From Streptomyces globisporus (GTDB lineage Bacteria > Actinomycetota > Actinomycetes > Streptomycetales > Streptomycetaceae): a DNA stretch of 64,000 bases. Under the pieces are notes generated by a model that saw nothing but the letters and a program-made list of their open reading frames with translations, made no database searches and was not told the origin of the DNA. The translations under genes and the position numbers were made by a program. This document shows, piece after piece, positions 1 through 64,000 of the stretch (position 1 is the first letter of the stretch; each line of letters begins with the position of its first letter). The DNA is taken from positions 248,001-312,000 of the forward strand of contig BMTG01000005.1 of assembly GCA_014649555.1 (NCBI GenBank), in the 5' to 3' direction.

Positions 1-589
1 TGACCTTGTACGGCGGGGAGTAGACGCGGCCCTGGAGGATCAGGGTGTTGCCGACGCAGCGGACCGCGCTGGTGGAGATCAGCCGCTGGTCCATCACCTG
101 GATTCCGCGTGCCCCGCCCTGCCACAGCGCGTTCACCACGGCCTGCAGGTCCTGCTGGTGGATGACCAGGTCGTTGGGCTGGGGCTCGGGGTAGCCGGGG
201 TTGGCGGTGGCGTCGGGAGGCGCGTCGTTGAGGGTCACGCTGACGGAGTCGCCGGTGATCTTCGTCGTGCCGGCCGCCTGCTCCAGCGCCTTCAGCTTGG
301 CGTCCTCGGCCTCGGTGGAGCCGTCGTCGCGCTGGGCGAGGGCGTCGATCTGCGCGCGCACGGAGGCGGCCGAATCGTTCAGCTCGGCGTTCTTCTCGCT
401 GCGCTCCCTGATCAGGTCGGAGAGCTTGAGGAGAGAGGAGTCACTGCGCAGATTGGTGCCCTTGGCCGTGTTGGCGCTGGTGACGAAGATGAGTCCGGCC
501 AGGGCGAAAACCGCAGCGGTGAGCCCCCGGACCGCCCACACGGAGGTGCGCCGGGCCGGGCCTTCGGGGGAGTCGGCAGAATTGCTCAA
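1..589 (-). CDS. DUF881 family membrane protein (C-terminus cut by window edge)
   Basis: The reverse-strand reading frame is open from a TTG start at 589 to the left edge, so the 3' end is missing. AAGGG lies just upstream as a ribosome binding site. The N-terminus has a short basic stretch and one membrane helix (about residues 17-38, [19 protein letters not shown]). A coiled-coil-like stretch rich in Glu, Lys and Ala follows (residues 45-90), then the DUF881 core with the segment [22 protein letters not shown]881 proteins are of unknown function and are often found beside crgA in Streptomyces, which matches the divergent neighbour here. A role in the cell envelope or division is inferred from context only. 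Confidence 0.85.
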
Positions 590-740
590 CGTACCCTTAT
601 CTCATCAGGCGCCAGGGAAGCACTACGCTAACGGACGCTCGGGGGAGGCAGCATTCCCCCTGGCATCCCCTGGCACCCGCCCCCGGCGCCCGCCACAGAT
701 CCCTGCGCGGTCACGCAGCGCATCGACAGGAGAGTCCCTC

Positions 741-995
741 GTGCCGAAGTCACGTATCCGCAAGAAGGCCGACTTCACGCCGCCCGCGGCGAAGCAGGCA
801 ACGGCCATCAAGCTGACCAACCGCAGCTGGGTCGCTCCGGTGATGCTGGCCCTGTTCCTCATCGGGCTGGCCTGGATCGTGGTGTTCTACGTGACCGAAG
901 GCGATCTGCCGGTCGACGCCCTGGGCAACTGGAACATCGTGGTCGGCTTCGGCTTCATCGCCGGCGGCTTCGCCGTGTCGACCCAGTGGAAGTAG
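741..995 (+). CDS. crgA: cell division protein CrgA
   Basis: An 84-residue protein starting at GTG 741, with AGGAGA eight bases upstream. The reading frame is open much further upstream, but this start gives the usual length of CrgA. It begins with a basic cytoplasmic tail ([11 protein letters not shown]) and has two membrane helices, about residues 29-50 and 61-78, ending in the conserved TQWK. In Streptomyces CrgA restrains FtsZ ring formation and coordinates septation in aerial hyphae; in mycobacteria it interacts with FtsZ and PBPs. It is transcribed away from the DUF881 gene and ends at a strong hairpin. Confidence 0.95.
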
Positions 996-1330
996 CGGAC
1001 CCCTTCCGCTCCGTCGCTCCCGGGCACGCAAGCGCGCCCGTAGCTGGTCGACGCCCTTCCGCGCAAGCCTTGCCCTGAGTTACCCACAGAGTTATCCACA
1101 GTCGGGGGAAAAGGTCAGACGATCTGTGGATAACCTCCACTGAAGTTGACGCCGGTGTGACTGCAGCCCCCCTCGCCGAGGGGGGCTGCAGCCCGTTGTC
1201 CCGGCGGAAAAGCCCAGTTCAGCGACAAGGGGCACACCTGTTCCTCTTGCCATGCACAAGATTCCGCGCACACTGTGGACAACTTCGGTCAGGCTGGGGG
1301 TGAAGAGCCCCTTCTCGCCGACCCTGCCGC
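996..1330. promoter_or_regulatory. crgA-rhomboid gap carrying four DnaA boxes
   Basis: This convergent gap contains no gene. It holds TTACCCACA (1080-1088), TTATCCACA (1092-1100), TGTGGATAA (1125-1133) and TGTGGACAA (1274-1282). The second and third match the classical DnaA box exactly and face each other. The fourth is the reverse complement of TTGTCCACA, the form preferred in Streptomyces. A terminator hairpin lies between the third and fourth boxes. See the finding on origin-distal boxes. Confidence 0.7.
1161..1191. terminator. bidirectional terminator between crgA and the rhomboid gene
   Basis: A perfect 15-bp inverted repeat around one central base (CTGCAGCCCCCCTCG and its complement) stands between two convergent genes. 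It has no T-tract, as is common in high-GC actinobacteria. Confidence 0.75.
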
Positions 1331-2233
1331 TCAGGTGAGCGCCAGCGTCCGGGCGACGATGATCCCGAGGGACGCCAGCAGGACGAGCGCACAGGTGCCG
1401 GTCTGCACCGCCGTACGCCGCTCACGCGGGGCGTGGACCATGCCGACGGCGATGGCGACGCCCGCGATCAGACCGCCGACGTGCGCCTCCCAGGCGATAC
1501 CGCCCCAGGTGAAGGTGAAGACCAGGTTCAGCGCCAGCAGTACGAGCACCGGGCGCATGTCGTAGTTCATCCGGCGCATCAGGACGGCGGTCGCGCCGAA
1601 GAGGCCGTAGACCGCGCCGGAGGCACCCAGCGAGGGCTGGTTCTGCGCGGCGATCAGATAGGTCAGCGCGCTACCGGCGAACCCGGACAGCAGGTAGAGG
1701 GCGAGATAGCGGGACCGGCCGAGCGCCGCCTCCAGCTGTCCGCCGAGCCACCAGAGCCCCAGCATGTTGAACCCGAGGTGCACCACTTCCTGGTGCAGGA
1801 ACATCGAGGTCACCAGGCGGTACCACTGCCCCTCGGCGACACCTTCGACGGACCCCGGCGGCGGGCTCGGGTCCCACGCCCGGCCGAGCAGCGTCAGATC
1901 GCCCACCAGCCCGGGGCGGACGGTGACGAGGAGGAAGACGGCCAGATTGATGCCGAGGAGGATCTTGGTGACCAGGCGCGGATCGGCGGCCACCGAGCCG
2001 CCCGCCAACGTGCGCGGCCGGCCGGCCGCCGGATGGTGCCCGGTGCCCGAACCCTGGCGTACGCAGTCGGGGCACTGGAAGCCGACCGAGGCGCTGACCA
2101 TGCACTCGGGGCAGACCGGCCGCTCGCAGCGCGTACAGCTGATGCCGGTCTCGCGGTCGGGATGGCGGTAGCAGGTCGGCGTCGGCACAGCGCTTCCCGC
2201 GGCGGCACGGTCTCCCGGCGGCTGCTGGTCCAT
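1331..2233 (-). CDS. rhomboid family intramembrane serine protease with N-terminal zinc-binding domain
   Basis: A 300-residue protein starting at ATG 2233. Residues 21-57 contain a Cys/His array (C21, H24, C33, C36, C41, C44, C54, C57) like a B-box or double zinc ribbon. Six or seven membrane helices follow. The rhomboid active site is present: Ser in GASG (LGASGAVYGLFG) and the His of the AHVGG motif, forming the Ser-His dyad that cleaves substrates within the membrane. HLGFNMLGLWWLGG matches the conserved HLxxN region. Substrates in Streptomyces are unknown. The zinc domain is probably cytoplasmic and may recruit substrate, which is an inference. Confidence 0.92.
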   Translation of the reverse strand: MDQQPPGDRAAAGSAVPTPTCYRHPDRETGISCTRCERPVCPECMVSASVGFQCPDCVRQGSGTGHHPAAGRPRTLAGGSVAADPRLVTKILLGINLAVFLLVTVRPGLVGDLTLLGRAWDPSPPPGSVEGVAEGQWYRLVTSMFLHQEVVHLGFNMLGLWWLGGQLEAALGRSRYLALYLLSGFAGSALTYLIAAQNQPSLGASGAVYGLFGATAVLMRRMNYDMRPVLVLLALNLVFTFTWGGIAWEAHVGGLIAGVAIAVGMVHAPRERRTAVQTGTCALVLLASLGIIVARTLALT

Positions 2234-2414
2234 CGGCCCTGGCCTGCCTCTCGGTCCTCGGTCCTCATCGCTCGGGCGGCGGCACGGACAGGACCGCCCC
2301 GCTCGTCCGCTATGTATCACTACGGACGGGCAGGGCGGTTGGTTCCCACAGAGGTTCCACAGGTACCCGGGGATGCCCGCAGAGCTTCCCGCAGGGCCGG
2401 GTGCGTGCGGGCCG

Positions 2415-2942
2415 TCAGCGGGTCTCGACGACCACGGACTCGATGACCACGTCCTGGAGCGGGCGGTCCGTGCGCGGGTTGGTCGGGGTGGCCGCGATGG
2501 CGTCGACGACCTTGCGGCCCGCGTCGTCGGCCACCTCACCGAAGATGGTGTGCTTGCCGGTCAGCCAGGCGGTCGGCGAGACGGTCAGGAAGAACTGCGA
2601 ACCGTTGGTGCCCGGCCCCGCGTTGGCCATGGCCAGCAGATACGGCTGGGTGAAGGCCAGCTCCGGGTGGAACTCGTCGGCGAACTTGTAGCCGGGGCCG
2701 CCGGTGCCGTTGCCCAGCGGATCGCCGCCCTGAATCATGAATCCGCTGATGACGCGGTGGAAGACCGTGCCGTCGTACAGCGGGTCCCTGGAGGTCTCAC
2801 CGGTTTCCGGGTTGACCCACTCGCGCTGCCCGGTGGCCAGTTCCACGAAGTTCTTCACCGTCTTGGGGGCGTGGAACGGCAGCAGCCGGATCTCGATGTC
2901 GCCCCGATTGGTCTTCAAGGTGGCGTAAAGCTGCTCGGCCAC
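2415..2942 (-). CDS. cyclophilin-type peptidyl-prolyl cis-trans isomerase
   Basis: A 175-residue cytoplasmic cyclophilin with no signal peptide. The GTG start at 2942 gives the usual N-terminus (AEQLYATLKTNRGDIEIRL), and GGAAGAGGAAG lies upstream. The core motifs FHRVISGFMIQGGD and GSQFFLT are intact. These line the active-site pocket that binds the proline and cyclosporin. It catalyses cis-trans isomerisation of prolyl bonds during protein folding. It lies downstream of the rhomboid gene's start on the same strand, but the 181-base gap argues for separate transcription. Confidence 0.95.
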   Translation of the reverse strand: MAEQLYATLKTNRGDIEIRLLPFHAPKTVKNFVELATGQREWVNPETGETSRDPLYDGTVFHRVISGFMIQGGDPLGNGTGGPGYKFADEFHPELAFTQPYLLAMANAGPGTNGSQFFLTVSPTAWLTGKHTIFGEVADDAGRKVVDAIAATPTNPRTDRPLQDVVIESVVVETR

Positions 2943-3222
2943 GATCTGTCTTCCTCTTCCCTCGCCTGCCGTCAAATCCTTCGCTGACGTCCGGCGATCC
3001 TCCCACGGACCGGGAAACGTACGGCCGGATGCCGGGCGAACCGGCGCGTTCACCACCGAACCATGGCATTGTCGTCGGCACACTTCACATGAACCGTTTT
3101 GACCGCACATGACGATCATGACCCGGATGCCCGCCCCGCATGCCGGGCAGGGACTCAACAGGCATGATTTTGGACTGGGCGGACAGGCGGAGTACCTACC
3201 CGCCACCAAGGAGGAGGATCTC

Positions 3223-3933
3223 GTGACCCGCATCGACAGCGTGCGCGCCGCAACCGACTCGGCGAAGGACAGCGCGCAGCACGCCGCGGAAGTGGTGGCG
3301 CCCTACGCCGAAACAGCCAAGGACCAGGCGGCCCACCTCGCGCATGAGGCGCGCGTACGACTCGCGCCCAAGGTGACGAAGGCGGCCCAGCAGGCCCGTG
3401 TCCAGTACGCGTCCCACCTCGCGCCGCGCCTGGAGCAGGCCCGTACGCACGTGCCGCCCCGGGTCGACGAGGCCGCGCACCGCGCCGCGGTCTCGACCCG
3501 GAAGGCCGCGCGGAGCGCCGCCGACTACACCGCACCCCGCGTCGAGCACGCCCGCGCGGTGGCCCTGCCCGTCGCCGAGCAGGCGTCCGCCCGCAGCGCG
3601 GCCGCCCTGGCCGCGCTGCGTACGCAGGTGACGGCCAAGGAAATCCAGAAGCTGGCCCGGAAGCACCAGCGGCGGGCCAAGGCCGGCCGGGCCGCGAAGG
3701 GGTTCCTGGTGCTGGGCGTCCTGGCGGGCGGTGCCTATGCCGCCTGGCGCTGGTGGGACAAGCAGGCCAACCCGGACTGGCTGGTCGAGCCGCCCGTCGC
3801 CACCGAGGTGGGCGACGAGCGCTCGCCGCTCAGCTCGGTCGACGGCAGCCCGCGGGCCGACCTCGACCCGGAGGTCGAGGCCAAGCAGGCGGAGGCCGAG
3901 GGGGACACCCCGGGCCTCGACGACCGTCCCTGA
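3223..3933 (+). CDS. DUF5324 family coiled-coil membrane protein
   Basis: A 236-residue protein starting at GTG 3223, with GGAGGAG seven bases upstream. The first 140 residues are Ala-, Arg-, Glu- and His-rich with repeated units such as APRLEQARTHV and APRVEHARAVA, spaced like an amphipathic or coiled-coil array. A basic segment (KHQRRAKAGRAAKG) precedes a single membrane helix at about 155-172. The C-terminal 60 residues are acidic. This is the DUF5324 family found in actinomycetes beside the cyclophilin gene; its function is unknown. The repeated helical units suggest a membrane-tethered scaffold, which is inference. Confidence 0.85.
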   Translation: MTRIDSVRAATDSAKDSAQHAAEVVAPYAETAKDQAAHLAHEARVRLAPKVTKAAQQARVQYASHLAPRLEQARTHVPPRVDEAAHRAAVSTRKAARSAADYTAPRVEHARAVALPVAEQASARSAAALAALRTQVTAKEIQKLARKHQRRAKAGRAAKGFLVLGVLAGGAYAAWRWWDKQANPDWLVEPPVATEVGDERSPLSSVDGSPRADLDPEVEAKQAEAEGDTPGLDDRP

Positions 3934-3971
3934 CAGCCCGGCAGGCTGACAAACCGGCAGGACGGCAGGAC

Positions 3972-4017
3972 GAACGAGGCCGTGGACACCGCTCAGGCGG
4001 TATCCACGGCCTCGTTC
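3972..4017. terminator. bidirectional terminator between DUF5324 and TerD genes
   Basis: A 21-bp inverted repeat with one mismatch and a 4-base loop lies between convergent genes. Its arm begins GAACGAGGCCGTGGA. Confidence 0.8.
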
Positions 4018-4049
4018 GCGTGAGCGCACCGACACATGCGCGGGAACGA

Positions 4050-4634
4050 CTACCGGCTGACGGCGAACCGCATCAGGGCGTGCTCGTCGCCCTGCTTGAT
4101 CTTCCCGGTCTCGTTGATCACCTGGAGCTTCCAGCCCGCGCCCTCACGGATCGCCTTGGCGACGGCGACGCCGTTGTCCTGGGTGAGCATGCTCGGCCAG
4201 ATGTCGGCGACCTGCTGCGAGCTGCCGCCCGTCGCGTCGTACACCTTGAAGCTGATGTTGCGCGCGTTGCTGAACGAGCTGCGCTTCTTGTAGGCCGCCG
4301 CGATGAAGACGATCGACGTGATGTTCGAAGGGATCCTGGCGAACTCGACGGTCACCGTTTCGTCGTCGCCGTCGCCGTGCCCCGTCTGGTTGTCCCCGCT
4401 GTGCACCAGCGAGCCGTTGCCCAGCGGGTCCAGGGAGTCCAGACCGGCCAGCCGCACCGGGTCGCCGCCCTGCAGCGCGATGGCGATCAGGTCCAGGTCC
4501 GTACCGGCCTTCTGCCGGATCTTCCCCATCAGGCCGCCGCTGCTCCCGACGGTCGGGTCCCAGGACGCTCCGATGGTCAGGTGCGTCACTCCGCCCAGGT
4601 CCGCCGGTCCGTCTTCCTTCGTCAACGTGATCAT
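4050..4634 (-). CDS. TerD family calcium-binding stress protein
   Basis: A 194-residue protein starting at ATG 4634, close to the usual length of about 190 residues for the TerD fold. It has the family's Asp-rich calcium sites in DLDLIAIAL, LDPLGNGSLVHSGDN and GHGDGDDETV, and the conserved RAVNVEF-like stretch appears as NARNISFKVYDATGG. TerD proteins bind calcium and are linked to tellurite and oxidative stress responses and, in Streptomyces, to development. This copy stands alone with no other ter genes nearby, so it is a single paralogue and not a tellurite operon. Transcription runs from near the tRNA-Ala terminator. Confidence 0.9.
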   Translation of the reverse strand: MITLTKEDGPADLGGVTHLTIGASWDPTVGSSGGLMGKIRQKAGTDLDLIAIALQGGDPVRLAGLDSLDPLGNGSLVHSGDNQTGHGDGDDETVTVEFARIPSNITSIVFIAAAYKKRSSFSNARNISFKVYDATGGSSQQVADIWPSMLTQDNGVAVAKAIREGAGWKLQVINETGKIKQGDEHALMRFAVSR

Positions 4635-4704
4635 GCCTGAGTCCTTTGTGGCTCGACTGTTTATGTATGAAGTGTGCCTGGTGCGGCGGCGGCGGAACGC
4701 AAAA

Positions 4705-4743
4705 GAACCCCTCCAACCACGTTTCCGCAGGTTGGAGGGGTTC
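4705..4743 (-). terminator. terminator of tRNA-Ala
   Basis: A 14-bp perfect stem (GAACCCCTCCAACC) with an 11-base loop is followed on the reverse strand by TTTT. It lies immediately after the tRNA 3' end. Confidence 0.85.
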
Positions 4744-4750
4744 AATCAAG

Positions 4751-4823
4751 TGGAGCCTAGGAGATTCGAACTCCTGACATCTGCCTTGCAAAGGCAGCGC
4801 TCTACCAACTGAGCTAAGGCCCC
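4751..4823 (-). tRNA. tRNA-Ala (anticodon TGC)
   Basis: A 73-base cloverleaf on the reverse strand. The acceptor stem GGGGCCT pairs with AGGCTCC, followed by discriminator A. The D-loop has AGCTCAGTTGGTAGAGC, the anticodon loop reads TTTGCAA with anticodon TGC, and the T-loop has GTTCGAATC. No CCA is encoded, consistent with the CCA-adding enzyme encoded at 42515. Confidence 0.97.
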
Positions 4824-4958
4824 GGGTCACCGTCGGGACCAGAGTACCGGGTACCCCCCGGGTTCTTCCAAAAGGATAGGGACTCCCCGGGAACGACCAC
4901 GCTCCGTAAGATGCTCGCAAGGTTCGCAGCAGCGAAGCCGCAGCGATGGGGAGACGCC

Positions 4959-5507
4959 ATGGACGCAGCGCAACAAGAGGCGACGGCAAGAGCCAGAGAG
5001 CTTCAACGCAGTTGGTACGGAGAGCCGTTGGGGGCGCTCTTCCGTCGGCTGATCGATGATCTCGGCCTGAACCAGGCCCGGCTGGCCGCCGTTCTCGGGC
5101 TCTCCGCCCCGATGCTCTCGCAGTTGATGAGCGGCCAGCGCGCCAAGATCGGGAACCCCGCGGTGGTCCAGCGCGTCCAGGCCCTTCAGGAGCTGGCGGG
5201 CCAGGTGGCCGACGGCAGCGTCAGCGCGGGCGAGGCCACCGACCGCATGGAGGAGATCAAGAAGTCGCAAGGCGGCTCCGTCCTCACCGCGACCGGCCAG
5301 ACCACCTCCACCGGCGGTGCTCCCACCGTCCGCCGTGTGGTGCGCGAGATCCAGTCCCTGCTGCGGTCGGTCGCGGCGGCCGGCGACATCATCGATGCCG
5401 CGGACGCCCTCGCCCCGACCCACCCGGAGCTGGCAGAGTTCCTCAAGGTGTACGGCGCGGGACGCACCTCGGACGCGGTCGCCCACTACGAGGGGCACCA
5501 GAGCTAG
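4959..5507 (+). CDS. XRE-type helix-turn-helix DNA-binding protein
   Basis: A 182-residue protein starting at ATG 4959, with GGGGAGA just upstream. The HTH lies at about residues 28-70 (LGLNQARLAAVLGLSAPMLS, then QLMSGQRAKIGNP), typical of Cro/C1 regulators. The C-terminal half is helical and contains a conserved-looking segment, AAAGDIIDAADALAPTHPEL. It precedes the Ser/Thr kinase gene by 134 bases in the same direction. This pairing is common in Streptomyces and suggests a shared signalling function, but a target is not visible. It could also be expressed alone from the tRNA-divergent promoter region. Confidence 0.88.
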   Translation: MDAAQQEATARARELQRSWYGEPLGALFRRLIDDLGLNQARLAAVLGLSAPMLSQLMSGQRAKIGNPAVVQRVQALQELAGQVADGSVSAGEATDRMEEIKKSQGGSVLTATGQTTSTGGAPTVRRVVREIQSLLRSVAAAGDIIDAADALAPTHPELAEFLKVYGAGRTSDAVAHYEGHQS

Positions 5508-5641
5508 CACGTCCCGACGGAAGCACGACGGAGCCAGGGCACGCGCACCGCGCAGCGCCCTGGTGCCGGCCGGACACAGAGCCGGACACGGGCCGCGGCG
5601 GACGCCGCGGCACCTTACGAACGGGGAGCGGGCGCAGCGCA

Positions 5642-7015
5642 ATGGGTGAGGTCTTCGCCGGTCGGTACGAGCTGATCGATCCGATCGGACGCGGTGGGGT
5701 CGGCGCCGTCTGGCGGGCCTGGGACCACCGCCGCCGCCGGTACGTCGCGGCCAAGGTGCTCCAGCAGAGCGACGCGCACACGCTGCTGCGCTTCGTCCGC
5801 GAACAGGCGCTGCGCATCGAGCACCCGCACGTGCTGGCCCCGGCCAGCTGGGCCGCCGACGACGACAAGGTCCTGTTCACCATGGACCTGGTGAGCGGCG
5901 GCTCGCTCGCCCATGTCATCGGCGACTACGGCCCGTTGCCCCCGCGCTTCGTCTGCCTGCTGCTGGACCAGCTGCTCTCCGGCCTCTCCACGGTGCACGC
6001 CGAAGGGGTGGTGCACCGCGACATCAAGCCCGCCAACATCCTGATGGAGGCGACCGGTTCGGGGCGGCCGCATCTGCGCCTGTCCGACTTCGGCATCTCG
6101 ATGCGCAAGGGCGAACCCCGGCTGACCGAGACCAACTACGTCGTCGGTACGCCCGGTTACTTCGCCCCCGAGCAGATGATGGGCGCCGAGCCCGACTTCC
6201 CCGCGGACCTCTTCGCGGTCGGTCTGGTCGCGCTCTACCTCCTCCAGGGCCGGAAGCCGGACGCCCAGGCGCTGGTGGAGCACTTCGCCGCGCACGGCAC
6301 CCCGGGGGCCCCCGAGGGCATTCCCGAGCCGCTGTGGCAGGTTCTCGCCGGTCTGCTCCAGCCCGACCCGCACGCCCGGTTCCGTACGGCCACGGGCGCG
6401 CGCAAGGCCCTGACCGCGGCAGTCGAGATGCTGCCCGAAGCCGGCCCGGACGACGAGCCGGTGGAGGTGTTCGACCAGATCGGGCCGCTGCCCGAGGGAT
6501 TCGGCCCCGACGGGCCCGTCACCGCCCCGCCGGAGGCCCCGCAGCAGCCGTCCGACCGGCAGGCCCCCGTCCCGCCCCCCGTCTCGATGTCGGAGACGGG
6601 CAGCTTCCACCTGGCGCCGCCCCCTGCGGCCTCGCAGCCCTCCGCGGCCTCGCCCGGTATCGCGCCTCCGCAGCAAGAGCCCTACCCGCAGGCGGGATTG
6701 CCACAGCCGGGGTTCCAGCAGCCGCCGTCCGCACCGTACGCCGCGGACGCGCCGCCCGCGTACGCTGTCGGCGCGCCGGACCCCTCCCAGGCGCCGACCT
6801 CCGGCGTACGGCACGATCCCTCCGCCACCCGCCCCTACACTGCCCAGCAGCACCAGCAGTTCCCGCCGGTGCCCGCCCCGCCGGTGCAGCACGCCGCGCC
6901 CCACCCGCCCGTCCGGCGAACGCGCCCGGGACCGCCCCCGAAGGTGGCCGTCCCGGTGCTGGTGGTGGCGCTGATCTGCTTCGCGGTCGGGATCTGGGCC
7001 CTCACCCAGGTCTGA
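5642..7015 (+). CDS. Ser/Thr protein kinase with C-terminal membrane anchor
   Basis: A 457-residue Hanks-type kinase with all catalytic elements. They are the glycine loop GRGGVGAVW (16-24), the ATP-binding Lys38 in YVAAKVL, the catalytic loop HRDIKPAN (126-133) and the DFG metal site (150-152). GTPGYFAPEQ forms the activation end. After about residue 270 comes a long Pro/Gln-rich low-complexity linker, and the last 23 residues form one membrane helix (PVLVVALICFAVGIWAL). There is no extracellular sensor domain, unlike PknB with its PASTA repeats. The kinase is therefore tail-anchored with its catalytic domain in the cytoplasm. Its substrate is unknown; the upstream HTH protein is a candidate partner. 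Confidence 0.93.
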   Translation: MGEVFAGRYELIDPIGRGGVGAVWRAWDHRRRRYVAAKVLQQSDAHTLLRFVREQALRIEHPHVLAPASWAADDDKVLFTMDLVSGGSLAHVIGDYGPLPPRFVCLLLDQLLSGLSTVHAEGVVHRDIKPANILMEATGSGRPHLRLSDFGISMRKGEPRLTETNYVVGTPGYFAPEQMMGAEPDFPADLFAVGLVALYLLQGRKPDAQALVEHFAAHGTPGAPEGIPEPLWQVLAGLLQPDPHARFRTATGARKALTAAVEMLPEAGPDDEPVEVFDQIGPLPEGFGPDGPVTAPPEAPQQPSDRQAPVPPPVSMSETGSFHLAPPPAASQPSAASPGIAPPQQEPYPQAGLPQPGFQQPPSAPYAADAPPAYAVGAPDPSQAPTSGVRHDPSATRPYTAQQHQQFPPVPAPPVQHAAPHPPVRRTRPGPPPKVAVPVLVVALICFAVGIWALTQV

Positions 7016-7054
7016 CGGGCCCGCACCGCAGAAGGAAGTCCCGTCGGCGTACGG

Positions 7055-8383
7055 CTACCAGCCCTGCGCCGGCGGCTGATGGCCCCCACCGGCCGGGTGA
7101 CCGGCGGCCGACGCGCGGCGACGGGCCAGCAGGGTCCAGACGCCCAGACCGAGCACCAGCACCGACCCCGTGCCGATCCCGGCCCAGGCGACCACGGTCA
7201 TCGGGCCGCTCTTCGCGGCCTGCTCGGCGTTCTGCCCCTTCCGGGCCACTTCCCGGTCCTGGTCGGTGACGCCGAAGACCCCGGCGTCACCCTCGTACGG
7301 CGATTCCTCGGCCTGGTTCTTCACCTGGACCGACAGCTCGAACGGAATCGGCTCGGCGCCGTAGGACTCCTTCAGCTTCGGGCTGAGGGAGACCGACAGG
7401 TAGTACCAGCCCGCGAAGCGCATGGCGCTGACCTGGGACGAGGAGTCGAACCGGTTGCGGTAGGCCACCGGCGGCAGCGGCCGCAGGGACGCGGACGCGG
7501 GGCCTCCGGAGTACGAGAGGGTGGCGTCGGAGACCGGCCCCTGGGCGGGGTTGGCCAGAGACAGGGTGAGCGCGCTGCCGACGAACTCCTTGTTGGCACT
7601 TGTGGTGTTGGAGAGCCCTGCGGTGGCGTGGATCTGCTGTCCCCAGTCGACCGGCACCCGGTAGAAGCGGGTCTGTCCGGGGGCGACGGTGTCCTGCCAG
7701 CGGCCGTTCTCCAGGCTGGTGGCCTCCGAGAACCCGGATCCGCCGGAGCGCTTCTGCTGCTTCCCGGTCAGCGGCTTCGCCGAAGCGGAGGGCAAGCTCC
7801 CGGGGGCCTCGGTCGGCATGGGCGTACCGCTTTTGAGCTTCGGCTCCTGGAGGAAGCGCAGCTCCAGGCCCCAGGGCTCCTGGCTGGAGCCGGCCTTGCT
7901 CTCGCGCTCGACACGGACGTCGTACGGGCCGCCCTCCTGGCAGGTGCTGCCGCCCTCCTCGACGGTCCGGGAGGCGTACGCGGTGATGGGACGGGCGTAC
8001 GCGCCGGAGCCGAAGCTCGCCTGCCCCCTGTCGCACTGGGTGTCGTCGGTCTCCCGGATGCTGACGGTGATGCCGTCGCCGTAGGCGACCGCGCCGCCGT
8101 CGCCGGGCACCGCGACCGCCGAGACATAGGCGGCGGAGGCGTCGTCCAGCGTGACCCGGTAGTAGAGCTTCTCGCCCGGCTTGATCGTGCTGCGGTACGG
8201 GAGGCCCTCGTCCAGGGTGGACGCCTCGACGTTGGTCGCCGCGCCCTGCACGTTCTTCGCGTCGGGATCGAACGCGTACACCCCGGGGCCCGCCGCGTGC
8301 ACCTGCCCCGGCAGGACCGCCGCCGCGCACATCGCCGCGAGTGCCGCGGCCGTCACCCGGCCCCTGTTGCGCTGCCTGTTCAC
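7055..8383 (-). CDS. secreted, membrane-anchored protein paralogous to the adjacent vWA gene
   Basis: A 442-residue protein starting at GTG 8383, chosen because GAGGGGAAG lies upstream; a GTG at 8410 would add 9 residues. It has a signal peptide (VTAAALAAMCAAAVLPGQVHA), a long extracytoplasmic region and a C-terminal membrane helix (VVAWAGIGTGSVLVLGLGVW) with a basic tail. Its second half (GFSEATSLENGRWQDTVAPG, then QTRFYRVPVDWGQQI) aligns by eye with the broken gene downstream in coordinates (GFNYAARIAPGVWKDRGLPS, then QTLWYRIPAGWGQQV). It therefore looks like a vWA-less paralogue. No function can be named. It follows the pseudogene by about 70 bases, probably in one former operon. Confidence 0.85.
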   Translation of the reverse strand: MNRQRNRGRVTAAALAAMCAAAVLPGQVHAAGPGVYAFDPDAKNVQGAATNVEASTLDEGLPYRSTIKPGEKLYYRVTLDDASAAYVSAVAVPGDGGAVAYGDGITVSIRETDDTQCDRGQASFGSGAYARPITAYASRTVEEGGSTCQEGGPYDVRVERESKAGSSQEPWGLELRFLQEPKLKSGTPMPTEAPGSLPSASAKPLTGKQQKRSGGSGFSEATSLENGRWQDTVAPGQTRFYRVPVDWGQQIHATAGLSNTTSANKEFVGSALTLSLANPAQGPVSDATLSYSGGPASASLRPLPPVAYRNRFDSSSQVSAMRFAGWYYLSVSLSPKLKESYGAEPIPFELSVQVKNQAEESPYEGDAGVFGVTDQDREVARKGQNAEQAAKSGPMTVVAWAGIGTGSVLVLGLGVWTLLARRRASAAGHPAGGGHQPPAQGW

Positions 8384-8451
8384 GCGCTTCCCCTCGTCGT
8401 CCTCACCCACCGGTACCCCTCGGCCGCTCAGCTGCCCGGCGACCCGACCAC

Positions 8452-10374
8452 TCAGCCGCGGCGGCTACGGCTGCTGCGGCGGCGGACGAGGAGGAACCCT
8501 CCCGCCACGACGACCAGGGCGCCCGCCCCGGCAGCGGCCGCGATGCCGGTCCATCCTGCCCCGCCCGCACCGCCGCTGTCTCCGGCCACAGCCGGATTAC
8601 CCCTCTTGTCCGCGTTCTTCCCCTCGCCCTCCCGGGCCAGGACCGGCGCACCGTGCTCGGGGCCCGCCAGCTCGTCGCCGAGGACGGCGACCCGGAGCAC
8701 CACACCGATCCGCGGGTTCTCCGCGATCTCGGCGGCCTGCGCGACCGGGTCACCGCGAGGTAGAAGTCACCTCTGGCGTGCACCGGGCGGACGGTGGGGC
8801 GGCTCTCGTACCGGTTGGTCCACGCGACCGGCACCGAGCCCGCCCCGGCCACCGCGGGGCGCCCGTCGTACGGCGTGTTCGGGCGGTGCTCACCGCCCCC
8901 GGCACCGACCGGGAAGCGGGCCGGGGTGAACAGCTGAACAGCTCCGTGGAGCCGTAGGAGTACGTCCGCGTCCCCCGCCCGGCCGTGGGCTCGTTGGCGA
9001 ACTCCACGTCGTAGCGGACCTGCTGGCCCCAGCCTGCCGGAATCCTGTACCAGAGGGTCTGCGAGGGCAGCCCGCGGTCCTTCCACACACCGGGCGCGAT
9101 CCGGGCCGCGTAGTTGAAGCCGGTCCCGCCCCGGACCTCGCGCGGGGTCGCGGTGGGCAGCGCCACGTCCCTGCCGGCCTCCCCGATCTCCGGCGCGGAC
9201 TGTGCGGGGACCACCCCGTCGGCGAGCGGCACCTCCGTCCCGTACACCATTTCCAGCGGCCAACGCGCCGCGTCGGACCCCTTCTTGCTCTCGCGCTCCA
9301 CGGTCAGCAGGTAGCGCCCCGCCTCGTCGCAGCGGCGGTTGCCCTCCTCGGAGGGGATGCGCGCGACGGCCGACGTCAGCGGGACGGCTCCCTCCGCCTG
9401 GCGGAAGCGCTCGTCGTCCCGCTCGCAGTCCGGGCCGCCGGCGTTCGGGCCGCCGGCGGCGACGATCCGGGTGCGCAGGACGTCGAACCTGTCGACGGCC
9501 GCGCCGGGCTGGGGCACCGCGGTCGCGGCGAAGCCCACCGTGGAGACGGCGTCGAAGTCGGCGGCGTAGTACCGCGTTTCGCCCGGGCCGATGCTGTCGA
9601 GGTACTGCCCGGGCCGCAGCACCGGGGCCGTGTCCCCGCCGTCCCCGCCGGTCACCGGCCGCCCCTCGAACCGGTAGCCTTCGGCGCTCAGTTGGGCGGC
9701 CCGCTGGAGCTGGCGGGCCAGCGCTTCGGCGTCGGGGGCGTCGTAGTAGCGGCCGTTGCCCGCCGCGGCGACGCACTCCAACTGCGCGCGGGCGGCGCCC
9801 TTCACCTGGAAGCCGACGGTGTCGATCCGCAGCCCGACGGGCGAGCTGCTCGGCCACCCGACAGGGCTCCGGCGTACCGCAGTTGTCCTCGCCGTCGGAG
9901 ATCAGCAGGATCGTCCGCGTACCGATCGCACCGCCGGCGGGCTCGTGCAGGTCCTGGGCTGCCTTGCGCAGGGACAGCCCGATGGGGGTGTCGCCCTTGG
10001 GCCGGACCCCGTCCACGGTCCGCTTGACGGCGTCCCGGTCGAGCGGCTCCACCGGCCGTACGAGGCGGGTGTCGGCGCAACCGCTCGTCCGGTCCGCACC
10101 GTAGACCCGCAGGCCCGTGGGGTAGCCGTCGGGGAGGGCGTCGGCCACGGCGCCGACGGCACCGCGGGCGCTTTCCCTCCGGGTCCGCCCCGCACCGTCG
10201 TCGTCGGCCATCGAGCCGGACGAGTCGAGCACCATGACCAGGCCCCCCCGCACCAGCGCTGTCCGCCGGTGCGAGCGGCGCGGCCGCGGCAGGAAGCGCG
10301 CCCGCCACCAGGGCGAGAAGCGCCGCGCCGCCCCACGCCCCCACGATCGCGGTACGACGCTGATGACGTGTCAT
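8452..10374 (-). pseudogene. broken von Willebrand factor A domain surface protein
   Basis: The coding path must change frame four times to join recognisable parts. The ATG at 10374 starts a signal peptide (GGAALLALVAGALPAAAAP). A +1 shift in a G7 run (10243-10249) leads to the vWA domain with its MIDAS motif DSSGSMADDD and SDGEDNC. A second shift lies near 9833-9850. The middle part contains VSTVGFAATAV and YRIPAGWGQQV. An 8-bp tandem duplication (GAACAGCT, twice, 8928-8943) causes the third shift. The fourth is near 8744-8749, before IGVVLRVAVLGDELAG and a final membrane helix with a basic tail. Intact, it would be about 640 residues. Neighbouring genes have no such errors, which favours true decay; sequencing error is the alternative. 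Confidence 0.85.
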
Positions 10375-10423
10375 CACCTGGTGCCCCCCCCCCAACCCAT
10401 GAAGCCCGACCCCGTCAGCTTCT

Positions 10424-10463
10424 TTGCTTCAGCAAGCTAGCGATTTGCTTGAGTGAATTCAAG
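10424..10463. promoter_or_regulatory. two adjacent small palindromes upstream of the vWA pseudogene
   Basis: TTGCT-TC-AGCAA (10424-10435) and CTTGA-N6-TCAAG (10448-10463) lie 50-90 bases upstream of the pseudogene start. They are unusually AT-rich for this chromosome. They resemble operator half-sites, but no regulator can be assigned. Confidence 0.35.
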
Positions 10464-10494
10464 AGCGGTGCGTCACGGTCCCGCAACAGCCGAA

Positions 10495-10557
10495 GGGGCC
10501 GGCGCATCGGCGCCGGCCCCGGACAGCACGAAGCCCCGGCCGCTCAGCGACCGGGGC
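10495..10557 (-). terminator. tandem terminator hairpins after the DLW-39 gene
   Basis: The first hairpin (10495-10520) has an 11-bp perfect GC stem and a 4-base loop. The second (10533-10557) has GCCCCGG pairing with CCGGGGC and an inner 4-bp extension. Both follow the leftward DLW-39 gene. Confidence 0.7.
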
Positions 10558-10577
10558 CCGTAACAGACTGTGTCGTC

Positions 10578-10712
10578 TCACACACCCGAACCTGCGGGCA
10601 CGGAGTCGGTCGCCTCCGTCCACAGATCCTGCTCGGCGCGATCCGCCTGGATCTGGCGGTACACGAGGAGCCCACCGATGGCGGCCAGTGCGACCAGGAG
10701 AAGCTTCTTCAC
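10578..10712 (-). CDS. DLW-39 family small protein
   Basis: A 44-residue protein starting at GTG 10712 on the reverse strand, with GGAAAG and GAGG upstream. It has a short hydrophobic segment (KKLLLVALAAIGGLLVY) and then QADRAEQDLWTEATD. The tripeptide DLW and the tiny size define the actinobacterial DLW-39 family, usually found near gyrA and the tRNA-Ile/tRNA-Ala genes, as here. It is probably a single-pass membrane micro-protein. Function is unknown. Confidence 0.88.
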   Translation of the reverse strand: MKKLLLVALAAIGGLLVYRQIQADRAEQDLWTEATDSVPAGSGV

Positions 10713-11003
10713 CGCGCGACCTCGTCTTTCCTTGGCGTAAGGGCCTTATGTCGCCGACTATACACACCGGCCGATACCGATCGGTGACCTGCCCGGACCC
10801 CTGTGACACCCCCTCCAGGGCGTCCGGAACGACCTCCCGACACCCCCTCCTCACCGCCCGCGAGGGCCTGTCCAGCCCGGTTGCACCATACGAGTGGTGT
10901 TAATCCGAAGATCGGCGCAGAGCGGGCGTCGCTCCCCGAAATCGCGGCCGGGATCCACATGATCGGAGAAGTCAGCAACCGGACCGTCCGAAAGCGAGGG
11001 GCC

Positions 11004-11381
11004 ATGAGCACCTTCCAGCCCAAGAACCTCTGGACCGCCTTCATCACCGCCGTCTTCGCCCTCCTGGCGTCGCTGGGCCTCGCCACCGCCACGGCGAGCA
11101 CGGCAAACGCCACGAACGCCGCCGCGCAGCCGAGCACCACGACCCACGAGCACACGGGTGCCACCGCGGCAACCCCGATCGCTCCCTCGGTCCGATGGAC
11201 CCTTCCGCGTGACCGAGCCCTTCCGCCCACGATGAAGCAGCGCATCCGAGCCGAGGCCCACGGCTCCTCCCCGGCCACCCGCCACCTGTCGCTCGACCCC
11301 GCGCAGACCGCCCGAACGACCGGTCAGAGCGGCTCCCACCCCACAGCCCCGGAAGGCGACTCCCCGGCACCGCCCCCCTGA
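11004..11381 (+). CDS. small exported protein, function unknown (DUF6344-like)
   Basis: A 125-residue protein starting at ATG 11004, with GAGGGG five bases upstream. The reading frame is open further upstream, but only this start has a ribosome binding site and a signal-like N-terminus (LWTAFITAVFALLASLGLATATAS). The remainder is Thr-, Ala- and Pro-rich with no Cys pairs or catalytic motif. The N-terminal pattern WTAFITAVFALLA resembles short Streptomyces proteins annotated DUF6344; I hold this assignment loosely. It is transcribed divergently from the DLW-39 gene and ends before a hairpin with a TTTT tail. Confidence 0.65.
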   Translation: MSTFQPKNLWTAFITAVFALLASLGLATATASTANATNAAAQPSTTTHEHTGATAATPIAPSVRWTLPRDRALPPTMKQRIRAEAHGSSPATRHLSLDPAQTARTTGQSGSHPTAPEGDSPAPPP

Positions 11382-11403
11382 TCCCGGCGGCCCACCGCAC
11401 TCC

Positions 11404-11445
11404 GGGGCCCCTGGTCCGGTTCACACCGGCGCCGGGGGCCCTTTT
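11404..11445 (+). terminator. terminator after the small exported protein gene
   Basis: An imperfect GC-rich hairpin (GGGGCCCC pairing with GGGGGCCC, with an inner CCGG stem) is followed by TTTT. Confidence 0.7.
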
Positions 11446-11529
11446 CGTGTGCCCGAACCGCCGACGCGCGGCAGCCGACGGGCAGGACGACCATGAAAGG
11501 ACCCGGCGCCCCGCCGAAAGGACCGTTCG

Positions 11530-12237
11530 ATGAGCTCTCGTGCCAGTACCTCCGCGGCCCTCGGCGCCGCCTCCGCGCTCCTCATGGTCACCGCCTGCGC
11601 GGCGGCCACCTCGTCCGGTACGACGTCGAGCCCCGGCAGCGCCGTACCTGCGGCGGCGACGACCACCGACCCGGACGCCGGGGCCCCACCGGGCGCGGAG
11701 GTCCTGGGCCGGCCTGCCGTCGGAGAGCCGTTCAAGCTGACCATCGGTTCCTCGGACGAGGCACGGCCCGACGAGTTCGAGATCACCGTCGAGGACGTGA
11801 CCTGCGGCGAACCGCTGGACCCGAAGGTTCTGGCGCACACAGCCGACTCCATGGGCGAACCGACACAGAACCCGACACCCGAGAGCGGGAAACAGTTCTG
11901 CGTGGTCGCCATGGAGGTGCTGAACGTCGGTAAGAGCGAGGCGAACTGGTTCGTCGACGACACAGTGACCCTCAACATCGACGACACCGCATACAGCCAG
12001 AGCCAGACCGACGCCGCGTACGCCGGCGAGTATGCCGACTACTGGAGCGACCAGGGCGAGTCGGGACCGTCCCACGGCCTCAACCCCGGGAGCAAGGGTC
12101 CCGCTCACGCCATCTTCCAGATCCCGGAGGCCGACGAGCCGACCACCCTCTGGTTCGCGTCCAGCGACTGGCTGGAGGGCCCCACCGGCCCCGAACCCGG
12201 CTACCTCGTCCAGCTCCGCGACACGGGCCGGAGCTGA
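11530..12237 (+). CDS. DUF4352-type lipoprotein
   Basis: A 235-residue protein starting at ATG 11530, with AAAGGA nine bases upstream. The signal peptide ends in the lipobox VTAC (LLMVTACAAATSSG), so the Cys should be lipidated after cleavage. A Ser/Thr/Pro-rich linker follows. The immunoglobulin-like DUF4352 region runs from about residue 65, with the characteristic FCVVAMEVLNVGKSEANWF strand pattern. Such proteins are surface-anchored and of unknown function. The acidic, Asp-rich patch around YADYWSDQGES may bind cations, which is inference. Confidence 0.82.
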   Translation: MSSRASTSAALGAASALLMVTACAAATSSGTTSSPGSAVPAAATTTDPDAGAPPGAEVLGRPAVGEPFKLTIGSSDEARPDEFEITVEDVTCGEPLDPKVLAHTADSMGEPTQNPTPESGKQFCVVAMEVLNVGKSEANWFVDDTVTLNIDDTAYSQSQTDAAYAGEYADYWSDQGESGPSHGLNPGSKGPAHAIFQIPEADEPTTLWFASSDWLEGPTGPEPGYLVQLRDTGRS

Positions 12238-12254
12238 GCACTCCGCCCACGCGA

Positions 12255-12286
12255 AAGGCCCCCCACCGTCTCCGGTGAGGGGCCTT
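12255..12286. terminator. bidirectional terminator between the lipoprotein and tRNA-Ile genes
   Basis: The arm AAGGCCCCCCACCG pairs with its complement with a single mismatch around a 3-4 base loop. It lies between convergent genes. Confidence 0.8.
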
Positions 12287-12294
12287 CAGTCTGG

Positions 12295-12368
12295 TGGGGC
12301 TAACAGGATTTGAACCTGTGGCCTCATCCTTATCAGGGATGCGCTCTAACCAACTGAGCTATAGCCCC
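12295..12368 (-). tRNA. tRNA-Ile (anticodon GAT)
   Basis: A 74-base cloverleaf on the reverse strand. The acceptor stem GGGGCTA pairs with TAGCCCC, followed by discriminator A. The anticodon loop CTGATAA carries GAT, and the T-loop is GGTTCAAATCC. No encoded CCA. It lies just downstream of the DUF3566 gene on the same strand, the usual actinobacterial location after gyrA. Confidence 0.97.
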
Positions 12369-12446
12369 GCCGCGCTGCACTGCTCCGCGCTGACTTCTGA
12401 AGATTAGCGCACGTCGGGGCCAGTCCCAAAATCGATACCCGGCGCG

Positions 12447-13157
12447 CTACTCGTCCTCGGCCAGCGTGAGCTCCACGCCGCCCACGAAGCCCGCCGACAG
12501 GTTGTAGATGAAGGCGCCCAGCGTCGCCAGCGCGGTGGCCAGCACCACGTCGATCACGGCGATGACCGAGGTGAAGATGAGCACGCGCGGCAGCGACAGG
12601 AACGACTGCAGGTCGAAACCGTTGCTCTCGTTCGAGCCGGTCGCTTCGCTGATCGTGCCGCCGACGGTCTCGAAGACGCCCATCGCGTCCATGACCATCC
12701 ACAGCACCGCCGACGCCACCACCGTGCAGATGCCCAGCGCGATCGACAGCAGGAAGCTGACCTTCATCACCGACCACGGGTCGGCCTTGGCCACCCGCAG
12801 ACGGGCCTTGCGGGTACGGGGCGTGGTCCGCGCCCCCGTGCGCGGCTTGCGCGTCGCCTGGGCGCCGCCCACGCCCTGCGCACCGCCCAGCGTGCCGCCG
12901 CCCTGTCCGGGGCGCTGCTGGCCGCCCTCGGTGCCGCCGCCGGGCGCCTGGTACGCCTGGGGCGGGTGGTACGGCCCCGACGGCCCCGGTGCGGGCTCAC
13001 GCTCGCCGGGCAGGGGCCCGGTCGCGTAACCCTCGTACTGGGGCTGAGGCCCTCGTGTGTCCGTCACAGTGCCCCCTTGGGAGTCCGTGGCAGGGCCACG
13101 GGCACCGTTCGCTCCAGCTCCGGAAGCGGCCGAACCGGCGCCCGTGGCTCCACTCAC
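12447..13157 (-). CDS. DUF3566 transmembrane protein
   Basis: A 236-residue protein starting at GTG 13157, four bases after the gyrA stop codon, with its GAGGAG ribosome binding site inside the end of gyrA; translational coupling is likely. The first 110 residues are Gly/Pro/Gln-rich and disordered. The DUF3566 domain follows with two or more membrane helices (VSFLLSIALGICTVVASAVL; IFTSVIAVIDVVLATALATLGAFIYNL, split here by the domain). The family sits next to gyrA across actinobacteria, including the mycobacterial cell-wall proteins near Rv0007. A role in polar growth or envelope is inferred from that linkage. Confidence 0.9.
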   Translation of the reverse strand: MSGATGAGSAASGAGANGARGPATDSQGGTVTDTRGPQPQYEGYATGPLPGEREPAPGPSGPYHPPQAYQAPGGGTEGGQQRPGQGGGTLGGAQGVGGAQATRKPRTGARTTPRTRKARLRVAKADPWSVMKVSFLLSIALGICTVVASAVLWMVMDAMGVFETVGGTISEATGSNESNGFDLQSFLSLPRVLIFTSVIAVIDVVLATALATLGAFIYNLSAGFVGGVELTLAEDE

Positions 13158-13161
13158 GCTC

Positions 13162-15804
13162 TTACTCCTCGTGCTCCCCGGTCGAAGGCTCCGTGCCCTC
13201 GACAGTGCCCTCTGCCGTGCCTACGGCCTGGGCCTCGGCCGTCTCGCCCTCGGCATCATCGGTCCCATCGACCTCTTCCGCCTCACGGCCGGCCTCGGCG
13301 TTGCGCGCGATGCCGACGACGGCGTCACGCTTGCCCAGATTGATCAGTTGGACGCCCATGGTGTCACGGCCCGTCTCCCTGACTTCATTGACTCGCGTAC
13401 GAATCACACCACCGCCGAGCGTGATGGCGAGAATCTCGTCCGTCTCCTCGACCACCAGCGCACCGACGAGTGATCCGCGGTCCTCCACGATCTTGGCGGC
13501 CTTGATACCGAGGCCGCCGCGGCCCTGGACGCGGTACTCGTCGACGGGGGTCCGCTTCGCGTACCCGCCGTCGGTAGCGGTGAAGACGAACGTACCGGGC
13601 CGGACGACATTCATCGAGAGGAGTTCGTCGCCCTCGCGGAAACTCATCCCCTTCACACCCGAGGTGGCGCGGCCCATCGGGCGCAGCGCGTCGTCCGTCG
13701 CGGTGAACCGGATCGACTGGGCCTTCTTGCTGATGAGCAGCAGATCGTCCTCGGCCGAGACCAGCTCGGCGCCGATCAGCTCGTCGTCGCCGCCCTCCGG
13801 CATCTCGCGCAGGTTGATCGCGATGACACCGCCCGAGCGCGGGGAGTCGTAGTCCTTGAGCGCGGTCTTCTTCACGAGACCGCCCTTCGTCGCCAGGATC
13901 AGGTAGGGCACGGCCTCGTAGTCGCGGATCGCGAGGATCTGGGCGATCTTCTCGTCCGGCTGGAAGGCCAGCAGGTTGGCGACGTGCTGGCCGCGCGCGT
14001 CCCGCCCGGCATCGGGGAGCTCGTACGCCTTGGCCCGGTAGACCCGGCCCTTGTTCGTGAAGAACAGCAGCCAGTGGTGGGTCGTCGAGACGAAGAAGTG
14101 GTCGACGATGTCGTCTTCCCGCAGCTTCGTCCCGCGCACGCCCTTGCCGCCGCGCTTCTGCGAGCGGTAGTCGTCCGTCTTCGTGCGCTTCACATAGCCG
14201 CTGCGGGAGATCGTGACGACGATGTCCTCCTCGGCGATCAGGTCCTCGATGGACATGTCACCGTCGAAGGGCACCAGCTGGGAGCGCCGGTCGTCGCCGA
14301 ACTTGTCGACGATCGCCGCCAGCTCCTCGCTGACGATCTGGCGCTGCTTGGCGGGCGAGGCCAGGATCTCGTTGTACTCGTTGATCTTCGCCTGGAGCTC
14401 GTCGTGCTCGGCGGTGATCTTCTGGCGCTCCAGGGCGGCCAGCCGGCGCAGCTGCATCTCCAGGATCGCGTTGGCCTGGAGCTCGTCGATCTCCAGCAGG
14501 CCCATCAGGCCCTCGCGCGCGATCTCCACCGTGTTCGAGCGGCGGATGAGGGCGATGACCTCGTCGATGGCGTCCAGGGCCTTGAGAAGGCCGCGCAGGA
14601 TGTGCGCCCGCTCCTCGGCCTTGCGCAGCCGGAACTTCGTACGCCGGACGATGACCTCGATCTGGTGCGTCACCCAGTGGCGGATGAACGCGTCGATCGA
14701 CAGCGTGCGCGGCACCCCGTCGACGAGCGCCAGCATGTTGGCGCCGAAGTTCGTCTGGAGGTCGGTGTGCTTGTACAGGTTGTTCAGGACGACCTTGGCG
14801 ACCGCGTCCCGCTTGAGTACGACGACCAGGCGCTGCCCCGTACGCGAGGAGGTCTCGTCGCGGACGTCCGCGATACCGCCGACCCTGCCGTCCTTGACCA
14901 GGTCGGCGATCTTCTGCGCGAGGTTGTCGGGGTTGGTCTGGTACGGAAGCTCCGTGACGACCAGGCACTGGCGGCCCTGGATCTCCTCGACCGCGACGAC
15001 CGCGCGCATCGTGATCGAGCCACGGCCGGTGCGGTACGCCTCCTCGATGCCCTTGCGGCCCACGACCAGCGCGCCGGTGGGGAAGTCGGGGCCCTTGATG
15101 CGCTCGATCAGCGCGTCCTGCAGCTCCTCGTGCGAGGCCTCGGGGTGATCCAGGTACCACTGGGCACCGGCGGCGACCTCGCGGAGGTTGTGCGGCGGGA
15201 TGTTGGTCGCCATACCGACCGCGATCCCGGCGGAGCCGTTGACCAGCAGGTTCGGGAAGCGCGCCGGCAGGACCGTCGGCTCCTGGTTGCGGCCGTCGTA
15301 GTTGTCCTGGAAGTCGACGGTCTCCTCGTCGATGTCCCGGACCATCTCCATGGACAGCGGCATCATCTTGCACTCGGTGTACCGCATGGCGGCGGCCGGG
15401 TCGTTGCCCGGGGAACCGAAGTTGCCGTTGGAGTCCACCAGCGGCATCCGCATCGACCAGTGCTGCGCGAGGCGGACCAGGGCGTCGTAGATGGAGGAGT
15501 CGCCGTGCGGGTGGTACGTGCCCATGACGTCGCCGACGACGCGGGCGCACTTGTAGAAGCCCTTCTCGGGGCGGTACCCGCCGTCGTACATCGCGTACAG
15601 CACCCGGCGGTGGACGGGCTTGAGACCGTCCCGTACGTCGGGCAGCGCACGCGAGACGATGACGGACATCGCGTAGTCGAGATAGGAGCGCTGCATCTCC
15701 GTCTCGAGCTGGACGGGCTCGACACGCATCCCCACGCCGGGGATGGTGCCCTCCTCGTCGGACGTCGCGGATTCGGGTGTCACGGGGGTGTTCTCGTCGG
15801 CCAT
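13162..15804 (-). CDS. gyrA: DNA gyrase subunit A
   Basis: An 880-residue breakage-reunion subunit of the A2B2 gyrase, which introduces negative supercoils using ATP. The active-site tyrosine is Tyr142 in [10 protein letters not shown]. The quinolone-determining helix reads [10 protein letters not shown] (101-110), with Ser103 and Asp107 at the positions matching E. coli Ser83 and Asp87, so the sequence is of the sensitive type. The GyrA box is present as QKRGGKG in the C-terminal beta-pinwheel. The tail is acidic (Glu/Asp/Thr-rich). The start is ATG 15804, 47 bases after the gyrB stop, so gyrB-gyrA-DUF3566 form one operon. Confidence 0.98.
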
Positions 15805-15851
15805 TGCTGGTCAAAGTCCTTTCGAGCTGCGGCGTGGCTGGTGCGGCCGAC

Positions 15852-18360
<2,509 letters not shown>

Positions 18361-18936
18361 TTACCCGTAGGTGTCGCCCGGGCCCTTGCTGCCGGGGGCC
18401 CGCAACGGGCCGTACCGGCGCTCCGGGCCCCCCGGCCCGACCACCTTGATCATCCGTACGGTGCCCTGCCCCAGATCCGCGTTCAGCCGGGCCACCAGCT
18501 GCGGGGCGAGCAGCCGCAGCTGTGTCGCCCACGCCGTCGAGTCACAGCTCACGGTCAGCACCCGGGCGGCCGGATCGTCGTCGTACCGCAGAGGGACGCA
18601 GTGGTTCGCCAGGTCGTCGCCGACGATCTGCGGCCACCGGCCCATCACCCCGCCGACCGCCGCGGGCGTCTCCCAGCCCCGCTCGGTGATCAGCCGGCTG
18701 ATCGCGGAGCCCAGCGCCTGCGGGTCCCGGCCGTCCGACCGGGCCCCCGAGCGCAGTCCGCCACCCCGCCGCGCCTGCTTCTTCTGCTGCGCCGCCGCAC
18801 CCCGCGCCCTGGCCTGCTCCTTCGCGGCCCGCAACGCGACCCGGGCGAGATCGACCCCGGACACCTCGGGCGGCTTCGGACTCCCGGCCTCCGGCGCACC
18901 GCCGACCGCGCCCGGCTGCTCGTCCCGGCCGCTCAT
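18361..18936 (-). CDS. DUF721 (DciA-like) protein
   Basis: A 191-residue protein starting at ATG 18936, overlapping the recF stop by the four bases ATGA, so translation is coupled to recF. Residues 1-75 are basic and low complexity. Residues 80-170 form the DUF721 domain ([20 protein letters not shown], then [18 protein letters not shown]). DUF721 is the DciA family, whose members load or operate with the replicative helicase DnaB in bacteria that lack DnaC/DnaI. No DnaC or DnaI gene is seen in the window. A helicase-loading role here is therefore reasonable but inferred. Confidence 0.88.
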
Positions 18937-20063
18937 ACGCGCTCCACCTCGCCCGCGGTCACCGCGTACCGCGTCCCCGCCAGCACGCCCGGCACATCCT
19001 CCGCGACCGCGGCCGTCACCAGCACCTGCTCGCCGGGGGCCACCAGCTCCGCCAGCCGCTCCCGGCGGCGGGCATCCAGCTCGGCGAAGACATCGTCCAG
19101 GACCAGCACCGGCTCGTTGCCCTCGGAGCGCAGCAGTTCGTAGCTGGCAAGACGCAGCGCCAGCGCATAGCTCCAGGACTCGCCGTGACTCGCGTACCCC
19201 TTGGCCGGCATCCCGCGCAGCCCCAGCAGCAGATCGTCGCGGTGCGGGCCGACCAGCGTCACGCCCCGCTCGATCTCCTGCTTCCGGACCCCCGCGAGCG
19301 CCGCGATCAGCTGCTCGTACAGCTCGTCGCGGGTGCGCTCGGAACCCACGTCATCGCCGACCGAGCTGCGGTACTCCAGCGCCACCGGACCACCGCCCGG
19401 CGCCACGTCCCCGTACGCCTTGTCGGCCAGCGGCTGGAGCGTGGCGATCAGATCGAGGCGCTGCGCGAGCAGCTCGGCGCCCACCCGGCCCAGGTGCTGG
19501 TCCCAGACGTCCAGGGTGGACAGATCCATCGAACGGCCGCCGTGCCGCCGGGCCATCGCCGCCGACTTCAGCAGGGTGTTGCGCTGCTTGAGCACGCGTT
19601 CGTAGTCGGAGCGGACCCCGGCCATCCGGGGCGAACGCGCGGTGACCAGCTCGTCCAGGAACCGCCGCCGCTCGCCGGGATCGCCCTTGACCAGCGCCAG
19701 GTCCTCCGGGGCGAACAGCACGGTCCGCACGATCCCCAGCACATCACGCGGCCTGACCTGCGAGGACCTGTTGATACGGGCCCGGTTCGCCCGGCCCGGG
19801 TTCAGCTCCAGCTCGACCAGCTGCGAGCGCTCGCCCTGGGTCACCGCCGCCCGGATCACCGCCCGCTCCGCGCCCATGCGCACCAGCGGGGCGTCCGAGG
19901 AGACCCGGTGGCTGCCGAGGGTGGCGAGATAGCCGACGGCCTCGACGAGATTCGTCTTGCCCTGCCCGTTGGGCCCCACGAACGCGGTGACGCCCGGGTC
20001 GAGAGGGACCTCGACCCGGGCGTACGAACGGAAGTCGGCCAGCGAGAGATGCGTGACGTGCAT
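18933..20063 (-). CDS. recF: DNA replication and repair protein RecF
   Basis: A 376-residue SMC-like ATPase that promotes RecA loading at gaps with RecO and RecR. The ATG at 20063 is chosen over the GTG at 20072, because the GAGAGG ribosome binding site would be too close to the latter. Walker A is GPNGQGKT (about residues 31-38), the signature region is [16 protein letters not shown], and Walker B is [12 protein letters not shown]. It is placed between gnd and DUF721 in the leftward origin operon. Confidence 0.97.
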
Positions 20064-20152
20064 GGTGGCCACCCTCTCCCGTTGTTGTCGGTGCTTCCGC
20101 TTCGCGGTTCGTCACGTCGTGCCGCGCCGCCGGATCTCCGGCGGCGGGCCGG

Positions 20153-21037
20153 TCAGTTCTCGGTCTTGGACTCGACCGCGTGGCCGCCGAACTGGTTGCG
20201 CAGCGCGGCGATCATCTTCATCTGCGGCGAGTCGTCCTGACGCGAGGCGAACCGCGCGAACAGCGACGCCGTGATCGCGGGCAGCGGCACCGCGTTGTCG
20301 ATCGCGGCCTCCACCGTCCAGCGGCCCTCGCCCGAGTCGGCGGCGAAGCCCCGGAGCTTGTCCAGGTGCTCGTCGTCGTCCAGCGCGTTGACCGCGAGGT
20401 CGAGCAGCCAGGAACGGATGACCGTGCCCTCCTGCCAGGAGCGGAAGACCTCGCGCACATCGGTGACGGAGTCGACCTTCTCCAGGAGCTCCCAGCCCTC
20501 GGCGTAGGCCTGCATCATGGCGTACTCGATGCCGTTGTGGACCATCTTCGCGAAGTGGCCGGCGCCGACCTTGCCCGCGTGGACGGAGCCGAAGTCGCCC
20601 TCGGGCTTGAGCGCGTCGAAGATCGGCTGGACCTTCGCCACGTTCTCCGTGCTGCCGCCGTACATCAGCGCGTAGCCGTTCTCCAGGCCCCAGACGCCGC
20701 CGGAGACGCCGCAGTCGACGAAGCCGATCTCCTTGAGGCCCAGCTCGACGGCGTGCTTCTCGTCGTCGGTCCAGCGCGAGTTCCCGCCGTCGACGACGAC
20801 GTCGCCGGGCGAGAGCAGCTCGGCCAGCTCGTCGATCGTGGACTGGGTCGCGGCACCGGCCGGGACCATCACCCAGACGACCCGCGGACCCTTCAGCTTG
20901 CCCACAAGCTCTTCGAGACTGTGGACATCGGCGACATCCGGGTTGCGGTCGTAACCGATGACGGTGTGGCCTGCGCGGCGGATGCGCTCGCGCATGTTGC
21001 CGCCCATCTTGCCGAGGCCGACGAGACCGAGCTCCAT
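20153..21037 (-). CDS. gnd: 6-phosphogluconate dehydrogenase, decarboxylating (short type)
   Basis: A 294-residue enzyme starting at ATG 21037, with AAGGAA upstream. The nucleotide fold begins MELGLVGLGKMGGNM and the substrate segment DCGVSGGVWGLENGYALMYGG is intact. The catalytic Lys lies in HAGKVGAGHFAKMVHNGIEY. This short form (about 300 residues instead of about 470) is typical of the GndA-type enzymes of actinobacteria and Bacillus relatives. It converts 6-phosphogluconate to ribulose 5-phosphate, CO2 and a reduced nicotinamide. Its insertion between recF and dnaN is a known Streptomyces arrangement. Confidence 0.95.
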   Translation of the reverse strand: MELGLVGLGKMGGNMRERIRRAGHTVIGYDRNPDVADVHSLEELVGKLKGPRVVWVMVPAGAATQSTIDELAELLSPGDVVVDGGNSRWTDDEKHAVELGLKEIGFVDCGVSGGVWGLENGYALMYGGSTENVAKVQPIFDALKPEGDFGSVHAGKVGAGHFAKMVHNGIEYAMMQAYAEGWELLEKVDSVTDVREVFRSWQEGTVIRSWLLDLAVNALDDDEHLDKLRGFAADSGEGRWTVEAAIDNAVPLPAITASLFARFASRQDDSPQMKMIAALRNQFGGHAVESKTEN

Positions 21038-21119
21038 CAGAGATTCCTTAAGCGTCGTGGCGATAAGCGTCGGGGCGTTTGCACCCACGACCGAGCCTAC
21101 GCCCGGCCGGGGACAGCGC

Positions 21120-21151
21120 GGCGGGCCCGCTCCGCGCCGAGCGGGCCCGCC
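21120..21151 (-). terminator. terminator between dnaN and gnd
   Basis: A 13-bp perfect stem (GGCGGGCCCGCTC) with a 6-base loop lies after the dnaN stop and before gnd. It implies that gnd has its own promoter or is reached by readthrough. Confidence 0.75.
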
Positions 21152-21198
21152 GGAAACTGCCGCGGAAAACGTCCCCCGATCGGGCGGGGGAGGCGGGA

Positions 21199-22329
21199 TC
21201 AGCCGGAGAGACGCACCGGCATGATCAGGTACTTGTACGCGTCGTCCGCCTCGGCGTCGACGGCCGGGCGGCCACTGAGCAGGGCGGGCTTGGTGGACGT
21301 GGTGAACGAGAGCTGGGCGACCGGGGAGTCGATCGCGCTCAGCCCGTCCAGCAGGAACGTCGGGTTGAAGGCGATCGAGATGTCGTCGCCCTCCAGCACC
21401 GCGTCGACCCTCTCCACAGCCTGTGCGTCGTCGCTCGAACCGGCCTCCAGGATGAGGACGCCCTGCTCGAAGCTGAGCCGTACGGGGGTGTTGCGCTCGG
21501 CGACCAGGGCCACGCGCTTGACGGCCTCGACGAAGGGGGCCGTCTCGATCACCGCGACGGAGTTGAACTCGGTCGGGAACAGCGTGCGGTACTTCGGCAG
21601 GTCGCCTTCGAGCAGCCGCGTGGTCGTGCGGCGCCCGGCGCCCTCGAAACCGATCAGGCCCTCGCCCGCGCCGGAGCCGGAGAGCGCCAGGGTGACCGTG
21701 TCGCCGCTGGTGAGCGCCTTGGCGGTGTCCAGGAGCGTCTTGGCGGGCACCAGGGCGACCGCGGAGGCGTCCGCGTTCTCCGGCTTCCACAGGAACTCGC
21801 GGACCGCGAAGCGGTAGCGGTCGGTGGACGCGAGGGTGACCGTGTCGCCCTCGATCTCGATCCGCACACCGGTGAGCACGGGCAGCGTGTCGTCGCGGCC
21901 TGCGGCGATGGCGACCTGGGCGGCGGCCGAGGCGAAGACCTCACCGGGGACGGTGCCCGTGGCGGTCGGCATCTGCGGCAGCGCGGGGTACTCCTCCACA
22001 GGCAGTGTGTGGAGGGTGAAGCGGGAGGAGCCGCAGACGACCGTGGCCCGCACACCGTCGGTGGAGATCTCCACCGGGCGGTTGGGAAGGGCGCGGCAGA
22101 TGTCGGCGAGCAGCCGGCCGGAGACGAGCACCGTGCCGTCCTCGTCGATCTCCGCGTCGACGGAGACCCGCGCGGAGACCTCGTAGTCGAAGCTGGAGAA
22201 GCTGAGAGCTCCGTCCTCGGCCTTCAGCAGAAGGCCCGCGAGAACGGGCGCCGGCGGACGGGCCGGGAGGCTGCGGGCCACCCAGGCCACCGCCTCCGCG
22301 AGTACATCGCGCTCCACCCGGATCTTCAC
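21199..22329 (-). CDS. dnaN: DNA polymerase III sliding clamp (beta subunit)
   Basis: A 376-residue protein starting at GTG 22329, with AGGAGG ten bases upstream. It begins KIRVERDVLAEAVAWVARSL and has the three repeated clamp domains, ending in the conserved IMPVRL. The dimeric ring tethers the polymerase to DNA and recruits many partners. It is the first gene left of the origin. Confidence 0.98.
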   Translation of the reverse strand: MKIRVERDVLAEAVAWVARSLPARPPAPVLAGLLLKAEDGALSFSSFDYEVSARVSVDAEIDEDGTVLVSGRLLADICRALPNRPVEISTDGVRATVVCGSSRFTLHTLPVEEYPALPQMPTATGTVPGEVFASAAAQVAIAAGRDDTLPVLTGVRIEIEGDTVTLASTDRYRFAVREFLWKPENADASAVALVPAKTLLDTAKALTSGDTVTLALSGSGAGEGLIGFEGAGRRTTTRLLEGDLPKYRTLFPTEFNSVAVIETAPFVEAVKRVALVAERNTPVRLSFEQGVLILEAGSSDDAQAVERVDAVLEGDDISIAFNPTFLLDGLSAIDSPVAQLSFTTSTKPALLSGRPAVDAEADDAYKYLIMPVRLSG

Positions 22330-22549
22330 CGGAACCGCCTCCTGCTGTTGCTCGCTCGCCCTGCTGGCCTTCGTCGTCTGGACCGGAGTCCGCTGCCGAG
22401 ACGGCGGAGGCTCCGGGGTCCAGTCTGACGTACGGCACCGACAGCCGTTGCTGCTCGGGGTCAAGTCGGGCCAAGAGGTTCGCGGCGGTCGACGGTCGAG
22501 TTGTACACAGGCCCCACTTCGAAGCGGATTCCTGGCTAACTCTGGGTGG

Positions 22550-22583
22550 TAGTAGTAGTAGGCCTTGTGGATACCGTGGATAA
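22550..22583. other. candidate origin unwinding element: TAG repeats abutting two DnaA boxes
   Basis: Four TAG triplets (22550-22561) are separated by GCCT from two adjoining boxes, TGTGGATAC (22566-22574) and CGTGGATAA (22575-22583). On the reverse strand this reads box, box, short GC spacer, then a strand whose complement is 3'-GAT-5' repeats. That is the layout of the DnaA-trio element described in Bacillus subtilis. Confidence 0.5.
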
Positions 22584-23190
22584 CGTCGTTTGCGCAGGTC
22601 AGCGACTGTTTTTTGTCCACCGGTCCTGTGGGTGGCGCCCGTGGACAACCCGGGCCTTCTGTGGACGGACGGAAGTTCTGCACACCCGATGCACAGGAGA
22701 GGGCCACTTCTCCCCAGACCTGTCCCCAGCTTTACCCCGGTTCCCCACAGCCCAACCCAGCCCCTTGGTGTGACGCCTTTCACTCCGGGCGGTGAGAGCG
22801 TGTGTTGCGTTGCCGAACAGTGGACAGAGGTGTGGAGAAGCAGGGCTCAGCTGGGGACAACACCCCCCAGCCTGTGGGCGGCCGGTGGACAACGTCGACG
22901 ACCTCCTGTGGAAGAAGATTCTGTCCACAGGCTGTGGATCATCGTTGGCCACAAATCCCCAACCGCATGACCTGGCCTGATGGAGTATCGGCAGCGCGCC
23001 CTGTGGACGCAATATGGACAACTTCCCAGTCCCCAGGCTGTGGACGGAAGATTCCTCGCACATCTGTGGAGAAGGGCCTCTGAGCTGCTCGTATTCGAAC
23101 AGCGGGGGTGCGGCGGGGCACTCGTCGCAGGCTCCGGAAGGCTCACTGAGCGCCTCGGGAAGCTCATCGCTGACCCCGGAAACGCGAAAA

Positions 23191-23228
23191 GCGCCTGCCG
23201 CGGACCGTGGGAGGTCCGCGGCAGGCGC
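23191..23228 (-). terminator. terminator of dnaA
   Basis: A 16-bp perfect stem (GCGCCTGCCGCGGACC) with a 6-base loop is followed on the reverse strand by TTTT, 84 bases after the dnaA stop. It shields oriC from dnaA transcription. Confidence 0.9.
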
Positions 23229-23271
23229 CTCGGAGAAACGCTTCAGGAGAAGCCGGGGAGACGGTGCCGGC

Positions 23272-23307
23272 CGGGTGGGGGCTCGGGTGGGAGCCCGGGT
23301 GGGAGCC
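23272..23307. repeat. three 12-bp tandem repeats after dnaA
   Basis: Three consecutive copies of CGGGTGGGAGCC, the first with two changes at its end, lie between the dnaA stop and its terminator. Confidence 0.7.
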
Positions 23308-23311
23308 GGGG

Positions 23312-25222
23312 TCAGCCGTTCTTGATGCGGTTGGTCAGCTCGGTGACCTGGTTGTAGATGGAGCGGCGCTCCGCCATCAGCGCCCGGATCTTCCGGTCCG
23401 CGTGCATCACCGTCGTATGGTCGCGGCCGCCGAACTGTGCGCCGATCTTCGGCAGCGAGAGGTCGGTGAGCTCGCGGCACAGATACATGGCGATCTGGCG
23501 TGCCGTCACCAGGACCCGACTGCGCGAGGATCCGCAGAGGTCGTCCACGGTGAGCCCGAAGTAGTCCGCGGTGGCCGCCATGATGGCCGGCGCCGTGATC
23601 TCCGGGGCAGACTCCTCGCCGCCCGGGATCAGATCCTTGAGGACGATCTCGGTCAGCCCGAGGTCCACCGGCTGCCGGTTCAGCGAGGCGAAGGCGGTCA
23701 CCCGGATCAGGGCGCCCTCCAGCTCACGGATGTTGCGCGAGATCCGCGAGGCGATGAACTCCAGCACCTCCGGAGGGGCGTTGAGCTGCTCCTGCACCGC
23801 CTTCTTTCGGAGGATCGCGATCCGGGTCTCCAGTTCGGGTGGCTGGACGTCGGTCGTCAGACCCCACTCGAAGCGGTTGCGCAGCCGGTCCTCCAGCGTC
23901 ACCAGCTGCTTGGGCGGCCGGTCCGAGGAGAGCACGATCTGCTTGTTCGCGTTGTGCAGCGTATTGAAGGTGTGGAAGAACTCCTCCTGCGTCGACTCCT
24001 TGCTCGCCAGGAACTGGATGTCGTCGACCAGCAGGATGTCCACGTCGCGGTAGCGCTTGCGGAAGGTGTCGCCCTTGCCGTCGCGGATCGAGTTGATGAA
24101 CTCGTTGGTGAACTCCTCCGAGCTCACGTACCGCACCCGCGTCCCCGGGTAGAGGCTCCGTGCGTAGTGCCCGATGGCGTGCAGCAGGTGCGTCTTGCCG
24201 AGCCCCGACTCCCCATAGATGAACAGGGGGTTGTACGCCTTCGCGGGAGCCTCGGCGACGGCGACGGCCGCGGCGTGCGCGAACCGGTTGGACGCCCCGA
24301 TGACGAAGGTGTCGAAGAGGTACTTCGGGTTCAGCCGGGCGTGCGGCTCGCCGGGACCCGGCGCGGGGGCCGGCTGGGCGCCCATCGGACCGGGGACCGA
24401 ACCGCCGGTCCGCCCCGGGCCGTGGCCCGGACCGCTCTGGCGGTGCTGCGGTTGCTGCTGGTCCTGCCGGTCGGGGCGCTGCTGCTCGTATCCCTGGCGC
24501 TCGGGCGGCTGCGACCGGTAGTCGTGGCCCGGCTGCTGCGGCCGACCGGTGCCGTACGGCTCGCGCCACTGCTCGGCGGCCTGGTCGCGGTACGGCTCCG
24601 AGGGCTGGTCGCGGTACTGCTCGTTCTCGCGGTACGCCTCGCTCTCGCGGTACGGCTCACCGGCGGGCTGCTCGCGGTCCTGGTACCCGCTGTGCCGCGG
24701 CTGCTGCCAGGAGAGGTCTTCCTGGGTACGCGGCCAGGCGCCGGGTTCCGGGCGCTGCTGCTGGTAGTCGGGGTAGGCCGGCCGGGCCGTCGGCATACCG
24801 TCGTCGGAGGGCCGGTGGCCGTATCCGTCGTACGCGTCGCCCCGAGGAGCGTCGTCGCGCGGCTGCGCCGGGTAGCGGTGGTCCTGGCGGCTCCCGTGCT
24901 GCTGATGCGACGGGTGCATCGGGGGCGCCGGCGGGGCGGGGGGCTCGCCGGCGGAGTCGTCGACCGTGATCGCGATCCGGATGGGGCGGCCGCACTCCCG
25001 GGTCAGCGTCTCGCTGATGAGCGGCGCGAGCCGGCCCTCCAGGACGCGCTTGCCCCATTCATTGGGGACGGCCAGCAGTGCGGTGTCCGCGACGAGTGCC
25101 AGCGGCTGGCAGCGCTCGATCCACTGCTTGTCCTTCGGCTCGATGCCCTGCTGGCCCTCCCCGAGGAGTTGTTCCAGCACTCGCGGCCACACTGCGGCAA
25201 GATCGGCAGGTACGTCAGCCAC
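23312..25222 (-). CDS. dnaA: chromosomal replication initiator DnaA
   Basis: A 636-residue initiator, starting at GTG 25222 ([20 protein letters not shown]). Domain I covers about residues 1-85. Domain II is an unusually long Gln/Arg/Tyr/Pro-rich linker (about 90-290), a feature of Streptomyces DnaA. The AAA+ domain has Walker [10 protein letters not shown] and Walker [11 protein letters not shown]. The DNA-binding domain ends with [15 protein letters not shown], the signature that reads DnaA boxes. It recognises the boxes in oriC and those at its own promoter, implying autoregulation. Confidence 0.98.
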
Positions 25223-25327
25223 AAGGCACGCTCTCTCGCATGTCCCACGAATGTGTGGTTCTCGGGACGGGATGGGTCGGGTCGGGTGAGCCCGGCAGTC
25301 GGGAAGGAAAAGAACCGGAGTTCCGTC

Positions 25328-25382
25328 ACGGTAGTCAGGCCGACCCGCGCGGTTCAAGTTGTTGTCCACAGGCTGTGCACAA
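25328..25382 (-). promoter_or_regulatory. dnaA promoter with two DnaA boxes
   Basis: On the reverse strand, -35 TTGAAC (25352-25357) and -10 TACCGT (25328-25333) are 18 bases apart. Directly upstream are TTGTCCACA (25362-25370, a perfect box) and TGTGCACAA (25374-25382, one change), in opposite orientations. DnaA binding here would regulate its own gene, as reported for Streptomyces. Confidence 0.75.
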
Positions 25383-25404
25383 TGGGGGGTCGCGCGGAGC
25401 CGGT

Positions 25405-25434
25405 TTGACCGGATGGCGTAGCCGCGCGTACCGT
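25405..25434 (+). promoter_or_regulatory. rpmH promoter
   Basis: -35 TTGACC (25405-25410), an 18-base spacer and -10 TACCGT (25429-25434) point toward rpmH. This leaves a leader of about 160 bases before the rpmH start. The gap between dnaA and rpmH (25223-25602) holds no other gene. Confidence 0.6.
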
Positions 25435-25602
25435 GACCAGGTCGAGTTGTCGATGGCTGCTGCCGCCTGCCTCCGATGGGCAAAGATCACGATCTGTGAT
25501 TGTGAAGCGGTGCACTAAGGCGTTTACGCGAGTTCCTCGTGGGCGCACGGTGACAGCCAGGCGATGTCCCGCCAAGACACGAATCATTTCTGGAGCCCCC
25601 GA

Positions 25603-25740
25603 GTGAGCAAGCGCACCTTCCAGCCGAACAACCGCCGTCGTGCCAAGACCCACGGCTTCCGTCTGCGCATGCGTACCCGTGCCGGCCGTGCGATCCTCGC
25701 GAACCGCCGCGGCAAGGGCCGCAGCAGCCTGTCCGCCTGA
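25603..25740 (+). CDS. rpmH: 50S ribosomal protein L34
   Basis: A 45-residue, very basic protein starting at GTG 25603, with TGGAG upstream. The whole sequence is the L34 signature ([20 protein letters not shown], then [20 protein letters not shown]). It is part of the large ribosomal subunit and the first gene of the conserved rpmH-rnpA-yidD-yidC block. Confidence 0.98.
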
Positions 25741-25759
25741 TCGCTCACAGGTTCATGCC

Positions 25760-26131
25760 GTGCTGCCTACCGAGAATCGGCTGAGGCGGCGCGAGGACTT
25801 CGCGACCGCGGTACGACGAGGACGTCGAGCCGGACGTCCGCTGCTCGTCGTCCATCTACGCAGCGGTGAAACGGACCCGCACGTGACAGGGGAGACTGTT
25901 CCCCCGCCGCGTGCGGGTTTCGTTGTCAGCAAGGCCGTGGGGGGTGCCGTCGTCCGCACCGCGGTGAAGCGGAAGCTTCGCCACCTGGTCCGCGACCGGC
26001 TGGCTCAGCTGCCCCCCGGTAGCCTTGTTGTCGTACGGGCGCTGCCCGGTGCGGGCGACGCCGACCATGCACAGCTGGCCCGAGACCTGGATGCCGCTCT
26101 TCAGCGGCTGCTGGGAGGGGGCGCGCGATGA
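25760..26131 (+). CDS. rnpA: ribonuclease P protein component
   Basis: A 123-residue basic protein starting at GTG 25760, 19 bases after rpmH. It has the conserved segment [22 protein letters not shown], which contains the RNR-type RNA-binding helix ([12 protein letters not shown]). It helps the RNase P RNA to cleave the 5' leaders of tRNA precursors. The stop overlaps the yidD start (ATGA). Confidence 0.97.
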
Positions 26132-26487
26132 AGTACCCGCTGCTTGCTCTCATCAAGCTGTACCAGTGGACGATCAGTCCACTCCTCGGGCCTGTCTGCC
26201 GTTATTACCCGTCGTGTTCCCACTATGGATATACGTCGATCGACAGGCACGGTGCGATCAAGGGAACAGCGCTGACCGCTTGGCGCATCCTGCGGTGCAA
26301 TCCGTGGTCACCCGGCGGTGTGGATCATGTTCCGCCTCGTAAGCGTCCGCGGTGGCACGAGCTGCTGCGCAATGCCCTGCGCGGCGAAAAGGGCGGGCAG
26401 TCCGCCGCTGATGTGCCGTCCGGGGGGTCGGTCTCCGAACCTCCGAGCCCGGCCGCAGAGACCTCGCCCAATGCTCAAGGAGCCTGA
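26128..26487 (+). CDS. yidD: membrane protein insertion efficiency factor YidD
   Basis: A 119-residue protein whose ATG overlaps the rnpA stop. The core ([20 protein letters not shown], then [11 protein letters not shown] and [19 protein letters not shown]) is the full YidD signature, with its Cys residues and amphipathic N-terminal helix. The last 45 residues are a Ser/Pro/Glu-rich extension. It assists YidC-dependent insertion at the inner face of the membrane. Confidence 0.95.
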
Positions 26488-26490
26488 TTA

Positions 26491-27756
26491 GTGGACACGA
26501 TTGCCAGTCTGTTCAGCTTTATCACCACACCTGTCTCATGGGTCATCGTCCAGTTCCACAAGATCTACGGAGCGCTCTTCGGCGATGACTCCGGGTGGGC
26601 CTGGGGTCTGTCGATCGTTTCCCTGGTGGTGCTGATCCGGATCTGCCTGATCCCGCTTTTCGTGAAGCAGATCAAGTCGACCCGCAACATGCAGGTGCTC
26701 CAGCCGAAGATGAAGGCGATCCAGGAGCGCTACAAGAACGACAAGCAGCGTCAGTCCGAAGAGATGATGAAGCTGTACAAGGAGACGGGCACCAACCCGC
26801 TCTCCTCGTGCCTTCCCATCCTGGCGCAGTCCCCGTTCTTCTTCGCCCTGTACCACGTGCTGTCGTCCATCGCCTCGGGCAAGAAGATCGGCGCGATCAA
26901 CCAGGACCTTCTGGACAGCGCCCGTCAGGCCCACATCTTCGGTGCCCCGCTCGCGGCGAAGTTCACGGACAGCGTCGAGAAGGTCACCTCGCTCGACGCT
27001 TCCCTGACGGACGTCCGGATCGTCACCGCGATCATGATCGTGCTGATGTCGGCATCGCAGTTCTTCACCCAGCGCCAGCTGATGACGAAGAACGTCGACC
27101 TGACGGTGAAGACCCCGTACATGCAGCAGCAGAAGATGCTGATGTACATCTTCCCGGTCATCTTCGCCGTGATGGGCATCAACTTCCCCGTCGGTGTCCT
27201 CGTCTACTGGCTGACCACCAACGTCTGGACCATGGGTCAGCAGATGTACGTGATCAACCAGAATCCGACGCCGGGCAGCAAGGCGCAGGACGCCTACCTC
27301 CAGCGGGTGCTCAAGAGTGTGACCTCCCACGGCGAGGTGCGTGGCCGTACCCGGCGCAAGATGGTCAAGGCGATCGTCGCCAAGGGCTCCGACCGCAACG
27401 ACATCGAGCGCAAGTTCATCACCGGTCTCGGCAAGCTGGGTCTCGCGGCCCAGGAGGACGGCACGGTGGCGAAGAGTGAGGCCGCCGCGGCCGACGCCGA
27501 GGGCGGTCAGGCGCACAAGCGCCAGCAGCCCAAGCGCCAGACCAAGGCGAAGCGCCAGACGACCGGTCACGCGACGGCGGAAGCCAAGGACACGGAGTCC
27601 GCGGCCGCCGGTTCCAAGACCTCGCTCGAGAAGCAGGACGCACCGCAGGACAGCAAGCCGAAGTCGGCGGGCAAGCCCGCCTCCGGCTCCTCACGCCAAG
27701 CCAAGTCCGGGCAGCGCAAGGGTCCGCAGCGGCCCAAGCACCCGTCCAAGAAGTAA
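26491..27756 (+). CDS. yidC: membrane protein insertase YidC
   Basis: A 421-residue insertase starting at GTG 26491, with AAGGAG ten bases upstream. It is of the five-helix type without the large periplasmic domain of E. coli. Conserved parts are [19 protein letters not shown] (hydrophilic-groove Arg), [20 protein letters not shown] and [20 protein letters not shown]. The C-terminal 130 residues form a long Lys/Gln/Ser-rich cytoplasmic tail, suited to ribosome contact. It works with SecYEG or alone. Confidence 0.97.
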
Positions 27757-27770
27757 GAAGGAGTCCATCC

Positions 27771-28286
27771 GTGACGGAAGGCACCACCTCCACGGCCGCC
27801 GCTGAGGCGGGCAGCGACACCCTGACCCGCCTGGAGCAGGAGGGCGAGATCGCGGCCGACTACCTCGAGGGACTGCTCGACATCGCCGACCTCGACGGCG
27901 ACATCGACATGGACGTCGAGGCGGACCGGGCCGCGGTGTCGATCATCAGTGAATCGGCACGTGATCTCCAGAAGCTCGTGGGCCGTGACGGCGAGGTCCT
28001 GGAGGCGCTCCAGGAGCTGACGCGGCTGGCCGTCCACCGGGAGACCGGCGACCGAAGCCGTCTGATGCTGGACATCGGCGGCTTCCGGGCCAAGAAGCGC
28101 GAGATCCTCGCGGAGCTGGGTGCCAAGGCCGCGAACGAGGTCAGGAGCACGGGCGAGCCGGTGAAGCTGGACCCGATGACGCCGTTCGAGCGCAAGGTCG
28201 TGCACGACGCGATCGCCGCGGCCGGTCTCCGGAGCGAGTCGGAGGGCGAGGAGCCGCAGCGCTTCGTCGTCGTTCTCCCGGCCTGA
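27771..28286 (+). CDS. jag: Jag/KhpB-type RNA-binding protein (KH-R3H)
   Basis: A 171-residue protein starting at GTG 27771, 14 bases after yidC. It has a KH domain (about 55-105; ISESARDLQKLVGRDGEVLE carries the GxxG-like loop GRDG) and an R3H domain (about 106-171; LDPMTPFERKVVHDAIAAAG). The Jag-N domain of Firmicutes is absent, as usual in actinobacteria. It binds RNA. KhpB homologues influence cell shape and elongation, which is only suggestive for Streptomyces. Confidence 0.94.
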   Translation: MTEGTTSTAAAEAGSDTLTRLEQEGEIAADYLEGLLDIADLDGDIDMDVEADRAAVSIISESARDLQKLVGRDGEVLEALQELTRLAVHRETGDRSRLMLDIGGFRAKKREILAELGAKAANEVRSTGEPVKLDPMTPFERKVVHDAIAAAGLRSESEGEEPQRFVVVLPA

Positions 28287-28302
28287 CCGGATCCTTGTAC
28301 TG

Positions 28303-28332
28303 TCGGCCCCGTCTGTACGCAGGCGGGGCCGA
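28303..28332 (+). terminator. terminator between jag and rsmG
   Basis: A 13-bp stem with one G-T pair (TCGGCCCCGTCTG) and a 4-base loop is followed by TCTTTGT. Confidence 0.8.
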
Positions 28333-28395
28333 TCTTTGTCAGCCTGATAGTCAGCCACCCACAGTGCGCGAGTGCGGTACGGAAGGACGGTCCCC

Positions 28396-29112
28396 GTGAC
28401 GGAGGCAGCAGAGCTCCCCCAGGCACCTGCGGAGGCGCGGGCGGTGTTCGGAGAGCTCTTCCCGGAGGCTGTCCGGTACGCGGAGCTTCTGGCGGATGCC
28501 GGGGTCAAGCGCGGCCTGATCGGCCCGCGTGAGGTCCCCCGGCTGTGGGAGCGGCACCTGCTGAACTGCGCGGTGCTTTCCGAGGTCGTGCCCGAGGGTG
28601 TCACCGTCTGCGATGTGGGCTCGGGCGCGGGTCTGCCCGGCATCCCGCTGGCTCTGGTGCGCCCCGACCTCAAGATCACCCTGCTGGAGCCGCTGCTCCG
28701 GCGGACGAACTTCCTCCAGGAGGTCGTCGAGCTGCTCGGCCTGGACCATGTCACGGTCGTACGCGGCCGGGCCGAGGAGGTCCTCGGGACACTGCAGCCC
28801 GTTCAGGTGGTGACCGCCCGTGCGGTGGCGCCGCTGGACCGGCTTGCGGGCTGGGGCGTTCCCCTGCTGAAGCCGTACGGGGAGATGCTTGCGCTCAAGG
28901 GCGACACCGCGGAGGAGGAGATCGCCGGCGCCAGGGCCGCGCTCAGCAAGCTCGGTGTCGTGGAGACCGAGGTGCTCCACGTCGGTGAGGGCGTGGTCGA
29001 CCCGCTCTCCACGGTGGTCCGTGTCGTGGTGGGCGAGAGCCCGGGCGGTGTGAGGTTCGCCGCAAAGAGGGCCAAGGCCGCTCGCACGGGGCGCACGCGC
29101 AGGCGCCGCTGA
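28396..29112 (+). CDS. rsmG: 16S rRNA (guanine-N7) methyltransferase RsmG
   Basis: A 238-residue methyltransferase starting at GTG 28396, preceded by GGAAGGA. The AdoMet-binding motif is [20 protein letters not shown] (about residues 72-91) and a second conserved stretch is [15 protein letters not shown]. It methylates G527 (E. coli numbering) of 16S rRNA. Loss of this gene in Streptomyces is known to give low-level streptomycin resistance and antibiotic overproduction. The C-terminus is very basic. Confidence 0.96.
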
Positions 29113-29474
29113 GGCGGCGACATCCCGCGGCTGGTAGGGCTCAGGGGTGTGCGTTATGCGGACTCTGATACCGCTCAGGTTACTTAGCAGCGTTTCGGCC
29201 GGAAAGTAGCGATACCTCACCGCTGCGGAGTGTCGTGGCCTGGTAGTTGCTCCGCAGAGGCATCGTGTTTCACGTGAAACGTCGCTCTCTGCTGCAGGGA
29301 ATCATCAGCCGCGGTCGTGCGGCTGCCACGCCGCGCGACCGCAAGCCCGGACGGGTGGCCGGGTTGTCCACACGCACGGATTCATCCACAGAACAGCGGG
29401 CCTCGCTGGTTCACGACCCCGAAAGCATGGCAGGCTCTGTTCATTGCGAGCCTGAAGTCGAGGAGAGTGAATCC
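29113..29474 (+). promoter_or_regulatory. parAB leader with one parS and two DnaA boxes
   Basis: This gap contains parS (29267-29280), a perfect DnaA box TTGTCCACA (29364-29372) and a second box TCATCCACA (29382-29390). No promoter hexamers stand out clearly. It should hold the parAB promoter or promoters. Confidence 0.6.
29267..29280. other. parS: parS site 1
   Basis: Perfect GTTTCACGTGAAAC in the parA leader, 208 bases upstream of the chosen parA start. The dyad does not extend beyond the 14 bases. ParB binds such sites to build the segregation complex. Confidence 0.95.
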
Positions 29475-30500
29475 TTGCGGTCCGACGCCAACATCGCGGG
29501 ACCGATGACCGACCCGGTCCCCGGTCCCCGAACCGAGTCCGTGGGTGAGGGTGTTTCACGTGAAACACCGCCGCCGATGGACGACACACCCATCGGCCGT
29601 GCCGCTCAGCTGGCGGTCGAGGCCCTTGGCCGCGCCGGCGAAGGGCTGCCCCGTCCTGACCGCACCCGCGTCATGGTCGTGGCCAACCAGAAGGGCGGGG
29701 TCGGCAAGACGACCACGACGGTCAACCTTGCCGCTTCGCTGGCCCTGCACGGTGCGCGCGTTCTGGTGGTCGACCTCGACCCGCAGGGCAACGCCTCCAC
29801 GGCTCTGGGCATCGATCACCATGCCGATGTCCCCTCGATCTACGACGTCCTGGTGGACAGCCGCCCCCTCTCCGAGGTGGTCCAGCCCGTACCGGACGTC
29901 GAGGGTCTCTTCTGTGCCCCCGCGACCATCGATCTCGCCGGTGCGGAGATCGAGCTGGTCTCGCTGGTGGCACGGGAGAGCCGTCTTCAACGGGCGATCC
30001 AGGCGTACGAGCAGCCACTGGACTACATCCTCATCGACTGCCCGCCCTCGCTGGGCCTGCTGACGGTGAATGCACTGGTGGCTGGTGCCGAGGTGCTGAT
30101 CCCCATCCAGTGCGAGTACTACGCGTTGGAAGGCCTGGGACAGCTCCTGCGGAACGTCGACCTGGTGCGGGGCCATCTGAACCCGGATCTGCATGTCTCG
30201 ACGATCCTGCTGACGATGTACGACGGCCGGACGAGGCTCGCCTCCCAGGTCGCCGAGGAGGTCCGTACCCACTTCGGCAAGGAAGTGCTGCGGACGAGCA
30301 TCCCGCGGTCGGTGCGTATCTCGGAGGCGCCGAGCTACGGGCAGACCGTGCTGACCTACGACCCGGGATCCAGCGGCTCGCTCTCGTATCTCGAAGCTGC
30401 CCGGGAGATCGCCCTGCGGGGCGTCGGTGTGCACTACGAGGCTCAGCACGCCCACACGAGCATTCAGAACAGCCAGCAGAACGCGGAGGGCCTTCAGTGA
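29475..30500 (+). CDS. parA: chromosome-partitioning ATPase ParA
   Basis: A 341-residue Walker-type ATPase. The start is uncertain. I choose TTG 29475 because AGGAGAG lies nine bases upstream; ATG 29427 would give 357 residues but has only a weak GAAAG, and ATG 29577 has none. The deviant Walker A is KGGVGKTTTTVNLAASLALH, Walker B is YILIDCPPSLG, and the body matches Soj/ParA proteins throughout. ParA forms filaments along aerial hyphae and positions ParB-parS complexes before sporulation septation. A parS site lies inside its N-terminal coding region and encodes VSRET. The stop overlaps the parB start. Confidence 0.95.
   Translation: MRSDANIAGPMTDPVPGPRTESVGEGVSRETPPPMDDTPIGRAAQLAVEALGRAGEGLPRPDRTRVMVVANQKGGVGKTTTTVNLAASLALHGARVLVVDLDPQGNASTALGIDHHADVPSIYDVLVDSRPLSEVVQPVPDVEGLFCAPATIDLAGAEIELVSLVARESRLQRAIQAYEQPLDYILIDCPPSLGLLTVNALVAGAEVLIPIQCEYYALEGLGQLLRNVDLVRGHLNPDLHVSTILLTMYDGRTRLASQVAEEVRTHFGKEVLRTSIPRSVRISEAPSYGQTVLTYDPGSSGSLSYLEAAREIALRGVGVHYEAQHAHTSIQNSQQNAEGLQ
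29553..29566. other. parS: parS site 2, inside parA
   Basis: Perfect GTTTCACGTGAAAC, with the dyad extended to 20 bp (29550-29569). It is in frame with parA as Val-Ser-Arg-Glu-Thr, within the poorly conserved N-terminal extension. Confidence 0.95.
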
Positions 30501-31576
30501 GTGAGCGTCGTAGAGGACTGGGGCGTGGGCTCGGTGCGCTGATCCCCGCCGCTCCTCAGGAGAAGCAGGTGCCGACGCCCGGCAATGGCGCGGGTCCGGT
30601 GCTGACCGCGGAACGAGGGGTGGCTGCCGCGAAGGTGACCGCGCTGCCGTCCTCCCCGGTGGTGCCGGAGCCGTCATCCGCCCCGGAGGACCGGTCCGAG
30701 CAGGGCGTCGGTACGTCCGGTGCGTACTTCGCCGAGCTCCCGACCGGGGCGATCACCCCGAACCCGCGTCAGCCCCGTGAGGTCTTCGACGAGGATGCGC
30801 TGGCCGAGCTGGTCGTCTCCATCAAGGAGGTCGGTCTTCTCCAACCGGTCGTCGTCCGCAAGGTGAGCCCGGACAGCTACGAGCTCATCATGGGTGAGCG
30901 TCGGTGGAGGGCGTGCCGCGAAGCGGGCCTGGAGCGGATTCCCACGATCGTCCGCGCCACGGACGACGAGAAGCTGCTGCTGGACGCGCTGCTGGAGAAC
31001 CTCCACCGGGCTCAGCTGAACCCGCTGGAAGAGGCCGCTGCGTATGACCAGCTGCTCAAGGACTTCAAGTGCACCCATGACCAGCTGGCCGACCGGATCG
31101 GCCGCTCCCGCCCGCAGGTGTCGAACACGCTGAGGCTTCTGCGGCTGTCCCCGCCGGTGCAGCGCCGGGTTGCCGCAGGCGTTCTCTCCGCCGGTCATGC
31201 CCGGGCCCTGCTGTCCGTGGACGACTCCGAGGAGCAGGACCGGCTGGCCCACCGCATCGTGGCCGAGGGGTTGTCGGTGCGGGCCGTCGAGGAGATCGTG
31301 ACGCTGATGGGCTCGCGTCCCACGAGCTCTCCGAAGTCCAAGGGGCCGAGGGCCGGCGGGCGTCTGTCCCCCGCCCTGACCGACCTGGCGACGCGTCTGT
31401 CCGACCGCTTCGAGACCCGGGTGAAGGTCGACCTGGGGCAGAAGAAGGGCAAGATCACCGTGGAGTTCGCCTCGATGGAGGACCTGGACCGCATTCTCGG
31501 CAGCCTCGCTCCGGGCGAGGGCCGGGTTCTGGAGCGCCGACTCGCCGAGACGTCCGAGGAGGACGACGAGGGCTGA
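30497..31576 (+). CDS. parB: chromosome-partitioning CTPase ParB
   Basis: A 359-residue protein whose GTG start overlaps the parA stop (GTGA), with GGAGGG seven bases upstream. It begins with the ParA-contact peptide RRRGLGRGLGALIP. The CTP-binding motifs are TPNPRQPR, GERRWRA and ENLHR. The helix-turn-helix that reads parS is THDQLADRIGRSRPQVSNTL. A Ser/Pro/Lys linker leads to the C-terminal dimer domain. ParB loads at parS and spreads as a CTP-dependent clamp, organising the origin region seen here. Confidence 0.97.
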   Translation: MSERRRGLGRGLGALIPAAPQEKQVPTPGNGAGPVLTAERGVAAAKVTALPSSPVVPEPSSAPEDRSEQGVGTSGAYFAELPTGAITPNPRQPREVFDEDALAELVVSIKEVGLLQPVVVRKVSPDSYELIMGERRWRACREAGLERIPTIVRATDDEKLLLDALLENLHRAQLNPLEEAAAYDQLLKDFKCTHDQLADRIGRSRPQVSNTLRLLRLSPPVQRRVAAGVLSAGHARALLSVDDSEEQDRLAHRIVAEGLSVRAVEEIVTLMGSRPTSSPKSKGPRAGGRLSPALTDLATRLSDRFETRVKVDLGQKKGKITVEFASMEDLDRILGSLAPGEGRVLERRLAETSEEDDEG

Positions 31577-31593
31577 GCCGCAGGGCTTCATCG

Positions 31594-31639
31594 AAGGGCG
31601 GGCCGTGCACCGGTGCATACCGGAACACGGCCCGCCCTT
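31594..31639 (+). terminator. terminator of parAB
   Basis: A 14-bp perfect stem (AAGGGCGGGCCGTG) with an 18-base loop, ending in CCCTTT, lies 18 bases after parB. Confidence 0.8.
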
Positions 31640-31734
31640 TGCCCTCTCTCGGTATCCGCATCACCTCTGGGTGGATACGATGCGTTCTGGGACGGCGCAT
31701 CCACGGTGAACGACCTCAGAGGAGGGCGGAGACC

Positions 31735-31992
31735 TTGCGAAGAGTGAGCCGCAATCGGCTCGTCACGGTCGGTCTCGGCCTGGGCGCCGTCGGGGGATTC
31801 GTCGGCAGCCTGTTCCGCGAACGGAGCGCGCTGGCGGCCGCACGTGGTGCGGCGGGCGAAGGAAGTGAGGAATCGCCGTCATGGGGCGTCGGCTCGTACC
31901 ACTCACCCTGGACAACCTTCCGGATCTCCCCGAGCGTTGCCGCTCGTGCGTCTTCTGGGAGCTTGACCCGGTCAGTGGGGAAGCCGCGGTAA
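31735..31992 (+). CDS. possible small membrane protein overlapping the GNAT gene
   Basis: An 85-codon frame starting at TTG 31735, preceded by the strong ribosome binding site GAGGAGGGCGGAG. It has a basic N-terminus and a hydrophobic stretch (LVTVGLGLGAVGGFVGSLF). The last 37 codons overlap the downstream GNAT gene in another frame. The binding site and hydrophobic segment suggest translation, but the overlap with an unrelated gene is unusual. It may act only as a leader peptide for the GNAT gene. Confidence 0.3.
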   Translation: MRRVSRNRLVTVGLGLGAVGGFVGSLFRERSALAAARGAAGEGSEESPSWGVGSYHSPWTTFRISPSVAARASSGSLTRSVGKPR

Positions 31993-32498
31993 AGGCGGGC
32001 AAGCCGGAGCTGGAGAAGGAAGCCTGGATCTCCGCGGTTCTGCTGGAGTGGGGCTCCTGCGGCCGGGTGGTCTATGTGGACGACGTGCCGGTCGGCTTCG
32101 TACTCTATGCCCCGCCCGCGTACGTCCCCCGCTCGACGGCGTTCCCGACCAGCCCGGTCTCCCCCGACGCCGTTCAGCTCATCACCGGTCTGATCGTTCC
32201 CGAGTACCAGGGCCAGGGGCTCGGCCGTGTCATGGTGCAGACGGTGGCCAAGGACGTTCTGCGCCGGGGCTTCAAGGCGATCGAGGCGTTCGGAGACGCC
32301 CGGTCCGAGCAGGCCACCTGCGTCCTTCCCGCGGACCATCTGCTGGCCGTCGGCTTCAAGACCGTGCGGCCGCATCCCGTGCACCCGCGGCTGAGGCTGG
32401 AGCTGCGGACGACGCTCTCCTGGAAGGAAGACGTGGAGATGGCGCTCGACCGGCTTCTGGGAGCGGTCCAGAAGGAACCGGTGTTGCGGCCGTTGTGA
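31881..32498 (+). CDS. GNAT family N-acetyltransferase
   Basis: A 205-residue protein starting at ATG 31881, with GTGAGGA upstream. The acetyl-CoA loop is present as LIVPEYQGQGLGRVMVQTVA (Q/RxxGxG/A type). The N-terminal part has a Cys pair (RCRSCVFWE), which is conserved in the Streptomyces proteins next to parB. The substrate is unknown. It sits right after parAB and converges with trxA. Confidence 0.9.
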   Translation: MGRRLVPLTLDNLPDLPERCRSCVFWELDPVSGEAAVKAGKPELEKEAWISAVLLEWGSCGRVVYVDDVPVGFVLYAPPAYVPRSTAFPTSPVSPDAVQLITGLIVPEYQGQGLGRVMVQTVAKDVLRRGFKAIEAFGDARSEQATCVLPADHLLAVGFKTVRPHPVHPRLRLELRTTLSWKEDVEMALDRLLGAVQKEPVLRPL

Positions 32499-32530
32499 GG
32501 CCGGTTCGCGTGCGGGCTGCGATGCGAAAA

Positions 32531-32558
32531 CGGGCCCACCCTTTCGAGGGTGGGCCCG
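32531..32558. terminator. bidirectional terminator between GNAT and trxA, touching parS
   Basis: A 12-bp perfect stem (CGGGCCCACCCT) with loop TTCG. Its last base is the first base of parS site 3. Confidence 0.85.
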
Positions 32559-32571
32559 TTTCACGTGAAAC
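32558..32571. other. parS: parS site 3
   Basis: Perfect GTTTCACGTGAAAC in the gap between convergent GNAT and trxA genes, abutting the terminator stem. Confidence 0.95.
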
Positions 32572-32597
32572 ATTGCGCCGGGGGCACTGCTGCGCGG

Positions 32598-32930
32598 TCA
32601 GGCGCTGATGAAGCCTTCGAGGTCGCGGAGGATCGCGGCCTTCGGCTTGGCGCCGACGATGGTCTTGGCGACCTCGCCGCCCTGGTACACGTTCAGGGTG
32701 GGGATGGACATCACGCCGTACTTGGCGGCGGTGGCCGGGTTCTCGTCGATGTTGAGCTTGACGATCTCGATCTGGTCGCCGTGCTCTGCCGCGATCGCCT
32801 CCAAGGAGGGCGCGATCTGGCGGCACGGGCCGCACCAGGCAGCCCAGAAGTCCACCAGAACGGGCTTGTCGCTCTTGAGGACGACGTCGTCGAAGGTGTC
32901 ATCCGTAACGTGCTTCAGGTCGCCGGCCAC
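32598..32930 (-). CDS. trxA: thioredoxin
   Basis: A 110-residue thioredoxin starting at GTG 32930. The redox site WCGPC is at residues 32-36, followed by the cis-proline motif MSIPTL. It reduces disulfides in the cytoplasm and is recycled by the thioredoxin reductase encoded just upstream (46-base gap). It is the last gene of the sigM-anti-sigma-trxB-trxA block. Confidence 0.97.
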   Translation of the reverse strand: MAGDLKHVTDDTFDDVVLKSDKPVLVDFWAAWCGPCRQIAPSLEAIAAEHGDQIEIVKLNIDENPATAAKYGVMSIPTLNVYQGGEVAKTIVGAKPKAAILRDLEGFISA

Positions 32931-32976
32931 GGCGGCCTCCTTAGTTTCTCGGGGTGGTGGGGTGTGGTGCGGACGT

Positions 32977-33948
32977 TCAGACGGCCGGGGTCTTCTCCGG
33001 CTCGGCGGGCTCGGCGTCGGCCAGGGCCGCGAGGAAGCGCTCGGCGTCCAGGGCGGCGGAGCAGCCGGTGCCCGCTGCCGTGATGGCCTGACGGTAGGTG
33101 TGGTCGACCACGTCGCCGGCGCCGAAGACGCCGGTGAGGTTGGTACGCGTGGAGGGCGCCTCGACCTTCAGGTAGCCCTCGTCGTCGAGTTCCAGCTGGC
33201 CCTTGAAGAGCTCGGTACGCGGGTCGTGGCCGACGGCGATGAAGAGCCCGGTCACGGGGAGGTCGGAGGTCTCGCCGGTCTTGGTGTTGCGCAGGGTCAG
33301 ACCGGAGAGCTTCTGGTCGCCCTTGATCTCGGCGACCTCGCTGTCCCAGGCGAACTTGATCTTCGGGTCGGCGAAGGCACGGTCCTGCATGGCCTTGGAG
33401 GCGCGCAGGGTGTCACGGCGGTGGACGATCGTCACGGACTTGGCGAAGCGGGAGAGGAAGGTCGCCTCCTCCATCGCGGTGTCGCCGCCGCCGATCACGG
33501 CGATGTCGTGGTCCTTGAAGAAGAAGCCGTCGCAGGTGGCGCACCAGGAGACGCCGCGTCCGGAGAGGGCGTCCTCGTTGGGCAGTCCGAGCTTGCGGTG
33601 CTGGGAACCGGTGGTGACGATGACCGACTTGGCCCGGTGGACGGTGCCCGCGGTGTCGGTGACGGTCTTGATGTCACCGGTGAGGTCGACCGCGACGACG
33701 TCGTCGGGGATCAGCTCGGCGCCGAAGCGCTCGGCCTGGGCCCGCATGTTGTCCATGAGCTCGGGGCCCATGATGCCGTCCTGGAAACCGGGGAAGTTCT
33801 CCACGTCGGTGGTGTTCATCAGCGCACCACCGGCTGTGACGGCGCCCTCGAAGACCAACGGGTTCAGCGAGGCACGGGCGGTGTACAGCGCGGCGGTGTA
33901 CCCGGCCGGTCCGGAGCCGATGATGATCACATTACGGACGTCGCTCAC
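32977..33948 (-). CDS. trxB: thioredoxin reductase (NADPH)
   Basis: A 323-residue flavoenzyme starting at GTG 33948. The FAD motif is GSGPAG (11-16), the redox pair CATC lies at residues 136-139, the NADPH motif is [10 protein letters not shown], and the C-terminal FAD-binding segment is [10 protein letters not shown]. It transfers electrons from NADPH to thioredoxin. Its linkage to sigM matches mycobacteria and other Streptomyces. Confidence 0.97.
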
Positions 33949-34073
33949 GGGCTTCTTCCTCGTTTCTGCAGACTGCCTAACTGCCTACGGGGTCGGTCAA
34001 CGACTCACACCCCACCCAACGGATCCTACGGCTGATGCATTCCCGAACACGCCGCGGCGGTCCCGGACGGCCT

Positions 34074-35042
34074 TCAGGGGCGGTTGTAGGAGCGTGTGAG
34101 CAGCAGCTGACCGGAGGACTCCGGGGCGGTGTCCACGCAGGAGGAGGCCACGACGTAGGCCTGGACGCGTGAGGAGTCGCTCGTGTGCGGAAGGACGACG
34201 AGATAGGCGTCTGTTCCCCGGTACGTCCCCTCCTCCAGAGCGAGGGCAGGAGTGGTGCGGCCGGTGGCCTTCTGGACACAGGAGGGCACGGCGACGACGG
34301 GAGCCTTCATGGGGCTCCTGGACGGCTCGGCTTCGGGAGTGAGGGCTTCGCTCGACGACTTGGTGTCGGCCTCCGGCGGCACCTTCTTGACGCCCGGGCT
34401 CTGCTGACTCGCCTTGTCGCCGAGGAGGTCCCGCACCTGGGCTTCGAGTGTGCCGTCGGCGTAAGCGGGCGCGCTGCTGTCCGCGGCAGTGACTCCGCCG
34501 TCGGAGACCGACTTGGACGCGTCGTCGGACGGGCTGAGGGACTGGAGGAAGAAGACGCTCATCCCGATGATCGCGGCGCCGAAGGCGCTGCCGAGGACCA
34601 CGGTGCGCCGACGGCGGCGGCCGGGAGGGCGGCCCGGTCCGGTCGCGGCGGACGAACGGCCCGCAGGGCGGTCCGGGGCAGTGGCGCTGCCGGTCACGGA
34701 AGCGGAACAGGTCGCCGTCCTGCTCCTCGTCGCACCTTCGCCGGTCGTTGTTTCACGTGAAACAACGACCGGCTCGTTCTCGGTGGACGGGGTGGGGCCG
34801 GCTTCCGCCGCGAGAGCCGCGTCGATGCGTGCGGCGATGTCCTCAGGCATCGGCTCGGGGTCGGGCATCGTCCCGAGCAGGCCGCGGATCTCCTCCAGGG
34901 AGTCCCGGATCTCTGAGCAGAGGTCGCACTGCGCGAGGTGCTGCTGGACTTCCGCGGTCCGGGAAGGGGCGAGCAGTCCCTCGGTGAGATCGGAGATCTC
35001 GGAGACCTCCGGGTGCTGAGCCGTGTCGGCCGTGGGTGTCAC
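34074..35042 (-). CDS. anti-sigma factor of SigM (zinc-finger type, membrane)
   Basis: A 322-residue protein starting at GTG 35042, preceded by GGAGGAGG and overlapping the sigM stop by GTGA. The cytoplasmic N-terminus has the ZAS-like motif HLAQCDLC (His-x3-Cys-x2-Cys) after LTEGLLAPSRTAEVQQ. One membrane helix (TVVLGSAFGAAIIGMSVFFL) separates it from an extracytoplasmic region with a Cys pair (PSCVQKATG; ASSCVDTA). It should hold SigM inactive until a signal arrives. A parS site lies inside the linker (VVVSRETTTG). Confidence 0.9.
   Translation of the reverse strand: MTPTADTAQHPEVSEISDLTEGLLAPSRTAEVQQHLAQCDLCSEIRDSLEEIRGLLGTMPDPEPMPEDIAARIDAALAAEAGPTPSTENEPVVVSRETTTGEGATRSRTATCSASVTGSATAPDRPAGRSSAATGPGRPPGRRRRRTVVLGSAFGAAIIGMSVFFLQSLSPSDDASKSVSDGGVTAADSSAPAYADGTLEAQVRDLLGDKASQQSPGVKKVPPEADTKSSSEALTPEAEPSRSPMKAPVVAVPSCVQKATGRTTPALALEEGTYRGTDAYLVVLPHTSDSSRVQAYVVASSCVDTAPESSGQLLLTRSYNRP
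34750..34763. other. parS: parS site 4, inside the anti-sigma gene
   Basis: Perfect GTTTCACGTGAAAC at the centre of a 34-bp perfect palindrome (34740-34773). It encodes VSRET in the linker between the zinc finger and the membrane helix. Confidence 0.95.
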
Positions 35043-35755
35043 GGGCGCCCACCTCCTCCCTTCGTAGCGGCAGGACCGCTTGCTCCTGCGTCTCTGGGGC
35101 CTGACGCAGGTGGGACGGATGCTTCGTGCGTCTGGTTCCTTCTGCCCGCGCCGTTCTCCTCGCCGGGGGTCTGTCCCCCGGTTTCCGCGTGCAGATGGCG
35201 GACCAGGGGGGCCAGTCTCGCCCTGCCCCGGGCGCACCGGCTCTTCACGGTGCCGGCCGGCACCTCCAGGATGCTGGCGGCCTCCGCCACGGGGTAGCCC
35301 TGCATGTCGACGAGGACCAGGGCCGCCCGCTGTTCGGCGGGGAGCGTGTCCAGGGCTTTCTGGAGCTGCCGGTGGAGGTCCTGCCGCACGGCGGGGGCCT
35401 CGGCGGATTCGTGGGGCTCCAGGAGCTGATCGAGCCGTTCCGCGTCGTCCACGGGGGACGTCCTGCGGGAGGCGGCCTTGCGGACCCGGTCGAGGCAGGC
35501 GTTGACGGTGATGCGGTGGAGCCAGGTGGTGACGGCGGACTGGCCGCGGAAGGTGTGGGCGGCGCGGAAAGCCTTGACGAGGGCGTCCTGGACGGCGTCA
35601 GCCGCTTCCTCCCTGTCCCCCAGGGTCCGCAGTGCCACGGCCCAGAGCCGGTCGCGGTGTCGGCGTACGAGTTCACCGAAGGCGTCGGGATCGCCCGCCA
35701 CATGCTGGGCGAGCAGATCCGAGTCGCTCGGTGCCTCTGGTGGAACGGAATCCAC
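35039..35755 (-). CDS. sigM: ECF RNA polymerase sigma factor SigM
   Basis: A 238-residue ECF sigma factor. I choose GTG 35755 because GGGGGGAG lies just upstream; GTG 35788 (249 residues) has no clear binding site. Region 2 contains LGDREEAADAVQDALVKAFR and TWLHRITVNACLDRVRK. Region 4 contains LPAEQRAALVLVDMQGYPVA and the HTH AASILEVPAGTVKSRCARGR. The tail after about 190 is Gly/Pro/Ala-rich. It is coupled to its anti-sigma gene and to trxBA, suggesting an envelope or thiol stress regulon. Confidence 0.94.
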   Translation of the reverse strand: MDSVPPEAPSDSDLLAQHVAGDPDAFGELVRRHRDRLWAVALRTLGDREEAADAVQDALVKAFRAAHTFRGQSAVTTWLHRITVNACLDRVRKAASRRTSPVDDAERLDQLLEPHESAEAPAVRQDLHRQLQKALDTLPAEQRAALVLVDMQGYPVAEAASILEVPAGTVKSRCARGRARLAPLVRHLHAETGGQTPGEENGAGRRNQTHEASVPPASGPRDAGASGPAATKGGGGRP

Positions 35756-35923
35756 CGTGCTCCCCCCTCGAACCGGATCCGATGTCACATACGGGCCGCG
35801 CCCGGTGAAGTGGTGCGACGGGAGAAGCCTGCCGTCACGGGCGTGACGGCCGCAACCCTTGTCGCCGCGGGTGCTCGGCGGGGCGGGACGGTCCGCCCCA
35901 CAGTAGCGGTCGGGTCGGGGCGG

Positions 35924-35969
35924 TGATCACGGGCCGGTACGCGGGATCCCGCATACCGGCCCGTGATCA
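35924..35969 (-). terminator. terminator of the murJ-pseudokinase transcript
   Basis: A 16-bp arm plus an inner 5-bp arm, broken by one mismatch, around a 2-base loop. It overlaps the pseudokinase stop codon and separates that gene from sigM. Confidence 0.8.
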
Positions 35970-37697
35970 GCCGAGGACGGAGATGTCGGTGATGCCGCCG
36001 CGGTATCCGCCCGTGCCGTCCGACGGGAGTTCCGTGATGTGGATGAGGACGTAGCGCGTGCGGACGGGCTCGTCGAGCGTTTCCTTGAGCGTCGACCCGG
36101 CGACCGTCCGCTTGACGATCTGCTGGTCGAAGTCGGCCGTCGTGGAGGGGGATGTGGCGTCCGGGGACGCGGCGGAGACGGTCGCCGTCTGCCCGCTGCG
36201 GTACATGGACACATCGACTCCGGAGACGTCCCGCACCTTGCCGAGGTCGACGATGATGCCGCTGCCCTGCTTGCGCTGGGGGAGGTTGCCGAAGTTGGCG
36301 AAGCCCTCGTACCGCGGGGTGACCCAGTGCGTTCCCTGGTTGCCGTCCACGGTGTTCGCCACCTCACCCTGCTTGATTCCGGAGCCGTCGGGCGTGAACT
36401 CCGTGGCCCCCGCGATGTCCAGGGGTTCGGCGGACGGTGCGGGCTTGTCGTCCTTGTTCTTGTCGTCCTCGTTCGGCTCGGTGACGCCGGTGTCGTCGGA
36501 GCCCTTGGTCCGGTCGAGCAGCGCCTCCGCGAGCTGCCAGCTGCCGAGGCCCAGGGCGGCGATGAGGAGAGCGGACACGGTCCACTTGAGCACGCGGCCG
36601 GTACGGCTCTGCAGGGGCGCCGGAGGGGCCGGCATCACGGGCTGGGTGACCGAGGACGGGTGGGAGGACGGGCGCCCGTACGTGCCCTGCTGATAGGTCG
36701 TGCGCTGGTAGGCCGGCGGCGCGGTGAAGGTGGGCTCCGGCGGAAGGATGCGCGGCATCGCCGCCACGGCCTTGGCCAGCTCGTCCGGGGTGGTGCAGGG
36801 CGGCTCCTGGCGGGAGGCGGTGGCACCGTCGTTGGCGAGCGCCCGCATGGCGAGCTCCGAGAGCCCACGGTGGACGCCGGCCCGCACCTGGTCGGGGGCG
36901 ATGAGCCCCAGGCCCTTGGGGAGCCCGGTGAGCCCGTGGGCGTCGTCCCCGTACGGCCAGCGGTGGGTCAGGGCGGCGTACAGAAGGGCGCCGATGGCCT
37001 CGGTGTCCGTACGGAGGGGGCGCTCGGCGGTGATTCCCCTCAGGGCGGCGTTCACGGCGAGGCCGCGGATGCGGTACTGCCCGGTGGAGCTGCGCAGCAC
37101 CGCGCCGGGGGTGAGGCGCAGATGGGAGAGGCCCTCGCGGTGAGCGGCGGCCATCGCCTGGGAGAGCTGGCTCACGAGTTGGTAGGCGTCGTGGGCCTCC
37201 ATCGGCCCGGCTGCCAGCAGAGCGGTGAGCTCGGTGGCGTCCGGCAGCCATTCGTGGACCACGTAGACGAGGTCGTTCTCCTCGACGGCGTCCAGGACCT
37301 GGACGAAGCGAGGGTCCCCGAGCAGGGCCGAGGAGCGGGCGGCGGCCAGCACCGAGCGGGCCCGCGGGTGGTCGGCGGGAAGCAGATGGACCCCCACCGC
37401 CCGGCGGAGCTTCTCGTCGACCGCACGCCAGCTGCTGAAGCCGTCCAGACGGGTGACGCACTCCTCCAGGCGGTAGCGCCCGGCGAGTTTGTGACCGCTG
37501 TGCAGATCGGGTGACGCCGGAACGGCCTCGGAACGCTTCTGCCCACCGTCCGTGTTCTCGGTGTCCTCGGGGCTCGCGCCCTTGGTGTCCTCGGCTTCCG
37601 CCGTCCCGTCGGTCGTGGCCTCGTCCGCCTTGGCGGTGAGCGGCTCGTCGCCGCTGTTGTCGGCCACGTCGACGGCAGCCGTGCTACGTTCCGCCAC
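35967..37697 (-). CDS. pseudokinase with extracytoplasmic discoidin-like domain (MurJ partner)
   Basis: A 576-residue protein starting at GTG 37697. An acidic, disordered N-terminus (1-65) precedes a kinase fold from about 72 (RYRLEECVTR). The catalytic loop reads HLRLTPG instead of HRDLKPEN, and the DFG position is lost (IRGLAV), so it cannot be an ordinary kinase. One membrane helix follows (VLKWTVSALLIAALGLGSWQ). A C-terminal discoidin/CBM-like domain (NTVDGNQGTHWVTPRYEG; VDLGKVRDVSGVDV) lies outside. In mycobacteria the same parts are fused to MurJ (MviN), where phosphorylation-dependent FhaA binding occurs. Here it is a separate gene behind murJ. Confidence 0.9.
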   Translation of the reverse strand: MAERSTAAVDVADNSGDEPLTAKADEATTDGTAEAEDTKGASPEDTENTDGGQKRSEAVPASPDLHSGHKLAGRYRLEECVTRLDGFSSWRAVDEKLRRAVGVHLLPADHPRARSVLAAARSSALLGDPRFVQVLDAVEENDLVYVVHEWLPDATELTALLAAGPMEAHDAYQLVSQLSQAMAAAHREGLSHLRLTPGAVLRSSTGQYRIRGLAVNAALRGITAERPLRTDTEAIGALLYAALTHRWPYGDDAHGLTGLPKGLGLIAPDQVRAGVHRGLSELAMRALANDGATASRQEPPCTTPDELAKAVAAMPRILPPEPTFTAPPAYQRTTYQQGTYGRPSSHPSSVTQPVMPAPPAPLQSRTGRVLKWTVSALLIAALGLGSWQLAEALLDRTKGSDDTGVTEPNEDDKNKDDKPAPSAEPLDIAGATEFTPDGSGIKQGEVANTVDGNQGTHWVTPRYEGFANFGNLPQRKQGSGIIVDLGKVRDVSGVDVSMYRSGQTATVSAASPDATSPSTTADFDQQIVKRTVAGSTLKETLDEPVRTRYVLIHITELPSDGTGGYRGGITDISVLG

Positions 37698-37826
37698 CGT
37701 CGTTCCTGCCTCCCCATCCGTTGCGCGATGCCAGCCAGCTCTGCACAGTCACGCCAATTGTGCCCACACTCCGGCGCTATGCACGACACGCGGAGTGCGG
37801 CGATGGTTGTGCGGGCGGGTGCTCAT

Positions 37827-39989
37827 TCAGCGTCCGAGCCGTCCACGGACCATGCCGACCAGGCCGTTGACCTCTTCGATACGCATCTTCTTCGCCGCGA
37901 CGAAGAAGATGCCCAGGAGGAGGACACCGCCGCAGATCAGTGCGGCCAGGGAGCCCAGGGCGCCGGTGCCGACCAGTTCCAGGATCCCGAATCCGACGGC
38001 GCCGCCGACCAGCGCGGCGGGCACCGCGGCCATGCAGAGGCGGGCGTAGGTCCGCACGATGTGCGCGCCGTCCAGGTCGCCGCCCAGCCGGTTGCGCAGC
38101 CGGCGCCAGGCGACGCCGACGCCGACGGCGTAGGCCAGACCGTAGGAGAAGGCCATGCCGACGACCGCCCAGCGGGCGGGCAGGACGACGTAACAGAGAG
38201 CGGACGCCGCGGCGTTCACGGCGGCCACGATGACCGTGTTGTAGAAGGGGGTGCGGGTGTCCTCGTAGGCGTAGAACCCGCGCAGCACGACGTACTGCAC
38301 GGAGTACGGGATCAGGCCGAGCGCGAAGGCCATGAGGATGAAGCCCATGGAGCGGGCGGCCTCGGTGCCGCTGGAGGCGTACAGCAGGGTGCACATCGGC
38401 AGGCCGAGCGCGAGGAAGGTGAAGGCCACCGGCACGATCGCGACGGCCGAGTTGCGCAGACCCTGCGAGATGTCGTCGCGGACCGCTCCGGGGTCGTTGT
38501 CGTGGGCGGCACGGGAGATGCGGGGCAGCAGCGCGGCCATGACGGAGACGGTGATGATGGCCTGCGGCATGCCCCAGATCAGCTGGGCGTTGGAGTAGGC
38601 CAGGAAACCGGTGCCGTCCTTGCCCGAGAGCTTGCCCGCCGCCGTGGCGAGCTGGGTGACGACCAGGACGCCCGCCTGGTTGGCCAGGACGAACAGCACG
38701 GTCCACTTGGCCAGCTTGACGGTCTTGCCGAGGCCGTGGCCCTTCCAGTCGAAGCGGGGGCGGAAGCGGAAGCCCGTCTCGCGCAGGTAGGGGATCATCG
38801 CCAGCGACTGGACGACGAGTCCGAGCAGGGTGCCGATGCCGAGCAGGCGGACGCCCTCCGGCGGGATGGTGTCGACACCCATCTGCGATTCGGCGGAGGT
38901 GCCGTAGACCCAGATGAACAGCCCGAAGGTGATGATCATGACGATGTTGTTGAGGACCGGGGTCCACATCATCGCGCCGAACTTGCCGCGGGCGTTCAGG
39001 ATCTGACCCATCACCACGTGCACACCCATGAAGAAGATGGTGGGCAGGCAGTACCGGGCGAAGGTGACGGCGACGCTGTTGGCGGCCACGTCGTCGGCGA
39101 TCGTGCTGGACATCAGCTGGATCAGCACCGGCGCGACGAGGACCGCGGCGGCGACGATGAGGCCGAGCGCGACCATCACCAGGGTCAGCAGCCGGTTGGC
39201 GAAGGCCTCGCCGCCGTCCTCGTCGTCCTTCATGGCGCGGACGAGCTGGGGGACGAAGACCGAGTTCAGACCGCCGCCGACGGTGAGGATGTAGATCATC
39301 GTCGGCAGGGTGTACGCGATGGTGAAGCTGTCGCCGAGCATCGCGGCACCGAGTGCGGCGGTGATCACCAGGGACCGGACGAATCCGGTGAGCCGGGAGA
39401 CGAGGGTGCCGGCGGCCATGACCGCGCTGGACTTGAGGAGGCCGGAGACCTTGCCGCCACCGCCCTTGGCGGGCACGGGTGCGGGAGCCGGTTCGGGCTG
39501 GGGCGGTACCGGAGGCTTCCCCGAACCTTCCTGGTCCCGGAAGAGGTGCGCGAAGGCGTCCGGCTCCTGCCGGTCGTCCGAGGCCCGGGTCACGAGGTCG
39601 TCGACACCGACGAACTGCGTGGTCGCCGGGCGGTCCCCGTACGGCAGATGCCGGGAGGGCCCCGCCGGCTCGGGCGGCGGGGTCTGGGCCCAGATGCGCG
39701 GGTCCGGGGCGTACGGGGCGGGGGGCGGCTGCTGGTAGAGCGGCGCGGGCTCCTGGTAGGTGCCGGGGGGCGGCGGGGGGTGGGCGGCGCGGTCGTAGAG
39801 CGCCTCGTCCACCGGGTCCTGGGCGGTCAGGTCCTGCGCCCGGTAGGGATCGTCGTCGTAGGCGTGCTGGAGGTACGGGTCCGGCGGCACGGAGCCGTCC
39901 TGGCCCGCGTCCGGAGGAACCGGAGGCCCGCCCGGAGACGCTGCTCCGCCCGCGCCCTGCCCGCGGTCACCGTCGTACGGCGCGTTCAT
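37827..39989 (-). CDS. murJ: lipid II flippase MurJ (MviN)
   Basis: A 720-residue protein starting at ATG 39989, with GAGGTAGGGG upstream. About 190 residues of Pro/Gln/Tyr-rich cytoplasmic sequence precede 14 predicted membrane helices of the MOP superfamily. Conserved parts are SRLTGFVRSLVITAALGAA, VGGGLNSVFVPQLVRAM and RGFYAYEDTRTPFYNTVIV. It flips lipid-linked peptidoglycan precursor across the membrane. It is followed by the pseudokinase gene (129-base gap) and preceded by DUF6049. Confidence 0.95.
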   Translation of the reverse strand: MNAPYDGDRGQGAGGAASPGGPPVPPDAGQDGSVPPDPYLQHAYDDDPYRAQDLTAQDPVDEALYDRAAHPPPPPGTYQEPAPLYQQPPPAPYAPDPRIWAQTPPPEPAGPSRHLPYGDRPATTQFVGVDDLVTRASDDRQEPDAFAHLFRDQEGSGKPPVPPQPEPAPAPVPAKGGGGKVSGLLKSSAVMAAGTLVSRLTGFVRSLVITAALGAAMLGDSFTIAYTLPTMIYILTVGGGLNSVFVPQLVRAMKDDEDGGEAFANRLLTLVMVALGLIVAAAVLVAPVLIQLMSSTIADDVAANSVAVTFARYCLPTIFFMGVHVVMGQILNARGKFGAMMWTPVLNNIVMIITFGLFIWVYGTSAESQMGVDTIPPEGVRLLGIGTLLGLVVQSLAMIPYLRETGFRFRPRFDWKGHGLGKTVKLAKWTVLFVLANQAGVLVVTQLATAAGKLSGKDGTGFLAYSNAQLIWGMPQAIITVSVMAALLPRISRAAHDNDPGAVRDDISQGLRNSAVAIVPVAFTFLALGLPMCTLLYASSGTEAARSMGFILMAFALGLIPYSVQYVVLRGFYAYEDTRTPFYNTVIVAAVNAAASALCYVVLPARWAVVGMAFSYGLAYAVGVGVAWRRLRNRLGGDLDGAHIVRTYARLCMAAVPAALVGGAVGFGILELVGTGALGSLAALICGGVLLLGIFFVAAKKMRIEEVNGLVGMVRGRLGR

Positions 39990-40039
39990 CGAAACCCCTA
40001 CCTCATCGTCCCCGGCCGACCGGCCACGACAGACATCGC

Positions 40040-42334
40040 TCAACGGTCCACTTTCTCACCCGTTCCCGACGGGGCCCCGCTTTCCGGTCCGGTGTCCGGA
40101 GCCGGGTCACTCGGCTGCTCGGGTCCGTCGCCGTTGCCGTCCGCCGTGTCGCTTGCCACGGCGCGCTTGCGGTGGCTGTACATCCTGATGCCGGCCAGCA
40201 CCAGGAGCAGCAGTCCGCCGGCGATGACGAGCAGCACGGTGGGCGTCACCTCGGAGACCTTCACGGTGAAGGTCATCTCCTTGCCGTACGGCGTGCCGTC
40301 CTCCGTGAACAGCCGGGCGGTCACCTGGGCCCGGCCGTTGGCGCTGGTCGCCGTGTCGAACTTCACGGACTGGCTGTGCCCGCCCGCGATGCTGACCGGC
40401 AGTTTGGCCGTGGTCCCGTCGTCGTTGAACTTGAGCCGGATGTTGTCCGAGGTCAGCTGGAGATGCAGCCGGTCCACGCCCTGCACCAGCTTGTTCTGCA
40501 CGGTGACCGGGATGGTCGCGCTGCGCCCGGAGAGGGTGACGTCGGACTTCTCGATGAGCTGCACCTCGGAGGTGAGGCTCTGCAGGTAGTCGCGGACCGC
40601 GTCCCGGTACTGCTGCGCCTCCAGGGACCGCCCACGCCAGGACGTCGACATCGAGCGGTTGACGGCGTTGCCGAAGGGCGTCACCACGCGCTCGGGCTGC
40701 GTCAGGATCGTCTCGAAGCTGTCGAGGGACCCCTGGGTCGTGCGGATGTCCTGGAACGCCTGTGTGGGCAGTTCCTGGGCGCGGAGCTTCTTGGGGTAGG
40801 AGGAGGCGCGGGGGACCTTGGTGGTGGCCCTCGGGTCGGGCTTCATCTCGGCGGCGGCCACCAGGTCGAGGGGCTGTGTCCACCGGTTGCCGGACAGCCC
40901 CTCCAGGGCGCGGGCCATCGTCTGGGCCTGCGCGGCGGTGGGCATCCGCGGCGGGGCCACGACGATGCTGCGCTCGTTGTCCGGCGCCTGCTCGGTCAGC
41001 GCGAGGGTCTGGGCGAGGAACTTCTGCACCGCGAGGGTGGAGGCGCCCGCCCTCGACATGTCGCCGTCGAACAGCGTCGACAGCCGGGCGTCCGCGACGA
41101 CCGCGGTGGTTCCCCCGCCGATCGGCCGCGCCGCGCTCGGCGTGTACGGAAGCGCCGCGGTCTCCCGGAAGCTGTCGCTGCGGGCGATCACGTTGTGGGC
41201 GCCCGCCGACGTCGCGACATCGACGATGGAGGAGTCCACGGCGCCGTTCACAGGCCAGGCGAAGTCGGTGGACGGTTTCACGTGGAGGATGGTCTCCACG
41301 GTGGTCGCGGCCACCGCGGAGGCGTTCTGCAGGTGACTGAGCGTCCCGGAGACGGCCTTGCCGCGGTGGGCGATGGAGGCCAGATCGGGGTCGGCGAACG
41401 GCAGCGCGATCACCTTGCCGTCCTCGACCACCTTCTCCAGAGCGGTGAGCCACTGCTTGGCGAGCGCCTGGTTCTTGCCCGGGACGGTCGTGTCACCCGA
41501 CTCGACCTCGTACTTCCCGGCCATCGCCGCGACGCTCGCCAGGAGGTCCGGGTCGATGACCCAGGTCACGGGGAGCCGGCTGCCCAGGGCCACCATCTGC
41601 TCCAGCCGGCCGCCGGGCGCCAGCTCCTCGGCCAGGTCGTCGTCGGTGAACACGGGCGTCTGCTGCTCGTCCGAGCGGGTCTCCGCCGTGACATGGGGAG
41701 ACGCGATCAGCGGCCAGAGGAAGGTGAGCTTCGTCCTCTTGTCGCTCGCCTCCGGCTGCCAGGGCAGGAACGAGCGCTTGATGCCCAGCACCTGCTCGTA
41801 GGGGGCGGTGGTCGTCCGGCCGGAGACCGAGACGCCGAGCTGGTAGACGCCCGGGTCGTCCAGGCCCAGCTTGTCGACGGGGACGGTGAGCGTGAAGTCC
41901 TGGCTGATGCCCCTGGCGAGCTTGGGGAACTTCACCGTGTACTTGTCCCCGACGGTGACCGGGTCGGCGCCGGGGACGTACGTGGAGCGCTTCGCGGCGT
42001 CGTCGACCTCTCCGCGCCCGGTGAGCTGCGGTCCGACCCGGAGATCGACCTCGGCGCTGCTGATCGTCTCCTTGCCCCTGTTGGTGAGCGTTCCGGAGAC
42101 GGTCAGGGTGTCGTCCTCCGACGGAACGCTCGGAGTGAGCGTGTCCAGGGACACATCGACCGTGCGGGAGCCTGTGGGGGCCTTGGCGGGCTCGCCGGCC
42201 GGGGCGGCACCGGCGGCCGGAACGGCCAGGAGACCGGCCAGCAGCGGCGCTCCGAGCACCACCGAGGCCGTGCGCCGGAGCCACCGGCGGGCAGGAGAGG
42301 GACGAGTCCCCTGGAAGTCTGCCGCCTCGGCCAC
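40040..42334 (-). CDS. DUF6049 family secreted, membrane-anchored protein
   Basis: A 764-residue protein starting at GTG 42334. The signal peptide is RRTASVVLGAPLLAGLLAVP, and one membrane helix near 715-735 (PTVLLVIAGGLLLLVLAGI) ends in a basic, then acidic tail. The large outer part has immunoglobulin-like strands and a TIM-barrel-like middle (WVIDPDLLASVAAMAG). The mycobacterial counterpart is Rv3909, always beside MurJ. Function is unknown, but the linkage argues for a role in peptidoglycan export or polar growth. Confidence 0.88.
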   Translation of the reverse strand: MAEAADFQGTRPSPARRWLRRTASVVLGAPLLAGLLAVPAAGAAPAGEPAKAPTGSRTVDVSLDTLTPSVPSEDDTLTVSGTLTNRGKETISSAEVDLRVGPQLTGRGEVDDAAKRSTYVPGADPVTVGDKYTVKFPKLARGISQDFTLTVPVDKLGLDDPGVYQLGVSVSGRTTTAPYEQVLGIKRSFLPWQPEASDKRTKLTFLWPLIASPHVTAETRSDEQQTPVFTDDDLAEELAPGGRLEQMVALGSRLPVTWVIDPDLLASVAAMAGKYEVESGDTTVPGKNQALAKQWLTALEKVVEDGKVIALPFADPDLASIAHRGKAVSGTLSHLQNASAVAATTVETILHVKPSTDFAWPVNGAVDSSIVDVATSAGAHNVIARSDSFRETAALPYTPSAARPIGGGTTAVVADARLSTLFDGDMSRAGASTLAVQKFLAQTLALTEQAPDNERSIVVAPPRMPTAAQAQTMARALEGLSGNRWTQPLDLVAAAEMKPDPRATTKVPRASSYPKKLRAQELPTQAFQDIRTTQGSLDSFETILTQPERVVTPFGNAVNRSMSTSWRGRSLEAQQYRDAVRDYLQSLTSEVQLIEKSDVTLSGRSATIPVTVQNKLVQGVDRLHLQLTSDNIRLKFNDDGTTAKLPVSIAGGHSQSVKFDTATSANGRAQVTARLFTEDGTPYGKEMTFTVKVSEVTPTVLLVIAGGLLLLVLAGIRMYSHRKRAVASDTADGNGDGPEQPSDPAPDTGPESGAPSGTGEKVDR

Positions 42335-42514
42335 GCGCCTACCCGTCCCTCATCGTCGTCAGCTGCTGTCGGTCGTTCGGTCCTGCGTCCCCGCATGGTA
42401 ACGAGATGCGGCGGGCCGAAGTGCTGGGGTCCATCGCACATGATCGCGGGTATCCCGCAGGGCCGCCGTAAACGATGACGTCGCGCCCGGCCCGTGCACG
42501 TACCCTTTTCTGTT

Positions 42515-43957
42515 GTGCCGAACGCCAACGAAGAGAACGCCAGTGCACTGAGCCAGGTGCAGCACCGCGCGGTGAGTGAGCTGCTGCGGGTGTCCCCGGT
42601 CGCCGACGACCTCGCCCGCCGATTCCAGGAGGCCGGATTCGGTCTCGCGCTGGTCGGCGGATCGGTCCGTGACGCTCTGCTGGGCCGGCTCGGGAACGAC
42701 CTGGACTTCACCACCGACGCCCGCCCCGAGGACGTGCTCAAGATCGTCCGCCCCTGGGCCGACTCGGTGTGGGAGGTCGGGATCGCCTTCGGCACCGTCG
42801 GTTCCCAGAAGGACGGCTACCAGATCGAGGTCACGACCTACCGGTCGGAGGCCTACGACCGGACCTCGCGCAAGCCCGAGGTCTCCTACGGCGACTCCAT
42901 CGAGGATGACCTCGTGCGCCGCGACTTCACGGTCAACGCGATGGCCGTGGCGCTGCCGGAGAAGGAGTTCGTCGATCCGTACGGGGGGCTGAAGGACCTC
43001 GCCGACCGGGTGCTGCGCACTCCGGGCACGCCCGAGGCGTCCTTCTCCGACGACCCGCTGCGCATGCTGCGCGCGGCCCGCTTCGCCGCGCAGCTCGACT
43101 TCGAGGTCGCCCCCGAGGTCGTCACCGCCATGACGGAGATGGCCGAGCGGATCGACATCGTCTCCGCCGAGCGGGTCCGCGACGAGCTCAACAAGCTTCT
43201 GCTCTCCCAGCACCCGCGAAAGGGCCTGGGGCTCCTGGTCGACACCGGGCTGGCCGCCCATGTGCTGCCTGAGCTTCCCGCCCTGCGCCTGGAGAGTGAC
43301 GAGCATCACCGCCACAAGGACGTCTACGAGCACTCGCTGACCGTCCTGGAGCAGGCCATCGATCTGGAGGGGGACGGTCCCGACCTCGTCCTGCGGCTGG
43401 CCGCGCTCCTCCATGACATCGGCAAGCCGCGCACCCGCCGCTTCGAGAAGGACGGCCGGGTCTCCTTCCACCACCACGAGGTGGTGGGCGCGAAGATGAC
43501 GAAGAAGCGGATGACCGAGCTCAAGTACTCCAACGAGCTGGTCAAGGACGTGTCGAAGCTGGTGGAGCTGCACCTGCGCTTCCACGGGTACGGCGACGGC
43601 GAGTGGACCGACTCCGCGGTGCGCCGGTATGTGCGCGACGCGGGGCCGCTGCTGGAGCGGCTCCACAAGCTGACCCGGTCGGACTGCACGACCCGGAACA
43701 AGCGGAAGGCCAACGCGCTCTCCCGTACCTACGACGGCCTGGAGGAGCGCATCGCTCTGCTGCAGGAGCAGGAGGAGCTGGATTCGATTCGCCCCGATCT
43801 GGACGGCAACGAGATCATGCAGATCCTCGGGGTCGGGCCGGGGCCGGTGATCGGCAAGGCGTACGGCGTCCTGCTGGAACAGCGTCTGGAGCACGGGCCC
43901 ATGGAGCGGGACGCGGCGGTGGCGGCGCTCAAGGAGTGGTGGGCGCAGCAGGACTGA
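42515..43957 (+). CDS. cca: CCA tRNA nucleotidyltransferase
   Basis: A 480-residue class II nucleotidyltransferase with an HD domain. GTG 42515 is chosen by similarity of the N-terminus (PNANEENASALSQVQHRAVS). There is no ribosome binding site, but TACCCT lies nine bases upstream, so the mRNA may be leaderless. The head motif is GGSVRDALLGR with DLDF (catalytic acids). RRDFTVNAMA and the tail motif DDPLRMLRAARFAA are intact, and the HD domain has LLHDIGKP. It adds CCA to tRNA 3' ends, needed here because the window's tRNA genes do not encode CCA. It is often labelled pcnA in Streptomyces. Confidence 0.94.
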   Translation: MPNANEENASALSQVQHRAVSELLRVSPVADDLARRFQEAGFGLALVGGSVRDALLGRLGNDLDFTTDARPEDVLKIVRPWADSVWEVGIAFGTVGSQKDGYQIEVTTYRSEAYDRTSRKPEVSYGDSIEDDLVRRDFTVNAMAVALPEKEFVDPYGGLKDLADRVLRTPGTPEASFSDDPLRMLRAARFAAQLDFEVAPEVVTAMTEMAERIDIVSAERVRDELNKLLLSQHPRKGLGLLVDTGLAAHVLPELPALRLESDEHHRHKDVYEHSLTVLEQAIDLEGDGPDLVLRLAALLHDIGKPRTRRFEKDGRVSFHHHEVVGAKMTKKRMTELKYSNELVKDVSKLVELHLRFHGYGDGEWTDSAVRRYVRDAGPLLERLHKLTRSDCTTRNKRKANALSRTYDGLEERIALLQEQEELDSIRPDLDGNEIMQILGVGPGPVIGKAYGVLLEQRLEHGPMERDAAVAALKEWWAQQD

Positions 43958-43966
43958 GCCGGGCAG

Positions 43967-43992
43967 GGCGATGTTTCACGTGAAACATCGCC
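43967..43992. other. parS: parS site 5 within a 26-bp perfect palindrome
   Basis: GTTTCACGTGAAAC at 43973-43986 is the exact centre of a 26-bp perfect dyad, ten bases after the cca stop codon. Confidence 0.95.
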
Positions 43993-43996
43993 GACG

Positions 43997-44048
43997 GGAT
44001 GTGCCGAGGGGCGTTGTTTCACGTGAAACAACGCCCCTCGGCACATCC
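43997..44048. terminator. parS: 52-bp perfect palindrome with parS site 6 at its centre
   Basis: Each 26-base arm begins GGATGTGCCGAGGGGCG. GTTTCACGTGAAAC at 44016-44029 forms the centre. It lies between the convergent cca and MFS genes and would fold into a long RNA hairpin on both strands, so it can serve both as terminator and as ParB site. Confidence 0.85.
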
Positions 44049-44056
44049 ACGACCGG

Positions 44057-45340
44057 CTACTGGTGGGCGTCGGTACGTCGCCAGCGGAACATCGTCACCG
44101 CGACCACCGCGTACAGCACCGAAACGACCGCCAGGACGGTCACCGATCTGCCGTCCGGGGGGAGCATCAGCGCCGCCACCCCCGCGGCGCTCACGAACGC
44201 GACGTTGAAGAGCACGTCGTAGAGCGAGAAGACCCGGCCGCGGTAGGAATCGTCGACCGAGGTCTGGACGACGGTGTCGGTCGCGATCTTCGACCCCTGC
44301 GTCACGACGCCGAGCACGAACGCGGCGATCAGTATCGGGACGGGGGTGAAGGAGAGGCCCAGGGCCGGCACCAGGACCGCCGCCGCCCCGGCGCAGCCCA
44401 CGATCCACCCGTACCGGCCGAGCCGGCCCACCGCCCACGGGGTGAGAACGGCGGCGATGAAGAATCCCGCGCCGGACACCGCGACTGCCAGGCCGAGCAG
44501 GGCCAGCCCGTCGGACTCGGTGTCGGACCAGGCGTAGCGGCACAGCATGAGAACCATCACGGTGAGCGCGCCGTAACAGAAGCGGATCACGGTCATGGCG
44601 GCCAGCGCCTTGGCCGCGTGGCTCCGCTGCGCCAGATGGCGTAGCCCGGCGATGAGCCCGCGGGCGGTGACGGCGAGAGCTGCCCGCAGCCGCATCGGGC
44701 TCTCGTCGATGTCCGGCCCCAGAAGTGTGCGGGGGAGACTCAGAGAGGCCAGCGCGGAGAGCAGGTAGAGCACCGCCCCCAGGAGGACAACCGCTGCGTC
44801 GGACTCGTCGGCGAGCAGTCGAACGACGAAGGCGAGGCCACCTCCCGCGGTGGCCGCCAGGGTGCCCGCGGTCGGCGAGAGGGAGTTGGCGACGACGAGG
44901 CGGTCGGTGTCGACGACCCGGGGCAGAGCGGCGGAGAGACCGGCCAGCACGAAGCGGTTGACGGCGGTGACGCAGAGGGCCGAAGCATAGAAGAGCCAGT
45001 CGGGCACCGAGGCGAGAATCAGCAGGGCCGTGGAGCAGGCCAGGGCGGCCCGCAGGAGGTTCCCGTAGAGAAAGACCTGCCGCCGGGGCCAGCGGTCCAG
45101 CAGCACTCCTGCGAAGGGCCCGATCAGGGAGTAGGGCAGGAGGAGCACGGCCATGGCGGAGGCGATGGCGGCGGCCGACGTCTGCTTCTCCGGGGAGAAG
45201 ACGACGTACGCGGCGAGGGCGACCTGGTAGACGCCGTCGGCGGACTGGGACAGGAGCCGCACGGTGAGCAGGCGGCGGAAGTTCCGCAGGCGCAGCAGGG
45301 TGCGCAGATCACGCGCGACAGACATGGGAGCAAGCGTCAC
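44057..45340 (-). CDS. MFS transporter
   Basis: A 427-residue membrane protein with about 12 helices. The GTG at 45340 or the ATG at 45325 (SVARDLRTLLRLRNFRRLL) may be the start; neither has a good ribosome binding site. The loop 2-3 motif appears as GVLLDRWPRRQVFLYGN, typical of drug exporters of the MFS. Its substrate is unknown. It lies behind the terminator of ino1 and may be transcribed by readthrough. Confidence 0.88.
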   Translation of the reverse strand: MTLAPMSVARDLRTLLRLRNFRRLLTVRLLSQSADGVYQVALAAYVVFSPEKQTSAAAIASAMAVLLLPYSLIGPFAGVLLDRWPRRQVFLYGNLLRAALACSTALLILASVPDWLFYASALCVTAVNRFVLAGLSAALPRVVDTDRLVVANSLSPTAGTLAATAGGGLAFVVRLLADESDAAVVLLGAVLYLLSALASLSLPRTLLGPDIDESPMRLRAALAVTARGLIAGLRHLAQRSHAAKALAAMTVIRFCYGALTVMVLMLCRYAWSDTESDGLALLGLAVAVSGAGFFIAAVLTPWAVGRLGRYGWIVGCAGAAAVLVPALGLSFTPVPILIAAFVLGVVTQGSKIATDTVVQTSVDDSYRGRVFSLYDVLFNVAFVSAAGVAALMLPPDGRSVTVLAVVSVLYAVVAVTMFRWRRTDAHQ

Positions 45341-45341
45341 A

Positions 45342-45386
45342 CACGTCGGGGGTCCGCGGGCGGATTGCCCGGGGACCCCCGACGTG
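45342..45386 (-). terminator. terminator of ino1
   Basis: A 14-bp perfect outer stem (CACGTCGGGGGTCC) and a 5-bp inner stem around GGATT. It directly precedes the MFS start codon. Confidence 0.8.
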
Positions 45387-45471
45387 CGGCAGGAAGAGAT
45401 GAGCGTCTCCGCTCAGTACTCCCGGTGAAGCGGCCGGCGCTTCGGTGGAGCTGTCAGCCGGGAGGGCCGGT

Positions 45472-46554
45472 TCAGCGCTCCGTCTCGCCCTTGATGAACT
45501 TCTCGACGTTCTCGCGGGCCTCGTCGTCGAAGTACTGCACGGGCGGGCTCTTCATGAAGTAGCTGCTCGCGGAGAGGATGGGGCCGCCGATGCCACGGTC
45601 CTTGGCGATCTTCGCCGCACGGACGGCGTCGATGATGACACCGGCCGAGTTCGGGGAGTCCCACACCTCGAGCTTGTACTCCAGGTTCAGCGGAACGTCG
45701 CCGAAGGCGCGGCCCTCAAGGCGCACGTACGCCCACTTGCGGTCGTCCAGCCAGGCCACGTAGTCCGAGGGGCCGATGTGGACGTTGTCCTCGCCGAGCT
45801 CGCGGTCACGGATCTGCGAGGTGACGGCCTGCGTCTTCGAGATCTTCTTGGACTCCAGGCGCTCACGCTCGAGCATGTTCTTGAAGTCCATGTTGCCGCC
45901 GACGTTCAGCTGCATGGTGCGGTCCAGGATGACACCGCGGTCCTCGAAGAGCTTCGCCATCACGCGGTGCGTGATGGTGGCGCCCACCTGGGACTTGATG
46001 TCGTCACCGACGATCGGGACACCGGCCTCGGTGAACTTGTCCGCCCACTCCTTGGTGCCGGCGATGAAGACCGGGAGGGCGTTGACGAACGCGACCTTGG
46101 CGTCGATGGCGCACTGCGCGTAGAACTTCGCGGCGACCTCGGAACCGACGGGCAGGTAGCAGACGAGAACGTCGACCTGCTTGTCCTTGAGGATCTGGAC
46201 GATGTCGACCGGGGCGTCCGTGGACTCCTCGATCGTCTCGCGGTAGTACTTGCCGAGACCGTCGTGGGTGTGGCCGCGCTGGACAGTTACGCCCGTGTTC
46301 GGCACGTCCGCGATCTTGATGGTGTTGTTCTCGCTGGCGCCGATGGCGTCCGCGAGGTCGAGGCCGACCTTCTTCGCGTCGACGTCGAAGGCGGCGACGA
46401 ACTCGACGTCGCTGACGTGGTAATCGCCGAACTGGACGTGCATCAGACCGGGCACCTTGCCGGCCGGATCGGCGTCCTTGTAGTACTCGACGCCCTGCAC
46501 CAGCGAGGCGGCGCAGTTGCCCACGCCTACGATGGCTACGCGAACCGAACCCAT
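45472..46554 (-). CDS. ino1: inositol-3-phosphate synthase
   Basis: A 360-residue enzyme starting at ATG 46554, with GGGAGC upstream. The nucleotide-binding motif is [15 protein letters not shown] (near the N-terminus). Other conserved parts are [31 protein letters not shown] and [21 protein letters not shown] (split here by the Asn-Met). It converts glucose 6-phosphate to inositol 3-phosphate for mycothiol and phosphatidylinositol. It follows the PadR gene by 59 bases, so the regulator probably controls it. Confidence 0.96.
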
Positions 46555-46613
46555 TCCGGTTGCTCCCTGTGTAATCGGTGTTTCCGATGAAGTCGCCGCG
46601 GAGTGCGATGACT

Positions 46614-47321
46614 TCACTTGGCGGTGTCGTCGGACGGATCCGGCGGGGTGTTGTCCCGGCGCCGGGGCAGGCCGCCCGTCTCTCCAGGTGTGTCCTGCTG
46701 AGCAGAGCCCTCGGGCGCGGATCGTCGCCGATCCCGTCCCGACCGCTCGCTCTCGATGAGCTCGTTCAGCCAGCGCACTTCGCGCTCCACGGACTCCATG
46801 CCGTGCCGCTGCAGCTCAAGTGTGTAGTCGTCGAGTCGTTCACGGGTGCGGGCGAGAGAGGCGCGCATCTTCTCCAGGCGCTCCTCCAGCCGGCTGCGCC
46901 GGCCTTCGAGCACGCGCATTCGCACATCGCGTTCGGTCTGGCCGAAGAAGGCGAAGCGCGCTGCGAAGTGCTCGTCCTCCCAGGCGTCGGGACCGGTGTG
47001 CGACAGCAGCTCCTCGAAGTGCTCCTTACCTTCTGCCGTCAGCCGGTAGACGATCTTCGCCCGGCGTCCGGTCAGTGAGGAGGAGGAAGCGGTCGAGCGT
47101 CCGGTGACCGGCGCGGTGTCCACCGGGTCACCGGCGGGCTCCTCGATCAACCAGCCGCTGGCAACCAGCGTCTTGAGGCAGGGGTAGAGGGTCCCGTAAC
47201 TGAACGCACGGAAGATCCCCAGCGAGGTGTTGAGGCGTTTGCGCAGCTCGTAGCCGTGCATCGGCGATTCGCGGAGCAGGCCGAGAACGGCGAACTCGAG
47301 GATGCCGGAGCGTCGGCTCAC
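46614..47321 (-). CDS. PadR family transcriptional regulator
   Basis: A 235-residue protein starting at GTG 47321, preceded by AGGAGGAGG. The winged helix starts at residue 6 ([20 protein letters not shown], then RKRLNTSLG and [19 protein letters not shown]). A Ser/Thr insert and a long C-terminal coiled coil ([20 protein letters not shown]) follow, as usual for PadR subfamily 1. The tail is charged. Its own promoter holds a 31-bp palindrome with ATGT and ACAT elements, the hallmark of PadR operators. It is likely to repress itself and ino1. Confidence 0.92.
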
Positions 47322-47389
47322 CGGTGCCTCCTCCTTCTCCCGCTGCTTCGGTCGGCACGGTCCACCGGAATCACCGGCGTACTTATGCC

Positions 47390-47420
47390 GTGCTGATGTA
47401 TCGACTCGATACATCAGCAC
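47390..47420. promoter_or_regulatory. 31-bp palindromic operator upstream of padR-ino1
   Basis: Two perfect 15-base arms (GTGCTGATGTATCGA) flank one central base, 69 bases upstream of the PadR start. The arms contain ATGT and ACAT, 11 bases apart. The surrounding gap (47322-47721) is divergent between padR and the PBP gene and has no gene I can support. Confidence 0.7.
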
Positions 47421-47721
47421 GATAGATCGGCTGGTCCTGTTCGACAAGGGTGACCTTCGTGAGCGGCGTCACATCGGTAATTCCCAGGGCTCGACTTGCG
47501 TTGTTTGGGGTGAAGTTCGGCCCTAGGCGGGTTTTGACCGTGCGTAGTCTGTGCGGCATGCAGACCACCGGGAACCGCGAGACGCTGACGCGCGTCACTC
47601 ATCGCGGACTGCCGGATGTACTGCGGATGAGCCTTCCGCAGGGGCTTGTCCGTAATTCGGGGGGACCGGATCTCAACTGCCGCTTCCAGGCGCTCTCGCC
47701 TGCCCGAGGAGTAGTCGTTCC

Positions 47722-50481
47722 ATGAGCGAGCACCGTCGCAAATCGCCGCAGCCACAGGGTGGCGGGCGTGCCGCGGCCAGACGAGCCGCCCAGCAGTCGG
47801 CCGGACGCAGAGCCGCCCCGTCACGCAGAGCCACTTCCGCATCACCTTCCGAATCGCCGTCCGAGTCGTACGGCGAGGAGCGCCAGTACGGCAGCCGCGC
47901 CGAGGCCCGCCGCGCGGCTCAGCGTGGCGGCCGACGCCGGGGTGCCGACGCCGGGGGCCCTGGCGCGGGCGGCGGTGGCGGTCGGCGGCGCGGTGGCGGC
48001 GGGGGTGCCGATGGTCCGGGCGGCCGTGGACGCGACGACGGCGGCCCCGGCAAGAAGCGGATGATCGACTACCCGCGCTACGGCAAGTACGGGTTCCGTC
48101 GCTGGGTGCCCTCGTGGAAGCTGGTCTCGGGGCTCTGTATGGGGTTTCTCGCCCTGTTGATGGGCGTGGCGGGCATCTCGTACGCCTTGGTGGCCAAGCC
48201 GGACATCAACAAGACGGCCCAGGCTCAGAACAACGTCTACTACTGGGCCGACGGCACGCCGATGGTCGCGACCGGTGGTGCGGTGAACCGCCAGATCCTC
48301 AAGTACGAGCAGATCCCGGAGGCGATGCGCAACGCCGTGATCTCCGCCGAGAACAAGAGCTTCGAGTCGGACCGCGGCATCGACCCGATGGGCATCGGGC
48401 GCGCAGTGTTCAACATGGCCACGGGTGGTGAGACCCAGGGTGGGTCGACCATCACCCAGCAGTACGTCAAGAACTCCAGGCTCTCGCAGGACCAGACGTT
48501 CACCCGGAAGTTCAAGGAACTCTTCATCACGCTCAAGGTGGCCGGTGAGGAGCCTAAGGAAGAGGTGATGGCCGGCTATCTCAACGTCTCGTACTACGGA
48601 CGTGGAGCTTCCGGTCTCCAGGCAGCCGCCCGCACCTACTACAACAAGGATGCCGGCGAGCTGGACCCGAGCGAGTGCGCCTTCCTCGCCACCCTGCTCA
48701 AGGGCGCGAGCTACTACGACCCCGCCGGCGCGCCCGACATCGACAAGGACAACGCGACCGAGGAGAAGAACACCGAGCGCGCCAAGGACCGGTGGAAGTG
48801 GATCCTTGACGAGCAGGTCAAGGACGGGAGGATGACGGCGGCGGAGCGCGCCAAGTACACGAAGTTCCCGATGCCGCAGCCGAAGGCGCAGGACACCAAG
48901 CTGAGCGGCCAGACCGGTTACCTGGTGGACCTCGCCAAGAAGTACTTCCTCGCGAACAACGACAAGGGCATCACCGCCAAGGAACTCGAACTGGGCGGCT
49001 TCGAGATCCACACCACCTTCCAGGAGAAGCGGGTGAAGCAGCTCGAAGCAGCGGTGAAGAAGGTCTACGACGCCAAGATCAGGCCCAAGGAACGTCCCAA
49101 GACGGACACGCACGTCGAGTTCGGCGGGGCGTCCGTGGACGCGAAGACCGGTGCCATCATCGCCACGTACGGCGGTCAGGACGCCACCACGCACTTCACG
49201 AACAACGCCGACGCCACCGGCGCCCAGGTCGGTTCGACCTGGAAGCCCTTCGTGCTGGCGGCGGCCATGCAGTACGGCGTCCGCGATCCGGCCGGTGGTC
49301 CGGAGCAGAGCGAGTCCCAGCGCACCCAGATCTCGCCGAAGAGCATCTACAACGGCGACGACGGCCTGCGGATCAGGGACTACACCGGCAAGATCTGGCT
49401 CAACAAGGACGGCGAGGAATGGCGTCAGACCAACGACGGCAACTACAACCATGGTGAGATCGACCTGCGGAAGGCCATGGAGCAATCCGCCAACTCCCCG
49501 TTCGTGCAGCTCGGCATGGATGTCGGTACGGACAAGGTCAAGGACGTCGCCGTCGCCGCCGGCCTGAAGGACGACACCTTCATGGCGGACGCGTCCGTCC
49601 CCTCGTTCTCCATCGGTACCTCGTCGCCGAGTGCCATCCGCATGGCGGGTGCCTACTCCACCTTCGCCACGAGCGGCCAGCAGAACGACACCTACTCGGT
49701 CACCGAGGTGAAGCAAGAGGGTGAGGTCGTCTTCCAGCACAAGAAGAAGCCCAAGCGCGCCTTCAGCCCGATGATCGCCGACAACGTCACGGACGTCCTG
49801 AAGAACGTCGTGGAGAACGGGACGGGCAAGCCCGCCCGTCTGGAGGGCCGTGAGGCCGCGGGCAAGACCGGTACGACCGACGGCAACCGGTCCGCCTGGT
49901 TCGTCGGGTACACCCGGCAGATCTCGACCGCCATCAGCATGTTCCGGCTCGACGACGACGAGACGAACAAGACGCGCGAGTTCGAGAAGATGTTCGGAAC
50001 GGGTGGTGAGGAGAAGATCCACGGAAACTCGTTCCCGGCCTCCATCTGGCACGACTACATGACTGGGGCGATGAAGGGTAAGAAGGACATGCCCTTCCCC
50101 GAGCCCCAGGACCCGGGCGAGGTCGTATGGGGCGGTGGCGCGGTCAGCCCCAGCCCGACCCCCAGCCCCACGCCCTCGGAGACGCCCTCCGAGGAGCCGA
50201 GTCCGACGCCGACGCCGACGCCGACCACCCCGAGTCCGACGCCGACGCCGACCAAGACCTGCGGCATCTTCGACCCGAACTGCCAGGAGGCCAACGGCGG
50301 GGCGAACGCGGGGGCGGACGGCGGAGGCCAGAACGGAGGGGCCGACGGCGGCGCTGACAACGGCGGGGCCGACGGTGGTGGCGACAACACCGGAACGACC
50401 GACGGCACGGACAACGGCGGAGCCCAGGGAGCCAACGGCAATCCGGGCGGAACCGGCTCCATCTGGGGCAACTCCGGATAG
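47722..50481 (+). CDS. class A penicillin-binding protein (transglycosylase/transpeptidase)
   Basis: A 919-residue bifunctional PBP starting at ATG 47722. Residues 1-125 are basic and Arg/Gly-rich (cytoplasmic). A membrane anchor follows at about 135-155. The GT51 domain contains the catalytic Glu in ISAENKSFESDRGIDPMG and QGGSTITQQYVKN. The transpeptidase has STWK (nucleophile Ser), SAN and KTG. The tail is a Pro/Ser/Thr then Gly/Asn/Asp-rich stretch of about 140 residues with one Cys pair (CGIFDPNC). It polymerises and cross-links peptidoglycan outside the membrane. Confidence 0.96.
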   Translation: MSEHRRKSPQPQGGGRAAARRAAQQSAGRRAAPSRRATSASPSESPSESYGEERQYGSRAEARRAAQRGGRRRGADAGGPGAGGGGGRRRGGGGGADGPGGRGRDDGGPGKKRMIDYPRYGKYGFRRWVPSWKLVSGLCMGFLALLMGVAGISYALVAKPDINKTAQAQNNVYYWADGTPMVATGGAVNRQILKYEQIPEAMRNAVISAENKSFESDRGIDPMGIGRAVFNMATGGETQGGSTITQQYVKNSRLSQDQTFTRKFKELFITLKVAGEEPKEEVMAGYLNVSYYGRGASGLQAAARTYYNKDAGELDPSECAFLATLLKGASYYDPAGAPDIDKDNATEEKNTERAKDRWKWILDEQVKDGRMTAAERAKYTKFPMPQPKAQDTKLSGQTGYLVDLAKKYFLANNDKGITAKELELGGFEIHTTFQEKRVKQLEAAVKKVYDAKIRPKERPKTDTHVEFGGASVDAKTGAIIATYGGQDATTHFTNNADATGAQVGSTWKPFVLAAAMQYGVRDPAGGPEQSESQRTQISPKSIYNGDDGLRIRDYTGKIWLNKDGEEWRQTNDGNYNHGEIDLRKAMEQSANSPFVQLGMDVGTDKVKDVAVAAGLKDDTFMADASVPSFSIGTSSPSAIRMAGAYSTFATSGQQNDTYSVTEVKQEGEVVFQHKKKPKRAFSPMIADNVTDVLKNVVENGTGKPARLEGREAAGKTGTTDGNRSAWFVGYTRQISTAISMFRLDDDETNKTREFEKMFGTGGEEKIHGNSFPASIWHDYMTGAMKGKKDMPFPEPQDPGEVVWGGGAVSPSPTPSPTPSETPSEEPSPTPTPTPTTPSPTPTPTKTCGIFDPNCQEANGGANAGADGGGQNGGADGGADNGGADGGGDNTGTTDGTDNGGAQGANGNPGGTGSIWGNSG

Positions 50482-50523
50482 CCGGACCGCCGGCCGCGCC
50501 CCTCAGGGGCCGGCTCAGCAGAG

Positions 50524-50567
50524 CGGCGAGGGCCGCCGCACCCACCCGGGTGCGGCGGCCCTCGCCG
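50524..50567 (+). terminator. terminator of the PBP gene
   Basis: A 20-bp perfect GC-rich stem (arm starts CGGCGAGGGCCGCCGCACCC) with a 4-base loop, 42 bases after the stop. Confidence 0.88.
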
Positions 50568-50650
50568 CGTTCCGGCATCCCGCGCACTCATCCCGTGTCC
50601 CCCGAGCGGTCCTTGCCCCGGACACAGCCCCGTACGGCAGGATGTGCGGC

Positions 50651-52153
50651 ATGCCAAGCCCCAGCGCAGAAGACACGAGCGTGCACCAGGAACCGCCCGT
50701 CGTGCGGCCAACCGATCAGGACGAGGTCGCGGCGGCCGGCAGCGAGCTGTTCGGTGGCCGGGTGGGGCACTGGGCGCGGCTGGGCGACGGTCCGTTCACG
50801 CCCGTACGCGTGGTCGCGCTGGTCATGATCGGGATGTTCGCCCTCGGCATGGTGCAGAAGATCCCCTGCTACGAGTGGGCCTGGTTCCGCGGTGCCACCT
50901 CGCAGTACACGCACGCCTGCTACTCCGACATTCCGCATCTCTTTCTGGGGCGCGGGTTCGCCGACGGCCTCGTGCCGTACTTCGACCGGCTGAGCGGCGA
51001 TATGCAGTACCTGGAGTACCCCGTGCTGACCGGGGTGTTCATGCAGGTCGCGGCCTGGCTGACGCTGACGCCCGACAGCGACCCCATCCAGCAGCGCGAG
51101 CAGATGTACTGGATGGTCAACGCGGGCATGCTGATGATCTGCGCGGTGGTCATCGCCGTGTGCACCGTCCGCACGCAGCGGCGCCGCCCCTGGGACGGTC
51201 TGATGGTCGCGCTGGCACCCGCGTTCGTCCTCACCGCGACCATCAACTGGGACCTGCTGGCCGTCGCCCTGACGGCCGCGGCGATGCTCATGTGGTCCCG
51301 GGGCCGGGTGCTCGCCTTCGGAATCCTCATCGGCCTGGCCACGGCGGCCAAGCTCTACCCCGTCCTGCTGCTCGGCCCGCTCCTGGTGCTCTGCTGGCGG
51401 GCGGGCCGGTGGCGCGAGTTCGGGACGACCCTGCTGGGCGCGGGCGCGGCCTGGCTGGTGGTGAACCTGCCGGTGATGATCTTCGCCCCGGAGGGATGGC
51501 GGAAGTTCTACACCTTCAGCCAGGAGAGGCCGATCGACTTCGGTTCGTTCTGGCTGATCATCACGCAGCGCACCGGCAAGCCCATCGACGTGGAGACGGT
51601 CAACACCGCCTCGGTCGTCCTCATGGTCGTCTTCTGCGCGGGCATCGCCGGTCTGGCGCTCTCCGCGGCCCGCAGGCCGCGCTTCGCCCAACTGGCGTTC
51701 CTGGTGGTGGCCGCGTTCATCCTGACGAACAAGGTCTACTCACCGCAGTACGTGCTCTGGCTGATTCCGCTGGCCGTCCTGGCCAGGCCGCGCTGGCGCG
51801 ACTTCCTCATCTGGCAGGCCTGCGAGGTCATGTACTTCCTCGGGATCTGGTCCTACCTCGCCTACACCAGCGGCGGGGACAAGCACCAGGGGCTGCCCCA
51901 GGAGGGCTACCAGGTCGCGATCGCCCTGCACCTGCTGGGCACGCTGTATCTGTGCGCGCTGGTCGTCCGCGACGTCCTGCAGCCGGAGAAGGACCTGGTG
52001 CGCGCGGACGGGTCGGACGACCCGTCCGGCGGTGTGCTCGACGGGGCTCCGGACACGTTCGTGCTCGCGCCCGAGGCCCGCCAGTCCGGGCACGCGGCTC
52101 GGACGGACGGGCCTCAGGTGGAGTGGGGCGCTGTGCCCACCCGGAACGGCTGA
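50651..52153 (+). CDS. GT87 family polyprenol-linked glycosyltransferase
   Basis: A 500-residue membrane protein starting at ATG 50651 (AGGA nine bases upstream; ATG 50642 is possible). About 10 to 12 membrane helices are visible. Conserved features of the GT87 (DUF2029) family are the extracytoplasmic acidic loop after the first helix, LEYPVLTGVFMQVAAW, and TAAKLYPVLLLGPLLVL. Such enzymes use polyprenyl-phosphate-mannose to build lipoglycans in mycobacteria. The exact product here is not known. It follows a PBP gene, pointing to an envelope role. Confidence 0.9.
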   Translation: MPSPSAEDTSVHQEPPVVRPTDQDEVAAAGSELFGGRVGHWARLGDGPFTPVRVVALVMIGMFALGMVQKIPCYEWAWFRGATSQYTHACYSDIPHLFLGRGFADGLVPYFDRLSGDMQYLEYPVLTGVFMQVAAWLTLTPDSDPIQQREQMYWMVNAGMLMICAVVIAVCTVRTQRRRPWDGLMVALAPAFVLTATINWDLLAVALTAAAMLMWSRGRVLAFGILIGLATAAKLYPVLLLGPLLVLCWRAGRWREFGTTLLGAGAAWLVVNLPVMIFAPEGWRKFYTFSQERPIDFGSFWLIITQRTGKPIDVETVNTASVVLMVVFCAGIAGLALSAARRPRFAQLAFLVVAAFILTNKVYSPQYVLWLIPLAVLARPRWRDFLIWQACEVMYFLGIWSYLAYTSGGDKHQGLPQEGYQVAIALHLLGTLYLCALVVRDVLQPEKDLVRADGSDDPSGGVLDGAPDTFVLAPEARQSGHAARTDGPQVEWGAVPTRNG

Positions 52154-52180
52154 GCCGGGGGGCTTTACGGAACGGGCGGC

Positions 52181-53212
52181 TCAGCGGTCGACGAGCCGGT
52201 CGTACTGGGTGGTCGTGTGGCGCAGATGGGCGACCAGTTCGTCGCCGACCCGCGGCTCCTGGGCGTCCGAAGGGACGAACAGGATGGATACCTGCATGTG
52301 CGGCGGCTCGGCGAACCACCGCTGCTTGCCCGCCCAGACGAACGGCGACAGGTTCCGGTTGACCGTGGCCAGGCCCGCGCGGGCGACGCCCTTGGCCCTC
52401 GGCATCACGCCGTGCAGCGCCTTGGGCGCCTCCAGGCCGACCCCGTGGGACGTACCGCCGGCCACGACGACCAGCCAGCCGTCGGAGGCGGCCTTCTGCT
52501 GGCGGTAGCCGAACCGGTCGCCCTTGACGACGGGGGTGACGTCCAGGACGGCCCCCCGGTACTCGGTGGCCTCGTGGTCGCCGAGCCAGAGCCGGGTGCC
52601 GATCCGGGCGCGGAAGCGGGTCTGCGGGAACTGCTGCTGGAGGCGGGCCAGCTCCTCGGCGCGCAGATGGCTGACGAACATGGTGTGCAGCGGCAGCCGG
52701 GCCGCCCGCAGCCGGTCCATCCAGCCGATGACCTCCTCGACGGCATCGGAGCCGTCGGTGCGGTCCAGCGGCAGGTGCAGCGCGAAGCCTTCGAGCCGTA
52801 CGTCCTCGATCGCCGCGTGCAGCTGCCCCAGCTCCTCCTCCTTGACGCCGTGGCGCTTCATCGAGCTCATGCACTCGATGACGACCCGGGCGCCCACCAG
52901 GGCGTGCACCCCGTCGACGGAGGAGACGGACCGGATGACGCGGTCCGGCAGAGGTACGGGCTCCTCGCCCCGCCGGAACGGGGTCAGGACGAGCAGGTCC
53001 CCGCTGAACCAGTCCTTGATCCGGGCCGCCTCGTAGGTCGTCCCCACGGCGAGGGTGTCGGACCCGAAGCGGATCGTCTCGTCGGCGAGGCGCTCATGGC
53101 CGAAGCCGTAGCCGTTGCCCTTGCAGACGGGGACGAGCCCGGGGAACTGGTCGATCACGGACTTCTGGTGCGCCCGCCAGCGCGCGGTGTCGACGTAGAG
53201 GGAGAGCGCCAT
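52181..53212 (-). CDS. alanine racemase-like PLP-barrel protein
   Basis: A 343-residue protein with ATG start 53212. The PLP lysine is Lys31 in VPVCKGNGYGFG, so cofactor binding is probable. The region where true alanine racemases have the catalytic Tyr (IGYADGYPR-like) reads VAGGTSHGVGLEA here, without Tyr. The C-terminal domain is also unusual (PHMQVSILFVPSDAQEPRVG). It therefore may not racemise alanine. It lies 78 bases behind femX on the same strand, suggesting a role linked to cell-wall amino acids. Annotations as alr should be treated with care. Confidence 0.8.
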   Translation of the reverse strand: MALSLYVDTARWRAHQKSVIDQFPGLVPVCKGNGYGFGHERLADETIRFGSDTLAVGTTYEAARIKDWFSGDLLVLTPFRRGEEPVPLPDRVIRSVSSVDGVHALVGARVVIECMSSMKRHGVKEEELGQLHAAIEDVRLEGFALHLPLDRTDGSDAVEEVIGWMDRLRAARLPLHTMFVSHLRAEELARLQQQFPQTRFRARIGTRLWLGDHEATEYRGAVLDVTPVVKGDRFGYRQQKAASDGWLVVVAGGTSHGVGLEAPKALHGVMPRAKGVARAGLATVNRNLSPFVWAGKQRWFAEPPHMQVSILFVPSDAQEPRVGDELVAHLRHTTTQYDRLVDR

Positions 53213-53290
53213 GGCCGGCCCGGAACCTTTCTGGTGGCTGCGGTGAATCAGGGAACGAACGGGTGGTGCCGCGAAGGGTACTGAAGCCGG

Positions 53291-54409
53291 TCAGCGGCGC
53301 GACATGTAGATGTCGAGCGCCTTGTGGAGCAGCTTGTTGAGCGGGAAGTCCCACTCGCCGACGTACTCGACGGCCTCGCCGCCGGTGCCGACCTTGAACT
53401 GGATCAGGCCGAAGAGGTGGTCGGTCTCGTCCAGCGAGTCGCTGATGCCGCGCAGGTCGTAGACGGTCGCGCCCATCGCGTAGCTGTCGCGCAGCATGCG
53501 CCACTGCATCGCGTTCGACGGCCGGACCTCGCGCCCGATGTTGTCGGAGGCGCCGTAGGAGTACCAGACGTGTCCGCCGACGACGAGCATCGTGGCCGCG
53601 GAGAGGTTCACGCCGTTGTGCCGGGCGAAGTAGAGCCGCATCCGGTTGGGGTCCTCGGAGTTGAGGACGGTCCACATGCGCTGGAAGTACGACAGCGGAC
53701 GCGGCCGGAAGTGGTCGCGCACTGCGGTGATCTCGTACAGCCGCTGCCACTCGGCCAGGTCCTCGTAGCCGCCCTGGACGACCTCGACCCCGGCCTTGTC
53801 GGCCTTCTTGATGTTGCGGCGCCACAGCTGGTTGAAGCCCTTGAGGACGTCTTCCAGGGAGCGGTTGGCCAGCGGCACCTGGAAGACGTAACGGGGCTGT
53901 ACGTCGCCGAATCCGGCGCCGCCGTCCTCGCCCTGCTGCCAGCCCATCTTCCGCAGGCGGTCCGCGACCTCGAAGGCGCGCGGCTCGATGTGGGTGGCCT
54001 CGACGTCGCGCAGGCGCTTCACGTCCGGGTCCTGGATGCCGGACTTGATGGCCGCGGAGTCCCAGCGGCGGATGACCACCGGCGGGCCCATCTTCACGGA
54101 GAAGGCGCCCTGCTGCTTGAGGTGGGCGAGCATCGGCTGGAGCCAGTCGTCCAGGTTCGGCGCGTACCAGTTGATGACCGGGCCCTCGGGGAGGTACGCC
54201 AGGTAGCGCTTGATCTTGGGCAGCTGGCGGTACAGGACGAGGCCCGCGCCGACGATCTGGCCGTCCCGGTCGAACCAGCCCAGGTTCTCCGAGCGCCATT
54301 CGGTCTTCACATCAGCCCACGCCGGGACCTGGCAGTGACTGGCCGAAGGCAGGCTCTGGATGTACGCCAGATGCTGCTCTCGGCTGATGGTCCTCAGGGT
54401 CAGGCTCAT
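53291..54409 (-). CDS. femX: peptidoglycan bridge-forming aminoacyltransferase FemX
   Basis: A 372-residue FemABX-family enzyme starting at ATG 54409. It has two GNAT-like lobes. LAYLPEGPVINWYAP lies in the first, and FNQLWRRNIKKADKAGVEV plus VWYSYGASDNIGREVRPSNA in the second. The final DLRGISDSLDETDHLFGLIQ and FKVGTGGEAVEYVGEWDFPL are typical. In S. coelicolor FemX adds the first glycine to lipid-linked precursor using glycyl-tRNA and is essential. The downstream alr-like gene may be co-transcribed. Confidence 0.95.
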   Translation of the reverse strand: MSLTLRTISREQHLAYIQSLPSASHCQVPAWADVKTEWRSENLGWFDRDGQIVGAGLVLYRQLPKIKRYLAYLPEGPVINWYAPNLDDWLQPMLAHLKQQGAFSVKMGPPVVIRRWDSAAIKSGIQDPDVKRLRDVEATHIEPRAFEVADRLRKMGWQQGEDGGAGFGDVQPRYVFQVPLANRSLEDVLKGFNQLWRRNIKKADKAGVEVVQGGYEDLAEWQRLYEITAVRDHFRPRPLSYFQRMWTVLNSEDPNRMRLYFARHNGVNLSAATMLVVGGHVWYSYGASDNIGREVRPSNAMQWRMLRDSYAMGATVYDLRGISDSLDETDHLFGLIQFKVGTGGEAVEYVGEWDFPLNKLLHKALDIYMSRR

Positions 54410-54521
54410 GCGGGGCGCTCCTCGGCAGGTGTGTCCCCATCGGTCAGGGGCTCCGGCTCTCGCGCCGAAGCCTACTGTGACCGAGGGGCGCCCGGCCTGG
54501 CCCCGGGGGGACGGAATGCGC

Positions 54522-54563
54522 CGCGGACCGGTGCGGGTGCCCGGGCACCCGCACCGGTCCGCG
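54522..54563 (-). terminator. 42-bp perfect palindromic terminator
   Basis: Its two 21-base arms (starting CGCGGACCGGTGCGGGTGCC) follow the small membrane protein gene and insulate femX. Confidence 0.85.
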
Positions 54564-54581
54564 TTCCGGCCGGTGCTCCGG

Positions 54582-54923
54582 TCAGGTGATCACGCCGCCG
54601 AAGAGGCCGCCGTGGGCCATGCCGAGGTAGAAGCCGACGGCAGAGGCACCGATGCCCATGATCAGGCCGAACCTCTCCCAGGTGGTCTTCGAGATGTACT
54701 GGCCGTAGAGGCCGGTCAGAATGCCGATGAGCCCCGCCCAGGAGCTGATCAGGTGCAGATGGTGGAACATCGCCGTGACGAACGCGAGGACACCGAGCAC
54801 CCCGGTCACCACCATCAGGACGTCCTGGACGCGGTGCGGCTTGCCGTCCGTCGCGAAGAGCGAACCGGTGGCGGGGCGGCCGGCCGGGTGCCGGGAGCCG
54901 GCGGGGCGGATGGTCTGTGCCAT
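54582..54923 (-). CDS. small conserved membrane protein
   Basis: A 113-residue protein starting at ATG 54923, preceded by AGGAGG seven bases upstream. A basic 30-residue head precedes three hydrophobic helices (VLMVVTGVLGVLAFVTAMF; SWAGLIGILTGLYGQYI; FGLIMGIGASAVGFYLGMAH). No catalytic motif is seen. Similar small proteins stand beside femX and the rpsF operon in Streptomyces. Function is unknown. Confidence 0.85.
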   Translation of the reverse strand: MAQTIRPAGSRHPAGRPATGSLFATDGKPHRVQDVLMVVTGVLGVLAFVTAMFHHLHLISSWAGLIGILTGLYGQYISKTTWERFGLIMGIGASAVGFYLGMAHGGLFGGVIT

Positions 54924-55252
54924 GGAGTACCTCCTGGCCGACAGGTGGGCGGTGGATCCGCGCCTCTCCCGCTGCGGCGGGTGTAGCGCCTCTCACACCG
55001 CATCTGTCTCGATTGTGCCCTCTGAGCTCCTGATTTCAACCGGAAGCCGGTCTACGGGTAGTCTGTACGGTCTGCACCGGTGTCTGCCCAGGCCAGCACG
55101 GCGAGCCTCTCCCCGAACCTCCTCCACGGGATCGTTCAGGAGCGGATTGTCAGTGCCGGGTGTTCTCCTCGGGGACGCCGTTGCATCACGCATCACGACC
55201 CTCCTGCCACGGAACGACCGTGGCCGCTGAGTCCAAAGGAGGTGGGTTCCAC
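54924..55252 (+). promoter_or_regulatory. divergent promoter region of the rpsF operon
   Basis: This gap has no gene. A candidate promoter toward rpsF is TTCAAC (55035-55040), 18 bases, TAGTCT (55059-55064), leaving a leader of about 180 bases. The end carries a strong AAAGGAGGTGG ribosome binding site. In many bacteria this leader binds the S6-S18 complex, but I did not find that motif here. Confidence 0.4.
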
Positions 55253-55543
55253 ATGCGTCACTACGAGGTGATGGTCATCCTCGACCCCGATCTCGAGGAG
55301 CGAGCAGTCTCCCCGCTGATCGAGAACTTCCTCTCCGTCGTCCGTGAGGGCAACGGAAAGGTGGAGAAGGTCGACACCTGGGGCCGTCGTCGGCTCGCCT
55401 ACGAGATCAAGAAGAAGCCCGAGGGCATCTACTCGGTCATCGACCTGCAGGCCGAGCCTGCGGTCGTCAAGGAGCTCGACCGCCAGATGAACCTGAACGA
55501 GTCGGTCCTCCGGACCAAGGTCCTCCGTCCCGAAGTCCACTGA
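55253..55543 (+). CDS. rpsF: 30S ribosomal protein S6
   Basis: A 96-residue protein starting at ATG 55253, eight bases after AAAGGAGGTGG. It begins [19 protein letters not shown] and has [20 protein letters not shown], the S6 signature. It binds S18 on the 30S platform; rpsR is two genes downstream in the same operon. Confidence 0.98.
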
Positions 55544-55617
55544 GCATCTAGCTCAGCGGTTTTCGGGTCCGAGTAGCAGCAAGCAGCCAGAAGCAATCCC
55601 CGCCGAGAGGTTCACCC

Positions 55618-56241
55618 ATGGCAGGCGAGACCGTCATCACGGTCGTCGGCAATCTCGTCGACGACCCCGAGCTGCGCTTCACCCCGTCCGGTGCGGCGGT
55701 CGCGAAGTTCCGTGTCGCGTCCACTCCCCGCATCTTCGACCGGCAGACCAATGAGTGGAAGGACGGCGAAGGCCTGTTCCTCACCTGCTCGGTCTGGCGT
55801 CAGGCGGCGGAGAACGTCGCGGAATCGCTCCAGCGAGGCATGCGCGTCGTCGTGCAGGGCCGGCTGAAGCAGCGGTCCTACGAGGACCGTGAGGGCGTCA
55901 AGCGCACGGTCTATGAGCTGGACGTCGAGGAAGTCGGCCCCAGCCTCAAGAACGCCACGGCCAAGGTCACCAAGACCACCGGTCGCGGTGGTCAGGGCGG
56001 CCAGGGTGGATACGGCGGCGGCCAGCAGGGCGGCGGCAACTGGGGCGGCGGTCCCGGTGGCGGTGGCCAGCAGGGCGGCGGCGGTGCACCCGCCGACGAC
56101 CCGTGGGCGACCGGCTCGCCGGCCGGCGGCCAGGGCGGTGGCCAGCAGGGCGGCGGGGGTGGCTGGGGCGGAAGCTCCGGCGGTTCCGGCGGCTCCGGCG
56201 GCTCCTCCGGCGGCGGCTACTCGGACGAGCCTCCCTTCTAG
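55618..56241 (+). CDS. ssb: single-stranded DNA-binding protein
   Basis: A 207-residue SSB. The OB fold (1-115) begins [20 protein letters not shown] and includes [18 protein letters not shown]. The flexible Gly/Gln-rich linker (120-195) ends in the acidic tip SDEPPF, the peptide that recruits other replication proteins. It coats single-stranded DNA at forks. It is in the rpsF-rpsR operon as is usual, close to the origin and dnaB. Confidence 0.97.
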
Positions 56242-56284
56242 GGCAGCTCGTACCCCCACTTCTTGATCACACAGGAGAAACACC

Positions 56285-56521
56285 ATGGCGAAGCCGCCTG
56301 TGCGCAAGCCTAAGAAGAAGGTCTGCGCGTTCTGCAAGGACAAGACCCAGTACGTGGACTACAAGGACACGAACATGCTGCGGAAGTTCATTTCCGACCG
56401 CGGCAAGATCCGTGCCCGCCGCGTCACCGGCAACTGCACGCAGCACCAGCGTGACGTCGCCACGGCTGTCAAGAACAGCCGTGAGATGGCGCTGCTGCCC
56501 TACACGTCCACCGCGCGATAA
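56285..56521 (+). CDS. rpsR: 30S ribosomal protein S18 (zinc-binding form)
   Basis: A 78-residue protein starting at ATG 56285, with CAGGAGAAA upstream. It carries CAFCKDK and a later Cys in NCTQHQ, so it is the zinc-binding C+ form. Streptomyces usually also has a zinc-free paralogue controlled by Zur elsewhere. The segment [15 protein letters not shown] is typical of S18. It pairs with S6. Confidence 0.96.
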
Positions 56522-56539
56522 GGGAAGGGTGACAACAGC

Positions 56540-56986
56540 ATGAAGATCATCCTCACCCACGAGGTCTCCGGCCTCGGTACCGCCGGCGACGTCGTCGACG
56601 TCAAGGACGGGTACGCCCGTAACTACCTGGTTCCGCGTGGCTTCGCCATTCGCTGGACCAAGGGCGGCGAGAAGGACGTGGCGCAGATCCGCCGCGCCCG
56701 CAAGATCCACGAGATCGCGACGATCGAGCAGGCCAACGAGATCAAGGCCAAGCTCGAGGGCGTGAAGGTCCGTCTGGCTGTTCGCTCCGGCGACGCCGGC
56801 CGTCTCTTCGGCTCCGTGACCCCGGCCGACGTCGCTGCGGCGATCAAGGCTGCCGGTGGTCCCGACGTCGACAAGCGTCGCGTCGAGCTCGGCTCGCCGA
56901 TCAAGACGCTCGGCGGACACCAGGTGTCCGTCCGTCTGCACCCCGAGGTCGCAGCGAAGCTCGGCGTCGAGGTCGTTGCTGCCTAA
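56540..56986 (+). CDS. rplI: 50S ribosomal protein L9
   Basis: A 148-residue two-domain protein starting at ATG 56540. The N-terminal rRNA-binding domain has [20 protein letters not shown] and [15 protein letters not shown], followed by a connecting helix and the C-terminal domain. It is the last gene of the operon, ended by a strong hairpin 20 bases later. Confidence 0.98.
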
Positions 56987-57005
56987 GGGCAGAGCTCAGC
57001 AGAGC

Positions 57006-57044
57006 CACTGAAGGGCCGCACCCTCTGGGTGCGGCCCTTCAGTG
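57006..57044 (+). terminator. terminator of the rpsF-rplI operon
   Basis: An 18-bp perfect stem (arm CACTGAAGGGCCGCACCC) with loop TCT. Confidence 0.9.
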
Positions 57045-57075
57045 TGTCCGGATGCGCTGCGTTCGCAGGCGCGGT

Positions 57076-57089
57076 GTTTCACGTGAAAC
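57076..57089. other. parS: parS site 7
   Basis: Perfect GTTTCACGTGAAAC between convergent rplI and MATE genes, with no dyad beyond the 14 bases. It lies 23 bases from the next parS (start to start). Confidence 0.95.
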
Positions 57090-57122
57090 GAGGGTGCTGT
57101 TTCACGTGAAACAGCACCCTCG
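57089..57122. terminator. parS: 34-bp perfect palindrome with parS site 8 at its centre
   Basis: Arms of 17 bases (CGAGGGTGCTGTTTCAC) with GTTTCACGTGAAAC at 57099-57112. It lies 23 bases beyond the MATE stop and would form its terminator hairpin. Confidence 0.8.
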
Positions 57123-57145
57123 GAACAGGCTGCGGATCCAGCTGA

Positions 57146-58483
57146 TCAGCGCGTAGCCCCGGTCACGATCCACCGGCCCGACCGGGTACGCAGCCAGAGC
57201 GTGATCAGGCGGACGGTCATCATCAGCGTCATCGCCCACCAGAGTGCGGTGAGTCCGCCGCCGAGAGTGGGCACCAGGAGCGCGACAGGAGCGAAGACGG
57301 CGAGCGTCGCCAGCATCGCCCAGGCGAGATAGCGTCCGTCACCGGCTCCCATCAGGACGCCGTCCAGCACGAAGACCACGCCGGCGATCGGCTGCGAAAC
57401 CGCCACGACCAGGAGCGCGGGGAGCAGGGCGTCCTTCACCGAGGGGTCGCTCGTGAAGAGCGGGATGAACAGCGGCCGGGCGAGCACGATGAGGACGCCG
57501 AGCACGATGCCGCAGCCGATACCCCACTCGACCATGCGGCGGCAGGCCTCGCGCGCGCCCTTCTCGTCGTCCGCCCCGAGATAGCGGCCGATGATCGCCT
57601 GACCTGCGATGGCGATGGCATCGAGCGCGAAGGCGGTCAGGCTCCAGAGGGAGAGGACGATCTGGTGCGCGGCGATGTCGACGTCCCCGAGCCGGGCGGC
57701 GACGGCGGTGGCGATCATCAGGACGGCGCGCAGGGACAGGGTCCGGATCAGCAGGGGTACGCCGGCCCGCGCACTGGCCCTGATCCCGGCCGCGTCGGGG
57801 CGCAGGGACGCACCGTGCTTGCGTGCGCCGCGGATCACCACGACAAGATAGACGGCGGCCATACCCGCCTGGGCGATCACCGTTCCCCACGCGGATCCTG
57901 CGATGCCGAGCCCGGCGCCGTAGACGAGTGTCACGTTGAGGATGGCGTTCGCCGTGAAACCGCCGATGGCGACGTAGAGCGGCGTGCGGGTGTCCTGGAG
58001 CCCACGCAGTACGCCGGTGGCGGCGAGCACGACGAGCATGGCGGGGATGCCGAGGATGGAGATCCTCAGATACGTGATGGCGTACGGGGCCGCGGTGTCG
58101 GACGCGCCGAAGACGTCGACGAGCCAGGGTGCCGTCGGGATCGCGAGGGCGACGACGGCGGCTCCGAGCAGAAGGGCGAGCCAGATGCCGTCCATACCCT
58201 GGCGGATGGCGGCGGGAAGGTCGCCCGCCCCCACGCGGCGGGCGACTGCCGCCGTGGTTGCGTAGGCGAGGAAGACGAAGATGCTCACGGCCGTCATCAG
58301 GAGGGCTGCGGCGATGCCGAGGCCGGCCAGCTGCGGGGTGCCGAGGTGGCCGACGACGGCGCTGTCGACCATCACGAACAGAGGCTCGGCGACGAGTGCG
58401 CCGAACGCCGGGACGGCAAGGGCGATGATCTCGCGGTCGTGTCGTCGGCGGCCGTTCTTCGGGGTCGCGGAGGCCTGGGTCAT
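57146..58483 (-). CDS. MATE family efflux transporter
   Basis: A 445-residue protein with 12 membrane helices starting at ATG 58483. The two-fold repeat of the MATE family is visible: IALAVPAFGALVAEPLFVMV starts the first half and RAGVPLLIRTLSLRAVLMIA the second. LAGLGIAAALLM and DIAAHQIVLSLWSLTAFALD are typical of the DinF-like group. It probably exports cationic compounds using a sodium or proton gradient. Substrate unknown. Confidence 0.92.
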   Translation of the reverse strand: MTQASATPKNGRRRHDREIIALAVPAFGALVAEPLFVMVDSAVVGHLGTPQLAGLGIAAALLMTAVSIFVFLAYATTAAVARRVGAGDLPAAIRQGMDGIWLALLLGAAVVALAIPTAPWLVDVFGASDTAAPYAITYLRISILGIPAMLVVLAATGVLRGLQDTRTPLYVAIGGFTANAILNVTLVYGAGLGIAGSAWGTVIAQAGMAAVYLVVVIRGARKHGASLRPDAAGIRASARAGVPLLIRTLSLRAVLMIATAVAARLGDVDIAAHQIVLSLWSLTAFALDAIAIAGQAIIGRYLGADDEKGAREACRRMVEWGIGCGIVLGVLIVLARPLFIPLFTSDPSVKDALLPALLVVAVSQPIAGVVFVLDGVLMGAGDGRYLAWAMLATLAVFAPVALLVPTLGGGLTALWWAMTLMMTVRLITLWLRTRSGRWIVTGATR

Positions 58484-58940
58484 GGGGTCAATCTAATCTT
58501 CCACAGGTAAGAGATGCAATTGACTAGCAGTCCTTACTTGCGCCCCGCTGGGTCCCACCTTCCCGCGCCGTTTGCGGTGATCTTGAAATGAGGGCGGAAG
58601 TTTTTCTCCCCCACAGTCAGTGGACGGAGAACATGCAGGTCAGGGTGGTCGCGGTAGGAGCGCTATGAGTTTGTCCACAGTGCTGTCCCCCGGTCCGTGC
58701 ACAGGTTCGGCAGGGTTCTCCACAGCATCTGGTCCGTCGTCCACATGCCCTGTGGATAACCAGATTGGCTGACGGTGCCCAGGGGCCTACCGTGGTGCGG
58801 CGCCCGCACTCCGTTCCGGCACCGGAATCCACCGAACCAGACGCGCCGGAAGTGGAGTCGGGCGACCTGTTTGTCGGTGCCGTGCCGTAAGAAAGAGTGG
58901 CACGGCTAGGTCCGCGATGCGGACGGGAGGAGGCGGCCCG
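58484..58940 (+). promoter_or_regulatory. dnaB upstream region with four DnaA boxes
   Basis: This divergent gap holds no gene. Within 89 bases lie TTGTCCACA (58671-58679), TTCTCCACA (58716-58724), TCGTCCACA (58737-58745) and TGTGGATAA (58751-58759). The first and last are perfect boxes. They start 182-270 bases upstream of the dnaB start. Promoter hexamers are not obvious. Confidence 0.75.
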
Positions 58941-60416
58941 GTGAGCATTCCCGAGCCTTTGGACGACCCCTGGACCGAGACCGGTCCCGGGGACCGTCTG
59001 CCTGTCTCCCGTCAGCGTCGCGGGGACCGCAAGGGGCGCGAGGACCGCCATGACCGCGGCTCGGACGAGGCCTGGGACAGCGGCGCCCCCAGCTTCGAAC
59101 GGGTGCCGCCCCAGGATGTCGACGCCGAGCAGTCGGTCCTCGGCGGCATGCTGCTGTCCAAGGACGCGATCGCCGAGGTCGTCGAGGTCATCAAGGGCCA
59201 CGACTTCTACCGCCCCGCCCACGAGACCGTCTTCACGGCGATCCTCGACCTCTACGCCAAGGGTGAGCCGGCCGACCCCATCACGGTCGCCGCCGAACTG
59301 GTGAAGCGCGGAGAGATCACCAAGGTCGGCGGAGCACCGTATCTGCACACCCTGGTGCAGTCCGTGCCCACCGCGGCCAACGCCTCGTACTACGCCGAGA
59401 TCGTCCACGAGCGGGCGGTGCTGCGGCGGCTGGTCGAGGCGGGCACGAAGATCACGCAGATGGGATACGCGGCGGACGGGGACGTCGACGAGATCGTCAA
59501 CTCCGCGCAGGCCGAGATCTACGCGGTCACCGAGCAGCGCACCAGCGAGGACTACCTCCCCCTCGGCGACATCATGGAGGGCGCGCTCGACGAGATCGAG
59601 GCCATCGGCTCGCGCAGCGGCGAGATGACCGGTGTGCCGACGGGCTTCACGGACCTCGACGCCCTGACGAACGGTATGCACCCCGGCCAGATGATCGTCA
59701 TCGCGGCCCGCCCCGCGATGGGCAAGTCCACGCTCGCGCTGGACTTCGCGCGCGCCGCGTCGATCAAGAACAACCTGCCCAGCGTCATCTTCTCCCTCGA
59801 AATGGGGCGCAACGAGATCGCGATGCGTCTGCTGTCGGCCGAGGCCCGGGTGGCCCTGCACCACATGCGGTCCGGCACGATGACGGACGAGGACTGGACG
59901 CGGCTCGCGCGCCGGATGCCCGAGGTCTCGGCCGCTCCGCTCTACATCGACGACTCCCCCAACCTGTCGATGATGGAGATCCGCGCGAAGTGCCGTCGGC
60001 TGAAGCAGCGCAACGACATCAAGCTCGTGATCATCGACTATCTGCAGCTGATGCAGGCCGGGGGGTCGAAGCGGTCCGAGAGCCGACAGCAGGAAGTTTC
60101 GGACATGTCCCGAAACCTGAAGCTGCTGGCCAAGGAGCTGGAGGTCCCGGTGATCGCGCTCTCGCAGCTGAACCGTGGCCCCGAGCAGCGTACGGACAAG
60201 AAGCCGATGGTGTCCGACCTGCGTGAGTCCGGCTCCATCGAGCAGGACGCCGACATGGTCATCCTGCTCCACCGCGAGGACGCGTACGAGAAGGAGTCAC
60301 CGCGCGCGGGCGAGGCCGACATCATCGTCGGCAAGCACCGTAACGGCCCGACGGCCACCATCACCGTGGCCTTCCAGGGCCACTACTCCCGCTTCGTGGA
60401 CATGGCGCAGACCTGA
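58941..60416 (+). CDS. dnaB: replicative DNA helicase DnaB
   Basis: A 491-residue helicase starting at GTG 58941, with GGGAGGAGG ten bases upstream. The N-terminal domain begins at about 52 (PPQDVDAEQSVLGGMLLSKD). The RecA-like motor has Walker A ARPAMGKST, Walker B KLVIIDYLQLM and the motif SDLRESGSIEQDADMVILLH. There is no intein, unlike mycobacterial DnaB. It unwinds DNA at the fork; the DciA-like protein encoded at 18361 is its likely loader. Confidence 0.97.
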   Translation: MSIPEPLDDPWTETGPGDRLPVSRQRRGDRKGREDRHDRGSDEAWDSGAPSFERVPPQDVDAEQSVLGGMLLSKDAIAEVVEVIKGHDFYRPAHETVFTAILDLYAKGEPADPITVAAELVKRGEITKVGGAPYLHTLVQSVPTAANASYYAEIVHERAVLRRLVEAGTKITQMGYAADGDVDEIVNSAQAEIYAVTEQRTSEDYLPLGDIMEGALDEIEAIGSRSGEMTGVPTGFTDLDALTNGMHPGQMIVIAARPAMGKSTLALDFARAASIKNNLPSVIFSLEMGRNEIAMRLLSAEARVALHHMRSGTMTDEDWTRLARRMPEVSAAPLYIDDSPNLSMMEIRAKCRRLKQRNDIKLVIIDYLQLMQAGGSKRSESRQQEVSDMSRNLKLLAKELEVPVIALSQLNRGPEQRTDKKPMVSDLRESGSIEQDADMVILLHREDAYEKESPRAGEADIIVGKHRNGPTATITVAFQGHYSRFVDMAQT

Positions 60417-60426
60417 CGGGCTCAGC

Positions 60427-61161
60427 TCAGCCCTTCGCCAGGGCGCGGCTGAGGAGCGGGAGCAGGCGGTCCCAGTGGAGCCGCAGGCCGGCCGGGTCGA
60501 AGGCGTCGGTGTCCGACATGGTGAAGCCGTGGACGGTGCCGGAGTAGATCTCCGAGGTGTAGGTGACCCCTGCGGCTTCCAGGGATTGGTTCAGCTCGCC
60601 GAGTGCCTCGGGGGTGATGTCCGTTGCGGCATGGCCGAAGTGGACGTCGGCGGTGAGACGGAGCAGGCTCTCGGGCCCGTCGGCGGCGACGGGGGCGTGG
60701 AACGCGGCGAGGGCGGCCACCTGGCCGGGGTGGGCCGCGGCGGTGCGGGTCGCGAGGAGGCCACCGATGCAGTAGCCGGTCACCGCGACCGGTCCCGCGC
60801 CGACCTCGGGCTGGGCCGTGAGAAAGCCGAGGTAGGCGTCGGCGTCGCTCAGGACGCGTTCGGGGGTGAGCTCCTTGATCAGGGGCATCAGCCGGGCGAC
60901 GAGCGCGGAACGGTCCGCTTCTCCGATGTGTCCGGGAAGGTCGATGATCGGCGTGGGCCCTTCCCGGTAGAAGAAGTTGGGGACGAGCACGTAGTACCCG
61001 TGCCCGGCCAGTTCGGCGGCCAGGTCCCGGATGACGGGCCGAATGCCGAAGGCGTCCGGGTTCATCAGCACCCCGGGATGCTGCTCGCCGTGGTCGGGGT
61101 AGGCGGCGAAGGCGTCGGCCAGGCCGTCGGTGGTGGGGATCTGCACGGTCTTGGTGGGAAT
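60427..61161 (-). CDS. dienelactone hydrolase family protein
   Basis: An alpha/beta hydrolase with the nucleophile Cys in VTGYCIGG and the catalytic His in SGTVHGFTM; the Asp lies in the VHFGHAATD region. This Cys-His-Asp triad is typical of dienelactone hydrolases. The start is uncertain. An ATT at 61161, eight bases after AAAGGAAG, gives the expected N-terminus (PTKTVQIPTTDG; 244 residues). The nearest ordinary start is GTG 61146 (239 residues). No aromatic-degradation genes are near, so the substrate is open. Confidence 0.85.
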   Translation of the reverse strand: MPTKTVQIPTTDGLADAFAAYPDHGEQHPGVLMNPDAFGIRPVIRDLAAELAGHGYYVLVPNFFYREGPTPIIDLPGHIGEADRSALVARLMPLIKELTPERVLSDADAYLGFLTAQPEVGAGPVAVTGYCIGGLLATRTAAAHPGQVAALAAFHAPVAADGPESLLRLTADVHFGHAATDITPEALGELNQSLEAAGVTYTSEIYSGTVHGFTMSDTDAFDPAGLRLHWDRLLPLLSRALAKG

Positions 61162-61277
61162 GGCGGATCTTCCTTTTCGATGGTTCGTCGCGCTCGGGCG
61201 TTCGCCGGAGCGATGGGCGGTGTGTTCAACAGGTATGCGTGTGCGGCTAGTTACCTCGTACACCCATACTGGCGGTC

Positions 61278-62063
61278 GTGACCTTGATGACACCACCCGA
61301 TCCGGAGCGTGGCGCCCTGCATGTGGCCGGGCGGCGGCTCTCCTTCCTCGACTTCGGCGGGCCGGGCCGTCCTCTGCTGGCCCTGCACGGGCACTTCGGG
61401 GAGGGGCGTACGTTCACGCGTCTCGCCGGTGAACTGGGTGGCTCCTGGCGGGTGGTCGCCCTCGACCAGCGGGGCCATGGTCGTTCCGACCGCACCGCCG
61501 ACTACTCCAGGTCCGGTTACGTCGAGGACGCCGCCGCCGTGCTGGAGCATCTGGGGATCGGCGGCGCGGTCGTGCTAGGACACTCCCTCGGCGGTGTCAA
61601 CGCCTACCAACTCGCTGCCCGGCGACCCGGGCTGGTGGAGGCGCTGATCGTCGAGGACATCGGGGCCGAGGTCGACGACGATCTGTCCTTCGCCCTGTCC
61701 TGGCCGCACCGCGCCCCGACACGGTCCGGGCTGCTGGGCGGGCTCGGCGCGTCGGCCGCCTACCTCATGGACGCCGTGCGCGAACATCCGGATGGCTGGG
61801 GCCTGGCCTTCGACCCGCAGGACATGAACGTCTCGCAGCAGTTCCTCAACGGAGACCACTGGGACGACTGGCTGGGTGCGGACTGCCCGGCCCTGCTGGT
61901 CCGTGGCAGCCGCAGCACGGTTCTGCACGCCGAGCATGCGCGAAGGATGGCCGCACGTCGTGCTCGTACCAGCCTGGTCGAGCTCCCCGCCGGGCACACC
62001 GTGCACGACACCGTCCCGGTGGACTTCGCCGCTGCCGTCAGGGGATTCCTCGACTCTCTGTGA
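61278..62063 (+). CDS. alpha/beta-fold hydrolase
   Basis: A 261-residue enzyme starting at GTG 61278 (or ATG 61287). The nucleophile elbow is GHSLGG, the oxyanion region LHGHFGEG and the catalytic His in PAGHTVHDTVP. CATACT lies eight bases upstream of the GTG with no ribosome binding site, which suggests a leaderless message. It resembles general esterases or lactonases; nothing narrows the substrate. It is divergent from the dienelactone hydrolase gene. Confidence 0.88.
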   Translation: MTLMTPPDPERGALHVAGRRLSFLDFGGPGRPLLALHGHFGEGRTFTRLAGELGGSWRVVALDQRGHGRSDRTADYSRSGYVEDAAAVLEHLGIGGAVVLGHSLGGVNAYQLAARRPGLVEALIVEDIGAEVDDDLSFALSWPHRAPTRSGLLGGLGASAAYLMDAVREHPDGWGLAFDPQDMNVSQQFLNGDHWDDWLGADCPALLVRGSRSTVLHAEHARRMAARRARTSLVELPAGHTVHDTVPVDFAAAVRGFLDSL

Positions 62064-62127
62064 CCATGCCGGGGCGTTCCCGGAAATGGGTTCGTCAAGG
62101 AGCGGCCGGTCGGATAAGGGTGGGACC

Positions 62128-63504
62128 ATGACTTCTCTCGGTGAAGACCTGCTCCCCAGTACCCGGCGCGCCCTGCTGCACCGTATCGCCGTCGCGCAGC
62201 GGGACGGGCGTGCGCCGTCCCTTGTGGCCGCGGTGGGGCGGCAGGGGCGTACGGCCTGGAGCGGGGCGCGTACGTGTGTCGACGGGCATGCTCCCGACGC
62301 CGATACGCAGTACCGGATCGGCTCGATCACCAAGACGTTCACGGCCGTTCTGGTGCTGCGGCTGCGGGACGAGGGCCTGATCGACCTGGACGACCCGCTG
62401 GAGAAGCACCTTCCTGGTACGGGCGTGGGCGGGGCGACCGTCTTTCAGCTGCTGTGCCACAGTGCGGGGCTGGGGGCCGAGACGCCGGCCCCCTGGTGGG
62501 AGCGGACGCCCGGCAGCCTGCGGCCGGAGATCGCCGATGTCCTGGGCGACCGGCCGCAGATGCATCCGGCCGGGCATCGTCACCACTACTCCAACCCTGG
62601 TTACACCCTGCTCGGTTCGCTGGTGGAAGCGGTTCGAGGTGTCTCCTGGGAGGAGGCGCTGCGCCGGGAGATCCTGGAACCGCTGGGCATGCACCGGACG
62701 ACGAGCGCCCCCGTGGTACCGCACGCGGGCGGCTGGGCCGTCCACCCCTGGGCCGATGTGATGCTGAGCGAGCCCGCCGAGGACCTCGGGATCATGGCGC
62801 CCGCCGGTCAGCTCTGGTCTACCGCGGAGGATCTGCTGCGGTTCGCCGCCTTCCTGGCCGGGGGCGACGACCGGGTCCTCTCGGCCTCCTCCGTACGGGA
62901 GATGCGGACGCCCGCCGCCCCGGTCGAGATCGGCGGCAGCGGTTACGGTCTCGGGCTCCAGATCGTCGGGGGCGAAGGGCGTGTGCTCTTCGGGCACTCG
63001 GGATCGCTTCCCGGATTCGTCGCCGGCCTCTGGGTGTGCGAGGAGGAGGACGTGGCGGCGGTCGCCCTCGCCAATGTCACCTCCGGGCTGCCCGCCGCGA
63101 CGGTGGCCGCCGAACTCCTGAACATCGTCGTCGAGGCCGAGCCACGGATCCCGGAGCCCTGGCGTCCGCTGCCCGAGGTGGACGACGAACTGCTCGCGCT
63201 GACCGGCGTCTGGCACTGGGGCACCAGCACGTTCACGCTGAGCCTCACCGGGGACCGGGGCCTCCAGCTCACGCCGCTCGGCGGGAAGGGGCGCGGCGCT
63301 GCCTTCACGTACCGGCCGGACGGCACCTGGGCGGGCCAGAACGACTACTACGCGGGGGAGACCCTGCGCGTCGTACGCAAGGACGACGGCTCGGTGGACC
63401 ACCTCGACCTCGGCTCGTTCGTCTTCACACGGGAGCCGTACGAGGCGGGGGCGGCCGTGCCCGGTGGCGTGGACGCGGAGGGCTGGCGCGGGCTCGGCGG
63501 CTGA
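62128..63504 (+). CDS. serine hydrolase (beta-lactamase class C / esterase family)
   Basis: A 458-residue protein starting at ATG 62128, with AAGGGTGGG upstream. The class C motifs are SITK (nucleophile Ser and Lys in YRIGSITKTFTAVLVLRL), YSN (HHYSNPGYTLLG) and HSG (FGHSGSLPG). No signal peptide is present, so it is cytoplasmic. A C-terminal beta-barrel-like domain (from about 360) follows, as in many esterases and D-amino-acid peptidases. A true beta-lactamase is unlikely without export. Confidence 0.9.
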   Translation: MTSLGEDLLPSTRRALLHRIAVAQRDGRAPSLVAAVGRQGRTAWSGARTCVDGHAPDADTQYRIGSITKTFTAVLVLRLRDEGLIDLDDPLEKHLPGTGVGGATVFQLLCHSAGLGAETPAPWWERTPGSLRPEIADVLGDRPQMHPAGHRHHYSNPGYTLLGSLVEAVRGVSWEEALRREILEPLGMHRTTSAPVVPHAGGWAVHPWADVMLSEPAEDLGIMAPAGQLWSTAEDLLRFAAFLAGGDDRVLSASSVREMRTPAAPVEIGGSGYGLGLQIVGGEGRVLFGHSGSLPGFVAGLWVCEEEDVAAVALANVTSGLPAATVAAELLNIVVEAEPRIPEPWRPLPEVDDELLALTGVWHWGTSTFTLSLTGDRGLQLTPLGGKGRGAAFTYRPDGTWAGQNDYYAGETLRVVRKDDGSVDHLDLGSFVFTREPYEAGAAVPGGVDAEGWRGLGG

Positions 63505-63524
63505 GCTCCGGGCCCCGGAGCGCA

Positions 63525-63564
63525 GAGAGCGGGTGGTGTTTCACGTGAAACACCACCCGCTCTC
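63525..63564. terminator. parS: 40-bp perfect palindrome with parS site 9 at its centre
   Basis: Arms of 20 bases (GAGAGCGGGTGGTGTTTCAC) with GTTTCACGTGAAAC at 63538-63551, midway between two convergent genes whose stops are 66 bases apart. It is both the evident bidirectional terminator and a ParB site. Confidence 0.88.
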
Positions 63565-63570
63565 CTTCTG

Positions 63571-64000
63571 TCAGAGCGCCAGCTTGAAGCCCACATGGCT
63601 CGCCGTGAAGCCGAGCCGCTCGTAGAAGCGGTGCGCGTCCTCGCGGGTGACATCCGAGGTCAGCTGCACCAACTGGCAGTTCTGGCGGCGGGATTCGTCC
63701 ACAGCCCACTGGATGAGCTGGGTGCCGAGGCCGCTGCCGCGCTCGTCGCCGTGGATGCGGACGCCCTCGATGATCGAGCGCGTCGAGCCCCGGCGGGAAA
63801 GCCCCGGGATGATGGTCAGCTGCAGGGTACCGACGACGCGGTTCTGGCGGACGGCGACGACCACGTGCTGGTTGGGGTCGTCGGCCAGCCGCTGGAGCGC
63901 TTCCTGGTACGGGGTGAGGTCGTCCGGCGACTCGCGCTGCGCGCCCAGGGGGTCGTCGGCGAGCATCGCGACGACCGCAGGCAGGTCGTCCGGAGTGGCG
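63571..64000 (-). CDS. GNAT family N-acetyltransferase (N-terminus cut by window edge)
   Basis: The reverse-strand frame stays open to the right edge (ATPDDLPAVVAMLADDPLGA), so the start lies beyond 64000. The acetyl-CoA motif is present as VRIHGDERGSGLGTQLIQWA, followed by the final conserved DAHRFYERLGF. This pattern fits small acetyltransferases acting on amines or amino acids. Its substrate is unknown. Confidence 0.9.
   Translation of the reverse strand, partial: ATPDDLPAVVAMLADDPLGAQRESPDDLTPYQEALQRLADDPNQHVVVAVRQNRVVGTLQLTIIPGLSRRGSTRSIIEGVRIHGDERGSGLGTQLIQWAVDESRRQNCQLVQLTSDVTREDAHRFYERLGFTASHVGFKLAL

Follow-up and report, generated by a model that had tools for sequence, protein, structure and literature searches.

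In Streptomyces and related genera of the Streptomycetaceae, parS sites near oriC that lie between convergent genes or just past a stop codon are, judging from sequence, probably built into the 3'-end hairpins of their neighbors. The layout of these sites, their specificity for gene ends, the paired evolution of their arms, and their alternation with ordinary hairpins from gap to gap were all observed; we infer selection on an RNA hairpin (a terminator and/or a protector of 3' ends) whose DNA is also used by ParB. The simplest origin would be the reuse of a palindrome that was already in place. In the apex layout, GC-rich arms around parS would yield a long RNA stem capped by GUUUC-ACGU-GAAAC, and the DNA palindrome, being identical on both strands, could serve both convergent genes. 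In the foot layout, a GC-rich hairpin adjoins parS, and GUUUC would supply closing pairs and a short U-tract.

The window, a 64,000-nucleotide stretch of the Streptomyces globisporus genome, contains nine exact copies of the parS 14-mer GTTTCACGTGAAAC; 0.06 matches with at most two mismatches are expected by chance (100 shuffles). Within the genome, 17 of 18 parS sites fall inside 240 kb of one contig, together with parA, parB, and dnaA. With the consensus palindrome and the parAB/oriC clustering of chromosomal parS, these are predicted ParB sites. They are the same kind of site, with the same side bias, as the Streptomyces parS cluster of PMC8743542, which places 79.86% to the right of oriC across 20 genomes. 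The main text of that paper has no match for terminator, convergent, or intergenic, and the literature consulted describes centromere-site placement mainly as distance and side relative to oriC.

The first-pass annotation had reported parS-centered perfect palindromes of 26, 52, 34, and 40 bp in convergent gaps and one of 34 bp around parS4, and we confirmed their lengths and coordinates. Our window scan added a 20-bp palindrome (29550-29569, parS2) and found no extension beyond the site at parS1, parS3, or parS7. In a 464-kb portion of the contig, ten perfect palindromes reach 26 bp or more, and six of these are centered on parS. Because perfect-arm counting overlooked one-mismatch dyads (e.g., L241 16175), we added a mismatch-tolerant apex score (match +1, mismatch -2); random flanks of 71% G+C reached a score of 5 in 0.35% of 100,000 trials. 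Symmetry at parS stood well above that of the contig's other palindromes.

The first-pass annotation's count of six of nine parS sites in convergent gaps was reproduced, as was its statement that every convergent gap >30 bp on the dnaA/right side carries parS (4/4); two shorter convergent gaps right of dnaA (27 and 10 bp) have none. Convergent gaps from gene 23312 rightwards comprise 460 bp in total. Over 80 loci, parS density per kb was 8.26 in convergent gaps, 1.10 in tandem gaps, 0.025 in divergent gaps, and 0.050 in coding DNA, with 4 edge sites left out and with genes called by a home-made codon-model caller (a stricter successor of an earlier home-made one) that sets some ends wrongly, e.g., 3 pcnA/MFS-gap sites classed as coding. 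These densities also fit a model in which hairpins are selected mainly to hold RNA polymerase off ParB-loaded parS. Among contig convergent gaps of 30-250 bp, a hairpin or apex was present in 7 of 8 with parS vs a hairpin in 17 of 36 without, which leans the same way but is not significant (p = 0.054). Against this model, many parS sites have no hairpin, and the available text of PMC10681803 describes B. subtilis ParB clusters and E. coli RNA polymerase working together in vitro, the clusters posing no block to the polymerase. We consider such insulation quite improbable.

A survey of 105 parS sites in seven genomes (4 of the 14 sites of G001 left out) tied the layouts to gene ends. The apex layout occurred at 16/41 convergent sites, 4/15 tandem sites within 60 nt of a stop, and 4/17 coding sites, and at 0/28 tandem sites further from a stop and 0/4 divergent sites. 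With coding sites set aside, the apex layout was present at 20/56 sites at gene ends vs 0/32 elsewhere (Fisher 3e-5, sites of related species not being independent). Abutting hairpins were found at 10/41 convergent and 4/15 near-stop tandem sites, where shuffled flanks expect 0.35 and 0.10; 15/41 and 7/15, respectively, had neither layout. Counting against specificity, one or the other layout also occurred away from gene ends (6/17 coding, 1/28 far tandem, and 1/4 divergent sites). In other actinomycete families, two of 58 parS sites (30 loci) had arms of 6; as 0/58 were typed convergent, this set offers no fair comparison for the gene-end rule outside the Streptomycetaceae. Loci L250-L252 were left out of the analysis.

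The sites near parA are these:

29267 to 29280: parS1, upstream of parA, no dyad
29553 to 29566: parS2, 10 nt ahead of the parA start, 20-bp dyad
29577 to 30500, + strand: parA (Pfam AAA_31)
30569 to 31576, + strand: parB (Pfam ParB_N, HTH_ParB, ParB_C)

Arms of at least 6 were present at 0/136 parA-upstream sites, so arms are unnecessary for parS to persist. At the parA_2 site, pairing was 62% in register vs 65% one base off; conserved flanks alone may thus look symmetric.

Two apex sites lie between pcnA and an MFS transporter gene:

42515 to 43957, + strand: pcnA / CCA tRNA nucleotidyltransferase
43967 to 43992: 26-bp perfect palindrome with parS5 (43973-43986) at its apex, starting 9 nt past the pcnA stop
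43997 to 44048: 52-bp perfect palindrome with parS6 (44016-44029) at its apex, starting 8 nt past the MFS stop (- strand)
44057 to 45325, - strand: MFS transporter

As RNA, the two palindromes fold at -17.0 kcal/mol (z -6.6) and -50.0 kcal/mol (z -13.9). In relatives, Watson-Crick pairing at the parS5 position was 74% in register and 22-38% when slid; at the parS6 position it was 90% and 36-44%. Relatives' pcnA/MFS gaps with parS carried an apex dyad in 66/72 and an ordinary hairpin in 3/72 (of 80 loci, the 8 whose pcnA gap could not be used were dropped). In other genera of the Streptomycetaceae, where pcnA gaps were taken irrespective of the next gene's orientation and 1 of 28 genomes had no locus, 11/27 gaps had an apex and none of those 11 an ordinary hairpin, which was present in 9 of the remaining 16 (Fisher 0.003; without two hand-placed loci, apex 9/25, Fisher 0.008). 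Outside the family, parS occurred in 0/24 pcnA gaps and an ordinary hairpin in 2/24.

At two loci, L035 and L041, the parS core is mutated but the arms are retained (apex 17 and 21). This bears on the idea that the arms enlarge the ParB site, or act as a DNA cruciform aiding ParB or SMC loading: dyads centered on parS agree with it, but the persistence of arms at these two mutated cores does not, nor do arm letters that vary among species, the absence of arms from most parS sites, and the tracking of gene 3' ends. We regard it as highly improbable.

Between sister pairs, paired arm changes affected 17/200 and 8/221 positions at the two pcnA-gap sites; controls gave 0/266 (parA 0/61 and 0/137, trxA 0/68), and parS4 3/134. 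The paired changes at the two sites comprised 14 transitions and 18 transversions, compared with 59 and 56 among single changes, showing none of the transition enrichment that a path through G-U pairs would favor. The transition/transversion contrast was tried as a separator of selection from templating and failed to discriminate. Templating here means palindromes that grow by themselves, template switching at the parS hairpin during replication copying the arms without selection on RNA. The share of transversions (18/32) speaks for it, as does the coding dyad of parS4:

34074 to 35042, - strand: anti-sigma-like protein carrying parS4 (anti-sigma matches under family cut-offs), adjoining SigM (35039-35701)
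34740 to 34773: 34-bp coding palindrome with parS4 (34750-34763), in-frame reading VSRET

The palindrome is present as first annotated; it is coding, confined to one clade, and eroding, and the gene-end reading is not supported there. An apex score of 5 is reached by 13/80 such sites in relatives. Against self-templating, dyads at the same 14-mer are few in gaps with another hairpin (trxA 1/64, rplI/MATE 2/25) and absent from tandem gaps far from stops (0/28). On its own it is an unlikely explanation; it may be the mutation supply, with selection deciding where dyads persist.

The gaps with another hairpin are these:

32528 to 32561, + strand: hairpin of the GNAT/trxA gap, its 3' foot being GTTT of parS3
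32558 to 32571: parS3, foot/tail layout
32598 to 32930, - strand: thioredoxin, trxA (Pfam Thioredoxin)
56540 to 56986, + strand: rplI
57007 to 57043, + strand: ordinary hairpin past rplI; most relatives carry one of this type
57076 to 57089: parS7, without palindromic extension, adjoining the parS8 hairpin
57089 to 57122: 34-bp palindrome with parS8 (57099-57112) at its apex
57146 to 58483, - strand: MATE transporter

A stem beside parS3 had been noted at 32531-32558; the hairpin is real, but it spans 32528-32561 and includes GTTT of parS, and the tail after it is GUUUC of parS itself. Among relatives' trxA gaps with parS (2 of 66 dropped for having none), 58/64 had an ordinary hairpin and 1/64 an apex; in some, a half-parS pairs with parS. 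Of the 25 resolved rplI/MATE gaps with parS, 23 had an ordinary hairpin and two, one being the source genome, an apex dyad; the source genome aside, this makes 1/24 resolved loci, and G002 has one as well. With its own rplI hairpin nearby and an apex rare in relatives, parS8 is not supported as a shared segregation and gene-end site. Pooled, the two gaps had apex dyads in 3/89. Alternation inside single gaps was not significant, so the case for alternation rests on four gaps.

The last apex site follows a beta-lactamase-fold gene:

62128 to 63504, + strand: beta-lactamase-fold gene
63525 to 63564: 40-bp palindrome with parS9 (63538-63551) at its apex, past that gene
63571 to 63999, - strand: GNAT acetyltransferase, truncated where the window stops

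Its RNA folds at -35.6 kcal/mol (z -11.0). For this gap, 16/26 loci had the apex form, with mostly different arms, and 10/26 gaps with parS lacked both an apex dyad and any ordinary hairpin of 9 (8 of 60 loci across this and the rplI/MATE gap were dropped as not resolved, and 1 of 27 here as lacking parS).

The broader proposal that segregation and gene-end signals share DNA is partly supported, by symmetry, the tie to gene 3' ends, paired changes, the general absence of dyads beside other hairpins, and arms kept at two mutated cores; it is not supported at parS4 and parS8. We found no description of parS within terminators in the open-access literature consulted. The nearest known case, in the available text of PMC1852404, is that of DNA uptake signal sequences inside terminators of Neisseria and Pasteurellaceae, likewise a dispersed DNA signal of other function within a terminator-type hairpin. 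Those hairpins consist of closely spaced complementary copies, whereas in parS hairpins one self-palindromic ParB site, a centromere signal, forms the tip or foot, and the arms are unrelated to it; no stem of two complementary signal copies was found, the single parS being the loop end. Our reading offers a local placement rule (gene 3' ends, often within a hairpin) and a reason for the many Streptomyces parS copies in convergent gaps. It also opens conflict between transcription and segregation to experiment on individual palindromes, in which the arms can be altered with parS left intact. A stronger version, in which termination at the hairpin removes RNA polymerase from the place where ParB loads and parS-bound ParB in turn alters termination, seems to us rather unlikely; if true, segregation and gene-end control would be coupled around oriC in Streptomyces.

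GC-rich hairpins follow the pcnA and MFS stops by 8-9 nt, a feature of canonical intrinsic terminators. Transcript 3' ends in Streptomyces have stable GC-rich stems with few U (PMC8914203, PMC8269248, PMC12207403, in the text available), and the main texts of these papers have no match for parS, ParB, or segregation. Their U-poor hairpins resemble those described here, which differ in having a ParB site as loop or foot. Weighing against the gene-end reading, a U-tract is missing from most strand ends: across the four convergent palindromes, 6/8 of these ends have 1-2 U in the next 10 nt, so most would be U-poor hairpins that may terminate transcription or just protect 3' ends. Four U in 10 nt occur at two strand ends, 63564 (+) and 57089 (-); at the latter the next bases, TTTCACG, and hence the U, belong to parS7.

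Exact-match searching identified nine copies of the ParB site GTTTCACGTGAAAC in the window (parS1 to parS9, numbered left to right), and 17 of the genome's 18 exact parS lie on the same contig as the window. From parS1 to parS9, perfect dyad symmetry extends beyond the 14-mer by 0, 3, 0, 10, 6, 19, 0, 10 and 13 bp per arm; these counts yield the palindromes listed around parS in the first-pass annotation and bear out their lengths. For gene calling in the window we used a home-made codon model, and names assigned from Pfam and NCBIfam were the following:

DnaA
ParA
ParB
thioredoxin (trxA)
SigM and an anti-sigma-like protein
MurJ
pcnA, CCA tRNA nucleotidyltransferase
MFS transporter
rplI
MATE transporter
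DnaB
beta-lactamase-fold protein
GNAT proteins

Based on these calls, convergent gaps hold six of the nine parS, and to the right of dnaA each of the four convergent gaps longer than 30 bp contains at least one, as had been proposed.

We scored flanking symmetry with a mismatch-tolerant apex score (match +1, mismatch -2); a score of 5, counted as an apex dyad, occurred in 0.35% of random flanks of equal composition. A 464-kb part of the contig contains 10 perfect palindromes that are 26 bp or longer; six are centered on parS, so the symmetry is greater than at random terminators, one of the two points on which the first-pass annotation had made its reading depend. A 42-bp perfect palindrome without parS lies at 54522-54563, in a tandem gap with a stop codon 18 nt away.

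Relatives were represented by the best 80 of 537 candidate loci around murJ (78/80 titled Streptomyces), which together contain 473 exact parS. In these best 80 loci, arms of at least 6 flank 69/119 sites typed pcnA|MFS, 1/71 sites in the GNAT|trxA gap and 0/136 sites between parA and the gene preceding it. With the mismatch-tolerant score, the dyad was retained in the pcnA gap (114/158) and rarely at parA (5/141), trxA (1/80), parS4 (13/80) or other sites (1/14). The letters of the arms differ and their symmetry is constant, as in CGGTCAT...ATGACCG, GGGTGAT...ATCACCC and GCGCTCAT...ATGAGCGC. Among non-overlapping sister pairs (murJ divergence ≤8%), 17/200 and 8/221 positions at the two pcnA-gap sites had changed on both sides and still paired, alongside 51 and 17 one-sided changes; the control values were 0/61 and 0/137 at parA, 0/68 at trxA and 3/134 at parS4. 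At the two pcnA-gap sites, 74% and 90% of positions pair in register, and a slide of one arm by 1-3 bases leaves 22-38% and 36-44%, respectively; the corresponding values are 46% in register versus 24-33% at parS4 and 62% versus 32-65% at the parA_2 site. Template switching could be a source of the paired transversions in the arms; however, it does not by itself account for the rarity of dyads in the trxA and rplI gaps. Loci L035 and L041 of relatives have a substitution in the parS core at the parS6 position, with the arms still intact.

Placement was assessed for 105 parS in seven genomes (all sites in six; 10/14 in genome G001). Apex dyads occurred at 16/41 convergent sites, as opposed to 0/28 tandem sites beyond 60 nt from a stop codon and 0/4 divergent sites; they were also found at 4/15 tandem sites no more than 60 nt past a stop and at 4/17 coding sites, of which, by position, three are at the parS4 place and one spans the end of the pcnA neighbor. 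A second layout, in which a hairpin abuts parS, was present at 10/41 convergent and 4/15 near-stop tandem sites (shuffled-flank expectation, 0.35 and 0.10), and at 2/17 coding, 1/28 far tandem (parS2) and 1/4 divergent sites. With coding sites excluded, either layout was found at 34/56 gene-end sites versus 2/32 others. The abutting layout is common in the trxA gap, where the GTTT of the closing pairs comes from parS; the hairpin's 5' arm contains, in several species, the half of parS that matches it. An outlying parS on another contig (L170 1570, contig C14) is located 16 nt past a stop codon and is flanked by arms of 8. By our own gene calls, the TGA inside parS (TCA on the other strand) is the stop of a neighboring gene at L239 1588 and of the MFS gene in 3 of the best 80 of 537 loci.

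Among gaps with parS, pcnA|MFS had apex dyads in 66/72 (an ordinary hairpin in 3 and neither feature in 6) and beta-lactamase-fold|GNAT in 16/26 (ordinary hairpin in 2, neither in 10); rplI|MATE had an apex dyad in 2/25, one of them this genome, and an ordinary hairpin in 23, and trxA gaps had an ordinary hairpin in 58/64 and an apex dyad in 1/64. Inside single gaps, this alternation was not significant; because the contrast lies mainly among four gaps and the species are related, p-values serve as guides only. In other genera of the family, the place after pcnA carried an apex dyad at 11/27 loci, none of the 11 with an ordinary hairpin, versus 9/16 of the others with one; removing two loci that were located via their parS leaves nine apex loci versus the same 9/16. 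Five of these other-genus loci (L307, L309, L310, L312 and L315) have two parS within a single arm pair, and outside the family parS was found in this place in 0/24. At L324, two one-mismatch variants replace the exact parS after pcnA, with short arms on at least one. Genome G002, which is outside the counted set, has in its rplI|MATE gap (L181 1560) an apex dyad whose arms are 14 long; repeats of the arm sequence come next and may show how arms originate.

The predicted RNA stems of the four palindromes in convergent gaps have energies of -17.0, -50.0, -27.7 and -35.6 kcal/mol, with equally stable shuffles in 0/200. Among the 10 nt that follow each of their eight strand ends, 1-2 are U in six cases and 4 in two. 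3'-end mapping in Streptomyces describes hairpins that are long and stable, typically with 3-4 U among 10 nt (PMC12207403). A structured class of 3' ends without the U motif is described in S. griseus (PMC8914203), and S. clavuligerus has a class that lacks U (PMC8269248). By predicted structure, most of the four palindromes fit the U-poor class and may either terminate transcription or protect 3' ends. The hairpins possibly insulate ParB by shielding it: on the contig, a hairpin or apex dyad is present in 7/8 convergent gaps with parS versus 17/36 without (p = 0.054). The closest precedent in the literature searched is uptake signal sequences within terminators (PMC1852404). In the main texts, "terminator" was unmatched in a report of Streptomyces parS positions (PMC8743542) and in a ParB review (PMC7022226), as were parS and ParB in the three 3'-end papers; we regard parS within hairpins as novel only with respect to the open-access literature searched.

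In the window, the rplI|MATE gap contains a separate hairpin (57007-57043), and on the minus strand the TTTCACG of parS7 directly follows the parS8 hairpin. The coding parS4 palindrome, noted earlier, is present (10 bp per arm); however, its dyad is limited to near relatives and has lost pairing in several. parS4 lies in the gene at 34074-35042, within a variable linker, and its in-frame translation is VSRET in 51/51 loci with the gene called (62 listed); judging from sequence, the centromere site appears to constrain a fast-changing protein linker. parS2 caps an imperfect hairpin (29536-29586; -31.1 kcal/mol, z -5.0) that includes the parA start codon. Its sequence is conserved, without paired changes, and ParB or RNA structure might be linked there to parA expression.
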